From contig OX422198.1 in assembly GCA_949130485.1 (NCBI GenBank), forward strand, positions 4,961,262-5,025,261: 64,000 nucleotides of DNA. The letters are read 5' to 3'. This DNA comes from Agelas oroides. Lineage: Eukaryota > Porifera > Demospongiae > Agelasida > Agelasidae. Position 1 is the first letter of the stretch; each line of letters starts with the position of its first letter. Of this stretch, positions 1 through 64,000 are shown piece after piece. A program made the position numbers and the translations under genes. Under the pieces are notes generated by a model. That model was given only the letters and a program-made list of their open reading frames with translations. It was not told where the DNA came from and made no database searches.

Positions 1-89
1 TAGCACTGGGGATGAATTGCATTCCTAAGTGTGATGAAGGTTTGCATTCCTCAGCGTGACAGATGTTTGTGTGACGGATATTGACACTG

Positions 90-136
90 GCCTTGTTCCC
101 AGGCCCGTTCAATGGGCCTGGGAATGAGACTAATAT
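90..136. repeat. small hairpin MITE of the TAG-CTC family
   Basis: Two arms, CCTTGTTCCCAGGCCC and its near-complement GGGCCTGGGAATGAG, face each other across a loop of a few bases. The same termini recur at 11381, 11961, 19585, 52555 and 54648, so this is a miniature member of a family common in this window. Confidence 0.5.
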
Positions 137-795
137 GGTTATGTAGGCCACACCCTGCCAGCCGAGAACAGACACTGCAGGATTAGTAGCCTCACACTAA
201 GGATAAAGTTCACTGTGGCAAACATACAGCCATATAAGGATACATGATGAAGAGTTCAGAGGTCACTTGTAGTTGCACTGTGACACGAACTCATGTACAA
301 GCAGACTAGAGTAAGCCACCCTTGATCAGACACCACCAATAATCGGCTGCCCCCCACAGAAAAGAGAAAGTAGCAGACCCTTCCCTTCAGGTATGGTATC
401 ATCCAGTGCCTGAATGGAAGGGTCTGTTACTTTCTGTTTCCTGTGAGGGGTGGCCAATTATTGATGGTGTCCAACACTGCTACCTTACTCTATACCTGGT
501 CAGTACCCTACCAACCACTATGCTCTGGCTATGCCCCTGGTGTTCAGTGCTGTGCTGCGGCAACTGCAGTTTCTACCTTGTAGCCTCGTCACACACAGAA
601 TGTACAACACTCAAATAACAATACATAGACATTATAGCCATAGACAAGGACAGGGTTCCCACACTACGTTAGGGTTGTTTTGTCACGGCTGTAACTTGCT
701 ACATGTACATTAAATGCATGCATGGAGAACTAGCTTGGTGATGTGGGGGTACAGCTGTGAAGTTCATACATTTACTCTAGAAAAGATTAACTTAC
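137..795. other. no gene recognised
   Basis: No convincing exon was found on either strand. Further exons of the minus-strand 2A gene would be expected here or beyond position 1, but none could be placed by splice sites and phase. Confidence 0.4.
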
Positions 796-831
796 TTAGC
801 TCGGAATCATCAACTTGAGCAAGAAGCTCGT
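796..831 (-). CDS. exon 2 of the 2A-leader gene (36 bp)
   Basis: On the minus strand a pyrimidine tract and CTCAG acceptor (TTTTTCCCTCTCAG) precede 36 nt reading DELLAQVDDSEL, followed by the donor GTAAGT. The first two bases complete the codon begun by the last base of exon 1 (G+AC, Asp), so the joined protein continues ...NPGPIS-DELLAQVDDSEL. One base is carried to the next exon, which was not found. The acidic peptide is too short to assign to a domain. Confidence 0.55.
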   Translation of the reverse strand, partial: TSFLLKLMIPS

Positions 832-907
832 CTGAGAGGGAAAAAGTGATTTTCGATCAGTGTATGACAGTCACATTATTAAGTTAATAGTGCTTTGGAG
901 TCCTCAC

Positions 908-1292
908 CGCTGATTGGTCCCGGGTTGGTCTCGACGTCACCTGCTACCAACAGCAACAGAGACAGGGCCAGACACAGGGCCAGACACAAAGACAAAGGGG
1001 GAGTGGCCCACACTCTTCCACGTCGGGTACACGCGCAGCATCGGACTGTCTTGCCTAGAGAGGAGAGCGAACCATTTCCTGCCTCGCACCCGCCAGTGAC
1101 CAACTTCCCTGCCAGCCAGAGCAGAAGCAGGACGCATAAGAGAGGTGCCTCCGAGATCACCTGTCCCAGATGTAGATGTAAAGGAACGCGCGGGCGAGAC
1201 CCACAGTGAAACTGGTACCACCGCAGCTTTCTGTTCTCCCAGTGACCTATTCTAGCGCGCCACTCATCTGGACCATTGGGAGGCATCTTCAA
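908..1292 (-). CDS. exon 1 of a gene with an N-terminal 2A-like ribosome-skipping peptide
   Basis: Reading from the ATG at 1292, the protein has a polar start, a leucine-rich hydrophobic stretch (LLCVLLLLWLAG), a Cys/Arg linker, a second hydrophobic run (LCLALCLALSLLLLVAG) and then GDVETNPGP at about residues 118-126. This fits the 2A consensus DxExNPGP exactly. In known 2A peptides the ribosome skips the last Gly-Pro bond, releasing the upstream peptide and starting a new chain at Pro. Such leaders are known in sponge and sea-urchin NLR genes and in some non-LTR retrotransposons. Here the exon ends just after NPGPIS at the donor GTGAGG (907 downward) and joins exon 2 in phase, which favours a cellular gene over a retrotransposon. 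The tandem Leu-rich segments suggest that skipping could decide between secreted and cytosolic products; that is inference. Confidence 0.65.
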
Positions 1293-1623
1293 AATTGTTG
1301 TGATCTATCCATGTTACAAAATTCATTACGTCAAACAAAGCCCCACCCAAGGAACGTATTTTGGAGCATATTCCCGGGCTCTCCCCATGCATGAACAATC
1401 AACGAACCACATCTCCCTTATAAACAGGCCTAGATGCATGCACACCATAAACGGTGTTTCAAGTGCAGCCCCTCCCACACAACAATCTAGCTAAGTGACA
1501 CTAGCATGAAGGGTTGCTCGGAGGAGTACAAACCTACCAGTGATAGAGATCTACAACAGCTAGTGAGGTGAGTGATATAACCTTGACCAGCAAAACTTTC
1601 GGAACACAGGAGCTGGGAGAGGG

Positions 1624-2724
1624 GTGTATATGTATGCAAAAAATCCCTATGGACATCGCTTTATAGCAGCTTCTGCCTCCTGCACAACCAAACCTTTATC
1701 TAAGCTGCTTACCCACTGTCTCCAGCTGATACTTAAACATTACAAGGAATATTGCAATGGTATAGAAAGAAGAACCGGGGTAAACTGCTTTTGGGTCATT
1801 AACAACTCCACTGAAGTGACTAACACCCTAGAAAAGTTGAGACACGCAAGAGCATTGGATAGCTTTGATTTCAGTACACTCTATACTAACATCCCCCATA
1901 GTCAGCTCAAAACACGCATGGAAGAGTTAATTAGAAATGCATACAATACCAGAGATGCCTCCCACATGGCCTTAGGAAAAGATTATGCTTACTGGACTTC
2001 CAGACCTGTAGCTAATACCCGTAACTTAACGGTGAACCAGTTAGTTGAGATGTTCAATTTCTTGATAGATAACATATACATCCAGATAGGATCAGCTGTC
2101 TACCAACAAACAATTGGCATCCCTATGGGTACTGATTGTGCTCCATTAGTTGCGGATCTATTTCTTTTCTCCTATGAATTTGAGTTTATGAAATCCCTAA
2201 TCCGGACTGACCTCTCTGTAGCAGCTAAATTTAGTAATACTTGCAGATATATTGATGACTTGCTTACACTTAACAACCCTGATTTTCAAGCATGCATAGG
2301 CCAAATCTACCCCCCAGAATTAGAGCTTAAGAAAACTACAGAGAGCCATGACAGCTGTTCCTACCTGGATCTTAACATTAATGTCCTGAATGGTAAGTTT
2401 TGCACAGACTTGTATGATAAGAGGGATGCCTTCAACTTTTCAATAGTCAATTTTCCACACATGGATAGCAACATACCCTCAAAACCAGCATACGGAGTAG
2501 TAATTTCACAGTTAGTTCGATATTTGAGGATATGTTGTAATTACCAAGATTTTGTTTACAGATCTAAACTACTCACAACCAGATTACTTAGACAGGGATA
2601 CGTATACCAAAAACTCTGTAGCACCTACAAGACCTTTGTGCATCGCTACCCCAGGACTTTACAGAAGTACGGGAGGTGCCTGAAAAACATTATTACTGAA
2701 TGCATTGCCATAGCTACTGTTTAA
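1624..2724 (+). CDS. Penelope-like reverse transcriptase (N-terminally truncated)
   Basis: Recognisable reverse transcriptase motifs occur in order: FIAASASCTTKPLS near residue 17, motif A SFDFSTLYTNIPH near 79, motif B QQTIGIPMGTDCAPLVADLF near 160-180, and motif C CRYIDDLL near 210 with the catalytic Asp pair. Then come SYLDLNINV and a C-terminal LYDKRDAFNFSIVNFP block with SKPAYGVVISQLVRY. The core is open with no internal stop. The start at 1624 is simply the first Met; the true protein would begin upstream but the 5' end is missing, since RT fingers and any endonuclease are absent. The adjacent hammerhead ribozyme supports the PLE class over LINE or LTR. Activity is unlikely without the N-terminus. 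Confidence 0.75.
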   Translation: MYMYAKNPYGHRFIAASASCTTKPLSKLLTHCLQLILKHYKEYCNGIERRTGVNCFWVINNSTEVTNTLEKLRHARALDSFDFSTLYTNIPHSQLKTRMEELIRNAYNTRDASHMALGKDYAYWTSRPVANTRNLTVNQLVEMFNFLIDNIYIQIGSAVYQQTIGIPMGTDCAPLVADLFLFSYEFEFMKSLIRTDLSVAAKFSNTCRYIDDLLTLNNPDFQACIGQIYPPELELKKTTESHDSCSYLDLNINVLNGKFCTDLYDKRDAFNFSIVNFPHMDSNIPSKPAYGVVISQLVRYLRICCNYQDFVYRSKLLTTRLLRQGYVYQKLCSTYKTFVHRYPRTLQKYGRCLKNIITECIAIATV

Positions 2725-3052
2725 CGCAGCCTGAACATGCAGTTTACTTGGCTTGGCACATTTATGCACACACAGCCTTTAAACACGCACTGTTTGCCTT
2801 ACACTGTTTGCCTTGTGCCTTATTAACAATACTTCCGGTACCTCCAGTGCCTCTGTACTGTATGCGCGCGCGCGCACGCACGCGTCGATAACACGTGACG
2901 ATCAATCGCTACGTAAGACCTTCGAACGAAAGACAGCTGCACGAAGAACAGCTGCACGAAGAGACGGTGCTTTCGAGGAGTCTCTACCGACTTTTGAATA
3001 AGGCCAGCCACCTGACTGCATTCTGTGCATGAGATAGCAGTCCCCATCTCCC

Positions 3053-3116
3053 GGTCACCCCAGCGCAGCTGATGAGGCCTGGTATTGGCCGAAACGCGTC
3101 CTGCGCAGTGGGTGAC
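3053..3116 (+). ncRNA. type I hammerhead ribozyme of the PLE
   Basis: The conserved core is complete: CTGATGA at 3069-3075, stem II GGCC/GGCC closing a 7-nt loop (3076-3090), GAAA at 3091-3094, then CGCGTC with predicted cleavage after C3100. Stem I forms between GTCACCC...GCGCAG (3054-3068) and CTGCGC...GGGTGAC (3101-3116) around a small internal loop. Stem III is minimal (the self-complementary ACGCGT), as in published PLE-associated hammerheads. All catalytic-core positions visible by eye are intact, so self-cleavage of the RNA is expected. In PLEs these motifs lie in the terminal repeats and probably process the element's RNA. Confidence 0.85.
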
Positions 3117-3244
3117 TTTGCATAACATCTAGGCCTGTTTTATAAGGGAGATGTGGTTCGTTGATTGTTCATACATGTACAATATGTTCCACATGCATGT
3201 TGTATATGCTATATCACTAACTTAAAAAGTCAAAAGATGACTTC

Positions 3245-4098
3245 ATGTGCATGGAAATGCTTGTGTTGCTCACTCAGAACTGTACCATATTTCTCACTCT
3301 CTCATCCAGCTGGCAAGATCCTATGCATCCTGGACTCAGTCCCATGCACACCTTCCCTGCCACCCAGGTCGCCCATCATAACACCAAACCTAGCAAGGGC
3401 AGTGATATTCATTGCCCTCCACTGACACACTCTGCACGAGAGGAAGAGAAGCAATCAAACATGAGCAAATCTGCTGGACACAAAAAGGAACACAGCTTCT
3501 CGAGGAAGGGTTAGGATGCTGGGGAGGAATCAACAGCCACTTCCGATCGTCAGCAATCAGATGACAGACCCACGTCTGCTAGTGATGAAACCCACTGTAC
3601 TTCAGGTGGTAGTAGGAAGGATGCAGATAAGCCGTCTCTGAATGACGTCTCTAGTGTTCCCTACATGGAAACTCTTGGCTTGATAAAACAATCAGATCTT
3701 CCGCTCAGTTCTGCAATTGTCTACTCCTGTGTGGGGCTCTATGTTCCCAGAGAGTTTTGATGTAAGCACCTCAGTTTAAGGTCGTCCAACCGTATCACAG
3801 GAGCAAGGGCACCAGATGGTGGGTGTGGGGTAGACACCAGTGTATGCATGCAAGACTCTTCCAAGGACAAGGGTGAACAACCCCTGACAGAGTATAGGGA
3901 AAGTGTACTCACAGACGTGTGTCCAATAACTCCAAAAGCAGTGTACACTTCACCAACTGATAGTCTCTCAACTTCCCCCTCCCACCAGCAAGCCATGCAT
4001 GTGTCCCCACAGGTACACCTCCGCAGGTGCCCCGTCACCCCACCAAATGACACAAAGATAAACCACCCAAAGGGAAATCACCACTTTTTTGCCCAGAG
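3245..4098 (+). pseudogene. Ser/Thr-rich coding-like stretch with a stop and frameshift, upstream of the Treslin-like gene
   Basis: One frame reads as polar, protein-like sequence for about 850 bp (for example EEEKQSNMSKSAGHKKEHS and DSSKDKGEQPLTEYRESVL). It is broken by TAG at 3512-3514 and TGA near 3758, and runs out at a stop near 4101 while the neighbouring frame becomes coding-like. It contains several SP/TP dipeptides, like the disordered linkers of Treslin-family proteins, and lies just upstream in the same orientation. It could be decayed 5' exons of that gene, or real exons separated by introns I did not resolve. Confidence 0.35.
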
Positions 4099-4414
4099 TT
4101 GAGGAGATCACCTCACCTGAATGCACCGAAGCTCAGAGAGAAGGAGAATACTGGAGAAATAGCACTACATCATGAACCATCAGATGGTGAACATCAAGTA
4201 AAGAGCTACACTCCACCAAGAACGTTTAGCCATCTTGCTTCCGTATCACCAAAGTATCCGGTGGTCCAGCTGAGAGATATTCTATCCAACAGAACCTGCC
4301 CACAACCAGTGACCACCAACCACCAATTACGCAGTGATGACTCATATGTTGTTTCCTTTCCTCTCTCTCTCATTCCTAGGGCTCCCACTGGTGATAAAGT
4401 ACCATGCTCCACCC
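4099..4414 (+). CDS. TICRR: Treslin-like exon, 5' half, cut by a transposon
   Basis: The open frame ends ...PRAPTGDKVPCSTP and resumes at 6099 as SPHEHLPSESLALSG once the 4415-6089 element and one 9-bp duplicate are removed. Upstream it reads SVSPKYPVVQLRDILSNRT. The frame does not match the coding-like frame before about 4090, implying a frameshift or a missed intron. A possible acceptor (CTCATTCCTAG) at 4379 would shorten this exon to 36 bp. Confidence 0.5.
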
Positions 4415-7400
4415 TAGTCTCGCGTGGCCACACCCCTTTCCGCAAGAGAGGGAAGGGGTCTGGTATAGGCCTGCGCTTATTATGCGGGCATAATTTTAAG
4501 AATAATAGGTAGGGATGAGGCTATTATGCTCAAAAATTCACCCATTATGCTATGCTAGAATGCTTCAAACTATGTCCGATTATGCTCTTGGTGTGTCCCT
4601 ATTATGCTTATGCAGCAAGTTAATCAATTAATAGAATTTAGTTAAAACTGCGCCCCCAAGATGCTCACACTAACAAAATTAGCACTGTTGATCCACCCTT
4701 TAGAGCGTAGTGCTACTTAGCTGCTTTTATCATGATCTTTGTCAAAACAAGCTTCACCACAAAGGAGGAGTCAGACAACCCTTATGAATAGAAAGGCACA
4801 CCTCTAACAGTTCATACCCATGCGCGCGCAGCGGAAGCACCTTACGCGCTCAATGTTACCTTCCGATTATTCCCGATTATGCTCGCTCCGCAGAGCTACC
4901 GATTATTCCGGAAACTATGCCAGCATATTAGCCGCATCCCTAATAATAGGGACTTCCTGTCACTGATAGGGATGAGGCTATTATGCTCATAAATTCACCG
5001 TTTATGCTATGCTAGAATGCTTCAAACTATGTCCGATTATGCTCTTGGTGTGTCCCCATTATGCTCATGCAGCAAGTTAAGAATTTAGTTAAAACTGCGC
5101 CCCCAAGATGCTCACACTAACAAAATTAGCGCTGTTGATCCACCCTTTAGAGCGTAGTGCTACTTAGCTGCTTTTATCATGATCTTTGTCAAAACAAGCT
5201 TCACCACAAAGGAGGAGTCAGACATGAAACATCCCTTATGAATAGAAAGGCACACCTCTAACAGTTCATACCCATGCGCGCGCAGCGGAAGCACCTTACG
5301 CGCTCAATGTTACCTTCCGATTATTCCCGATTATGCTCGCTCCGCAGAGCTACCGATTATTCCGGAAACTATGCCAGCATATTAGCCGCATCCCTAGTCA
5401 CTGAGCATAATATGGGAATAATCGGAATAAAACGGGAATAGTTCACGTGTACACGTGTAGACATGGGGGAAAATGTTGAATTCAGCGGGGGGCAGTCGTC
5501 ATCTGCTAAACTTGTGGAGTCAGATGAAGAGTCTGGAGCGCAGAGTTCAAGCAGTTCTGCTACCACAAGCAGCCTTCTGAACCGTTTGCATTGCCGAAAG
5601 TCGTCGGAGCTGTCGCGTAAAAGGAAGGTCGATCGCAGCCCACCCATGTCATTGTAAAGTGTCCGTTTTTCTATGCATGATGCATGGAATATAACGAGAA
5701 AAATAGGGTGATGTCGTGAGAATAATTGGATAAATTGTTAGGAATTTCCAGAAAGAAAAATAGGTCCAATCTTGAGCATAATAGGCTCAGGCCTAGTCTG
5801 GTAACCTTCGTTGCAGCCGCTCATAGCACAGGAATTTCATTTACTCGCATTGCGTAAGCGCTAAGGCCGCATAATTATCTCGCGAAGACTGACGAAGCAG
5901 CTGCTTGTGGTTTCACAGTTGATTTACACCTTGTAATTTCCTATTGAAGTTGTGATAACAGCAATCATGTGACCGAATACTGCGCTGTGATTGGAACGCA
6001 CTCCACAGTGCGGGGCAACAAACTGCTGTAACAGAAGTTACCAGACCCCTTCCCTCTCTTGCGGAAAGGGGTGTGGCCACGCGAGACTAGCTCCACCCCC
6101 TCTCCTCACGAGCACCTTCCCAGTGAGAGTCTGGCCCTCTCTGGCCGCTTCCACTCCAGGCAGTATCAAAACCTTTGTCTGTGGCTGGCTAGGAACGGCC
6201 TGCTGCTGGTAAGTACCCTGTGGTCACTAGATATATTTGATACAAAAAGAGATAAGCAAATTTTTGTTCTACTGGTAGGTCTAGTCAGAGATTCTCTAAG
6301 GTCAAAGGTCATGTGTAGCCTGTGTATAGTGGCCTCTTAGTAATCTCTATGTGCAAGGCTACATGTACCTGCATATCATACTGACAGTGACTGTAAATGG
6401 ACAAGTTCCATTGTATTGGACAAGTTTCATTGTATTGTAAAACGTATTCTCAGTAGATTTTGTGCATTCTCATCTCAGTTGCTGAACATCAGCCCTCAGT
6501 CTCCAGCACCTGAAGTCTGCAGCCACCTAGCAGTGCTCCAACCCATCACCTCACTTGTTGCTACCCTCAGCCTAATCAAGCCTCAGTACCACGCCAAGTT
6601 GGTAGGGAAGCTCACAAACCCACCCTCATTCAACCACCCAAGTGCCACTACAAGCACCAGCAAGAGTAAGAACCGTAGACACAAAGGTGTGCAGTCTGCT
6701 GACACCAGGGAGGACAGGCTCACCGGTACCAAAGCTACAGAGAGAGTCTCGACCCCAGATTTTATGTCTTCAGCAAGCTGTGGGAGAAACACTGAGAAAT
6801 TTCATGGGAAGGCAAAATTACATGGAGAACCAATAGGTGGTGAGGGTGTGGGTGATGACTTTTCTTGCACCAAAACCAACTCAGACTTACGGAGTCATGC
6901 TGTTGTTCCAGTCACTGTACCAGGAGATGCTAGTCATCTTGAAGGCAATCATACTAACAGAAGAAAGGAAGAATTCACCACTTGTTATGCAACTGATCCT
7001 GAGCTTTATGTGAGCCTTCAGCTGCTATTCACTCACAACCGTACAGATGGTCACCACAGCAGATGTAAGTCTTGGTTCCATGCTTAATGTCAGCAGCTTC
7101 ATTCCCATACCTAATGTCAGTAGCTTCATTCCCGTGCCTAATGTCAGCAGCTTCATTCCCACGCCTAATGTCAGCAGCTTCATTCCCGTGCTTAATGTCA
7201 GCAGCTTCATTCCCGTACCTAATGTCAGCAGCTTCATTCCCACGCCTAATGTCAGCAGCTTCATTCCCATGCCTAATGTCAGTAGCTTCATTCCCGTACC
7301 CTAATGTCAGCAGCTTCATTCCCATGCCTAATGTCAGTAGCTTCATTCCCATGCCTAATGTCAGCAGCTTCATTCCAGTGCCTAATGTCAGCAGTTCATT

Positions 7401-10400
7401 CCCATGCCTAATGTCAGCAGCTTCATTCCCACGCCATCTCAATCATTTTGAGATCAAGAATTTGTGCACAATCAACACACTTAACTGTGTGCAGTGAGGA
7501 AGGGAGGGCTTGTTACCGACCTTACAGTCGTTTATTATTGTGAGGGTGAACTAGCTACTTGTACAATCATGTGTGGCCTCGAGAGCCTGGGATAAGGTAG
7601 TCTCATGTGGCCACACCCATTGCAGAATGGGGTGTGGCTCAGCGAGACTAGGAATAAGGCTACATTCATGTCTGTACTTGACTTTGTACATGTAGTTACA
7701 TGTGGTTGTATGATTTTCCATGATTCACATGTACCTTCCTGTTGCAGCATCCTGTACCTCCAGTCTCCGGCCAGCTCTGCTACACTGCCTCATGGAAGGG
7801 TCTCCCTTCACCCACCTTCCCCTGCTGCCATGGTTTCCTTACCTGCACTCATGTGGAGTCACCCAGCAAACCATCCTTGAGCTACAACAGTAAGAGCTCT
7901 CTGCCTTCATAGTGAGACCCTCAGTACAGTAACACCAACAGTGTATTAACCCACAAAGCATAGCCTCACTCCCAGGCTCCTCCCCATCTTCCCGAGTTTC
8001 TCAGTTGTATAGTGTATATTATATGACTGAAAAGCTGGGGAGGAGCTTGGGGACAAGACTAGGATAAGCGTGCGTCTGCAAACTGTATAGACAGCTTAAT
8101 GCGGACTGTTACAGTTTATCATGTGTGATTAATCTCATTTGTGTTGGCATTAGTACATGTATGTACCAGCAAGAACAGAGTTTAGTGTTCTAATCACAGA
8201 TCACATCCAAATGCACGGTAGAACCCTGCTATTTTAATTAACCCTTGAAATGAGGACACCTCTTTAATCAGGATGCTTTATGGGTCCCAAACCAGAGGAG
8301 TTCCACCATACCTCTCATCTCAACATGTGTGGCGTACACACCATTCTGTGCAGTGATCTTACTGCAGTATTGTTGTGTGTTCTCACTGTACGTGATGTTC
8401 TTGATGCTTCTGATGTTTCTGACACAGAAATCATCTGTTCACATACACACCATTACCATTATTTTTGTTTTCCAAACGTACACCTAACTCATATAATCAC
8501 ACTTGTTACTTCAGGATGCATCAGGAATTATCAGAAGATGGTTTCCTCAGGAGAGTTCAGCTCGACACAGCCCTGAAGGCTCTGTACACCTCCTCTAAGG
8601 GTCTCTCCCACACTGCGGAGGGTGATATGGAGGAGGGTGGGGCTGGGAGTGACGCCATGGACACAGCAGAACCCTCTGCACATGCTCAGGCTAGGATCAG
8701 ATAATTATGTCATTGATGTTAGACTTCATTTGCACCATTTTCTCTCTGTGATAGTTTCTGCACAGTTTGCACATCATGACTCCACCTTCTTGTGTCACAT
8801 GATCGTCTCCAGGTCAAAGGTGAAGGTCAAGTCAGCCAGAACACTGGGGAGCACAGTGATGGTGGGTGGTAAGAACACATACAGATATATCCTTCATTAT
8901 AAGTGAACGGTTCCTTGGGAATTCCATCAGACTGCTCTGCACATCACAAAATGCCATAGCGGGCTATCTAGAGCTCGTATCCTCTGAGCGAGTTTCGTTT
9001 CGAACAAGTGAGGGTACCGTTGTGTAAATTGATTTTGCATTTCACTATGGGTCTCAACGGCTGCCAGTATGATTATATCGCACGAATTGCTATCCGACGC
9101 GCTTCACTAATTATACTAGCTTCCCACCTCCTCTGTATGTGCCATGTACTTTGGATTCCTTTATCTCTTGCACAAGTGCAAATGATGCTTTGTGAAATGT
9201 GCCATGCTGTTCCACACTCATTTACAATGTACAACTACTACTGCTAGATGTAGCTAACTACATGTAACTGTACACCAGGTCAGATCTCACATGCATGTCA
9301 TTGCAACAATCTTACCTAAACTGTATTCATAATCTGACTGGCTGTCTCCCAGGTATTGGTATGGCTGCCAGACCTGAGAGTGTCACTGAACTCTTTGAAT
9401 GGTTTGACTCTGGCTATCAGGAGCAAGTCGGACTATCTCATGATGTAAGTTAGCTGGAAGGAAGATACATACATAGCACAATCATGCATGCTCAAGTTGG
9501 TCTATTGCTGAGACTGAATTTTAAAGGTATTTATCAGCACATTTGAGCTAATGTCACTTACAGTACGTAACACCAAGCCAATGTATGTTCATACCACATT
9601 CTCATATTGTTTTTCACTTTAGTAAACAAGTAGCATCTTTTAGTTGCATGTGATGCATTTTGGTCGGTTATAGCCATGATTCTTGTAAACAAGAAGACAA
9701 CTGTACAGATGCTGCTACTCTCACTGTATATATAGACAAGACAGCCTTCTGACGGTTTTGGTTTGCTTGAGGTAGTTGTCCCCAGTCTCTCAGCCAGCCC
9801 AACGCAGCTGATAAGTTCTGGTATTAGCCAGAACTTGTCCTGTGCATTAGATGACTCTGTATAATCCTTTCGACTAATGTTGTTTGTTGATCTATATGAA
9901 TCTCTAGCTTTTTAGAATGTAGTTTCTGTGTAGAGTCCATAGAACATGTGACATTTGAATGTGGTTGAATCATTTTAGGATGACATTCTACAAGCGTGGG
10001 CACACAAAGCCATGGCCAGACTTCATGCAGACTTCATGTTGGTAGCTCCCGAGGAAGATGAGGAACCCATTGGACAGAGGTTGTGGAGGGAGCTCAACAC
10101 AAAGGTTTTACTAAGCAGTGGCCAGTTGCAGGAGAAGTATGAGACACTCTCCTGTGAGGAAGGAGAGGGGAAGGATAGAAGAATCAGAGAGTGAGAAATA
10201 TGAACACACACTAGCTGTCAATTTGTATTAACGTATGCCTGTAGAGATGCTGCTGTGTAGTGCTTGAAAAGGTCACATCACTTATGAGTAGTCTCATTCT
10301 CAGACCTTCTCATGAGATCAACGATCTGGCACACCAGGTCAGATTTCTTGGGCTAGCGCACACTTAGGAAAGACTAGTGACAATCAACCATTTGTGACAC

Positions 10401-13400
10401 ACCCACTCAAAAACTTCAGGATACAAATTTTACTGTTATAAAGGAAGAGCTACATAATAATTAATCTCACAATTTTATTGGTCCATACCACATTCTGGTA
10501 TTAAGAAATTCAACTTAGTTCACCAGATCGTTTCTTGTCAGGAGGCACACATGATCAGGGTATGAGACCGATTTATACCCATTCTCCCTGTGATGTCTGT
10601 TGTGAAATGGCACGACCAATCATGTGATGTCATATGCTCAATTGTTGTAATGTGACTGACAGGTACCAGCTGCAAGTGTTTCTCCATTTCGAGGCAATGA
10701 GAGTGTGTGGTGACATCTCCTTTGATACTAGTGCCATGGCAGACCAGGTATGTGTGTGTTACTCATGTGTGTTATACATAACTTGTTGGATTTGTGCAGC
10801 AGAACGGTTATATATAAACCTTTTTAGCAATCATTATGCATGTCCACTTTAATTGCTTCACTCCATTCCCACATCTTCCCTTTCCCTTTCTCCTTAAATT
10901 ACCTCCCTCCCTCTCTCCCTCTCCCTCCCTCTCTCCCTCTCCCTCCCTCCCTTCCTCTCCCTCCTCCCTCTTCCTCTCACTCTCTCTCCCTCCCGCTCTT
11001 TCTCTCTCCCTCCCGCTCTTCGCTCTTTCTCTCTCTCTCTCTCCCTCCCTCCCTCCCTCCCTCCCTCCCTCCCTCCCTCCCTCCCTCCCTCCCTCCCTCC
11101 CTCCCTCCCTCCCTCCCTCCCTCCCTCCCTCCCTCCCTCCCTCCCTCCCTCCCTCCCTCCCTCCCTCCCCACTCCTAGCTGGTTCGTCTACTTCGTAGGA
11201 TCTCCCTGCTGGCCAACCCAGCCATCATGGGACACTGTGTGAAAGAAGTCATCCTGCCCAGGTATAAACTGAGAGCTTCCTGCCTACACTTTTCTGAAGA
11301 CCTATATCTTTGCAGAGTTGGACACAGACCCTCAGTGTCCATAGCAGTAGCAGGCTGCATAAGTAGTCATGCTACACAGCTAGCCTCATTCCCAGGCCCA
11401 CCTAGCTTTCTGTCACTTGCAGTTTACACGTGGGGAGAGCCTGGGAATGAGGCTACTACATTGCCACAGAGAGGGAAGTGGTAGGATGTGACTCACACAG
11501 AGGAATGGTTCCCTGTGAGCATACCATGATGTAGTATTCTAAATTCCCCCCTTCTGCTACTATACCCTCTCAGCTACATTGGTTGCTGTCGTGTTGTGCT
11601 CACGGAGGTGTATGAGGGACTGATGCTCCCACTCCCTCCAGAGCTCTACTGTAGCCCTGCCACTAACCCCACCTTGGACAGCAGTGACAGCGATGAGACA
11701 CCACTACGGTCACTGCAGGAACCACCGGCACCAAAGATGGTGACAGCGAATGCAAAGAGGTATGAGTTCTACACCTATGGTTGACAGTGGACGACTTCTA
11801 CAGTATTTCTTGGAGGAAAACATCTTTGTCAAAAGGATTCCTAGAAGAAGTCAAATTGCAACCTCATTTCCTCCAGCTTGGTTCGCCACACAAGCTTCCA
11901 AGCCCAGAAGCAGATTGCTGTGAAGAAACAGAAGAAGACCAGAGTATGTAGCATGTGTGATAGCCTTGTTCCACACAATAGCCTGGGAACAAGGCTACAT
12001 GTAGCAGCAACCATCTGTCTTTTCTGGTTCAATTGTGATCTTCCATTAAGCAATATGAAAGTGGACATGACTAGATAAGGGACCGACTTTGACCGCTTCT
12101 TCCATTTGTATCTCCTAACAGCACCTCAAGAGTGTCGACTCAAAAGTTCCAATAAGGTATGCAAAACGCTTACACAATAGCACTCTGTGTTGTCTGTTGG
12201 TGTATGCAAACGATATCTAATATTTGGCATCTACAGTGGTAGACAGACTGCATATACATGTACTAGTCTCGCTGTACTATAGTATGTAGCCACAGTATCA
12301 TACACATACCAACTCAGGTAGCAATGTGGGCCTGGATGAAGACACAGAACAGGTCTTTAGTGGTTCATTTAGAAATTTTTTTCAAGGTGGGGCATAAGCA
12401 GAGTATACTGAACTAAGGGGGGACAAGGAAGTAATATGGTGCTTTGTAGAAACACCAATATCTAAGGGATGTGGGGGCATGCTCCCCAGGAAAAATTTTT
12501 AGGTGCCATCTGAGGCCCCTAGTAGGTTTAGTAGGTTTAGTAGGTTTATGTAGGGCAGCTCAGGTTGATGAACATGTGAGAACTGTCTGAAAATGATCTC
12601 GAGGAGATTATTTGAGTATGGAACAGAAAAGATTGTCATTAGGAATATTATTTAACCGCTAAAACTACACAGTTTGGGTATCTCTGACTATAATATACAG
12701 GGGACAAACAGCACTGAGTTACAGTTTGTCACTATCTTTACATTCTGCCCAGATTCTCCCCAAGGCTTGCAATGCTGTCGGAAAGGAACACGAGCCAGTC
12801 AGGTATACCTTAGCCACACTACCTCACACCTAGACCTTCTCTGCAAGTGACACAAGAGTGGGATTTATTATGTCCATGCTTTTTGATGTGCTACATACAT
12901 GGAGTGTAAGTAATAGCATATGTACGTAGTACAGCAGAAGGAACATTAGACATAGTCTCGTGCCCAGCCCATGCACGCCTCCTGGCAAGAACAGTCTAGA
13001 CCTTCTCTGTCTTCTCTGCAAGTGACATAAGGGTCGGATTATGTGTGCCATGCTACCTACATAAAGTGTAAGTAGATAGCATATATACACAGTACAGCAG
13101 AAGGAACATCAGACAAGGCAACTCAAGTCATAACTCTTGCCACACTAAAGCTCTCCAGGCTTACATGGAGACATTTTTGGCTAAACCAGCTATGAGTGAG
13201 CTGTATACACAAAATAAAGACCAGCATGTAGCTCTGTGTAAAATATATCCAAGAATCAGCAAAACATTTCCAGGGATACTGATTGCCATAATTTGGTGGG
13301 CAATATTTTGTCAGCAATGGATTAGTGAAAATGATATAGTGTAATTTTATTATTGCTAGGTTTAGCGAAAATTTCTACAGTGAAATATTTCTGCTATATG

Positions 13401-15202
13401 GTAAATGTTCAGTTCAGTAATGAGATCAAGCTGTTGCCATTTTCACAGCGTATAGATGCTCTAGATGTTTCTAGACACACAACATTGAATTTCAGCCTAA
13501 TGAGAATTGAGGGCTTGAAAGCAGCACCTCAAGCTGACACCTGTTTTACTGCATGGTGATATATTCTTCCAGGGAAGGGTGTTTGTCGCAGTCTGTTCAA
13601 TTGAAGTCAGAGTGTCAGCTTTGAGATGGGTAGCAAGCACAAGAAGGAAGGAGATGACGCAGGAAAGCAGGCATCCAAGAGAAAGAGAGGTTGGGCTGTT
13701 TTAATTTCCACTTATGTACAACCTGTATGATCATGTCCTATAAGTAGGTTGAAATGGTTGCTCCCAGTTTTCCTATTGTTGCTATAAAAGTAGTGTTACT
13801 GGTTCACTTGCATGTCATAATACTAAATGTGAATCAGCTAGCTGTCTTTGCACTGAATTGCATTACATCAACAGTCCCAAGTAGAAAAACAAAATTTCCC
13901 AGAAGTATAGTATTCTAGTAGTTGCAGTAGCAACTATGCTTGGCTACTGATCATGAGTGAATGTTCATCTGTGAAGTACAAAATATGCTATTTCTATCCA
14001 TGTCTACTGTCAAGTGTTATATATACAACCTTCCTTCCTCCTCATAGCCCTCCAGCGCTACCGCACTCACTCAGATATTATTGTAAAAGAGACACCGATT
14101 AAGAAGCAAGTGGACAACTACCGCAGATTTAAACTACAGAGATTGAGGTGTGTTTGAATATTCTAGTCTTGTTGGTACATGTTGAGGGAGAGGAGAGGAG
14201 GGAGGGGAGAGGGAAAGGAGGGAGGGGGGATTGGTAGGCACCACTGTTGATGTACAAGATTATCAAGGTGGATTTACCATGCAAACCTATCTTACCTGTG
14301 ATACCTAACTGGTTGGTGGTTGGCTGGATGGAGCAAGCAGTTGAGCATAACATACACGCACATGACTGTACTTCTACTTCAGGTCCAAGTCAAAAGTAGG
14401 CAACTCTCCAGGAGTGATGACTATAGAAGAATCACCAAGAAGGTCCTTCTACTCAGGTACAGTGTGTGTATATGTTTCAAGGCCAATCTAATAATGTATA
14501 CTACCTAGTTAGAATCATATTGTGTCTTGTGGTAGCCTCATTCCTTGGCCATTTCCACCACCAGTTTGTAATAATATTTTTCTTCCAATGAATGATGGAA
14601 AATAAATACTGTTAGCTCACTTTTTCCAGCAGTAATAAGAGCGCATGATGATGTCAAAATGACTTCCTCATGCACAATAAAGAACCCAAGTCACCAGTGC
14701 TGGCAAAAACTAATGTTTTATCTTTCTTATGCCCCCCCCCATGCACTTCCAAACAAATCAAGCACCCAAAGCTGGTTTGTCAAAGCCTCACTTCAAGACT
14801 CCTCCTCCTCCTCTGAGAAATAAACACCTGAGTCCAAAGGTCATCCTGAAGAAAGAGCCCTCACCTGCAGCTCTGCACTCTCTCCTTCATGGTGAAATCA
14901 TCTCTCCCACACAAGCAGAGCCAAATGGGTCTGGAGCTGCCTTCCTCCCTGAAAACCCTATTGTGGATGAATCACCTGACTTCTTTGAGGCTAGGGAGAC
15001 CAGTTTTGTACCTGGACTGTCCACTTCAAGAGCTGCCCGAATGTTGACCTATGATACTGAAAATCCACTTCGTGTACAACGAAAGTGCACCTTGAGTGAC
15101 CCTGATCTTGTTATTGAGAACGAGAGTGCTTCAATGATGGCCTTTGCCCTCTGCACACCTACCAAGGAGGACCCCATGGACTTTTGTGATGCATTTTTGT
15201 GA
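4099..15202 (+). CDS. TICRR: Treslin/TICRR-like replication initiation gene (multi-exon; 5' end disrupted)
   Basis: Treslin is the animal counterpart of yeast Sld3. Phosphorylated by CDK, it binds TopBP1 and helps load Cdc45 at replication origins in the nucleus. The spliced frame gives a helical middle region with blocks such as ESVTELFEWFDSGYQEQVGL and YQLQVFLHFEAMRVCGD, then SLVRHTSF, RFSPRLAML, and two CDK-type sites, VKETPIKK and IEESPRRS, 35 residues apart. Vertebrate Treslin has its two TopBP1-binding sites (T969 and S1001 in human) 32 residues apart with the same TP-then-SP order. Exons: 4099-4414+6099-6208 (split by a transposon), 6479-7064, 7748-7889, 8515-~8689, ~8766-8868, 9353-9444, 9979-10190, 10663-10747, 11179-11261, 11574-11759, 11877-11943, 12122-12156, 12753-12802, 13573-13689, 14048-14147, 14383-14456, 14763-15202. 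Reservations: no initiator exon was recognised, and one TGA lies in the exon at 13573. It may be a live gene with unresolved splicing or a recent pseudogene. Confidence 0.75.
4510..4942. mobile_element. MITE copy 1 with TAGGGATG ends
   Basis: Starts TAGGGATGAGGCTA and ends TTAGCCGCATCCCTA, imperfect inverted termini. It is rich in scattered TTATGCT motifs. A copy more than 90 percent identical by eye follows 24 bp downstream. Confidence 0.65.
4967..5396. mobile_element. MITE copy 2 with TAGGGATG ends
   Basis: Direct repeat of the preceding copy with small indels (loss of ATCAATTAATA near 5077; gain of TGAAACATC near 5224). The pair is nested in the TAGTCTC element, which is itself nested in the Treslin-like frame. 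Confidence 0.65.
5463..5657 (+). CDS. short Ser-rich ORF inside the TIR element
   Basis: 64 codons: acidic and Ser-rich (SDEESGAQSSSSSATTSSLL), then basic (RKSSELSRKRKVDRSPP). This layout resembles N-terminal tails of transposase proteins, but no catalytic or zinc-finger residues follow, so it is probably a remnant. Function not assigned. Confidence 0.3.
   Translation: MGENVEFSGGQSSSAKLVESDEESGAQSSSSSATTSSLLNRLHCRKSSELSRKRKVDRSPPMSL
6099..6208 (+). CDS. TICRR: Treslin-like exon, 3' half after the transposon
   Basis: Reads SPHEHLPSESLALSG..., then QYQNLCLWLARNGLLL, ending at the donor CTG|GTAAGT in phase 0. If the transposon is used as an intron, the CCCAG at 6121-6123 could serve as acceptor. 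Confidence 0.6.
6479..7064 (+). CDS. TICRR: Treslin-like exon (586 bp)
   Basis: Acceptor CATCTCAG, donor AT|GTAAGT. Begins LLNISPQSPAPEVCSHLAVL as a continuation of the previous exon, then a long hydrophilic linker (TSTSKSKNRRHKGVQSADTR) and ends near LYVSLQLLFTHNRTDG. The largest exon recognised in this gene. Confidence 0.7.
7083..7437. repeat. 27-bp minisatellite in a Treslin-like intron
   Basis: About 13 tandem units of roughly CCTAATGTCAGCAGCTTCAT plus TCCC and three variable bases (rtg/acg/tac), with single-base variants and one short unit near 7388. It starts 18 bp after a splice donor. Because 27 is a multiple of three it produces long spurious ORFs on both strands. Confidence 0.9.
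7598..7650. mobile_element. 53-bp minimal TIR element (TAGTCTC family)
   Basis: Only the inverted termini remain (TAGTCTCATGTGGCCACACC against GGGGTGTGGCTCAGCGAGAC). Flanks GGGATAAGG and GGAATAAGG agree at 8 of 9 bases, again a 9-bp duplication. Confidence 0.7.
7748..7889 (+). CDS. TICRR: Treslin-like exon
   Basis: Acceptor TTGCAG, donor CA|GTAAGA. Reads SCTSSLRPALLHCLMEGSPF...GVTQQTILELQQ, joined in phase to 6479-7064 upstream and 8515 downstream. Predicted helical. Confidence 0.8.
7964..8066. repeat. MITE with TAGCCTC-type ends
   Basis: TAGCCTCACTCCCAGGCTCC faces GGAGGAGCTTGGGGACAAGA across about 60 bp, including a self-complementary TATATTATATGA. Located in an intron. Confidence 0.55.
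8515..8689 (+). CDS. TICRR: Treslin-like exon (3' boundary uncertain)
   Basis: After the ACTTCAG acceptor the frame reads MHQELSEDGFLRRVQLDTAL, then KALYTSSKGL and an acidic tail, with a TAA at 8702. No GT in the required phase precedes that stop. A GC donor (CAG|GCTAGG at 8690) with the acceptor at 8765 would keep the frame. Confidence 0.65.
8766..8868 (+). CDS. TICRR: Treslin-like exon (5' boundary uncertain)
   Basis: Ends SKVKVKSARTLGSTVMVG, then donor TG|GTAAGA, and joins the next exon as ...VMVGGIGMAARPES. The alternative start is 8813 (acceptor CTCCAG). Confidence 0.65.
9353..9444 (+). CDS. TICRR: Treslin-like exon
   Basis: Acceptor CTCCCAG, donor GAT|GTAAGT. Encodes IGMAARPESVTELFEWFDSG plus YQEQVGLSHD, an amphipathic helical segment typical of this family's central domain. 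Confidence 0.85.
9775..9900 (+). mobile_element. decayed PLE tail with degenerate hammerhead
   Basis: Aligns by eye to 3040-3170. The hammerhead core is mutated: CTGATAA instead of CTGATGA (9808-9814) and GAAC instead of GAAA, while stem I (ACGCAG/CTGTGC) and the GTC cleavage triplet remain partly recognisable. It sits in a Treslin-like intron and is expected to be inactive. Confidence 0.7.
9979..10190 (+). CDS. TICRR: Treslin-like exon
   Basis: Acceptor ATTTTAG, donor GA|GTGAGA. Reads DDILQAWAHKAMARLHADFM, then LVAPEEDEEPIGQRLWRELN and LSSGQLQEKYETLSCEEGEG. Adjacent exons join in phase. Confidence 0.85.
10663..10747 (+). CDS. TICRR: Treslin-like exon
   Basis: Acceptor CTGACAG, donor CAG|GTATGT. 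Encodes EYQLQVFLHFEAMRVCGDIS plus FDTSAMADQ, part of the Sld3-like helical core. Confidence 0.85.
10893..11170. repeat. giant polypyrimidine tract, (CCCT)n
   Basis: About 280 bp of almost pure pyrimidine, resolving into about 30 perfect CCCT units (11041-11168). It ends only 8 bp before the CTCCTAG acceptor of the next exon, so it acts as an extreme polypyrimidine tract and is also a candidate H-DNA/triplex former. Confidence 0.9.
11179..11261 (+). CDS. TICRR: Treslin-like exon
   Basis: Encodes LVRLLRRISLLANPAIMGHC plus VKEVILP, a helical segment. Donor AG|GTATAA. Confidence 0.85.
11381..11455. mobile_element. 75-bp MITE, TAGCCTC ends
   Basis: TAGCCTCATTCCCAGGC pairs with GCCTGGGAATGAGGCTA. 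Flanks CTACACAGC and CTACATTGC suggest a degraded 9-bp duplication. Confidence 0.65.
11574..11759 (+). CDS. TICRR: Treslin-like exon
   Basis: Acceptor CTCTCAG, donor AG|GTATGA. Reads YIGCCRVVLTEVYEGLMLPL, PPELYCSPATNP, and an acidic Ser-rich DSSDSDETPLRS linker. Confidence 0.85.
11877..11943 (+). CDS. TICRR: Treslin-like exon
   Basis: Reads SLVRHTSFQAQKQIAVKKQK (the first Ser is split across the junction). Acceptor CTCCAG, donor AGA|GTATGT. The LVRH motif followed by basic residues fits the linker after the family's core domain. Confidence 0.8.
11961..11997. repeat. 37-bp hairpin MITE
   Basis: TAGCCTTGTTCC against GGGAACAAGGCTA; intronic member of the TAG-CTC family. Confidence 0.55.
12122..12156 (+). 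CDS. TICRR: Treslin-like micro-exon (35 bp)
   Basis: HLKSVDSKVPI, between CTAACAG and AG|GTATGC; phase matches both neighbours. Confidence 0.7.
12753..12802 (+). CDS. TICRR: Treslin-like exon
   Basis: Joins the previous exon as VPIRRFSPRLAMLSERNTSQ and ends at the donor G|GTATAC. RFSPR is a CDK-type SP site. Confidence 0.75.
12832..13110. repeat. imperfect tandem duplication
   Basis: Two related segments (about 12832-12950 and 13005-13110) share CCTTCTCTGCAAGTGACA at one end and ACAGCAGAAGGAACAT at the other. Intronic; no gene seen between 12803 and 13572. Confidence 0.6.
13573..13689 (+). CDS. TICRR: Treslin-like exon with an in-frame TGA
   Basis: In the phase fixed by both neighbours it reads GKGVCRSLFN, then TGA (13602-13604), then SQSVSFEMGSKHKKEGDD and KQASKRKR up to the donor G|GTTGGG. 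No alternative acceptor in the required phase skips the stop. Either the gene is inactivated, an unseen isoform avoids it, or the base call or strain differs. Confidence 0.6.
14048..14147 (+). CDS. TICRR: Treslin-like exon with first CDK site
   Basis: Encodes LQRYRTHSDIIVKETPIKKQ, then VDNYRRFKLQRL. The TPIKK is a full CDK consensus (S/T-P-x-K), positioned as the first TopBP1-binding phosphosite of Treslin. Donor AG|GTGTGT. Confidence 0.85.
14383..14456 (+). CDS. TICRR: Treslin-like exon with second CDK site
   Basis: Encodes SKSKVGNSPGVMTIEESPRR plus SFYS. SPRR matches the second TopBP1-binding phosphosite, 35 residues after the first. Confidence 0.85.
14763..15202 (+). CDS. TICRR: Treslin-like terminal exon
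   Basis: The acceptor AATCAAG at 14762 lies downstream of a C-rich tract. Reads PKAGLSKPHFKTPPPPLRNK, continues with SP/TP-rich disordered sequence and ends PMDFCDAFL at the TGA 15200-15202. Much shorter than the long C-terminal tail of the vertebrate protein. Confidence 0.8.
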
Positions 15203-16044
15203 CCCTGCAACAGTGCATGCTTTGTATAATAGTAGGACTATCATGTAACTTCATCAGCTCATCAGTTCCTTTGTCTACCAAATGAGCTCATTGCTGCAGG
15301 GGTTATAAATTATTGGGGCAAGCCTTTAGTAAACCCTACATTAGTCTGGCTACAAGTGTGCATGGGTTCAGTAACTTGTTTTTGAAGTTAAAAATTGGAC
15401 AGAAATGGAAAAACTGTCCATTGGTGGCGTACACAGGCTAAGATTAATGTAACTCCAGTGTTAAAGGGCTAATTAAGTGAAGGCCTAAGCTTAAGAGTGA
15501 GTCCATGATTTCAATGCCTTTACTGTGATACACAACACTGTCATGTATAGACACCATGCAGACTTGCAGTGTTACATTTGCAAGAACCTTTACATCTCAG
15601 TGATATCAACATAACTGGCATTGTACTTAGCTTGGATGCATAACCCTTGAAATTCACTGTCCAATCGTCGATGGGCCAAAGGTACTCAACATTACTTTTT
15701 TTATTACTGGTCAAGTTTTACATGCAATAAAGTTAAACACACTAAGAAGGGGCTGGACACCTGCAGCTTTTTGTCCTGCGGTATGTACACTTGGAGCATG
15801 CATGTCCACACCTTTGTCCAATTTATTTTGTATGTTCTATCTTCTATAATAGAAGACGGCACAAAATTTGGCTGCCAAAATGTATCTGGGGAGCCCTTTT
15901 TGAAAAGTAGCTCATAGATAGTAATGACTACTGACTTTCAAGGGAGTATATTATCATGTAGTGATGGTTTACAACAAGATGATTAAAGTAGTGACCATGC
16001 AGTATTGAGAATTAAATACCCAAACTCCTTCCTTCCTCCCTCTC
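15203..16044 (+). other. 3' untranslated and intergenic DNA
   Basis: Contains AATAAA at 15726-15731, about 525 bp after the stop, a plausible poly(A) signal for the Treslin-like gene. No further coding sequence seen. Confidence 0.5.
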
Positions 16045-16200
16045 CCCTGGCTAAACAGGTGATCCAGGTCATGGGTTCGAGTCCCTCTCTGAGTCACTGT
16101 CTTTTTTCCCCTCTTTATTTCTCGTCTTTATTTCTCACCTTTCTTTCTCTCTGACTTTGACTTAGGTTAAGGTCTGCCAGGTCTGGAGCACGTTAAAAAT
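16045..16200 (+). repeat. tRNA-derived SINE-like fragment
   Basis: A-box-like TGGCTAAACAGG (16048-16059) is followed by a near-perfect pol III B box GGTTCGAGTCC (16074-16084), then a T/C-rich body. No clean cloverleaf could be drawn, so it is a SINE relic rather than a tRNA gene. Confidence 0.45.
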
Positions 16201-16235
16201 CTGAGCCTTCATGTACCTTGCGCTTCGCGCTCGCC

Positions 16236-16290
16236 ACCCCCCCCCCCCCCCCCCCTACACACACACACACACACATGCACACACACACTG
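16236..16290. repeat. poly(C) and (CA)n microsatellite
   Basis: About 19 consecutive C followed by ACACAC repeats. Confidence 0.9.
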
Positions 16291-16299
16291 GCTAGTTTT

Positions 16300-17800
16300 G
16301 TCTACTTTCCCCTCTTTAATCATGATACCAAGAAAGAAGTCACAATTTGACTCCCCACTGGGACCCCTCAGAAGCAAGTTACACAGTGGCTCTATTTAAC
16401 CTCGATCCCCTTCCTCCTTGTTAAAAGTGGGAAAAGGGATAAACTGTGTATCACATGATCTCAAGCCTGCATTCCTAAGCCAATAAGCTTTACGTATTTT
16501 CTTCTTTGTCAGTATGAAAGTAGTTTTCCGGTATAGCTGTTGTTCCCATGCGCACGCAACTTGAGCCTCAACTGCCCTGCTCCTTCTCATGCAGGCAGCA
16601 CAGGGAACTTGAGAAGAGGTATTATTCAAGAAATGATGAGGAATTTACAAGACCATACATGTAAATAAACCATTATTGTGTACTGGTATAATTATGGTAT
16701 GTGACTGTGTATGTAGATGTTGTAACATCAACAGTTTGTCATCCAGGAAGCTATGTAAAGTCAGACAGGTAAAAATCTCATAGCAATAACACTATACTAA
16801 AATCCTTTCATGGGCACTAAGTAATTGTCTTGTGCTTTCTGAGACCTCTTCTTGCTGGTATCCAAGTCTAAAATACAGAATGCAAATGTTCATCTATCAG
16901 TTCTGCTGTCTACACAATAATTGATTGCCACACCCTCTGATCACATTTCTAAGCTATCTGAAAATGGTAGCTACTTTGTCACCATATTCCAGACCCATAT
17001 CCCTAACTATCAGGGAGAGAGTCATGTGACACTTGCCAGACCAAGAGCACACAAGAATGGGGAGCTAGAGTAAGAGGGTGGAACTCCGTAAAATTTGAAA
17101 CCGGTCGGAATTTACCGCAAGCACTAAAATAGTAATTAACACGTATGTGGAGCTGCACATAGACATAAGCCTTTGTTGCTAAGCACGTGACCAGGTGTTC
17201 TATTGGAGTTACACACTCTTAGTTGAGAGTCAGCAGGCTGGTGTGAATTTGAAAGAGAGAAATACTTTTAATTGCGCATACTTAATTTAGCGATTTTGAA
17301 TACACCTCGTTTTAGCGTGTATTAATTTGCTGTGAATAAGTCAATATGGTCATAGCTTTCACAAGAGATGTTATATTGAAAGTAGGTTTTTCATGTATAA
17401 ATTAGAAGCTTCCCTAGGTGGTCTCAGCCTGGGACATTCCACTGAGTGACTACTTCAGCAGTGTTAGTGTTACGTTAAGGTGGTCTTAACACCAGTGGTT
17501 TTGGCTTGTTCCCACAATCATACTGGTTAGGGGTGAAGGCATATAATTAGGCAACATACGTTTTCTGTACATGTTAAGTAAGCAAATATAGCCCTTCCTT
17601 AGTTCAAGTCTAAACCACACCCCAAGGTGCTCACAAGAACTTGAGTTTTATAGTGCTGCACATTTACCTTGGCTAGAGTTTGGTGCTATGTAGTGAAAGC
17701 TTTATAAATAGGCTTTATCAATTCAAAGTTCACTGCTACTTAAGCTTTCCATTAGTTAAAGGCTTCTTAAAAACAAGCTTTACCTGCCATATATTATGCG
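16300..17800. repeat. dispersed segment, copy A (partner at 61740-63130)
   Basis: The first part (about 16320-17270) aligns in direct orientation with about 61765-62610. The second part (about 17335-17800) aligns as the reverse complement of about 62760-63125. No genes seen inside. Confidence 0.7.
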
Positions 17801-18499
17801 TTATGTGTGTATCATTAACCCAAAGCATAATGTAGTGTGCTCAATACACGTAGTAATGATTTATACGTAAGGATAGTTGACACATGCCGTATAGCACTTT
17901 AATTTCGCAAATTTCACACATGTTCAACTGTTTGAAACGTGACACACAGTTTATACACTCTAACTGCAAGAGCATCGATAGATATCCCTGAGCTAACCTG
18001 CCGAATCCGCAAGGAACTCTCTGCAAAGAGATACCTTCAAAGTAGGCATTACTTTACTGACAGCTGTAAGCTTGAGCAGATGACAATGTGATGGTGCATG
18101 CTAGATAAACTGCCACACCCATAGTATATCATTGGCATGCACATGCGGTGAAGTTGCAAAATTATTTCAACAAAACCTTTAAAAAACCACTATTTGAAGA
18201 CCCTCGAAAATTTAGCACTAATACGTAGCGCAAAAAAATAAAATTTTGCAATGCAGAAAATTTGGAATTACTGGGTTAAAGAGTGGCCTTAGAGTAACCG
18301 AAAAATATGCATATTGCCTGAATTACCTTCATTTTACCTCAAGATATGGCTTTCCGAAGTTAAACGTCGCCGTACTCATGCAGGCAAGAATTTTTTAAAT
18401 GGATGTTCTTACCAGCAGAATTGGAAAGGGGAACCAAAGCACTTTTATTTGATGTGCATTGTGAGGCTATTGATCAAAATTTCAACTGTGGCTTCAATT
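17801..18499. other. no gene recognised
   Basis: AT-rich sequence without a supported exon. The last 60 bp begin the LRR-unit intron sequence found throughout 27.6-63.3 kb. Confidence 0.5.
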
Positions 18500-18746
18500 A
18501 ATCCATTTTTGTTATTTGCAGGTGTCCAGAATGTGAGGAATGTGACAGTAGCTGCTAGCACCACACTCTCCCTAGTCCAAGGAGATCATACAGGGGCCAT
18601 TGTCACCCAGGCCAACTGTATCATGTGCATATACTTTGCATTTTAGGTCTGTATAAGGCCAATTAAGATTGCTCCTTACTTCAGTGTTTTCAAGTTCCAG
18701 TTCACTGTCAGAGCATCAGCCAGTGCAGAGGCTCCAGAATCTCCAA
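18500..18746 (-). pseudogene. truncated outlying LRR unit
   Basis: Intron sequence typical of the array, then a type A LRR exon from its donor (18680) for about 67 bp before unrelated sequence (AAAGCTGCGAGAC) replaces its start. Lies 9 kb from the main array with no acceptor, so it is non-functional. Confidence 0.75.
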
Positions 18747-18784
18747 AGCTGCGAGACAAAATCCGGAACGGAAAGCCTGGGTTC

Positions 18785-18885
18785 GAGGCTATGCCCACAG
18801 TGTAATACTGTAGTGCATGCATTGGAGTTCAATAGGTCTATGCGTCTGAGAAAGGTATGCCCACAGTGTAATACCGTAGTGCACG
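18785..18885. repeat. short direct duplication
   Basis: TATGCCCACAGTGTAATA followed by (C/T)(T/C)GTAGTGCA(T/C)G occurs twice, about 66 bp apart. Confidence 0.6.
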
Positions 18886-18920
18886 TGAAGGGTCAGTTTG
18901 TGACTGTGGCCATGACCTGG

Positions 18921-19130
18921 CTACGCCACTGCCTGGATTAAAGGCATACGTACCTGGGAGTGGACGTTGTCTCTCTGTTTCGTCACTAATAACTCTTCCT
19001 CAGACAGTAACGCTTTTCTACGTTTCATTGCGTTCTCAGACTCCCCAACGGCAATACACCGTGCTTTCCTTTTCTTCGATGCGAAGGCACAGACGACGCC
19101 CGGGCACTGCACGTTTTGTTTTATGGGTTT
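18921..19130 (-). CDS. short basic coding-like fragment, unassigned
   Basis: Minus frame reads KKRKARCIAVGESENAMKRR, then KALLSEEELLVTKQRDN. The composition looks like a real protein with a possible nuclear-localisation stretch, but there is no family match. It is flanked by a (G)n tract at 19147-19169 that breaks upstream coding. Probably a gene fragment. Confidence 0.25.
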   Translation of the reverse strand, partial: KPIKQNVQCPGVVCAFASKKRKARCIAVGESENAMKRRKALLSEEELLVTKQRDNVHSQVRMPLIQAVA

Positions 19131-19386
19131 GTTTTGTTTTTTGGTCGGGGGAGGGGGGGGGGGGGGGGGCGGGCTGGGGGCATGCTCCCCTAGTAAATTT
19201 TGCATCTTAGAGGTAGCTACTTAGATTGTTCTTGAGACTATTTTTGAAATGCCGTCGGTCTTGAATCGGGAGTAGTTCTGACCCATGACTTCGGCATACG
19301 TATGCGCAGTACAGGTCTTCACCCGCCAAACGTGCGAACAGTGAGGCTAAGAGAGTGTAGGAAACTGCATCATTGCAAATAGCTAA

Positions 19387-19975
19387 AGACTTAAAAAACA
19401 TTAAAAATGTAAAAATATGTAGGGATGGCATGCCAAAAAGTATGCAAACAAGGTAGGGATAATGCAGGAAAGCAAAGGTCAACATATTGGCAAAGCCCCA
19501 TCCCTACATCTTTTTCACACTACAGTTAGACAGTGCATGGGGGTCTTCTTAAAATGTTCACAACCTTTACTGGCAGTTCATGGCTGTAGCCTTGTTCTCA
19601 GGTCACTTCCTTCTCCCACGTGGCCTGGGAACAAGGCTAGTATGACCCTATTGGTAGCATTGTTATACGGAACCTCTTCAACAACTTAAGCAGTGAGTTA
19701 GAGTAGACTGCAGATTTATGATATGTGTTGTTAAAGTACATGGCATGGTTTTAGCCTCATCCCCAGGCCACTTTCCTTCTCCCACATGCCGGCTTAGGAA
19801 CGAGGCTATAAATATGATCTAGCAGCATTGCATCAGCTGTAGTGTGAAAAAGATGTAGGGATGGGGCTTTGCCAATATGTTGACCTTTGCTTTCCTGCAT
19901 TATCCCTACCTTGTTTGCATACTTTTTGGCATGCCATCCCTACATATTTTTACATTTTTAATGTTTTTTAAGTCT
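19387..19975. mobile_element. TIR element with about 138-bp near-perfect arms
   Basis: Arms 19387-19524 and 19837-19975 are near-perfect reverse complements (end motif AGACTTAAAAAACATT). The 310-bp loop holds two TAG-CTC hairpin MITEs (19585-19630 and 19752-19807). No transposase. Confidence 0.8.
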
Positions 19976-20452
19976 TGTTTCTGTACTTTTTTGATGATAA
20001 TCTCAGTTACAGTTAGACCTAAGCCAAAGAAGAATATTTCAAGTGTAACCACAACACCACAACTTGAAACGGCGTTGACAGTTTTAATAGTAGTGGTTAC
20101 AGGCATGTAATAATATAGCCAGCTAGAACCTGCTGAAGGGCCAACCACTCTCCGTACCAAACTTTGTGAAACCAATTTCATGATTCAGTTGTCAATCATA
20201 TGACGACTGACCAGCTGCAGCACAGAAAACTATCATACTGACCATCCTAGCTTTACAGTTCACTAAAGCTGTGAGTAGGCTATTTTTAGTGTAGCTGCAA
20301 GTAGGCAGCTGAATGCAGCGCCTTACCTACGTGGTGTTCGTAAGCCTTGCCCAATGCCGCGGGGGGAAAAGACCGTGCCAGTCATGCCCGCTCGCTTGTG
20401 TACTCTCGCTTCCAGACCAATGACCGTGGTCTTTGGTCTGGGAACGAGACTT

Positions 20453-20490
20453 CGTGTGCGCATGCGTACAAAATTAGAAAATGGCGTCCT
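20453..20490 (+). promoter_or_regulatory. candidate promoter: NRF1-like and YY1-like sites
   Basis: GTGTGCGCATGCGTAC contains the palindromic NRF1 core GCGCATGC, followed 12 bp later by AAAATGGCGTCC, resembling YY1 (AANATGGCG). Both are typical of TATA-less metazoan promoters, and a short ATG exon follows within 60 bp. Confidence 0.4.
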
Positions 20491-20522
20491 AAGCAACGGA
20501 CAGCAGCCTCAGAGTGTTGTGA

Positions 20523-20621
20523 ATGGCTTTTATTGACCAGGGTGAATTTGAAGCTATGAAGACGCTGAGTGGTCGTAGAGCTCCGCGTTGTGATAAGCAT
20601 CAGTTTCGTGCTAAAATGACG
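20523..20621 (+). CDS. candidate first coding exon, unassigned
   Basis: Thirty-three codons, MAFIDQGEFEAMKTLSGRRA, then PRCDKHQFRAKMT, ending exactly at a consensus donor ACG|GTGAGT. No partner exon was found before the MITEs downstream, so it may be an orphaned 5' end. Confidence 0.4.
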
Positions 20622-20696
20622 GTGAGTACTTAAACAGTTTGCGAGATATCGTTGTTTGAACAAAAGTCGTAACAAGAAAGAAAGAAAGAAAGAATA

Positions 20697-21078
20697 GAGG
20701 TTCTGCATGTGATGTCATCAAAAGGGTTAAATTTATTAATTTTAATTTAATAGTCTTGCCAATTTTTCTAGGCAATAAGGAAGGTCTAAATAGCTTAAAT
20801 CTCAAGTGAAAATTCTAAATTAATGATAGTTGATTTTATATAAATTGTCAAAGTTTGATCTTTTAGCATTAACTTGTATGGCGAGTGGCAAATTTTGCCA
20901 CTCGCTGTACAAATCCTATGCAAAATGTTTGACTTTAAGAATTTATATAAAATCAATGGAAAGGAGTTAGGCCTTCATATTTTAGATTTGAGTTAGCTGG
21001 ACCATCAGTATTACCTGCAAATGTTTGGAATGGCTAATTATGAATTTTAAATTGGTGATGACGTCACTGCAGAACCTC
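20697..21078. mobile_element. 382-bp MITE with TA target duplication
   Basis: Ends GAGGTTCTGCA and TGCAGAACCTC flanked by TA, consistent with Tc1/mariner-type insertion. A second copy starts 188 bp downstream. Confidence 0.8.
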
Positions 21079-21381
21079 TATACGAAAAATGGCACTTTTG
21101 CTATCGCACACTTTTGAGTTTAGCTGTCTTCCGCGTGGTTTTTGGCCACTTATATGAGTCTTGCTGATCACAAAGGCACTCAAAGAGGAGGCCTGGGCGC
21201 TTAAATAAGCTTTTAGCGTGTTTGTGGTGAAGTTGTACGGCTTTTGCTTAAGTATTGCATATATAGAGGTTCTGCATGTGATGTCATCAAAAGGGTTAAA
21301 TTTATCAATTTTAATTTAATAGTCTTGCCAATTTTTCTAGGCAATAAGGAAGGTCTATATTATGGGGCGCCGTCTGTAACT

Positions 21382-21768
21382 AAACTATGATGCTACTTTA
21401 TAAACTATGTTGTTACTTTATAAACTATGATGCTACTTTATATAAAGTACGATGCTACTTTATAAACTACGATGCTACTTTATAAACTATGACGCTACTT
21501 TAAAAGTACGATGCTACTTTATAAACTATGACCCTACTTTATAAAGTATGATGCTACTTTATAAACTATGACCCTACTTTATAAAGTACGATGCTACTTT
21601 ATAAACTACGATGCTACTTTATAAACTATGACCCTACTTTATAAACTACGATGCTACTTTATAAACTATGACCCTACTTTATAAACTATGACCCTACTTT
21701 ATAAACTACGATGCTACTTTATAAACTATGACCCTACTTTATAAACTATGATGCTACTTTGTGAACTG
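21382..21768. repeat. 20-bp minisatellite, left arm
   Basis: Repeats of ACTTTATAAACTATGATGCT with variants (ACCCT, ACGAT). The reverse-complement array is at 24362-24500 and 25196-25375. Confidence 0.9.
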
Positions 21769-24501
21769 ACCAATGGCATCTCCCGCGCTGCGCCGCGCCG
21801 GGGCCTTGGCCGACCACAAGGAGTATCACGTGATCTTCGTCGCTCGCAGCGCAGGAATCTCGGACTTGCTCATGAGAAAAAATTACGGGTTTACCCCAAA
21901 TTTAGATTTTAACCCTTTCCCTACGAGATTTAACTTCACCGCCTACAAGCATGCATTCAGTGAGTATGCAGCACATCAAGGGAGGAGAGAACAAGTAAGC
22001 ATGGTATCAGTATAGTATTAAAACTAGTCAGTATTGAATATCAGAAAAAGGATGCATTTCTGGCAGCTGTGTAGCTAGGGGGAAACAGAGCGACATTTCA
22101 GAGCAGCCTCCGAGCAAACTGAAAAGCTTGAATTATATTTTCTATTTCTATCCATAAGCCTTGACTGGTCAACACTCTTGTGTTTGGCGCATAGCAAACC
22201 TGCTGTGCAATGTTGTGGTGTGTGTTTGTCCGGGTATACAGTTTATGAACATGACAGAATGGACAAAATAAGAGTTGACTCCACATGGCAGCATGTGCAC
22301 ATGCAGACATTTTGCATGTGGGATCAGGGCTCTGAGGTTGATCTACTTGTTCACACTAAGTCTTGTCAAAACTGTGCATGCTAGCTGCCATGTTCGATGA
22401 TAGAACATACAAAGAATCCAAAGGAGCAAGTTGAACACTGCTTCATAAGTGCCAGGAAGATAGTTTGAGGTAGTGCTCTATACCGGTAGGGGGATAGTTT
22501 ATCTGTCAGTGTAGCCACACACTACAAGCTCTGGGCAGGTAAGGCAAAGTGGTTACTGAAAAATACAATCCTGCAATGCAGCATCTATCGAAAAAGTGAA
22601 TATCAGTCAAACGCAAGCTTTATCCTGCTTGGAGATGATAGCAAAGAATTACGGATGCAATACCTAACACTTGAAGTAAAGTATACCCAGCCTCTCTTTG
22701 ATTATGCTGTCTTTTCCAGTGCTCAAAGAGAAGGATGCTAGGGGAAGGTTCATCTGTACGCAGTGTGCCTGAGAAGCATGTCTGTATTCACTGCTGTTTG
22801 CGTTGACCTTGCAAAATACAAACAAAAAAGCTGTGAAATGAATTATTATAGTTATTTTCCTATTTAGCCTGTAAAGACATTTACCACATAATTATATTCA
22901 TGTGCACAGCTTGTAAATAAATTGGGGAAGTGTATCATAGCCTCCTACCCAGGCTGTCCTCCCACCCTGAGGTTGCAGTGTGAGACTGGTTTGCTTGATA
23001 TGTAAAATAAGAACAGTATTAATGGTGCAATCGAACTAGGTAAGGATTTTATGTATTAAGACATTGCACAAGGTATGCATAATTTTAATATGTGCATGCA
23101 TAGTGAGGGTTCAATTTGAAGCTCTAAAGTGTGCACAATTTCATAATTTCTGCTAAGTCTGCCACTAGAAATTTGTCACATGCATGGATTATACAAATAT
23201 AAAGGGCTTCGTCGAATTTACAGATAGAGGGATTAATTAATGCTCGGACACTTAAACGTTGCACTCTTGCTGCGTGCGCAGAGGTCCAGCAGACATAAGA
23301 ACTGTAGGATAGTTTGGCTAATGTTTAATAGTATATTCAACTCCAAACGGTCTTCTACCTGGGATTATCAAAAGAAATACTACAATGTCATCTGTTCAAG
23401 CACCTATCCTCGGAAAAGGGTTCTACTGGTGGAGAAGTCTGATAATCATGTATTATATCACATTGCTAGCCAAATTTGGCAACTGCTGCAGCATGGTATG
23501 GGCTCATAGGCAAGGCCAATGGAAAGGCATTTTCAGAGGAGGCAGCAAAGAAGTTACGCATTGTTTTACAATGTATTTTAGAGATTTTATTTTCTATCCC
23601 CGCGTACTACAATAGCTTCGGGTGTTGAAACTATCCCACCCCCAGCATGTCTTGTTGCTCTGATGATCTGGCACAGTTGCTACCGTGCTTAGACCTTTGA
23701 AGTCTGAGTTCCAAAAATATATCAGTCCGAGAATAAATTTTTGCCTCTAGCATAGAAACATGAACACATTGAACAGACATAAAACAGCTTCATTTTTAAG
23801 CCTGATTTCAACACACAGCGTCAACGATTTCAACAATGTTTGACCCTTGGTGCATAGTTAGATTGCAGTGTACAGCAACGTAGTGCACAAATGCACACCA
23901 CAACATTGCACAGCAGGTTTGCTAATTATGCACCAAACACAAGAGACCAGTCAAGGCTCATGGATAGAAATAGAAAATATAATTCAAGATTTTCTGCTCG
24001 CCGGAGGCTGCTCTGAAATGTCACTCTGTTTCCCCATAGCTACACATCTGCCAGAAATGCATCCCTTTTCTGATATTCAATACTGACTAGTTTTAATACT
24101 ATACTGATACCATGCTTACTTGTTCTCTCCTCCCTTGATGTGCTGCATACTCACTGAATGCATGCTTGTAGGCAGAAATTCGGTTAAGTTAAATCTCGTA
24201 AGGAAAGGGTTAAAATCTAAATTTGGGGTAAACCCGTAATTTTTTTTCTCATGAGCAAGTCCGAGATTCCTGCGCTGCGCATGCGAGCGACGAAGATCAC
24301 GTGATACTCCTTGCAGTCGGCCGAGGCCCGGCGCGGCGCAGCGCCACAGATGCCATTGGTCAGTTTACAAAGTAGCATCATAGTTTATAAAGTAGCATCG
24401 TAGTTTATAAAGTAAGGTCATAGTTTATAAAGTAGGGTCATAGTTTATAAAGTAGCATCGTAGTTTATAAAGTAGCATCGTACTTTATAAAGTAGGGTCA
24501 T

Positions 24502-25192
24502 CAGTGGCGGATCTAGAAATTTAGAAAGGAGGGTTCAGTCACCGGCGCGCAAAGCGCGCCGGAAATTTTTGGGTTGCCACGCCCACTTTCGGTCACGTGA
24601 ACGCATTCATACTATAGCTGGAAGGCCGAACCGAGGGGTCCGTCACAAAAGAAATCTCGTACACTGTCCGACAGTGTTGTTTTAGTTAACTATAACTTTA
24701 ACTAAATACATTTTAGTATGGCCTTTTTAAAATTTAGTTAACCAACTAAGCTGGGAACTATAACTAAAATATCCAAGAACATACAAGAAGAAACCTCTCG
24801 GCAGAAATCCAAACTGAAATCCAGAAATCCACCGTGAAATCCAGAAATCCACCGTGAAATCCAGAAATCCACCGTGAAATCCAGAAATCCACCGTGAAAT
24901 CCGAAATCCACGTGTAATCCAGTGGATTTCGAAATCTCGTACGCCGAGGCGCGCCGTGGCGGACCCCTCGGGCTGAACTGAATATCTCGAAGCAACTCTA
25001 GGCCTAGTCAAACGTCTGGAGATCAGTAAGGAACTGATACGTGAGTGTGTAACTGTGCCTGGTTGTTGTTGCTGCATGCCACTGCTGCATAATCATTTGA
25101 TGGACTCGTGCAGTTATGTACGCAAAATACATTACTAGCCGCCAAAGGGGGGTGCATTTGCACCCCCCTTACCCCCCCTAAATCCGCCACTG
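24502..25192. mobile_element. hAT-like MITE (CAGTGGCGGAT ends)
   Basis: CAGTGGCGGATCTAGAAATT at the left and AAATCCGCCACTG at the right, flanked by GTCAT on both sides. It holds a five-unit 20-bp tandem repeat (about 24805-24905, unit ACCGTGAAATCCAGAAATCC). Inserted in the right arm's minisatellite. Confidence 0.75.
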
Positions 25193-25694
25193 GTCATAGT
25201 TTATAAAGTAGCATCGTACTTTATAAAGTAGCATCGTACTTTATAAAGTAGCATCATAGTTTATAAAGTAGCATCGTAGTTTATAAAGTAGCATCGTACT
25301 TTATATAAAGTAGCATCATAGTTTATAAAGTAGCAACATAGTTTATAAAGTAGCAACATAGTTTATAAAGTAGCCCTGAAAACACAGTTTAGTTACAGAC
25401 GGTGCCCCATACTAAATAGCTTAAATCTCAAGTGAAAATTCTAAATTAATGATAGTTGATTTTATATAAATTGTCAAAGTTTGATCTTTTAGCATTAACT
25501 TGTATGGTGAGTGGCAAATTTTGCCACTCGCTGTCAAATCCTATGCAAAATGTTTGACTTTAAGAATTTATATAAAATCATTGGAAAGGAGTTAGGCCAT
25601 CATATTTTAGATTTTAGTTAGCTGGACCATCAGTATTACCTGCAAATGTTTGGAATGGCTAATTATATTGGTGATGACGTCACTGCAGAACCTC

Positions 25695-26109
25695 TATTGC
25701 GCGTCGGCGCCATCCCTACATAGAGAGTCTACCGACTCTCTGATACTACGAAAGTACGATGTTCAAGTGCTGGTGGTCCCGGGTTTGGCTACGCCACTGA
25801 ATCCAGGTGAAGTACTTCAACCTTTAATACTCAGACGTAATTTATCTACACCATCCATAACTTGTTACTTGAGCAATTTATCGTAATAAAAAATCAATGA
25901 CTATGATGTTGATTGAAGATATAAGATATCAGTGATGAAGTGATCATGATGTTGGTGAAAACGGTATTGGATAGGAATAGATGGGTACGTTGTAACGAGA
26001 ATAATAAAGTGATATATAGTGGAAGGAATAGATGGGTAGCTTGTAATGAGAGTAATATTCAATAGTGATATACTTATAGTGGAAGGAATATGTTCTGCAT
26101 TTCAGTTTC
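25695..26109. other. no gene recognised
   Basis: AT-rich, with a weak tandem duplication of GGAAGGAATAGATGGGTA-like sequence near 25975-26095. Confidence 0.5.
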
Positions 26110-27162
26110 TCACTTATTCACTTCTTTTATTATGTCTTTGCCCTTCAGCAGGGTCATGGACTTGAAAGCTCCCGATTCTGTTAGTCCCTCAACTGAAACA
26201 TCGTTACCACCAGCAATCTGATGAACGGTCTCCCCGTAGGCGAATGCAAACACCGTTCTCTGTTGTCCATCCTTGTCATATAGGAGCATGAGTTTGGCCG
26301 TGATGTGTTGTGTGCAAAGATCGAACCTTTACATCATCATCCAGTCCATCTTCGAACATTTGCCGAGACGTTCGGTGTGTGGCTCGACTCTAGCCTTGCA
26401 CTTTAAGCATGATTTGTATGTGTCGAAGTAAGGGACACCTGCAACTGTGACGTTGTTGATCTCTGTCTCCTTGCTCAGCCACAGCTCCTATGTCCCCAAT
26501 GGGGATGATTTCGGAGCCTTCCTTGGCCATTGTGAGGTTTTTTGTCCCTCTGATACTCTCGCACCATGAAATTCTTGAGGCAGTAACTTCGATCTTTTTC
26601 CATTGCATGCAGATTTCCCTCCCAGACACTAACTCAAGCCATACCACTTTCGTCTGCAACAGAAACATCCCGTTTTACTCTCCCCCCAACTTGCGTTTCA
26701 TCCTTTAGTTCCACAACCTTGATGTTCACTGTGACTTTCTGGAACACATCCAAGCTCTCAAGTGACAAAAGTGTTACAGTTTTGGACGCTGTTGCGATGT
26801 CAGCCATCAACGATGCAACATCCAACTTCTTGGGAGATTGCTGTAGAAGACTTCAGCATCACTTTGTACCCCTCGCCCTGACGAGCAGCTTTAACCTCGC
26901 AATTTTCAAGCACAACTGCTATGTTCTTTTGATGATAGTCGTTCAGCTTTTGTTGCTGCATTCCCTGAAACCCCACCAGTCGAATTTGGGAGGTTTCGTC
27001 TTCCAGTAGACCGTCAAAGAACATGGCCTTCTGTCCTTTCTTCACAGGCGACAATGTCACTACTGCACCGTGGATGCTGGTGCTGGACATGGGTCCATCC
27101 ACGTCATCGATATTCTCTATCTCCTCGTGACTCCTTTTTTTAGCCATTCTAACTCTATTCAC
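26110..27162 (-). pseudogene. intronless RPA1-like OB-fold pseudogene
   Basis: From Met at 27147 (MAKKRSHEEIENIDDVDG) the frame reads an OB-fold-like segment (VKKGQKAMFFDGLLEDETSQ), then shifts frame near 26830 to KKLDVASLMADIATASKTVT. It meets an in-frame TGA near 26635 (after ADESGMA), continues VSVWEG...SYCLKNFMVREYQ, shifts again to GTKNLTMAKEGSEIIPIGDI, and ends with a zinc-ribbon-like segment (SCLKCKARVEP) and AKLMLLYDKDGQQRTVFAFA. Order and motifs resemble the large RPA subunit's C-terminal OB folds with their zinc site. Lack of introns and several lesions indicate a retrocopy or transposon-carried gene that has decayed. Confidence 0.65.
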
Positions 27163-27746
27163 ATCTACCCTACATGCAGTGCCCTTTTATACTACTAAGT
27201 CATAACTTAGTCACTGTGCTACGTCATGTGTGTAAAAATAGTAACAATGATGTATTCCTGCTCTAAATATAGTGTAATTTACCATGCTGTAATGACCACA
27301 ATGTAATGTCATATTGCATAGCTGTGTTAATGTAGGTTACATGATGTCAGATAACCACAATGTACAGCACTGTGTTAATATTAGGCCCAAGTGCCTAGCT
27401 GTCAGAACAGATTCGAGGACAGTTAGGAATGAATTGATATCAAAAGGCGTGCCATATCAACTCGACAGCAAACGTCATGATACTATTGTTCACAAGACAG
27501 TCATCGATTCTAGTTAACACACAAGTACAATCACATGCACTGCTGCGCCGAGGGTTTGGCACTTCAGTGCCTTTCATTGTTATTTGCAGGTGCCCATTCT
27601 GTGAGGAATGTGACAGTAGCTACTAGCACCAGTCTCCCTAGTCCAAGGAGATCACACAGGGGCATTGTCACCCAGGCCAACCGTATCATGTGCATATTAA
27701 CTTTGCATTTTAGGTCTGTATAAGGCCAATTAAGATTGTTGCTTAC
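27163..27746. other. no gene recognised; start of LRR-unit intron sequence
   Basis: Flank of the pseudogene. From about 27590 the sequence matches the intron of array units. Confidence 0.5.
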
Positions 27747-27830
27747 TTCAGTGTTTTCAAGTTCCAGTTCACTGTCAGAGCATCAGCCAGTGCAGAGGCT
27801 CCAGAATCTCCAACTCCATTGAATTCAAGA
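27747..27830 (-). CDS. LRR exon, type A
   Basis: Core VGDSGASALADALTVNWNL: Thr replaces Arg and Trp-Asn replaces Gln-Ser. Nearest intact exon to the 3' side of the array. Confidence 0.8.
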
Positions 27831-30800
27831 CTGTGGAAGAGAGTACTCGGGAATTAGTGCAAGTAGTGTAAAATGTTAATCAGACAGTGAGGCACTAAGA
27901 ATCAATGGAATAGGAGGGAGTATGCATGGGAGAAACCTATCACAGCCAATGGTATGTAAGTACGTATTCTTTAATCCTCACATTCCGTGATAACAAGACA
28001 CTCAGTTTGCAACTCACTTCAGTTCTTCCAGTGACTTGTTATGTTTCAGTGCTCTGGCCAGAGCTGTGGCTCCAGTGGCAGTCAGACCATTGGCTCTGAG
28101 GCTGCAGTGGGGTGTGCAGACACGAACACACTTGAGTTAGATTCACAATTCCACATTAAACAAATTCCATGTTTCTGATGCCATATGGCAATGACAAATC
28201 CGCACCACCAGAGGAGACCATGATACCGGTATGGATTTCAATTGGAAATGTCATTCAACCATATAGACATGAGACTATAACTAAAACCTGTTACAATTAC
28301 AATCACAAAACAGTGGCTCTCCATTGTTGTTGCCATAGCAACAGACCATGTGTTCACCAGCAATACAGAAAGTCCATGTTTCTGTTGCTACTGACAACTT
28401 CTGACCACCAATGGGTGCAGGTATATGGCTTCAATTAATCCATTTTTGTTATTTGCAGGTGTCCATTCTGTGAGGAATGTGACAGTAGCTACTAGCACCA
28501 GTCTCCCTAGTCCAAGGAGATCATACAGGGGCCATTGTCACCCAAGCCAACTGTATCATGTGCATATACTTTGCATTTTAGGTCTGTATAAGGCCAATTT
28601 AGATTGTTGCTTACTTCAGTGTTTTCAAGCTCTGGTTCACTCTCAGAGCATCAGCCAGTGCAGAGGCTCCAGGATCTCTAACTCTATTGAATTCAAGACT
28701 GCGGAAGAGAGTACTCGGGAATTAGTGCAAGTAGTGTAAAATGTTAATCAGACAGGGAGGCACTAAGAATCAGTAGAGTAGGAGGGAGTATGCATGGGAG
28801 AAACCTACCACAGTCAATGTATGTAAGTACATATTCTTTAATCCTCACATTTCCTGATAGCAAGACACTCAGTCTACAACTCACTTCAGTTCTTCCAGTG
28901 ACTTGTTTTGTTGCAGTGTTCTTGTCAGAACTTTGGCTCCAGTGGCAGTCAGACCATTGCCTCTGAGGCTGCAGTGGGTATGCAGACATGAACACACTTG
29001 AGTTAGACCCATAATTCCACATTAAACAAATCCCATGTTTCTGTTGCCATATGGCAATGACAACTCCTCACCACCAGAGGAGACAATGACACTGGTATGG
29101 GCTTCAATTGGAAATGACACATTTCATTCAACCATATAGACATAAGACTATAACTAAAACCTGTTACAATACTCAACAAAACGTCCAAGTAAAGTGGCTC
29201 CCCATTGTTGTTGCCATAGCAACAGACCATGTGTTCACCAGCAATACAGAAAGTCCATGTTTCTGTTGCTATACTAATAACATCTGACCACCAATGGTGC
29301 TGGTATATGGCTTCAATTATAATCCATTTTTGTTATTTGCAGGTGTCCATACTGTGAGGAACGTGACAGTAGCTGCTAGCACCAGTCTCCCTAGTCCAAG
29401 GAGATCACACAGGGGCCATTATGTCGTCCAGGCCAACTGTATCATGTGCACATACTTTGCATTTTAGGTCTGTTACTTACTTCAGTGTTTTCAAGCTCTG
29501 GTTCACTCTCAGAGCATCAGCCAGTGCAGAGGCTCCAGAATCTCCAACTCTATTGGATCCAAGACTGTGGAAGAGAGTACTCGGGAATTAGTGCAAGTAG
29601 TGTAAAATGTTAATCAGACAGGGAGTCACTAAGAATCAGTGAAGTACAAGGGAGTATGCATGGGAGAAACCTCCACAGTCAATGTATATAAGTACGTATT
29701 CTTTAATCCTCACATTCTCTGACAGCAAGTCACTCAGTCTACAACTCACTTCAGTTCTTCCAGTGACTTGTTATGTTCCAGTGCTCTGGTCAGAGCTATG
29801 GCTCCAGTGTCAGTCAGACCATTGTCTCTGAGGCTGCAGTGGGGTATACAGACATGAACACACTTGAGTTAGATTCATAATTCCACATTAAACAAATTCC
29901 ATGTTTCTGTTGCCATATGGCAATGACAACTCCTCACCACCAGAGGAGACAATGATACTGGTATGGGCTTCAATTGGGAATGACACATTTCATTCAACCA
30001 TATAGACTATATAACTAAAACCTGTTACAATACTCAAATACATACACAAAATGTCCAACTAAAGTGGCTCCCCATTGTTGTTGCCATAGCAACAGATCAT
30101 GTGTTCACCAGCAATACAGAAAGTCCATGTTTCTGTTGCTTCTGACAACTTCTGACCACCAATGGTGCTGGTATATGGCTTCAATTATAATCCATTTTTG
30201 TTATTTGCAGGTGTCCATACTGTGAGGAACGTGACAGTAGCTGCTAGCACCAGTCTCCCTAGTCCAAGGAGATCATACAGGGACCAATGTCATCCAGGCC
30301 AACCGTATCATGTGCATATACTTTGCATTTTAGGTCTGTATAAGATTGCTCCTTACTTTAGTGTTTTCAAGCTCTGGTTCACTCTCAGAGCATCAGCCAG
30401 TGCAGAGGCTCCAGAATCTCCAACTCTATTGAATCCAAGACTGTGGAAGAGAGTACTCGGGAATTAGTGCAAGTAGTGTAAAATGTTAATCAGACAGAGA
30501 GGCACTAAGAATCAGTAGAGTAGGAGGGAGTACGCATGGGAGAAACCTCCCACAGTCAATGGTATATAAGTGCATATTCATAACCCTCACATTTTCCTGA
30601 TAATGGCAATGACAACTCCTCCTTCACCAGCAGGGACAATTCATGCAACTGTCCTTGTACATCAAATTCCACATAACCACAAGAAAAACTCTCTCAGTAT
30701 GCATACTAAGAGGTTACTTGTTATGTTTGAGTTACAGTTGTATGAATTGTCCCTGGTGGTGAGGAGTTGTCCCTGGTGGTGAGGAGTTGTCATGGTGGCT

Positions 30801-33800
30801 AGCCAACTGGGCTCTAGACTAAGGCACTGTTTTACTAAGACACTGTTGTTACCATAGCAACAGATCATGGGTTCGTCTAATGCTACACATCAAGAAATCC
30901 ATATGTGTATTATATTCAGGATAATCGATAATCTCACAAAAATCACATGGATTTTACAAATGATGTCATTAAATATTGCAAACAGTATATGTGTACTGTA
31001 AAGGTGCATGCGTTTGTGCACTTTGGCTATGTTTGAGAGGCTAGAATGCTATGAGATGGCAGTATGGTAATATCTCAAGAAAGCAAACTCCCAATCCCAA
31101 GACACTGGACTTGGGTAAGAAGTCACAGCAGAGGTAAACAAGGTGAAAGTTTATGAGTGGTAAAACAAGACTAATAGAGTTAACAAACTGTTTTTTTTGG
31201 CTGTTTAATTTAAAATACTTAACCAGAATTGTCAAGCATATCACAAGCAATTCTACAGGATTTTCTATAACTCTAGCGCATTCTCTGTATGTTAGGACCT
31301 CCCATGTGGGGTACTTACGTATGTATCTTCATATGGTAAATTAAAGGGACTATTCAGGGAAAGCTGTTGGCAAATTCACACAGTGATATTGAAGAATAGT
31401 GTACTTACCTTAATTAGGCCATGCAGTTTCTCAGACTCGCCCACATCTAGTTTTCTAGTTTTCGTTCACTGCTACTTTTTTTTTCAGAGGTAATATTTAC
31501 GTACTTTTCTCCAGTTACAAGCATACGATCGACACGAAATAAGACGCAAAAGCCTCTCAACACTCTATCTGCGGAGAAAAATAGGCACTATGCGCTGGTG
31601 GGTGGGATTTCGATTCCCGACTGTTCGAGCTACAGTATCCACTTTGTTCACTGTGCTTCATGCCCAATGATGTCATACTGATGTCTGTTGTCTGCCCCGT
31701 AGCACTAGCTATAGCGTAGGGAGGTAGTGAGGCATGACATTGGTAGGTGCATTAGTACGGTACACATTAGACGGTGCAGTGCACCCACTCATCAGCAGTA
31801 GCTCATAGCCAAATGGTTAGGGCTTAGTGTTACAGTTAGAGTTTGGGTTAGGGTTATATCTAGGGCCAGAGAATTGAACCCTTTCCTCTTCTTTTTTTTC
31901 TTTTCTCCCCTTTTATGTTCAAACATCTTTATCTTGTTCTCCTGGCCTGCGCTGGTTTGTCGGTGTCAGACATCAGTATGACATAATCGGACATGAAGTG
32001 CGGTGAAGAAAGTGGATTCAACTCTACAAGCATCAGACAAGGATTGTGAGTGACAGTATGAGATGTTATGCCAGGAAACCGCACATGCGGGATGTACCTA
32101 GTTTCTACAGCAAATAACTAGCACAGTTTATTGAAGAACAGCCAAATGATAGAACGATCGCTGCTCGTGGCGTTAAATAATATTCATTGCAGAAAAATAG
32201 CCACTCGCCTGCATGGTTGAGAATCCCAAGATTGTCTGAGAAACCAGAAATTTTATTACCTTGGTCTTAGATGAGCGCTTGTAAACTTGGGCAGGAAATT
32301 CTATCCTGTCCCCCCTCCACTTGTCCTCACTGCAACCACCATCACACATAAATACAATACAATAGCCATTGCATAGTCATGTAAGGTTAAAAACTTACTT
32401 CAATGTTTTCAAGTTTTTCATCACTCTTGGATCAGCCAGTACAGCAGCTCCCTCGTCCCCAATTCCAGTCCACTGGTATTTATCCCATTCGAGACTAGAG
32501 TCAGGAAGTAAAACAAAGCAGTACTCCATTCTATAAAAACATCCAGCATTTCTACATGTAGCTACACCATAATTTTCAAGGGGTGAAATTTTTGTAGTTT
32601 CATAAATTTTGTCTAGTCTGCAGAATTTTACTCTGCAAATGTTTATTTTGTAAATGCCACATATGGCACTGTGTAACTACTTTCTGATGGTCCAGGGAAG
32701 GAGATCTACACTTGCTACGCAGGCACTGACATCATAACTGCAGTCAACTTTTAAATGAGCTAGGTCGGAGTTGATGTGGGCATAGCCTGGGTTGTAGTAG
32801 GTGCATGCTAAGACTAGCATGCCAACTGTTCTGATACGTGTGGTATCCTTGCACCCCTAAACAAACAGGCCAGACAATTCTCAATGCTGTGAGAGGCTTA
32901 TCTGGTGGTGAATGTGTCATCGCTGCACTCCATGCATCTATGAAATTTTATCACACAAAAAGCTGTTTCGCTGAACCTATGAAAATTTTGTTTTGATAAA
33001 AATTTGCTGCCATATAGTAGCTAGTCCTACAGAGAAGGTGGTCTGACCCTACAGTACCTACAGTTATGTTCAGAACATCAATCACTTTACAACTCACTTC
33101 AGTTCTTCCAATGACTTGTTTTGTTTCAGTGCTCTAGCCAACCCTATAGCTCCAGTGTCAGTCAGATCATTGTCTCTGAGGCTGTAGTGGAGTATAATCA
33201 GACATGAACACACTTGAGTTAGATCCACATTAAAAATTTCATGTTTCTGTTGCCATATATGGCAATGACAACTCCTCGCCACCAGAAAAGCCACTGATAC
33301 TGGTATGGGCTCCAATTGGAAAAGATACGATCACAACAGAGTTATACATGAGACTATAACTAAAACCTGCTACAATATTCAAATACACACACAAAACATC
33401 CAAGTAAGGTGGCTCGACATTGTTGTTTCCATAGCAACAGATGGTGGGTTTACAAGGAATACAGAAAGTTTGATAACTCCTAATCACCAATGGTACTGGA
33501 ATAGCATCAATTTTGTTCATTATTTACAGATGTCCATACTGTGAGAAGAGTGACAGAAGGCCATGTGCATGTACTTCACATTTTAGGTCTGTACAGGGCC
33601 AAGATAGATAGTTACTTACTGCAGTGTTTTCAAGCTCTGGTTCACTCTCAGAGCATCAGCCAGTTCAGCGGCTCCAGAATCTCCAACTGTATTGGATTCA
33701 AGACTGTGGAAGAGAGTACTCCAGAATTAGGGCAGGGGTTCATTTAGAAAACTTGTCAAGAGGGGGCAAAAGTTAAAAAGTTTGGGGGGCTTCACTAGTC

Positions 33801-36800
33801 TTGTTCCCACACCTCACACAGTGTTCACAAGTTCCAAGGGGGGGCAAGATTCTGGCAAAGGGGGTGAATGCTCACCCCTAAATGAAGCCCTGGTACCAGG
33901 TAATTGGACAGTGAATCACTAAGAGTCAGTGGAGTAGGAGGGAGGATGCATGGGAGAAACCTCCCACAGCCAATGGTATGTAAGTACATATTCTTTAATC
34001 CTCACATTTCCTGATAACAAGACACTCAGTCTACAACTTACTTCAGTTCTTCCAGTGACTTGTTATGTTCCAGTGCTCTGGCCAGAGCTATGGCTCCAGT
34101 GGCAGTCAGACCAGTGGCTCTGAGGCTGCAGTGGGGTATACAGACATGAACACACTTGAGTTAGATTCATAATTCCACATTAAACAAATTCCATGTTTCT
34201 GTTGCTATGGAAATGACAACTCCTCACCACCAGAGGAGACAATGATACTGGTATGGGCTTCAATTGGAAATGACACATTTCATGTGACTATATAGACATG
34301 AGACTATAACTAAAACCTGTTACAATACTCAAATACATACACAAAACCTCCAACTAAAGTGACTCCCATTGTTGTTGCCATAGCAACAGATCATGTGTTC
34401 ACCAGCAATACAGAAAGTCTCTGTTTCTGTTGCTACGTACTGACAACTTCTGACCACCAATGGTGCTGGTATATGGCTTCAATTAACCATTCTTGTTATT
34501 TGCAGGTGTCCATTCTGTGAGGAATGTGACAGTAGCTACGTACTAGCACCAGTCTCCCTAGTCCAAGGAGATCATACAGGGGCCATTGTCAACCAGGCCA
34601 ACTGTATCATGTGCATATACTTTGCATTTTAGGTCTGTATAAGATTGCTCCTTACTTTAGTGTTTTCAAGCTCTGGTTCACTCTCAGAGCATCAGCCAGT
34701 GCAGAGGCTCCAGAATCTCCAACTCTATTGAATTCAAGACTGTGGAAGAGAGTACTCGGGAATTAGTGCAAGTAGTGTAAAATGTTAATCAGACAGGGAG
34801 GCACTAAGAATCAATGAAGTAGGAGGGAGTATGCATGGGAGAAACCTCCACAGCCAATGTATGTAAGTACGTATTCTTTAATCCTCACATTTCCTGATAA
34901 CAAGACACTCAGTCTACAACTCACTTCAGTTCTTCCAGTGACTTGTTATGTTCCAGTGCTCTGGCCAGAGCTTTGGCTCCAGTGTCAGTCAGACCATTGG
35001 CTCTGAGGCTGCAGTGGGTATGCAGACATGAACTTGAGTTAGATTCATAAACAAATTCCATGTTTCTGTTGCTATGGCAATGACAACTCCTCACCACCAG
35101 AGGAGACAATGATACTGGTATGGGCTTCAATTGGAAATGACACATTTCATTCAACCATTGTTTAGCCCTTACATTTCATAGCAAGTCACTCAGTCTACAA
35201 CTCACTTCAGTTCTTCTAGTGACTTGTTATGCTGCAGTGCTCTGGCCAGAACTATGGCTCCAGTGTCAGTCAGACCATTGCCTCTGAGGCTGCAGTGGGT
35301 ATGCAGACACGAACACACTTGAGTTAGATTCACAATTCCACATTAAAGAAATTCCATGTCTCTGTTGCCATATGGCAATGACAAATCCGCACCACCAGAG
35401 GAGACAATTAATGATACGGTTTCAATTGGAAATGTCATTCAACCATATAGACATGCGACTATAACTAAAAACTGTTACAATTACAATCACAAAACATTAA
35501 ACTAAAGTGGCTCCCCATTGTTGTTGCCATAGCAACAGACCATGTGTTCACCAGCAATACAGAAAGTCCATGTTTCTGTTGCTACTGACAACTTCTGACC
35601 ACCAATGGTGCTGGTATATGGCTTCAATTGATCCATTTTTGTTATTTACAGGTGTCCATTCTGTGAGGAATGTGACAGTAGCTGCTAGCACCAGTCTCCC
35701 TAGTCCAAGGAGATCATACAGGGACCATTGTCAACCAGGCCAACCGTATCATGTGCATATACTTTGCATTTTAGGTCTGTATAAGGCCAATTAAGATTGT
35801 TACTTACTTCAGTGTTTTCAAGTTCCGGTTCACTCTCAGAGCACCAGCCAGTGCAGAGGCTCCAGAATCTCCAACTCTATTGAATTCAAGACTGTGGAAG
35901 AGAGTACTCAGGAATTAGTGCAAGTAGTGTAAAATGTTAATCAGACAGGGAGTCACTAAGAATCAGTGGAGTAGGAGGGAGTATGCATGGGAGAAACCTA
36001 TCACAGTCAATGGTATGTAAGTGCGTATTCATACCTCACATTTCCTGATAACAAGACACTCAGTTTACAACTCACTTCAGTTCTTCCAGTGACTTGTTTT
36101 GTTGCAGTGTTCTTGCCAGAATTATGGCTCCAGAGTCAGTCAGACCATTGTCTTTGAGGCTGTAGTGGGTATGCAGACATGAACACACTTGAGTTAGATC
36201 CACAATTCCACATTAAACAAATTCCATGTTTCTGTTGCCATATGGCAATGACAACTCCTCACCACCAGAGGAGACAATGATACTGGTATGGGCTTCAATT
36301 AGAAATGACACATTTCATGTGACCATATAGACATGAGACTATAACTAAAATCTGTTACAATACTCAAATACATACACAAAACCTCCAACTAAAGTGGCTC
36401 CCATTGTTGTTGCCATAACAACAGGTCATGCATTCACCAGCAATACAGAAAGTCCATGTTTCTGTTGCTTCTGACAACTTCTGACCACCAATGGTGCTGG
36501 TATATGGCTTCAATTAATCCATTTTTGTTATTTGCAGGTGTCCATTCTGTGACAGTAGCTACTAGCACCAGTCTCCCTAGTCCAAGGAGATCATACAGGG
36601 GCCATTGTCAACCAGGCCAACCGTATCATGTGCCTATACTTTGCATTTTAGGTCTGTATAAGATTGCTCCTTACTTTAGTGTTTTCAAACTCTGGTTCAC
36701 TCTCAGAGCATCAGCCAGTGCAGAGGCTCCAGAATTTCTAACTCTATTGAATTCAAGACTGTGGAAGAGAGTACTCGGGAATTAGTGCTAGTAGTGTAAA

Positions 36801-39800
36801 ATGTTAATCAGACAGGGAGGCACTAAGAATCAGTGGAGTAGGAGGGAGTATGCATGGGAGAAACCTCCACAGCCAATGGTATATAAGTACGTATTCTTTA
36901 ATCCTCACATTTCCTGATAACAAGACACTCAGTTTACAACTCACTTCAGTTCTTCCAGTGACTTGTTTTGTTGCAGTGTTCTTGCCAGAATTATGGCTCC
37001 AGAGTCAGTCAGACCATTGCCTCTGAGGCTGCAGTGGGTATGCAGACATGAACACACTTGAGTTAGATCCACAATTCCACATTAAACAAATTCCATGTTT
37101 CTGTTGCCATATGGCAATGACAACTCCTCACCACCAGAGGAGACAATGATACTGGTATGGGCTTCAATTAGAAATGACACATTTCATGTGACCATATAGA
37201 CATGAGACTATAACTAAAATCTGTTACAATACTCAAATACATACACAAAACCTCCAACTAAAGTGGCTCCCATTGTTGTTGCCATAACAACAGGTCATGC
37301 ATTCACCAGCAATACAGAAAGTCCATGTTTCTGTTGCTTCTGACAACTTCTGACCACCAATGGTGCTGGTATATGGCTTCAATTAATCCATTTTTGTTAT
37401 TTGCAGGTGTCCATTCTGTGACAGTAGCTACTAGCACCAGTCTCCCTAGTCCAAGGAGATCATACAGGGGCCATTGTCAACCAGGCCAACCGTATCATGT
37501 GCCTATACTTTGCATTTTAGGTCTGTATAAGATTGCTCCTTACTTTAGTGTTTTCAAACTCTGGTTCACTCTCAGAGCATCAGCCAGTGCAGAGGCTCCA
37601 GAATCTCTAACTCTATTGAATTCAAGACTGTGGAAGAGAGTACTCGGGAATTAGTGCAAGTAGTGTAAAATGTTAATCAGACAGTGAGTCACTAAGAACC
37701 AATGGAGTAGGATGGAGTATGCATGGGAGAAACCTACCACAGCCAATGGTATATAAGTACGTATTAGCAACCCTTACATTTCCTGATAACAAGACACTCA
37801 GTTTACAACTCACTTCAGTTCTTCCAGTGACTTGTTATGTTCCAGTGCTCTGGCCAGAGCTACGGCTCCAGTGTCAGTCAGACCATTGTTTCTGAGGCTG
37901 TAGTGGAGTATGCAGACATGAACACACTTGAGGTAGACCCACAATTCCACATTAAACAAATTCCATGTTTCTGTTGCCATATGGCAATGACAACTCCTCA
38001 CCACCAGAGGAGACAATGATACTGGTATGGGCTTCAATTGGAAATGACACATTTCATGTGACCATATAGACATGAGACTATAACTAAAATCTGTTACAAT
38101 ACTCAAATACATACACAAAACCTCCAACTAAAGTGGCTCCCATTGTTGTTGCCATAGCAACAGGTCATGCATTCACCAGCAATACAGAAAGTCCATGTTT
38201 CTGTTGCTTCTGACAACTTCTGACCACCAATGGTGCTGGTATATGGCTTCAATTAATCCATTTTTGTTATTTGCAGGTGTCCATTCTGTGAAGAATGTGA
38301 CAGTAGCTACTAGCACCAGTCTCCCTAGTCCAAGGAGATCATACAGGGGCCATTGTCAACCAGGCCAACTGTATCATGTGCATATACTTTGCATTTTAGG
38401 TCTGTATGAGGCCAATTAAGACTGTTACTTACTTCAGTGTTTTCAAGTTCCGGTTCACTCTCAGAGCACCAGCCAGTACAGAGGCTCCAGAATCTCCAAC
38501 TCTATTGGATTCAAGACTGTGGAAGAGAGTACTCGGGAATTAGTGCAAGTAGTGTAAAATACTAGGTATACGCATGAGCATCGTGCGCCTCACACTGAGC
38601 ACGTGGAAAGTTGTCGATCAGACGAAATGGCAAAGTGTGGTGCTCTGAAGTCACACTACTGCAACACTGTGCTGCCCTCCGCCTATCCCGTTCACGGGTC
38701 AGCGAGCAAAGTGAATCGCTCAGGTACTGACGTGCAAGTCGTCTCCTGTCACTGTTATCCTGCCGTCTTTCATCCCTTTGTTGAACAGTTAACCATCTTC
38801 TATATCTCCGGACTCGTTCTCTAGATTGCCGTTGTCTTTTTCCTCTGAGTCCTCCATCGCGATGGCACCATGAGCGGCACATGCCAGAAAGGTGCGTAAA
38901 CCCGTATATTTCAATCGTAAACCAGTTACGGACAGACATACAAGCACAGCCTCAGACTAAGACTCCACTAGCGCCCGCAATGCCCGCACGATTATGTGCC
39001 TCATGCTAAGGTGTTCAGCAATTAATCAGACAGGGAGGCACTAAGAATCAATGATGTAGGATCAAGTATGCATGGGAGAAACCTACCACAGGCAATGGTA
39101 TATAAGTGCATATTCGTAACCCTCATATTTCCTGATGTAACAGCACGGCGCGCAACTTGCCAGAGTGGTGTTGCCGGACAGCGCGAGTGGTGATAACTCA
39201 GTGCAACCAATGAATGAATGAGTACAAGCAGAGCTACTTAAATACAGACACAGGAACTGATGTACAAAACTCAAAGTAAACCACTGTCTCCAGTAGCACA
39301 GATGATTCACAGGTGACAGGCACAACATGAGGGACCTAGGAGGGAATACAGCAAGCATAACACATAGGTGTTAGGTACAAGCACTAGGAAAACAAAAACC
39401 AATCTAAAACCAAATGTACAAATAAGGTCACCTAACACCAACATGATCTACATCATGCAACATGCATTAGTTATCCTACACTGTCGAAATAACTTCACTA
39501 CACAGCCCCCCTCCTTGATGGAATACGTCCCGTATTCGGCGTCTCCACTGATGTCATCTAGATCTGGGCACAGCACATCCTCGGGCGTAGTGACCCTCCT
39601 GGCCACACTATCTGCAGATCACCGTACTCTGTTGCAATTCCCGGTGGCCTCTCCCGAGTCTGGTACCAACTGATCGCTCGCTCGATCTCCAGTGGCCACT
39701 CCTGAACCAGCTGACTGCCGATCTGCCTCCAGCCGTTCAACTCGCTGCAGTAGTTCGCCCAGCTTTTCAACCAAGTCGTCTCCGTTCACGTCTCGCACAG

Positions 39801-42800
39801 TCGCCACCACTGTAGGCTCCTCGCAACCGACATGAGCTATCCTTCCGGGCCCAGTCTTTGCATATGCCTCTAGCTCCAGCGTGGCTGCTACCACTTCATC
39901 AACAGACTTTGGTCGTCGTTGTCTTATGCCAAAGGACACCTGGGGGTCGCTCAGCTGACCCAGGTAGCTGGTGAGGGCGAGGTACTCTCTTGCCTCTTGT
40001 TGTAGATCTGGATATGCCTTGTCCACAAGGCGCTGCAGGTCCTCCGTGAAGTCTGCCCATCCCTCTCCCTTGCGCTTCCGTCGGGTGTTGAGCTCAACGG
40101 CGTAGAGCTCACGCCTGCTGTCGGGGTCAAATCGCTCCCACAACGCCTTCTTAACACGGCTGTATGATCCCCGGCTCTCCTCTGTTAAATGCTGGAAGGC
40201 TCGCTGTGCCCGGCCGGTCAATCGGACCTTCAGCCACCTGAGCTTAGCGGCATCTCCATCCCACGCATTTACAGCTGCGACGCTCTCGAAGTGGGAGATC
40301 CACTCGTCCCAGCTCCCTTCTCCAGAGAACGTCTCCGTCAATAAGAGTGGTCTGTTAGCCATATCACGTTCGGTTGATAACAGAAGGTCTCGTGACGGTT
40401 GCTTCTAGGAACGGTCCTGCCGACTACGCCAGTGTAACAGCACGGCGCGCAACTTGCCGGAGTGGTGTTGCCGGACAGCGCGATGGGGTTGCAGTTGCAG
40501 GAATAACTCTTAGAGTGATGATAACTCAGTGCAATCAATGAATGAATGAGTACAAGCAGAGCTACTTAAATACAGACACAGGAACTGATGTACAAAACTC
40601 AAAGTAAATCACTGTCTCCAGTAACACAGATGATTCACAGGTGACAGGCACAACATGAGGGTACGGTGGCCGAGAAGTGCAACATTTGACATCCGTCGTC
40701 TGACATTTGTCATCTGACAACCGTCATCTGACATCTGTCATCCATCATCTGTCATCCGTCATCTGTCATCCATCATTTGGTTTTGGTGGGTGTGGTCATG
40801 GGTGTGGCTTTATAAGCACTTTCTGCTATCATGCCTTCATGGCGGTACAGGTGAGTGTATACAGTATGTAAAGTACAGTGCATCAGAAGTGATGTAAACA
40901 GTTATGGAGTTGTAAGTTTTAGCTATATACAGATTTAGCTAAGCCAAACAGCAAACATTTCATGACGTGTTTTCTTGTTCACTGTTATTGTGGACAGGTA
41001 GTTCTGGAGACCTTCAGTGGTCTGCTCACATGAATATTCTGAGGACTGTCACAATGAAAAACTGAAAAGTTGGAAATTCTGAACAGCATGCCACTTGGTT
41101 TATAGGCTCAACTCAATGGATTGTCCCAAGTAACTCCCTCTTCTTTGACTCCTCCCCTCTCCTTACCTCGAGATCTCTCTACCCTCAAAATATAACAAAA
41201 TTGCATGTTCATGCCTGCAGGAGGTAGACCACGACATGGCAGCTATACTACATTCCATACTATAGCTGACAATAAGGCTGGCCCAGTTGTATACCTATAG
41301 GTATGCAGAATTTGACCAAGAAAAAAGTGCTTATCACTTCAATATACTTCCTCATTCTGCAAAAGCAACCAAATACTGGATGGACAGAACAAGTGTAACG
41401 GAAGATTAAATCCAGAATACAACCACAAAGTATGATCTTCTGGTGCTGGTGCATTTCAGCATGACTTGGTGTCTGTTAGCCTACTTTAGAAAACAAAGGG
41501 GTGTTTACCAATTGGAAGTAAAATCATGATATGTGGGCACCAGCAAATAATCAGGCCATAAGCTGAACTTTCCAACCACCAAGTTTTTTGTCTAACTTCT
41601 CCATGTCCTCCACACTCATCTGTACCACCATGAAGGCATGATCGCGGCATAGTTTATAGACCTACGGAGATTATAGACGTATGGAGAAGGGATTGGAAAT
41701 GCGTCAAAAATTTGTAATTTTCGGGCTTAGAGCGTGTTATGGTCACGTGATCCACCTGTGGCTGCGGCCCGGCGGCTCGATCGAGCGCAGCTGCACTGAG
41801 CTGCGCGCGCTGCATGAACAAACTCCACCTACGGCTACAGCTGCATAACTGCGCGCGAGCGATCATCATCATGGCAAGCGGAATTGTGAGAGCGTCTATT
41901 TCTTCGCTGCTAGAGGAGCCAGAGCTCCTGGTGGGCACTCCTAGGAACGTAACTAAGAAGGAAGCGGCGAAGAAATTGTTGGACGAAATTATCATGGATG
42001 GAAACTTGGACATTTTTGATGCATTCGCGCAGAAGCTGGTAAGGAGCATTCAAGCTATATTTCCAGCAAGTACAGCTCAGTTAAGTGCCGAGAAAGAGAG
42101 TGAAAGGATGTTATCACAGTTTCACACGTTGAGAATTGAAAAATTCGGGCAACTGTGGAAGCAAGAGCTGTATTCAAGTTTGGGGTGGGTGGACATGCCA
42201 GATCCAATGTTGGAACAACATAGCGGCCAAATTCTGTTTGAGAAGCTTGTGGCAGGTCAATTTTGCAGTGCGACTGCATCGAAAACAATTGAAAATGTAG
42301 AACAACTAACGGCTGACAAAGAGACCATTCTACGTTATGTAGCTGAGTATGTTTCATTTAAGCTGATGAAAAGTTTTGAAGAGCGATCATCACAACAAGT
42401 GGCCGAGTACGTTGAATGCTCATCACACATGTCTGTAGAGGGTGAAGTTACAGATTTTTCAATGTACACAATGAAGTGGCTGGAACAAGTCAATTGTGGT
42501 GGGCTGTTTCATGTTAGTGATGAGACATACACCCTGTTTCGTCACATTGAATTGAAAGTTCGGAAACTGTTGCCACATACATTGTTAGCTTCAGCTAATC
42601 CATCCTCTAAATCTGCCCTGACCAAGGATGCCCTTGTTTGTGAAGTAGTCTGTGATGAAGATGTCCAGTTTCACTGGTCTATTCTGTCAGTTGATATAGA
42701 GGAAGACAACAACCCAAACAAACTCCTGAGGCACATGATAGATTTGTGGGTCACCATCAGAGCACATGTATTTACCAGTAGCTGGATACAACAATTTAAG

Positions 42801-45800
42801 CTCAAGAATCACAAATGTACAAGTAAGCAAACAGAGCACAAAAGACACTGCAGCAGCATGAAAAGACTTTGAATAGTAAAAAACAGTAGAGTGTTATAGA
42901 TCCCAGGACCCTAAGAGAGACTATGTTATCTGGGAACTGCCTTGCTGAAGGGTTCTCATTACATCCACCACAAGCCCCGTTTGCCAAAAAAATACTCAAG
43001 GGGATCCCGTGTAAGTCTCTCACTGAAGAGGTATTGCACTGAATAAGTACTCTTCAAACTGTTAATTTAGTAATGTAAAAAGGCTTTTATTTGTATTTAA
43101 TAAATAGCTAGTTTAGTTGTAGTTTTTAATCAGTGGAATAGGTAGCATTAATTCATGTTACTAAAAATGCATTTTAGTTTCAGGTACAACAATTGCAATT
43201 TGTTTTGAGTTATGTCATAATTACCACACAGTGCCAGGGATTTATGGCAGTAAACAGACCAAGTCCGAGGGCGTAGCCTGAGGACGAGGTTTGTTTACTA
43301 CAGCCATAAATCCCTGGCCACTCGCATGTGCTGTAACTATTATATATCCCACCTGATTAGTCCTATGTTATTATTATAAACACATTTGTACATGTTTACA
43401 GTAACTTCAAGACAGTTTACACACAACTGTATATAAAAAAAGTACTATAGCATGACAATGTAATGTACTGTAAACTAAAAATACACATAGAGGGAAAATG
43501 CACCACATTTTCCCTTGTATTCCTAAGGGAGGGAAAATATGAGATTGTAATGTTGTATAAATAATACTATACTATAATTGGTGTAATTCATTTACCCGTG
43601 CAGTACGATCAACCCTCATGCAACTGAAGGAACTGAGAGGGAGATGTCCCCAATTGATCTTTGGGAGTAGAGTCAGGGCAGATGTAGTGGTACTCTTCTG
43701 GTATAGCTGTGTGAGATGGTGCCAACTGATGTGTTTTCCATTTATCTGTAAAGAATAAGGAGATACACGATCAATTTCGCATGTGCACTTTGAAGGTATT
43801 ATTATTGTTAACTTTACTTATACACATAGCTTACTGGTGTCTTTGTGAGCAAATGAATGTGATCAACAATTCCTGGTGGTCTTGAGGAGATGTGGTACAT
43901 CTGAAATGAAGAAGATTGGTCGCTTCTCTGGACTGAAGGGGTTGATGGTTTTGTACGTTGGAAGTGATTTATCCCATTGGTCAGACTTGTGCATTTTTAT
44001 GAACTTCCTGTTTGGTGAAGCTCAAGCATGCAAATTTTTCTCTTATTCATAACATCTATTGTTGCAGTGTAGGTATTTATAATTGAAACAGATTTATAGT
44101 GTAAAGGATGTTTGATTGCCTGGTGTAATGGTTACATTCAACAAAATATATACATATGTACACAATTTTTGCCTGAAGCATGTGCATGAAAGTTAAACAA
44201 GCATTCCTTTTTGTGGAAAGTCTCATTTCAGTGCATATTTAATTTTAACCTAGACATTCACCACTCACACAGGTAGAATACAGGATAATTCACTTTCCTG
44301 TTGCAATGATGCTTGGAAAAACTACAAACTCAAGTACTGCCTGAAGCATGTGCATGAATGAAGGTTAAATCAGTTGTGTTTAGCCTCATATGAAAACTTT
44401 TAGTGTAATGTAGACATCCACAAGTAACAATATCTGATGATTGGTTTTGCTGCAACATTTATAGAAAATTTCGAAAAACTACAAAACCACATAAAAGTAG
44501 CAAAAACAGCATTATCCACCTTCAAACAACGTACAAACCTCACGAGCTCCACCTCTACATCATTGCAGTTAAGTGCTGTGAATGTGCTTATGTCTTACTC
44601 GCCGTATTATCCCGCTAGCGTATGGCAACCGTGGTAACGCGCTTAAGTTCCAGTAGTGATGTCATTGACGGATACATTTGACGCGTTTCCAAACCCCTTA
44701 TAGGGTATGATCGCGGAAAACGTTTCAAAGCCACACCCATGACCACACCCACCAAAACTAAATGACAGATGACGGATGACAGACGAAGGATGACAGATGA
44801 CGGATGACAGATGATGGATGTCAGATGACAAATGACGGATGTCAGACGACGGATGTCAAACGTTGCACTTCTCGGCCACCGTAGTGGGGTTGCAGTTGCA
44901 GGAATAACTCTTAGAGTGATGATAACTCAGTGCAATCAATGAATGAATGAGTACAAGCAGAGCTACTTAAATACAGACACACGAACTGATGTACAAAACT
45001 CAAAGTAAACCACTATCTCCAGTAACACAGATGATTCACAGGTGACAGGCACAACATGAGGGTCCTAGGCCATTCAGCCAAAAGAACACATGTCACACAC
45101 TCAGCAGGACAGGAGGAAATACAGCAAGCATAACACATTGGTGTTAGGTACGAGCACTAGGAAAACAAAAACCAATCTAAAACCAAATGTACAAATAAGG
45201 TCACCTAACACCAACATGATCTACATTAAGCAACATGCATTAGCTACTAGTTATCCTACACTGTCCAAATAACTTCGCTACACTGATAACAAGTCACTCA
45301 GTTTACAACTCACTTCAGTTCTTCCAGTGACCTGTTATGGTGCAGTGTTCTGGCCAGAGCTGTGGCTCCAGTGGCAGTCAGACCATTGCCTCTGAGGCTG
45401 CAGTGGGGTATGCAGACATGAACACACTTGTGTTAGATTCACAATTCTACATTAAACAAATTCCATGTTTCTATACTGCCATATGGCAATGACAACTCCT
45501 CACCACCAGAGGAGACAATGATACTGGTATGGGCTACACTTGGAAATAACACATTTCATTCAACCATTGTTTAGCCCTCTGATAGCAAGACACTCAGTCT
45601 ACAACTCACTTCAGTTCTTCCAGTGACTTGTTATGTTGCAGTGCTCTGGCCAGAGCTATAGCTCCAATATCAGTCAGACCATTGGCTCTGAGGCTGCAGT
45701 GGGTATGCAGACAGTTAGATTCACAATTCCACATTAAACAAATTCCATGTTTCTGTATTGCCATAGGGCAATGAGAACTCACCACCAGAGGAGACAATGA

Positions 45801-48800
45801 TACTGGTATGGCCTTCACTTGGAAATGACACATTTCATTCAACCATATAGACATGAGACTATAACTAAAACCTGTTACAATATGCAAATAGAAAACCTCC
45901 AACTAAAGTGGCTCCCCATTGTTGTTGCCATAGCAACAGGTCATGTGTTTACCAGCAATACAGAAAGTCCATGTTTCTGTTGCCCTGACCACCAATGGTG
46001 CTGGTATATGGCTTCAATTGATGTTATTTGCAGGTGTCCATTCTGAGAGGAATGTGACAGTAGCTACTAGCACCAATCTCCCTAGTCCAAGGAGATCACA
46101 CAGGAGCCATTGTCAACCAGGCCAACGTATCATGTGCATGTACTTTGCATTTTAGGTCTGTATAAGGCCAAATTAAGATTGTTCCTTACTTCAGTGTTTT
46201 CAAGCTCTGGTTCACTCTCAGAGTATAAGCCAGTGCAGAGGCTCCAGAATCTCCAACTCTATTGAATTCAAGACTGTGGAAGAGAATACTTGGGAATTAG
46301 TGCAAGTAGTGTAAAATGTTAATCAGACAGTGAGTCACTAAGAATCAGTAGAGTAGGAGGGAGTATGCATGGGAGAAACCTACCACAGTCAATGGTATGT
46401 AAGTACGTATTCTTTAATCCACACATTTCCTGATAACAAGACACTCAGTTTACAACTCACTTCAGTTCTTCCAGTGACTTGTTATGTTCCAGTGCTCTGG
46501 CCAGAGCTATGGCTCCAGTGTCAGTCAGACCATTGTTTCTGAGGCTGCAGTGGAGTATGTCATTAAATATTGCACACAGTACATGTGTACTGTAAAGGTG
46601 TATGCGCTTGTGCACTTTGGCTATATTTGAGAGGCTAGAATGCTTTGAGATGGCTGTACAGTAATATCTCAAGAAAGCAAACTCCCAATCCCAAAAGATA
46701 CTGGACTTGGGTAAGAAGTCACAGCAGAGGTACACAAGGTGAAAGTTTATGAGTGGTAAAACGAGACAAATAGAGTTAACAAACTGTTTTTTGGCTGTTT
46801 AATTTAAAATACTTAACCACAATTGTCAAGCATATCACAAGCAATTCTACAGGATTTACTAGCTCATTCTCTGCATCTTAGGACCTCTCATGTGGGTACT
46901 TACGTATGTATCTTCATATGGTAAATTGAAGGGACTATTCAGGGGAAGCTGTTGGCAAATTCACACAGTGATATTGAAGAATAATTTACTTATCTTAGGC
47001 TATGCGGTTTCTCAGACCCGTCCGCATCTACATCTAGTTTTCGTTCACTATTAATTTTTTTCAGGGGTAGTACTTACGTACTTCTCTCCAGTTACAAGCA
47101 TATGATCGACACGAAATAAGACGCAAAAGCCTCTCAACATACTATCTCTGGAGTAAAATAGGCACTATGCGCTGGTGGGTGGGATTTCGATCGCCGACTG
47201 TTCGAGCTACAGTATCCACTTTGTTCACCATGCTTCATGCCCGATGACGTCATACTGATGTCTGTCGTCTGCCCCGTAGCACTAGCTATAGCGTAGGGAG
47301 GTAGTGAGGCATGACATTGGTAGGTGCATTAGTACGGTACACATTAGACGGTGCAGTGCACCCACACATCAGCAGTAGCTCGTAGCCAAATGGTTAGGGC
47401 TTAGTGTTACAGTTAGGGTTAGGGTTAAGGCTAGGGCCAGAGAATTGAACCCTTTCCTCTTTTTTTCCCCTTTTATGTTCAAATATGAATATCTTTATCT
47501 TTTTCTCCTGGCCTGCGCTGACTGGTCGGTGTCAGACATCAGTATGACATAATCGGACATGAAGTGCAGTGAAGAAAGTGGATTCAACTCTACAGGCATT
47601 GGACGAGGATTGTGAGTGACAGTATGAGATGTTACACCAGGAAACCGCACATGCGGGATGTACCTATAGTTTCTACAGCAAATAACTAGCACAGTTTATT
47701 GAAGAACAGTCAAATGATAGAACGATCGCTGCTCATGGCGTTAAATAATATTCATTGCAGAAAAATAGCCGCTCGCCTGCATGGTTGAGAATCCCAAGAT
47801 TGTCTGAGAAACCAGAAATTTTATTACCTTGGTCTTAGATGAGCGCTTGTAAACTTGGGCAGGAAATTCTATACTGTCCCGGGTGTCCCCCCTCCACTTG
47901 TCCTCATTGCAACCACCATCACATATAAATACAATACAATAGCCATTGCATAGTCATGTAAGGTTAAAAACTTACTTCAATGTTTTCAAGTTTTTCATCA
48001 CTCTTGGATCAGCCAGTACAGCAGCTACCTCATCCCCAATTCCAGTCCACTGGTATTTATCCCATTCGAGACTAGATATGGAATATACCAGGAGGTAAAA
48101 CAAAGCAGTACTCCATTCTATAAAAACATCCAGCATTTCTACATGTAGCTACACCATAATTTTCAAGGAGTGAAATTTTTGTAGTTTCATAAATTTTGTC
48201 TAGTCTGCAGAATTTTACTCTGCAAATGTTTTCTTTGTAAATGCCACATATGGCACTGTGTAACTACTTTCTGATGGTCCAGGGAAGGAGATCTACACTT
48301 GCTACGCAGGCACTGTCATCATAACTGCAGTCAACTCTAAAGTGAGCTAGGTCTGAGTTGATGTGGGCATAGCCTGGGTCGTAGTAGGTGCATGCTAAGA
48401 CTAGCATGCCAACTGTTCTGATATGTGTGGTATCCTTGCACCCCTAAACAAAACAGGCCAGACAATTCTCAATGCTGTGAGAGGCTTATCTGGTGGTAAA
48501 TGTGTCATCGCTGCAGTCCATGCATTTATGAAATTTTTAACACACAAAAAGCTGTTTCTCTGAACCTATGAAAATTTAAAAATTTGCTGCCATATAGTAG
48601 CTAGTCCTACAGAGAAGGTGGTCTGACCCTACAGTACCTACAGTTATGTTCAGAACATCATACAACTCACTTCAGTTCTTCCAATGACTTGTTTTGTTTC
48701 AGTGCTCTAGCCAACCCTATAGCTCCAGTATCAGTCAGATCATTGTCTCTGAGGCTGCAGTGGAGTATAATCAGACATGAACACACTTGAGTTAGATCCA

Positions 48801-51800
48801 TATTAAAAATTCCATGTTTCTGTTGCCATATATGGCAATGACAACTCCTCGCCACCAGAAAAGCCACTGATACTGGTATGGGCTCCAATTGGAAAAGATA
48901 CAATCACAACAGAATTATACATGAGACTATAACTAAAACCTGCTACAATATTCAAACACACACAAAACATCCAAGTAAGGTGGCTCGACATTGTTGTTTC
49001 CATAGCAACAGATGGTGGGTTTACCATTATTTACAGATGTCCATACTGTGAGAAGAGTGACAGAAGGCCATGTGCATGTACTTCACATTTTAGGTCTGTA
49101 CAGGGCCAAGATAGTTACTTACTGCAGTGTTTTCAAGCTCTGGTTCACTCTCAGAGCATCAGCCAGTTCAGCGGCTCCAGAATCTCCAACTGTATTGGAT
49201 TCAAGACTGTGGAAGAGAGTACTCCAGAATTAGGGCAGGGGTTCATTTAGAAAACATGTCAAGAGGGGGCAAAAGTTAAAAAGTTTGGGGGGCTTCACTA
49301 GTCTTGTTCCCACACCTCACACAGTGTTCACAAGTTCCAAGGGGGGGCAAGATTCTGGCAAAGAGGGGCGAATGCCCACCCCTAAATGAAGCCTTGGTAC
49401 CAGGTAATCAGACAGTGAGTCACTAAGAATCAGTAGAGTAGGAGGGAGTATGCATGGGAGAAACCTATCACAGCCAATGGTATGTAAGTACGTATTAGTA
49501 ACCTTCACATTTCCTGATAGCAAGACACTCAGTTTACAACTCACTTCAGTTCTTCCAGTGACGTGTTATGTTCCAGTGCTCTGGCCAGAGCTACGGCTCC
49601 AGTGTCAGTCAGACCATTGTCTCCGAGGCTGCAGTGGGGTATGTATGCAGACATGAACACACTTGAGTTAGACCCACAATTCCACATTAAACAAATTCCA
49701 TGTTTCTGTTGCCATATGGCAATGACAACTCCTCACCACCAGAGGAGACAATGATACTGGTATGGGCTTCAATTGGAAATGACACATTTCATGTGACCAT
49801 ATAGACATGAGACTATAACCCTAACCCTAAAACCTGTTACAATACTCAACAAAACGTCCAACTAAAGTGGCTCCCCATTCTTGTTGCCATAGCAACAGAT
49901 CGTGTTCACCAGCAATACAGAAAGTCCATGTTTCTGTTGCTTCTGACAACTTCTGACCACCAATGGTGCTGGTATATGGCTTCAATTAATCCATTTTTGT
50001 TATTTGCAGGTGTCCATACTGTGAGGAATGTGACAGTAGCTACTAGCACCAGTCTCTCTAGTCCAAGGAGATCATACAGGGGCCATTGTCAACCAGGCCA
50101 ACTGTATCGTACATATACTTTGCATTATAGGTCTGTATAAGATTGCTCCTTACTTCAGTGTTTTCAAGCTCCTCAGAGCATCAGCCAGTGCAGAGGCTCC
50201 AGAATCTCCAACTCTATTGAATTCAAGACTGTGGAAGAGAGTACTCGGGAATTAGTGCAAGTAGTGTAAAATGTTAATCAGACAGTGAGGCACTAAGAAT
50301 CAGTAGAGTAGGAGGGAGTATGCATGTGAGAAACGTCCCACAGCCAATGGTATATATGTATTCTTTAATCCTCACATTTCCTGATAGCAAGACACTCAGT
50401 TTACAACTCACTTCAGTTCTTCTAGTGACGTGTTATGTTCCAGTGCTCTGGCCAGAGCTACGGCTCCAGTGTCAGTCAGACCATTGTCTCTGAGGCTGCA
50501 GTGGAGTATAATCAGACATGAACACACTTGAGTTAGATTCACAATTCCACATTAAACAAATTCCATGTTTCTGTTGCCATATGGCGATGCAGTGGAGTAG
50601 GAACCAATTTTGGATTGGGGGGGCCAAGGTGTATTGGGAGGGGTGGGGTTAGGGTTATATAATAATTAGCATGATATAGTATAATATATACTATAACATG
50701 GAGCCTGATTATTGGGGGGGCCAGGCCCCCCCCTGTTGGATTATTGGGGGGGCAGTGGCCCCCCTGGCCCCCCCGGTTCCTACTCCACTGCAATGACAAC
50801 TCCTCACCACCAGAGGAGACAATGATACTGGTATGGGCTTCAATTGGAAATGACACATTTCATTCAACCATATAGACATGAGACTATAACTAAAACCTGT
50901 TACAATACTCAAATACATACACAAAATGTCCAACTAAAGTGGCTACCCATTGTTGTTGCCATAGCAACAGGTGGTGTTCACCAGCAATACAGAAAGTCCA
51001 TGTTTCTGTTGCGGGTATTAGTAAAACCCGGAACGGAACGGAACGGAACAAGCGGAACGAACGGAACGTAGCTAAGAGCAAGATACAACCCTGCTTTCTG
51101 CTTTTTAGTATCACAAAAGCACTCTCCAAGATGTTGTGTTTGATTCTGGTCTCTAGCGCTGCACGCATTTTACCGTATGCTCCTCTCCAGTAGCTCGTTT
51201 GTGCCTTAGCGTCGCGCTTTTGACCGTAGCAGCATTTTGTGGCTTCTCTCTTGCAACGGTGTTTCCCTAGAAGGGACAAAGTTGCTGGCACTCCTGTCTA
51301 AGACGATAGTAATCATATTGAGGGTAAGCTTGGTGCTAAGCACTGCACCATGGAGCTGTAGATTAACAGACGCTCGACTTGGAGCAGAAACGGTAGGAAT
51401 ATATTAGCGGATACGAAGGCTCATTTTACCCCAAAAAAATTTAAAAGCTTACCTCGAGCAGTTGTAATTTACTGTGGACTCCAGCAGCAAAGCAAGTAGC
51501 AAGAGAACAGTTTAGCAAAGTTAGTCGACGTACGCGTTTAGCTACCGGCGCGCGTCTGCGTTGCCTCACACTTGACTTCCTGCCCAGGATGCAGTCATTA
51601 AGTTTACAAACAACTTTCCTGGCTTTTTGTAACTTATAGGGCACAGTATGAGTGCTACACACAGTTAGAACACATACATTAGCAGTCACACAACGGTGCA
51701 TAAATTTTTCCCGGGCGTTCCGTTCGTTCCGCTCGTTCCGTTCCGTTTCATTCCGTTCCAGGTTTTACTAATACCCTTCTGTTGCTACTGACACCATCTG

Positions 51801-54800
51801 ACCACCAATGGTGCTGGTATATGGCTTCAATTAATTAATTTTTGTTATTTACAGGCGTCTATTCTGTGAGGAATGTGACAGTAGCTGCTAGCACCAGTCT
51901 CCCTAGTCCAAGGAGCATTGTCAACCAGGAGGGACCATTGTCAACCAGGCCAACTGTATCATGTGCATATACTTTGCATTATAGGTCTGTATAAGATTGC
52001 TCCTTACTTTAGTGTTTTCAAGCTCTGGTTCACTCTCAGAGCATCAGCCAGTGCAGAGGCTCCAGAATCTCCACCTCTATTGGATTCAAGACTGTGGAAG
52101 AGAGTACTCGGGAATTAGTGCTAGTAGTGTAAAATGTTAATCAGACAGTGAGTCACTAAGAATCAGTGGAGTAGGAGGAAGTATGCATGGGAGAAACCTC
52201 CACAGTCAATGTATATAAGTACATATTCTTTAATCCTCACAATTCCTGATAGCAAGACACTCAGTCTACAACTCACTTCAGTTCTTCCAGTGACTTGTTA
52301 TGTTCCAGTGCTCTGGCCAGAACTATGGCTCCAATGTCAGTCAGACCATTGTTTCTGAGGCTGTAGTGGAGTATAATCAGACATGAACACACTTGAGTTA
52401 GATCCACAATATACAAATTCCATGTTTTTGTCGCCATGGCAATGACAACTCCTCCTTCACCAGCAGGGACAATTCATGCAACTGTCCTTGTACATCAAAT
52501 TTCACATAACCACAAGAAAAACTCTCTCAGTATGCATACTAAGAGGTTTCTTGTTAGCCTCGTCCCCAGGCCCCGCCCAGCTTTCCGTCGCTTGCAGTAC
52601 GGAAAAGCCGTGGAGAGCCTGGTATCTTTTCTCATGTGAGCATGACGTAATCGGAAAATGGCGAAATTTTGCAGAACTAACAGGCTGCGTTGTAAACTTG
52701 GGCAGGAAATTCTATACTGTCCCCCCTGCACTTGTCCTCACCGCAACCACCATCATACATAAATATAATACAATAGCTATTGCATAGTCATGCAAGGTTA
52801 AAAACTTACTTCAATGTTTTCAAGTTTTTCATCACTCTTGGATCAGCCAGTGCAGCAGCTCCCTCATCCCCAATTCCAGTCCACTGGTATTTATGCCATT
52901 CGAGACTAGATAAGGAATATATCAGGAAGTAAAACAAAGCATAATATTGCAGTACTGCAAAATGTTTTCTTTGTAAATGCCACATATGGCACTGTGTAAC
53001 TACTTTCCGATGGTCCAGGGAAGGAGATCTACACTTGCTACGCAGGCACTGACATCATAACTGCAGTCAACTCTAAAGTGAGCTAGGTCTGAGTTGATGT
53101 GGGCATAGCCTGGGTCGTAGTAGGTGCATGCTAAGACTAGCATGCCAACTGTTCTGATACGTGTGGTATCCTTGCACCCTTAAATAAACAGGCCAGACAA
53201 TTCTCAATGCTGTGAGAGGCTTATCTGGTTGTAAATGTGTCATCGCTGCAGTCCATGCATCTATGAAATTTTTAACACACAAAAAGCTGTTTCGCTGAAG
53301 CTATGAAAATGTAAAAATTTGCTGCCATATAGTAGCTAGTCCTACAGAGAAGGTGGTCTGACCCTACAGTACCTACAGTTATGTTCAGAACATCAATCAA
53401 TTTACAACTCACTTCAGTTCTTCCAATGACTTGGTTTGTTCCAGTGCTCTGGCCAGAACTATGGCTCCAGTGTCAGTCAGATCATTGTCTCTGAGGCTGT
53501 AGTGGAATATAATCAGACATGAACACACTTGAGTTAGATCCACATTAAAAATCCCATGTTTCTGTTGCTATGGCAACGACAACTCCTCGCCACCAGAAAA
53601 GCCACTGATACTGGTATGGGCTCCAATTGGAAAAGATACAATCACAACAGAGTTATACATAAGACTATAACTAAAACCTGCTACAATATTCAAGTACACA
53701 CACAAAACATCCAAGTAAGGTGGCTCGACATCGTTGTTTCCATAGCAACAGATGGTGGGTTTACAAGGAATACAGAAAGTCCGATTTTTCTGATAACTCC
53801 TAATCACTAATGGTACTGGAATAGCTTCAACTAATCAATTTTGTTCATTATTTACAGATGTCCATACTGTGAGAAGAGTGACAGAAGGCCATGTGCATGT
53901 ACTCCACATTTTAGGTCTGTACAGGGCCAAGATAGATGGTTACTTACTTCAGTGTTTTCAAGCTCTGGTTCACTCTCAGAGCATCAGCCAGTTCAGCGGC
54001 TCCAGAATCTCCAACTGTATTGGATTCAAGACTGTGGAAGAGAGGACTCCAGAATTAGGGCAGGGGTTCATTTAGAAAACTTGTCAAGAGGGGGCAAAAG
54101 GTAAAAAGTTTGGGGGGCTTCACTAGTCTTGTTCCCACACCTCACACAGTGTTCACAAGTTCCAAAGGGGGGGCAAGATTCTGGCAAAGAGGGGCGAATG
54201 CCCACCCCTAAATGAAGCCTTGGTACCAGGTAATCGGATAGTGAGGCACTAAGAATCAGTGGAGTAGGAGGCAGTATGCATGGGAGAAACCTACCACAGC
54301 CAATGGTATGTAAGTACGTATTCTTTAATCCTCACAATTCCTGATAGCAAGACACAGTTTACAACTTACTTCAGTTCTTCCAGTGACTGGTTATGTTGCA
54401 GTGCTCTGGCCAGAGCTACGGCTCCAATGTCAGTCAGACCACTGTCCCTGAGGCTGCAGTGGAGTATAATCAGACATGAACACACTTGAGTTAGATCCAC
54501 AATATACAAATTCCATGTTTTTGTCGCCATGGCAATGACAACTCCTCCTTCACCAGCAGGGACAATTCATGCAACTGTCCTTGTACATCAAATTTCACAT
54601 AATCACAAGAAAAACTCTCTCAGTATGCATACTAAGAGGTTTTTTGTTAGCCTCGTTCCCAGGCCCCGCCCAGCTTTCCGTCGCTTGCAGTACAGAAAAG
54701 CCGTGGAGAGCCTGGTATCTTTTCTCACGTGAGCATGACGCAATCGGAAAATGGCGAAATTTTGCAGAACTAACAGGCTGCGTTTCGCGTATTTTAAACC

Positions 54801-57800
54801 GACTACACGCTCAACACTTGGTGTGTAAGACAGTCGCCTCCCGCTAGCTAGATACGTGTGGTAAGTTACCTGGTACCTTGGCTCTTTTCGCTGTTCTGGG
54901 CCCGGTGCGCCTACGCACAATTAAACCCTTTCTACCATCCTTTCTATCCTGACGTCACTCACGTGAGAAAAGATACCAGGCCCTCTCCCGCTTTACCGTA
55001 CTAATAAGCGACGGAAAGCTGGGCGGGGGCTGGGAACGAGGCTAGTTTCTTGTTAGGTGCTTGAGTTACAGTTGTATGAATTGTCCCTGGTGGTGAGGAA
55101 TTGTCACGGTGGCTAGCCAACTGGGGTCTAGACACTGTTTATACTAAGGCACTGTTTTACTAAGACACTGTTGTTACCATAGCAACAGATCATGGGTTCG
55201 TCTAATGCTACACATCAAGAAATCTATATGTGTATTATATTCAGGCAAGATAATTGATAATCTCACAAAAATCACATGGATTTTCCCACGAATGATGTCA
55301 TTAAATATTGCAAACAGTATAATGTGTGCATGCGTTTGTGCACTTTGGCTATGTTTGAGAGGCTAGAATGCTATGAGATGGCAGTATGGTAATATCTCAA
55401 GAAAGCAAACTCCCAATCCCAAGACACTGGACTTGGGTAAGAAGTCACAGCAGAGGTAAACAAGGTGAAAGTTTATGAGTGGTAAAACAAGACAAATAGA
55501 GTTAACAAACTGTTTTTTGGCTGTACAATTTACATCACTAAAATACTTAACCACAATTGTCAAGCATATCACAAGCAATTCTACAGGATTTACTAGCTCA
55601 TTCTCTGTATCTTAGGATCTCTCATGTGGGTACTTACATATGCATCTTCATATGGTAAATTGCAGGGACTATTCAGGGAAAGCTGTTGGCAAATTCACAC
55701 AGTGATATTGAAGAATAATGTACTTACCTGAGGCCATGCGGTTTCTCAGACCCGCCCACATCTAGTTTTCTAGTTTTTGTTCACTGTTAATTTTTTTCAG
55801 GGGTAATATTTACGTACTTCTCTCCAGTTACAAGCATACGATCGACATGAAATAAGACGCAAAAGCCTCTCAACATACTATCTGCGGAGAAAAATAGGCA
55901 CTATGCGCTGGTGGGGGGATTTTGATCGCCGACTGTTCGAGCTAGTGTATCCACTTTGTTCACCGTGCTTCATGCCCGATGATGTCATACTGATGTCTGT
56001 CGTCTGCCCCGTAGCACTAGCTATAGCGTAGGGAGGTAGTGAGGCATGACATTGGTAGGTGCATTAGCACGGTACACATTAGACGGTGCAGTGCACCCAC
56101 TCGTCAGCAGTAGCTCGTAGCCAAATGGTTAGGGCTTAGTGTTACAGTTAGGGTTAGGGTTAGGGTTAAGGCTAGGGCTAGGGACCTCTTTTTATGTTCA
56201 AACCTTTGTCTTGCTCTCCTGGCCTGTGCTGATTTGTCGGTGTCAGACATCAGTATGACATAATCGGACATGAAGTGCGGTGAAGAAAGTGGATTCAACT
56301 CTACAGGCATTGGACGAGGATTGTGAGTGACAGTATGAGATGTTATGCCAGGAAACCGCACATACGGCATGTACCTCGTTCGTATAGCAAATAACTAGCA
56401 CAGTTTATTGAAGAACAGCCAAATGATACAACAATTGCTGCTCATGCCGTTAAATAATATTCATTGCAGAAAAATAGCCACTCGCCTGCATAGTTGAGAA
56501 TCCCAAGATTGTCTGAGAAATTAGAAATTTTATTACCTTGGTCTTAGATGAGCGCTTGTAAACTTGGGCAGGAAATTCTATACTGTCCCCCCTGCACTTG
56601 TCCTCACCGCAACCACCATCATACATAAATATAATACAATAGCTATTGCATAGTCATGCAAGGTTAAAAACTTACTTCAATGTTTTCAAGTTTTTCATCA
56701 CTCTTGGATCAGCCAGTGCAGCAGCTCCCTCATCCCCAATTCCAGTCCACTGGTATTTATGCCATTCGAGACTAGATAAGGAATATATCAGGAAGTAAAA
56801 CAAAGCATAATATTGCAGTACTGCAAAATGTTTTCTTTGTAAATGCCACATATGGCACTGTGTAACTACTTTCCGATGGTCCAGGGAAGGAGATCTACAC
56901 TTGCTACGCAGGCACTGACATCATAACTGCAGTCAACTCTAAAGTGAGCTAGGTCTGAGTTGATGTGGGCATAGCCTGGGTCGTAGTAGGTGCATGCTAA
57001 GACTAGCATGCCAACTGTTCTGATATGTGTGGTATCCTTGCACCCCTAAACAAACAGGCCAGACAATTCTCAATGCTGTGAGAGGCTTATCTGGTGGTGA
57101 ATGTGTCATCGCTGCACTCCATGCATCTATGAAACACACAAAAAGCTGTTTCGCTGAAGCTATGAAAATGTAAAAATTTGCTGCCATATAGTAGCTAGTC
57201 CTACAGAGAAGGTGGTCTGACCCTACAGTACCTACAGTTATGTTCAGAACATCATACAACTCACTTCAGTTCTTCCAATGACTTGTTTTGTTCCAGTGCT
57301 CTAGCCAACCCTATAGCTCCAGTGTCAGTCAGATCATTGTCTCTGAGGCTGCAGTGGAGTATAATCAGACATGAACACACTTGAGTTAGATTCACATTAA
57401 AAATCCCATGTTTCTGTTGCTATGGCAACGACAACTCCTCGCCACCAGAAAAGCCACTGATACTGGTATGGGCTCCAATTGGAAAAGATACAATCACAAC
57501 AGAGTTATACATAAGACTATAACTAAAACCTGCTACAATATTCAAGTACACACACAAAACATCCAAGTAAGGTGGCTCGACATTGTTGTTTCCATAGCAA
57601 CAGATGGTGGGTTTACAAGGAATACAGAAAGTTCGATTTTTCTGATAACTCCTAATCACTAATGGTACTGGAATAGCTTTAATTAATCAATTTTGTTCAT
57701 TATTTACAGATGTCCATACCGTGAGAAGAGTGACAGAAGGCCATGTGCATGTACTTCACATTTTAGGTCTGTACAGGGCCAAGATAGATGGTTACTTACT

Positions 57801-60800
57801 TCAGTGTTTTCGAGCTCTGGTTCACTCTCAGAGCATCAGCCAGTTCAGCGGCTCCAGAATCTCCAACTGTATTGGATTCAAGACTGTGGAAGAGAGGACT
57901 CCAGAATTAGGGCAGGGGTTCATTTAGAAAACTTGTCAAGAGGGGGCAAAAGTTAAAAAGTTTGGGGGGCTTCACTAGTCTTGTTCCCACACCTCACACA
58001 GTGTTCACAAGTTCCAAGGGGGGGGCAAGATTCTGGCAAAGGGGGGTGAATGTCCACCCCTAAATGAAGCCTTGGCACTGGGGTATTGGACAGTGAATCA
58101 CTAAAAGTCAGTGGAGTAGGAGGGAGTACATATGCATAGGAGAAACCTATCACAGCCAATGGGATGTAAGTATGCATTCTTTAATCCTCACATTTCCTGA
58201 TAGCAACTCACTTCAGTTCTTCCAATGTGTCATTTCCAATTGAAGCCCATACCAGTATCATTGTCTCCTCTGGTGGTGAGGACTTGTCATTGCCATATGG
58301 CAACAGAAACATGGAATTTGTTTAATGTGGAATTGTGAATCTAACTCAAGTGATGACAACTCCGCACCACCAGAGGATACAATGATACTGGTATGGGCTT
58401 CAATTAGAAATGACACATTTCATGCAACCATATAGACATGAGATATAGTATAACTAAAACTTGTTACAATACTCAACAAAACGTCCAACTAAAGTGACTC
58501 CCCATTGTTGTTGCCATAGCAACAGATCATGTGTTCACCAGCAATATAGAAAGTCCATGTTTCTGTTGCTACTGACAACTTCTGACCACCAATGGTGCTG
58601 GTATATGGCTTCAATTAATCCATTTTTGTTATTTGCAGGTGTCCATTCTGTGAGGAATGTGACAGTAGCTACTAGCACCAGTCTCCCTAGTCCAAGGAGA
58701 TCATACAGGGGCCATTGTCACCCAGGCCAACCGTATCATGTGCATACACTTTGCAGTTTAGGTCTGTATAAGGCCAATTAATGATTGTTGCTTACTTCAG
58801 TGTTTTCAAGTTCCGGTTCACTCTCAGAGCATCAGCCAGTGCAGAGGCTCCAGAATCTCTAACTCTATTGAATTCAAGACTGTGGAAGAGAGTACTCGGG
58901 AATTAGTGCAAGTAGTGTAAAATGTTAATCAGACAGGGAGTCACTAAGAATCAGTAGAGTAGGAGGGAGTATGCATGTGAGAAACCTACCACAGTCAAGG
59001 GTGTATAAGGCCGGCTTCAATTAGTATTTCATGTGACCATTTAGAGTATAGCTAACTCATTTCTAGTAATTTGATTGGTCACTGAGAGGTATCTGGCAAA
59101 GAGGGGCGAATGCCCACCCCTAAATGAAGCCCTGGTACCAGGTAATCAGACAGTGAGTCACTAAGAATCAGTAGAGTAGGAGGGAGTATGCATGGGAGAA
59201 ACCTACCACAGCCAATGGTATGTAAGTACGTATTCTTTAATCCTCACAATTCCTGATAACATGACACTCAGTCTACAACTCACTTCAGTTCTTCCAGTGA
59301 CTTGTTATGTTTCAGTGCTCTGGCCAGAGCTATAGCTCCAGTGTCAGTCAGACCACTGTCCCTGAGGCTGCAGTGGAGTATAATCAGACATGAACACACT
59401 TGAGTTAGATCCACAATATACAAATTCCATGTTTTTGTCACCATGGCAATGACAACTCCTCATGCACCAGCAGGGACAATTCATGCAACTGTCCTTGTAC
59501 ATCATATTTCACATAACCACAAGTAACCTCTCAGATGCATACTAAGAGGTTACTTGTTATGTGTTTGATGTACAATGTTTGAGTTACAGTCGTATCAATT
59601 GTCCCTGGTGGTGAGGAGTTGTCACGGTGGCTAGCCAACTGGGCTCTAGACACTGTTTATACTAAGGCACTGTTGTTACTAAGACACTGTTGTTACCATA
59701 GCAACAGATCATGGGTTCCTCTAATGCTACACATCAAGAAATCTATATGTGTATTATATTCAGCCAAGATAATCTCACAAAAATCACATGGATTTATGCG
59801 CTTGTACACTTTGGCTATGTTTGAGAGGCTAGAATGCTATGAGATGGCTTCTCATCATCCAGCTTTTGATGCACGCTCGGAGCGATCAAAGACTGGACAG
59901 TGGTACATATACTGGAAGCAATCAAAGACTGGACAGCGGTACATATACTGGAAGCAATCAAAGACTGGACAGTGGTACATATACAGGAAGCAATCAAAGA
60001 CTGGACCATGGTACATATACTGGAAGCAATCAAAGACTGGACAGTGGTACATATACTGGAAGCCATCAAAGACTGGACCGTGGTACATACACTGGAAGCA
60101 ATCAAAGACTGGACAGTGGTACATATACTGGAAGCAATCAAAGACTGGACAGTGGTACATATACTGGAAGCAATCAAAGACTGGACAGCGGTACATATAC
60201 TGGAAGCAATCGAAACTGGTGTATGTTTGAGAGGCTAGAATGCTATGAGATGGCAGTACAGTAATATCTCAAGAAAGCCAACTCCCAATCCCAAAAGACA
60301 CTGGACTTGGGTAAGAAGTCACAGCAGAGGTAAACAAGGAGAAAGTTTATGAGTGGTAAAACAAGACAAATAGAGTTAACAAACTGTTTTTTGGCTGTAC
60401 AATTTACATCACTAAAATACTTAACCACAATTGTCAAGCATATCACAAGCAATTCTACAGGATTTACTAGCTCATTCTCTGTATCTTAAGTCCTCTCATG
60501 TGGGCACCTACGTATCTATCTTCATATGGTAAATTGCAGGGACTATTCAGGGAAAGCTGTTGGCAAATTCACACAGTGATATTGAAGAATAATGCACTTA
60601 CCTTAGGCCATGCGGTTTCTCAGACCCGCCCGCATCTAGTTTTCTAGTTTTCATTCACAGTTAATTTTTTTTAGAGGTAATATTTACGTCCTTTTCTCCA
60701 GTTACAAGCATACGATCAACACGAAATAAGACGCAAAACCCTCTCAACATTCTATCTGCGGAGAAAAATAGGCACTATGCGCTGGTGGGGGGATTTTGAT

Positions 60801-63305
60801 CGCCGACTGTTCGAGCTACAGTATCCACTTTGTTGACCGTGCTTCATGCCCGATGACGTCATACTGATGTCTGTCGTCTGCCCCGTAGCACTAGCTATAG
60901 TGTAGGGAGGTAGTGAGGCATGACATTGGTAGGTGCATTAACATGGTACACATTAGACGGTGCAGTGCACCCACTCGTCAGCAGTAGCGTGTAGCCAAAT
61001 GGTTAGGGCTTAGTGTTACAGTTAGGGTTAGGGTTAGGGTTAAGGCTAGGGCCAGAGAATTGAACCCTTTCCTCATTTTCCCCTCCTTTTATGTTCAAAC
61101 ATCTTTATCTTGCTCTCCTAGCCTCCGCTGATTTGTCGGTGTCAGACATCAGTATGACATAATCGGACATGAAGTGCGGTGAAGAAAGTGGATTGAACTT
61201 GATTGTGAGTGACAGTTTGAGATGTTACACCAGGAAACCGCACATACGGCATGTACCTCATTTCTACCTAGCACAGTTTATTGAAGAACAGCCAAATGAT
61301 AGAACGATCGCTGCTCGTGGCGTTAAATAATATTCATTGCAGAAAAATAGTCGCTCGCCTGCATGGTTGAGAATCCCAAGATTGTCTGAGAAACCAGAAA
61401 TTTTATTACCTTGGTCTTAGATGAGCGCTTGTAAACTTGGGTAGGAAATTCTATTCTGTCCTCCCTCCACTTGTCCTCACCGCAACCACCATCACACATA
61501 AATACAATACAATAGCCATTGCATAGTCATGTAAGGTTAAAAACTTACTTCAATGTTTTCAAGTTTTTCATCACTCTTGGATCAGCCAGTACAGCAGCTC
61601 CCTCATCCCCAATTCCAGTCCACTGGTATTTATCCCATTCGAGACTAGATAAGGAATATATCAGGAAGTAAAACAAAGCATAATATTACAGTAAATAACA
61701 TCAAGCCTCTGAATTCCTAACTAGCATTTGCCATAATAATGATCGAAGCAGCTTTTGAAATGATACCAAGGAAGAAGTCACAATTTGACTCACCACTGGG
61801 ATCCCTCAGAAGTGAGTTACATAGTGTTTTGTTTGACCTCCCTTTCCTCCTTGTTAATAGGTGGGGTAGACTCTATGTATCACATGATCTTTAGTTTGCA
61901 TGCCAATTAAGCACACTAAGTCTGTCTTTCTCTGCTTCCTTGTCAATTTTCACGCAGTGATCAGGCTATGATCAGCTTCTATTTATCATGATATCATAGT
62001 TTGCCAGCATAATGAAAGTAGTTTATAGCTGCTGTTCTTGTGCCTCACTGTCCTGCTCCTTCTCATGCAGGTGGCACAAGGAATTTGAGAAGATATATTG
62101 TTCAAGAGAATGAGGTATTTACAAGACCATAATTATACGTAAATAAAACATTACTGTGTATGTGACTGTGTATGTAGATGTTGTAACATCAACAGTTTGT
62201 CATGCAGGAAGTTATGTATTTACATAACTTCCTGCATGACAAACTAAAAATGTCAGCAATAACACTATACTAAACTGGCACTAAAGTAGTTGTCTTAGGC
62301 TCCCTAAGAGCCATCCTTGCTGGTCTTCAAATCTAAAATACAGAATTCAAATGTTCATCAATCAGTTCTATTGTCTAGACAATAGTTGAGTGCCACGCCC
62401 TGTAATCACATTTCTAAGTTGGTTGCCATGTTCCAGACCCATACCTAACTAGCATGGAGAGGGTCTGGTGACACTTGCCAGACTCATACCTAACTATCAG
62501 GGAGAAGATAATACTTGTAAACATACCTAACTATCAGGGAGAAGATAATACTTGTAAACATTCGTACAAGTGGAGAGTCAGCAGGCCGGTGTGAATTTGA
62601 AAGAGGAAACATTAAACCCCAAGTAAAGGATTAATACAACAGATCATAATGTAATACACAGGTCAGAGGAAGCATTGGACATCCAATCTGAGTGGATTTC
62701 TATTAGTGTCATGGTGTTACTTACACCAGGAATGAAACTTTGGTTCACCAACAAGCCTCCCTTCATTAGTTTGAAGAAGCCTTCAATTAATGTAAAGCTT
62801 AGCTAAGTAGCAGTGAACTTTGAATTGATAAAGGCTATTGGTAAAGCTTTTAGCTACATAGCACTGAACTCTTACCCTATTTGCTTACCTTAACATGTAT
62901 AGAAAAAATACTTTGCCTAGTTATATGCCTTCACTCTAACCAGTATGATTGTGGGAACAAGGCAAAACCACTGGTGTATGTGAAGACCACATTAAAGAAA
63001 CACTGCTAAAGTAGTCACTCAGTGGAATGTCCCAGGCTGGGATCAACTAGGGAAGCGTATACATGAAAAACCTACTTTCAATATCACATCTCTTGTGAAA
63101 GTTATGACCATATTGAGTTATTCACAGCATATGTAGTTCAAAATGATAACTGTTGAGCTCATAATTAGTTTACATCACAGCCTGTATTTAGTGTGGAAGT
63201 AGTTACCAAGTAGTTACTTACCTCAGTGTTTTCAAGCTCCGGTTCACTCTCAGAGCACTAGCCAGTGCAGAGGCTCCAGAATCTCGAATTATATTCCTTT
63301 CAAGA
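27747..63305 (-). CDS. array of 44 intact single-LRR exons, NLR-type receptor gene(s), partial
   Basis: Each exon encodes exactly one ribonuclease-inhibitor-type leucine-rich repeat, as in the ligand-sensing part of NLR receptors. Type B reads LTDTGAIALARALEHNKSL in its core, type A VGDSGASALADALRVNQSL, and type C (96 bp) QWTGIGDEGAAVLADPRV. All exons begin with one base and end with AA, so every junction makes a codon AA+C or AA+T (Asn) and any exon can be joined to any other without changing frame. That Asn sits at a fixed place in each repeat. Acceptors are CACTGCAG (B), TTCCACAG (A) and ATCTAG or similar (C); donors are GTGAGT (B) and GTAAGT (A, C). No NACHT, death or terminal exon is in the window; the 5' part should lie beyond 64000. 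Whether this is one giant gene or several is not decidable here. Confidence 0.8.
28018..28101 (-). CDS. LRR exon, type B
   Basis: Core LTATGATALARALKHNKSL. Confidence 0.8.
28615..28698 (-). CDS. LRR exon, type A
   Basis: Core VRDPGASALADALRVNQSL; a Pro replaces Ser before Gly, unusual in this array. Confidence 0.8.
28885..28968 (-). CDS. LRR exon, type B
   Basis: Core LTATGAKVLTRTLQQNKSL, among the more diverged type B units. Confidence 0.8.
29481..29564 (-). CDS. LRR exon, type A
   Basis: Starts LGSNRVGDSGASALADAL. Confidence 0.8.
29750..29833 (-). CDS. LRR exon, type B
   Basis: Starts LRDNGLTDTGAIALTRALE. Confidence 0.8.
30357..30440 (-). CDS. LRR exon, type A
   Basis: Starts LGFNRVGDSGASALADAL; donor context TAAA|GTAAGG instead of TGAA. 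Confidence 0.8.
30590..30800. repeat. imperfect foldback in LRR intron
   Basis: GACAATTCATGCAACTGT faces ACAGTTGTATGAATTGTC about 90 bp later, continuing into TGACAACTCCT...AGGAGTTGTC. The same foldback is near 52440, 54535 and 59455. The first two of these are interrupted by TAGCCTCG MITEs. Confidence 0.7.
30960..32395. repeat. spacer block preceding a type C exon, copy 1
   Basis: About 1.4 kb repeated at 46555-47970, 55290-56670 and 60220-61545, always directly left of a type C exon. Contains a TTAGGGTTA-like telomeric motif near 31848. No coding seen. Confidence 0.8.
32399..32494 (-). CDS. LRR exon, type C (96 bp)
   Basis: Thirty-two residues beginning LEWDKYQWTGIGDEGAAVLA, four residues longer than the others, with DPRVMKNLKTL at the end. 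Five copies in the window, each at the start of a larger module. Confidence 0.75.
33098..33181 (-). CDS. LRR exon, type B'
   Basis: Core LTDTGAIGLARALKQNKSL with LRDND start; this B' variant always follows a type C exon in coordinate order. Confidence 0.8.
33620..33703 (-). CDS. LRR exon, type A (A' variant)
   Basis: Starts LESNTVGDSGAAELADALRV. Confidence 0.8.
33733..33892. mobile_element. 160-bp hAT-like MITE (CAGGG ends)
   Basis: CAGGGGTTCATTTAG against CTAAATGAAGCCCTG, G-rich centre. Copies lie at the matching place beside A' exons (49236-49396, 54061-54222, 57913-58074), plus a fragment at about 59092-59134, so the insertion predates module duplication. Confidence 0.7.
34042..34125 (-). 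CDS. LRR exon, type B
   Basis: Starts LRATGLTATGAIALARALE; the conserved LRR Asn is Thr here. Confidence 0.75.
34656..34739 (-). CDS. LRR exon, type A
   Basis: Starts LEFNRVGDSGASALADALRV, the consensus type A. Confidence 0.8.
34925..35008 (-). CDS. LRR exon, type B
   Basis: Starts LRANGLTDTGAKALARALEH. Confidence 0.8.
35206..35289 (-). CDS. LRR exon, type B
   Basis: Starts LRGNGLTDTGAIVLARALQH; follows another type B only 197 bp away, breaking the A/B alternation. Confidence 0.8.
35808..35891 (-). CDS. LRR exon, type A
   Basis: Core VGDSGASALAGALRVNRNL. Confidence 0.8.
36076..36159 (-). CDS. LRR exon, type B
   Basis: Starts LKDNGLTDSGAIILARTLQQ. Confidence 0.8.
36675..36758 (-). CDS. 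LRR exon, type A
   Basis: Starts LEFNRVRNSGASALADALRV. Confidence 0.8.
36945..37028 (-). CDS. LRR exon, type B
   Basis: Starts LRGNGLTDSGAIILARTLQQ; differs from the exon at 36076 by two residues at the start. Confidence 0.8.
37544..37627 (-). CDS. LRR exon, type A
   Basis: Starts LEFNRVRDSGASALADALRV. Confidence 0.8.
37814..37897 (-). CDS. LRR exon, type B
   Basis: Starts LRNNGLTDTGAVALARALEH. Confidence 0.8.
38433..38516 (-). CDS. LRR exon, type A
   Basis: Starts LESNRVGDSGASVLAGALRV. Confidence 0.8.
38562..39021 (-). mobile_element. Helitron-like non-autonomous insert (tentative)
   Basis: Relative to sister introns, about 460 bp are inserted in GTAAAAT/TTAATCAGAC. On the minus strand the insert ends in CTAG followed by T, preceded by a Cys/Arg-rich coding-like stretch with GKRQRQSRERVRRYRRW. 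CTRR ends and A/T insertion fit Helitrons, but the 5' TC is absent (TTGCTG) and GCATGAG...CGTGCG sequences at both ends could instead be inverted termini. Confidence 0.4.
39136..39502 (-). repeat. 3' LTR (367 bp)
   Basis: Intact TG...CA LTR. Lacks about 30 bp present in the 5' LTR near TGGGGTTGCAGTTGCAGG. Confidence 0.85.
39503..39520 (-). promoter_or_regulatory. polypurine tract
   Basis: Minus strand AAGGAGGGGGG lies just before the 3' LTR, the expected plus-strand primer position. Confidence 0.7.
39619..40362 (-). CDS. retrotransposon Gag-like protein
   Basis: 247 residues starting MANRPLLLTETFSGEGSWDE, with a capsid-like helical core (FESVAAVNAWDGDAAKLRWL, RAFQHLTEESRGSYSRVKKA, FDPDSRRELYAVELNTRRKR, YLGQLSDPQVSFGIRQRRP) characteristic of Ty3/gypsy Gag. 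A coiled-coil-like EKLGELLQRVERLEADRQ follows. No CCHC zinc knuckle is present at the C-terminus. The ORF is intact, so the capsid function may be kept although pol is absent. Confidence 0.8.
   Translation of the reverse strand: MANRPLLLTETFSGEGSWDEWISHFESVAAVNAWDGDAAKLRWLKVRLTGRAQRAFQHLTEESRGSYSRVKKALWERFDPDSRRELYAVELNTRRKRKGEGWADFTEDLQRLVDKAYPDLQQEAREYLALTSYLGQLSDPQVSFGIRQRRPKSVDEVVAATLELEAYAKTGPGRIAHVGCEEPTVVATVRDVNGDDLVEKLGELLQRVERLEADRQSAGSGVATGDRASDQLVPDSGEATGNCNRVR
40415..40431 (-). promoter_or_regulatory. primer binding site for tRNA-Ser
   Basis: Plus strand TCCTGCCGACTACGCCA equals the 3' end of animal tRNA-Ser (ending ...GACTACG plus CCA), one base from the 5' LTR start at 40433. 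Confidence 0.8.
40433..40661 (-). repeat. 5' LTR, first part, up to the nested transposon
   Basis: Continues after the transposon at 44885-45282, but about 178 bp (40484-40661 and 44885-45062) are present on both sides. Confidence 0.8.
41871..42872 (+). CDS. transposon-encoded protein of unknown function
   Basis: The long frame opens at 41814, but the Met at 41871 (MASGIVRASISSLLEEPELL) looks like the natural start. A moderately charged helical protein of about 330 residues: KKEAAKKLLDEIIMDGNLDI, ETILRYVAEYVSFKLMKSFE, then CGGLFHVSDETYTLFRHIEL, CDEDVQFHWSILSVDIEE and LLRHMIDLWVTIRAHVFTSS, ending in a Lys/Cys tail. I have a faint memory of similar uncharacterised proteins in cnidarian and sponge genomes, but cannot name a domain. 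No DDE triad or zinc finger was seen. The uninterrupted frame suggests recent constraint. Confidence 0.6.
   Translation: MASGIVRASISSLLEEPELLVGTPRNVTKKEAAKKLLDEIIMDGNLDIFDAFAQKLVRSIQAIFPASTAQLSAEKESERMLSQFHTLRIEKFGQLWKQELYSSLGWVDMPDPMLEQHSGQILFEKLVAGQFCSATASKTIENVEQLTADKETILRYVAEYVSFKLMKSFEERSSQQVAEYVECSSHMSVEGEVTDFSMYTMKWLEQVNCGGLFHVSDETYTLFRHIELKVRKLLPHTLLASANPSSKSALTKDALVCEVVCDEDVQFHWSILSVDIEEDNNPNKLLRHMIDLWVTIRAHVFTSSWIQQFKLKNHKCTSKQTEHKRHCSSMKRL
43234..43317. repeat. 84-bp hairpin MITE
   Basis: CCAGGGATTTATGGCAGTAA against TTACTACAGCCATAAATCCC across a GC-rich loop; nested inside the 4.2-kb transposon. The rest of 42873-44880 shows no supported gene. Confidence 0.7.
44885..45282 (-). 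repeat. 5' LTR, second part
   Basis: Begins inside the LTR at TGGGGTTGCAG, repeats the first part for about 178 bp, then completes the LTR to CTACA. Confidence 0.8.
45314..45397 (-). CDS. LRR exon, type B
   Basis: Core LTATGATALARTLHHNRSL. Confidence 0.8.
45610..45693 (-). CDS. LRR exon, type B
   Basis: Core LTDIGAIALARALQHNKSL; second consecutive type B. Confidence 0.8.
46190..46273 (-). CDS. LRR exon, type A
   Basis: Core VGDSGASALAYTLRVNQSL. Confidence 0.8.
46461..46544 (-). CDS. LRR exon, type B
   Basis: Starts LRNNGLTDTGAIALARALEH; its acceptor side runs directly into spacer block copy 2. Confidence 0.8.
46555..47970. repeat. spacer block, copy 2
   Basis: Same as 30960-32395, with TTAGGGTTAGGGTT at about 47415-47428. 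Confidence 0.8.
47976..48071 (-). CDS. LRR exon, type C
   Basis: Contains GIGDEVAAVLADPRV; Val replaces Gly of the GDEGAA motif. Confidence 0.75.
48671..48754 (-). CDS. LRR exon, type B'
   Basis: Core LTDTGAIGLARALKQNKSL. Confidence 0.8.
49123..49206 (-). CDS. LRR exon, type A'
   Basis: Starts LESNTVGDSGAAELADALRV. Confidence 0.8.
49545..49628 (-). CDS. LRR exon, type B
   Basis: Starts LGDNGLTDTGAVALARALEH, then NTSL. Confidence 0.8.
49819..49832. repeat. short interstitial telomere-like insert
   Basis: ACCCTAACCCTAA replaces CTA of the sister introns (GACTATAACTAAAACC). Confidence 0.75.
50154..50228 (-). CDS. LRR exon, type A with 9-bp deletion (75 bp)
   Basis: VGDSGASALADALRSLKTL: three residues of the VNQ region are missing but the frame is kept. 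Confidence 0.75.
50412..50495 (-). CDS. LRR exon, type B
   Basis: Starts LRDNGLTDTGAVALARALEH, then NTSL. Confidence 0.8.
50590..50790. mobile_element. 201-bp hAT-like MITE (CAGTGGAGTAGGAACC ends)
   Basis: CAGTGGAGTAGGAACC and GGTTCCTACTCCACTG termini, flanked by CGATG and CAATG. Splits the ATGGCAATGACAAC of the sister introns. Interior has G/C runs and an AT-rich palindrome. Confidence 0.8.
51013..51776. mobile_element. 764-bp MULE-like element with GGAAC-repeat termini
   Basis: GGGTATTAGTAAAACC plus repeated GGAAC at the left, and its complement at the right. Perfect 9-bp target duplication TTCTGTTGC (51004-51012 and 51777-51785). No transposase. Confidence 0.85.
52008..52091 (-). CDS. 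LRR exon, type A
   Basis: Starts LESNRGGDSGASALADALRV. Confidence 0.8.
52277..52360 (-). CDS. LRR exon, type B
   Basis: Starts LRNNGLTDIGAIVLARALEH. Confidence 0.8.
52555..52691. mobile_element. truncated TAGCCTCG MITE
   Basis: Matches the first 137 bp of the element at 54648-55044, then jumps at CAGGCTGCGTT to the end of a spacer block. The rest of the MITE and over 1 kb of block are deleted. Confidence 0.8.
52810..52905 (-). CDS. LRR exon, type C
   Basis: Starts LEWHKYQWTGIGDEGAAALA. Confidence 0.75.
53413..53496 (-). CDS. LRR exon, type B'
   Basis: Core LTDTGAIVLARALEQTKSL. Confidence 0.8.
53948..54031 (-). CDS. LRR exon, type A'
   Basis: Starts LESNTVGDSGAAELADALRV. Confidence 0.8.
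54370..54453 (-). CDS. LRR exon, type B
   Basis: Starts LRDSGLTDIGAVALARALQH, then NQSL. Confidence 0.8.
54648..55044. mobile_element. 397-bp MITE, TAGCCTCG ends, complete copy
   Basis: TAGCCTCGTTCCCAGGCCCC faces its complement at the right end. Flanks GTTTTTTGT and GTTTCTTGT (9 bp, one mismatch). Also contains internal inverted AAAGATACCAGGC/GCCTGGTATCTTTT segments. Confidence 0.8.
55290..56670. repeat. spacer block, copy 3
   Basis: As copies 1 and 2; three TTAGGG units near 56149-56168. Confidence 0.8.
56676..56771 (-). CDS. LRR exon, type C
   Basis: Same predicted residues as the exon at 52810. Confidence 0.75.
57265..57348 (-). CDS. LRR exon, type B'
   Basis: Core LTDTGAIGLARALEQNKSL. 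Confidence 0.8.
57800..57883 (-). CDS. LRR exon, type A'
   Basis: Starts LESNTVGDSGAAELADAL; the last Leu of QSLKTL is Ser here. Confidence 0.8.
58212..58420 (-). pseudogene. LRR exon destroyed by an inverted duplication
   Basis: A type B exon begins at its donor side (CTTCAGTTCTTCCAATG) but after about 17 bp is replaced by about 120 bp of the neighbouring intron in reverse, followed by the same intron in normal orientation, making a long hairpin. Confidence 0.8.
58796..58879 (-). CDS. LRR exon, type A
   Basis: Core VRDSGASALADALRVNRNL. Confidence 0.8.
59284..59367 (-). CDS. LRR exon, type B
   Basis: Starts LRDSGLTDTGAIALARALKH. Confidence 0.8.
59883..60212. repeat. 36-bp minisatellite
   Basis: About nine units of CAATCAAAGACTGGACAGTG plus GTACATATACTGGAAG. 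It lies between two copies of GTTTGAGAGGCTAGAATGCT, a single site in the other spacer blocks. Open in several frames only because 36 is a multiple of three. Confidence 0.9.
60220..61545. repeat. spacer block, copy 4
   Basis: As the other copies; (TTAGGG)3-like tract near 61020-61043. Confidence 0.8.
61549..61644 (-). CDS. LRR exon, type C
   Basis: Starts LEWDKYQWTGIGDEGAAVLA. Confidence 0.75.
61740..63130. repeat. dispersed segment, copy B
   Basis: Partner of 16300-17800, second half inverted. Also contains a 37-bp tandem duplication (about 62488-62560). Confidence 0.7.
62194..62245. repeat. perfect 25-bp-arm hairpin
   Basis: AGTTTGTCATGCAGGAAGTT plus ATGTA, two bases, then the exact complement. 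Copy A has only one arm (about 16733-16758, with differences). Confidence 0.9.
63222..63305 (-). CDS. LRR exon, type A (most diverged)
   Basis: Starts LERNIIRDSGASALASALRV; upstream-most LRR exon in the window. Confidence 0.75.
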
Positions 63306-63552
63306 CTGTGAAAGAGAGTATTTCTGAATTAGTACTAGTGAAAAAATTAATGGAACAATGAGTAAAGGATTATGTTGTCACTAAGAATCAGTGAAGGGTG
63401 TAGGATGGGTGTACATGGGAGAAATATACTACAGCTACGTATTGGTTTGATACTAGTCAGATGATTCATCATCATGAGGTGAGCCTGAGCAAGCAGCACA
63501 CTGCTAATTGCCGAGCGCATTAGCGCGAGGCTCTGAATGAGGGATCTATTCT

Positions 63553-63608
63553 CGCAATGTACGTGCGTACGTACGTGCGTACGTACGTACGTGCGTACGT
63601 ACGTACGC
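63553..63608. repeat. (ACGT/GTGC)n self-complementary tract
   Basis: About 50 bp of ACGTACGTGCGT units; almost fully palindromic. Confidence 0.9.
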
Positions 63609-63614
63609 GTCGGT

Positions 63615-63692
63615 CACGCTTAGGAATGTCAATTTGCGGTATCGCTTAGGAATGTCAATTTGAGGTCACGCTCGGAATGTCAATTTGCGCTC
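63615..63692. repeat. three-unit 26-bp tandem repeat
   Basis: Unit GGTCACGCTTAGGAATGTCA plus ATTTG and 1-2 bases, with variants. A related 20-bp duplication (GAGTGCTGAACGCAGCCGAC) is at 63832-63872. Confidence 0.7.
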
Positions 63693-63880
63693 TAGCTCAC
63701 GCCCAGGCAGGATATCTGATACGTACATTACACGACGAAGCCAGGACGACATTTCTTGCCGACGGAGGACGGGGAGAACAGCGCGACTGGCCCTTCGCAA
63801 CGTACGTATTTGCGGAGCGAAGTGCATAAACGAGTGCTGAACGCAGCCGACGAGTGCTGAACGCAGCCGACGGCTGCTGA

Positions 63881-64000
63881 CTCCGGCTGAGAAAAAACAA
63901 AAAAGCGAAGAAGTCAGCCCACCGTAGAAAGCCAAGAGAGCGACAGAAGAACAAGAAAGAGTTCAAAATTAGAAAGCACGTAATGGAGATTCTTCACAAG
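63881..64000 (+). CDS. basic coding-like frame open at the window edge
   Basis: After TGA at 63878-63880 one frame stays open to the end: KNKKAKKSAHRRKPRERQKN, then KKEFKIRKHVMEILHK. Strongly basic; could start a transposon-encoded or nuclear protein. No Met before the run. Confidence 0.3.

Follow-up and report, generated by a model that had tools for sequence, protein, structure and literature searches.

To what kind of gene do several dozen consecutive exons belong that each encode a single LRR and that could be joined to one another without loss of the reading frame? This question is raised by a 64,000-nucleotide stretch of the genome of the sponge Agelas oroides (259 Mb in 141 contigs), located at C16:4961262-5025261 and referred to here as the window; positions given without a contig prefix are counted within it. 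A sequence-only reading had proposed that an array in this window might form an exceptionally long LRR receptor or a repertoire of isoforms. We examined the window together with 200 kb of flanking sequence, 264 kb in total, and describe the array, its candidate heads and 3' ends, and the way in which these parts may be connected.

Results

An array of frame-neutral single-LRR exons

To find the array, a profile made from a single repeat was run iteratively against both strands, and splice sites were then inspected. This recovered exactly the 44 single-LRR exons that the sequence-only reading had counted (Table 1), and its view that they share one splice phase and are frame neutral also held. 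An AG acceptor, a GT donor and an open frame of 1 + 3n + 2 nt are present in 44/44 exons, with the codon split after its second base (phase 2) at all of their introns. Thirty-eight exons are 84 nt long and five, all of type C, are 96 nt long; the remaining one, an A exon at 50154, measures 75 nt due to an in-frame 9-nt deletion. Two joined peptides of the main repeat types, assembled from window repeats, match PF13516 (Pfam LRR_6) above the cut-off, which makes these RI-type LRRs, and their closest solved structures are LRRC34, ribonuclease inhibitor and several NLRs.

The array does not end where the earlier reading had placed its borders. Intact exons continue to the right, where 55 (the terminal-type exon inside the window among them) form a head-side sub-array, and to the left, where 46 belong to a second gene. 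In total, C16:4907242-5106898 (~200 kb) carries 149 minus-strand copies, 144 of them intact: 55/58 in the sub-array on the right, 43/44 in that of the window and 46/47 in the second gene. One of the five copies not counted as intact, at C16:4951229, is the first-type LRR exon of the second gene, to which the border was not fitted. Counting copies that score above 15 bits, the 264 kb holds 149 on the minus strand and a single one, an inverted copy, on the plus strand, and the array is far above chance expectation. A frame-blind DNA search, reported at E <1e-3 (64 further matches at E 1e-3 to 10 fall outside this result), recovered 149/149 copies and added only the inverted copy and two 39-nt fragments; at this threshold, there was no missed full-length copy with a stop or frameshift. 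The number of intact exons is therefore not an artefact of searching for open frames. From 150 minimum changes, ~4.6 stops would be expected (P 0.011).

Several other elements are interspersed with the exons. Transposon-like ORFs were seen at 1576-2721, 39622-40404 and C16:5032915-5034051, with two reverse transcriptase matches, of which one exceeds the Pfam cut-off and the other falls just short of it, and a DUF1759 match that stays under the cut-off; the latter belongs to ORF 39622-40404 in the 6.8-kb gap, and no family was found for the other ORF there, 41751-42869. A 20-bp repeat (TAAACTATGATGCTACTTTA, with its complement) forms several arrays, in both orientations, within the 4 kb between 21381 and 25374. 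Two A exons are apparently split, with 5' and 3' pieces ~3 kb apart (C16:5052645/5055603 and 5063429/5066381); the arrangement is the same in both halves of a recent duplication and perhaps goes back to one insertion that was later duplicated.

Table 1. Positions of the LRR-exon array and associated elements within the window
Feature	Position	Strand	Basis
Array of single-LRR exons, 44 intact (18 A, 21 B, 5 C), phase-2 introns	27747..63305	-	Profile search, splice sites, frame-blind control
Sub-array without a head: 21 B, 17 A and 5 C exons (43 intact LRR exons in all), flanked on each side by a candidate gene 3'-end element	27747..61644	-	
Terminal-type LRR exon	63222..63305	-	Reciprocal best match of the second gene's last LRR exon
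Putative old 3'-end element (alpha-prime)	61760..62483	-	70-71% identical to the tails of both gene units
C-type exon (32 aa), proposed fusion junction	61549..61644	-	115 nt after truncated alpha-prime, acceptor intact
C-type exon closing a module	56676..56771	-	
C-type exon closing a module	52810..52905	-	
C-type exon closing a module	47976..48071	-	
C-type exon closing a module	32399..32494	-	
6.8-kb gap between two LRR exons, holding ORFs 39622-40404 and 41751-42869	38517..45313	.	
Degenerate A exon, acceptor side lost	18680..18763	-	
Candidate 3'-end element (alpha) of the gene unit ending in the window; candidate last exon starts at 16867	16322..17041	-	
3' flank common to the second gene (C16:4896795-4906430)	8506..18491	.	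Pieces 84-93% identical

Order of exon types

Among the 144 intact exons, 101 A/B neighbours alternate and 12 are of the same type, compared with a mean of 57 and a maximum of 77 alternating neighbours in 2000 shuffles. The alternation is real, and this part of the previously proposed module grammar stands. The other part, which placed C-B'-A' at module starts, has to be reversed: since transcription on the minus strand runs from right to left, the order is ...B-A-B-A'-B'-C, and C closes modules rather than opening them. The exact pair A'-B' precedes 9/15 C exons overall and 4/5 in the window. Behind C lies a 1.45-kb spacer, closely similar in 9 aligned copies chosen by length from 15. One such spacer contains a 36-bp minisatellite of 9.4 copies (59881-60219), and similar 12-residue repeats are seen in spacers at C16:4921204 and 4930674.

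Two Death-NACHT heads outside the window

The expectation that a NACHT exon would be found once the sequence was extended proved correct. The first head lies to the right, with a Death exon at C16:5115314-5117455 and a NACHT exon at C16:5113285-5114868, the latter 88 kb past the end of the window. The second, ~5 kb before the window, consists of a Death exon at C16:4954380-4956422 and a NACHT exon at C16:4952351-4954015. Both heads match NACHT (Pfam PF05729; E 3.5e-11 and 1.6e-12) and both upstream exons match Death (Pfam PF00531; E 1.7e-7 and 7.1e-8) above the cut-offs. With E up to 0.001, the four head exons yielded only NACHT, Death and AAA-type matches, and no ROC-COR tandem is present among these. 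For one of the two NACHT heads, a relative of solved structure was sought and none was found at E up to 0.01. At the same threshold, there was no third Death-NACHT head in the 264 kb, window included, and the idea of a head hidden inside the window was dropped. First-type LRR exons, resembling one behind a sister head on C8, follow both C16 heads; two of these lie near C16 5112 kb behind the right-hand one. By its predicted domains, the locus is a tandem Death-NACHT-LRR (NLR) receptor locus of which the window holds the 3' part; NLR genes encode immune sensors of the cell interior.

The Death exon at L025:53-2194 also encodes a long N-terminal part in which two similar copies of an unnamed stretch can be made out by eye; apart from Death, this exon has no Pfam match above the cut-off. 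Other clusters of related NACHT exons and single-LRR exons occur on C9 (0.65-1.63 and 4.56 Mb), C7 (2.88-3.29 Mb) and C8 (6.5-10.2 Mb). C9 carries 8 close-family heads and 26/30 matches to another terminal LRR exon type.

A headless sub-array behind an apparent old gene end

The 44 exons are not the single set of modules that they had been taken for. The one nearest the head is a terminal-type exon, matching the last LRR exon of the second gene at 85% over ~380 nt (416 bits; next match, 167 bits), and the remaining 43 make up a sub-array without a head: between the two candidate 3'-end elements that flank them, neither a NACHT nor a Death exon was found.

The candidate 3'-end element, alpha, is present in three full-length copies: one at each end of the headless sub-array, of which the older is called alpha-prime, and a third at the end of the second gene unit (C16:4904239-4904946). 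Downstream of alpha in the window, AATAAA occurs at 16132 and 16119, and alpha-prime lacks the ATTAAA and paired AATAAA that are located just past the other two copies. We also compared 20 other close-family heads with >=60% NACHT identity. Alpha blocks lie downstream of 9 of these, each in matching orientation (four neighbouring C8 genes, C8:8383557, C8:6536045, C4, C14 and C20), and no block was detected close to the remaining 11 (C9, 8; C8, two; C21, one). The ends of the four C8 genes are marked by blocks 1-91 and 297-430, which lie 0.3-1.9 kb past the last B exon found, while block 575-717 recurs inside C8 genes as well as at their ends, which counts against a role as a 3'-end marker. Alpha contains no long open frame, with stops in all three gene-strand frames of the three copies, and its assignment as a 3' end therefore rests on position and orientation. 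We read alpha as a 3'-end marker, with the reservation that it accompanies 9/20 heads and that one block also lies within genes.

Three other views of these elements were dropped. Alpha is not a long C-terminal domain, as it offers only a 25-residue candidate last exon that is shorter still in alpha-prime. Alpha-prime is not a mere dispersed transposon: among 38 candidates scored, full-length copies were found three times, all on C16, and while part 143-234 of the query is a dispersed repeat, the blocks at its ends (1-91 and 297-430) are met again downstream of family heads. Finally, the array does not end in the terminal exon type of the C8 and C9 sister genes, for which the 30 genome matches comprise 26 on C9, 4 on C8 and none on C16.

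The two gene units are 93.5% identical in the head, 89.8% in the upstream flank, 92.6% in the downstream flank and 92.7% over 4.3 kb of the tail, as if they had been duplicated as one unit. Since head, tail and both flanks match those of the second unit, it seems that the right-hand head and the tail in the window belong to one unit in which an older gene end is embedded. The terminal-type exon and alpha-prime look like such an old gene 3' end without its poly(A) signals, and its junction with the 43-exon headless sub-array suggests two fused NLR genes with up to 98 LRR exons behind one head.

Expansion and constraint

The two C16 units contain 47 B exons (26 + 21 in two sub-arrays) and 22 B exons, respectively. 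For the sister genes, the corresponding numbers are at least 5, 9, 7 and 4 in four C8 genes and at least 8 in a C14 gene; these are lower bounds from a search with a C8 B exon in which 150 of 363 candidates were scored and 60/69 known C16 B exons were among the 150 matches listed. The repeat number on C16 is thus several times that in the sister genes, for which the counts are lower bounds. Duplicated blocks are up to 99.4% identical, over 6.0 and 4.3 kb, in line with the rapid turnover that the sequence-only reading had anticipated, and blocks of the window sub-array are 96.8-99.4% identical to blocks in the headed array.

Across the 58 A exons, pairwise pN/pS was 1.91, and across the 69 B exons it was 0.97, values that are inflated because third codon positions are less variable than introns. 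Counted as minimum changes, nonsynonymous and synonymous substitutions stand at the neutral ratio (A, 56:18; B, 54:22), which counts against our main reading. When scaffold sites were defined from 32 LRR stretches of other NLRs, nonsynonymous and synonymous changes numbered 26:27 at scaffold sites and 84:13 at other sites (Fisher P 0.0009 for A and 0.0014 for B; all P values given here ignore shared ancestry and gene conversion). The greater amino-acid change at exposed than at scaffold positions agrees with the variable surface postulated before. Furthermore, in 27 B-A pairs with an intron of 150-215 nt, codon positions 1 and 2 were less variable than the intron at scaffold sites (P 0.001) and slightly more variable than the intron at exposed sites (P 0.045). 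With scaffold sites constrained and exposed sites freer than introns, the exons thus behave as coding sequence in which the frame is conserved and the surface is free to vary. There is a weak indication of such behaviour in the window sub-array taken by itself. Its private variants are 13 nonsynonymous and 0 synonymous, with 3 at scaffold sites, and this also fits relaxed constraint.

Discussion

How could one head be served by these exons? The reading that we prefer, at a little short of an even call, is that two neighbouring NLR genes have been fused and that the pre-mRNA of one head can run through both arrays to give a long or length-variable sensor. The path would lead from the head on the right through 55 intact LRR exons to the terminal-type exon, where alpha-prime, devoid of poly(A) signals, would be joined directly to the interior of a second LRR array of 43 exons that ends at the tail between 16.3 and 17.0 kb; a single pre-mRNA could thus take in up to 98 exons. 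Against such read-through, the spacer that follows the first C exon carries two AATAAA signals at which a transcript could end. Since all introns are in phase 2 and each exon encodes one LRR, the frame is kept whichever two exons are joined, and fusion, duplication or skipping of exons would be tolerated. Reading past the donor brings a stop at or within the next codon in 144/144 intact exons; this built-in stop follows from phase 2 and a GTRAG-like donor and may be incidental. As an unspliced donor gives a stop, any exon may end the protein cleanly, and a transcript ending in any intron would close the LRR domain. From these features, we infer as the likely use a long or length-variable LRR sensor surface that would evolve as exon modules are duplicated and exchanged in the germline, and splicing or early polyadenylation would set the extent to which the array is read.

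It is quite conceivable, if on the whole rather doubtful, that the 43 window exons are instead an orphan, namely, what is left of a third NLR gene whose head was deleted and which is untranscribed, resembling the live arrays only through recent duplication and gene conversion and perhaps serving as a reservoir of donors. The presence of three 3'-end elements for two heads speaks for this, as do the private variants, 13/13 of which are nonsynonymous, and the near identity of window blocks (96.8-99.4%) to blocks of the headed array. However, 43/44 copies are intact, splice sites included, despite an average difference of 6.7% between their B-A introns; poly(A) signals are absent from the gene end that precedes them; and the match to the second gene extends over head, tail and flanks as a single unit. 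Mis-assembly of near-identical repeats, which would have inflated the array, is very improbable. The blocks of 6.0 and 4.3 kb at 99.4% identity would be expected to invite it, but most of the 91 long block pairs (45 of 91 listed) differ by several per cent, and a 100% identical NACHT exon is found on a 1.65 Mb contig that is not this 7.67-Mb one, a comparison limited to the exon and possibly to the same assembly project.

It seems unlikely that these are ordinary long NLR genes that are spliced constitutively into one very large, fixed LRR domain, with the shared phase inherited from a NOD/NLRC architecture and playing no part in isoforms. Donors and acceptors do look uniformly good, but a ribonuclease-inhibitor-type coil of that length would probably pack poorly. 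The 46 to 98 LRRs also far exceed the B exons counted per sister gene on C8 and C14 (at least 4-9) and the 15-30 repeats in the longest sponge cluster reported (PMC12909245). In favour of constitutive splicing, one 28-aa LRR per exon is standard in most NOD/NLRC genes (PMC6642158). We consider it decidedly unlikely that one Death-NACHT head and ~100 interchangeable exons from two fused arrays give rise to a repertoire of receptors that vary in length and exon order, which would make an NLR the basis of a system like Dscam or the VLRs. Dscam genes and lamprey VLRs keep large sets of exons or LRR cassettes, interchangeable with one another, behind constant parts. Exon choice or somatic assembly is established there and would be hypothetical here. 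VLRs combine an incomplete germline gene with donor cassettes; here there is a headless sub-array, but each of the two headed units comes with its head, its exons and its tail.

One LRR per exon is a known NOD/NLRC design and not special in itself; what is new is the scale and the proposed fusion. NOD and NLRC genes have far fewer LRR exons than this locus, where one head would be served by 46 and the other by as many as 98; the locus also differs in its A/B/C module order, in having Death on an exon of its own and in the apparent joining of two arrays. The locus is an NLR variant set apart by its size, its module order and the proposed fusion. The vertebrate genes are alike in having NACHT, RI-type LRRs and frame-preserving 28-aa LRR exons with the junction at a fixed repeat position; most NOD and NLRC genes have one such LRR per exon, NLRP genes have two, and human NLRP3 skips an LRR exon (PMC6642158). 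Single-exon loss does occur, since ray-finned fish NOD2 is without one LRR exon (PMC3791470). Gene conversion is frequent among the NLRs of zebrafish, whose recognition module is, in the authors' view, B30.2 and not the LRRs (PMC4852459), which cautions against assuming that the LRRs are the sensors here. Among sponges, Dysidea avara likewise has Death-NACHT-LRR genes (NLRD) and clustered NLRX genes in an NLR-rich invertebrate genome; its NLRX have 2-4, 7-22 or 15-30 LRR repeats, with some chromosomal clustering, and the comparison is by repeat number, as exon structure is not discussed in the available text (PMC12909245). Brown algal ROCO genes also have tandem phase-2 one-LRR exons, with shuffling, selected concave-face residues and alternative splicing shown; they differ in their ROC-COR head, 72-nt exons and 16 LRR exons in the example given, and kinship is not implied (PMC11378527). 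No such array was found in print in one open literature collection, judged by titles, the starts of abstracts and passages, and it may have been reported elsewhere.

If transcripts do join many of these exons, the product would have an exceptionally long LRR domain for an NLR, and the locus would offer a natural test of the idea that splicing generates receptor repertoires in animals lacking lymphocytes. Even otherwise, it shows how neighbouring immune genes built of single-LRR exons in phase 2 could fuse, expand and swap parts with the reading frame kept.
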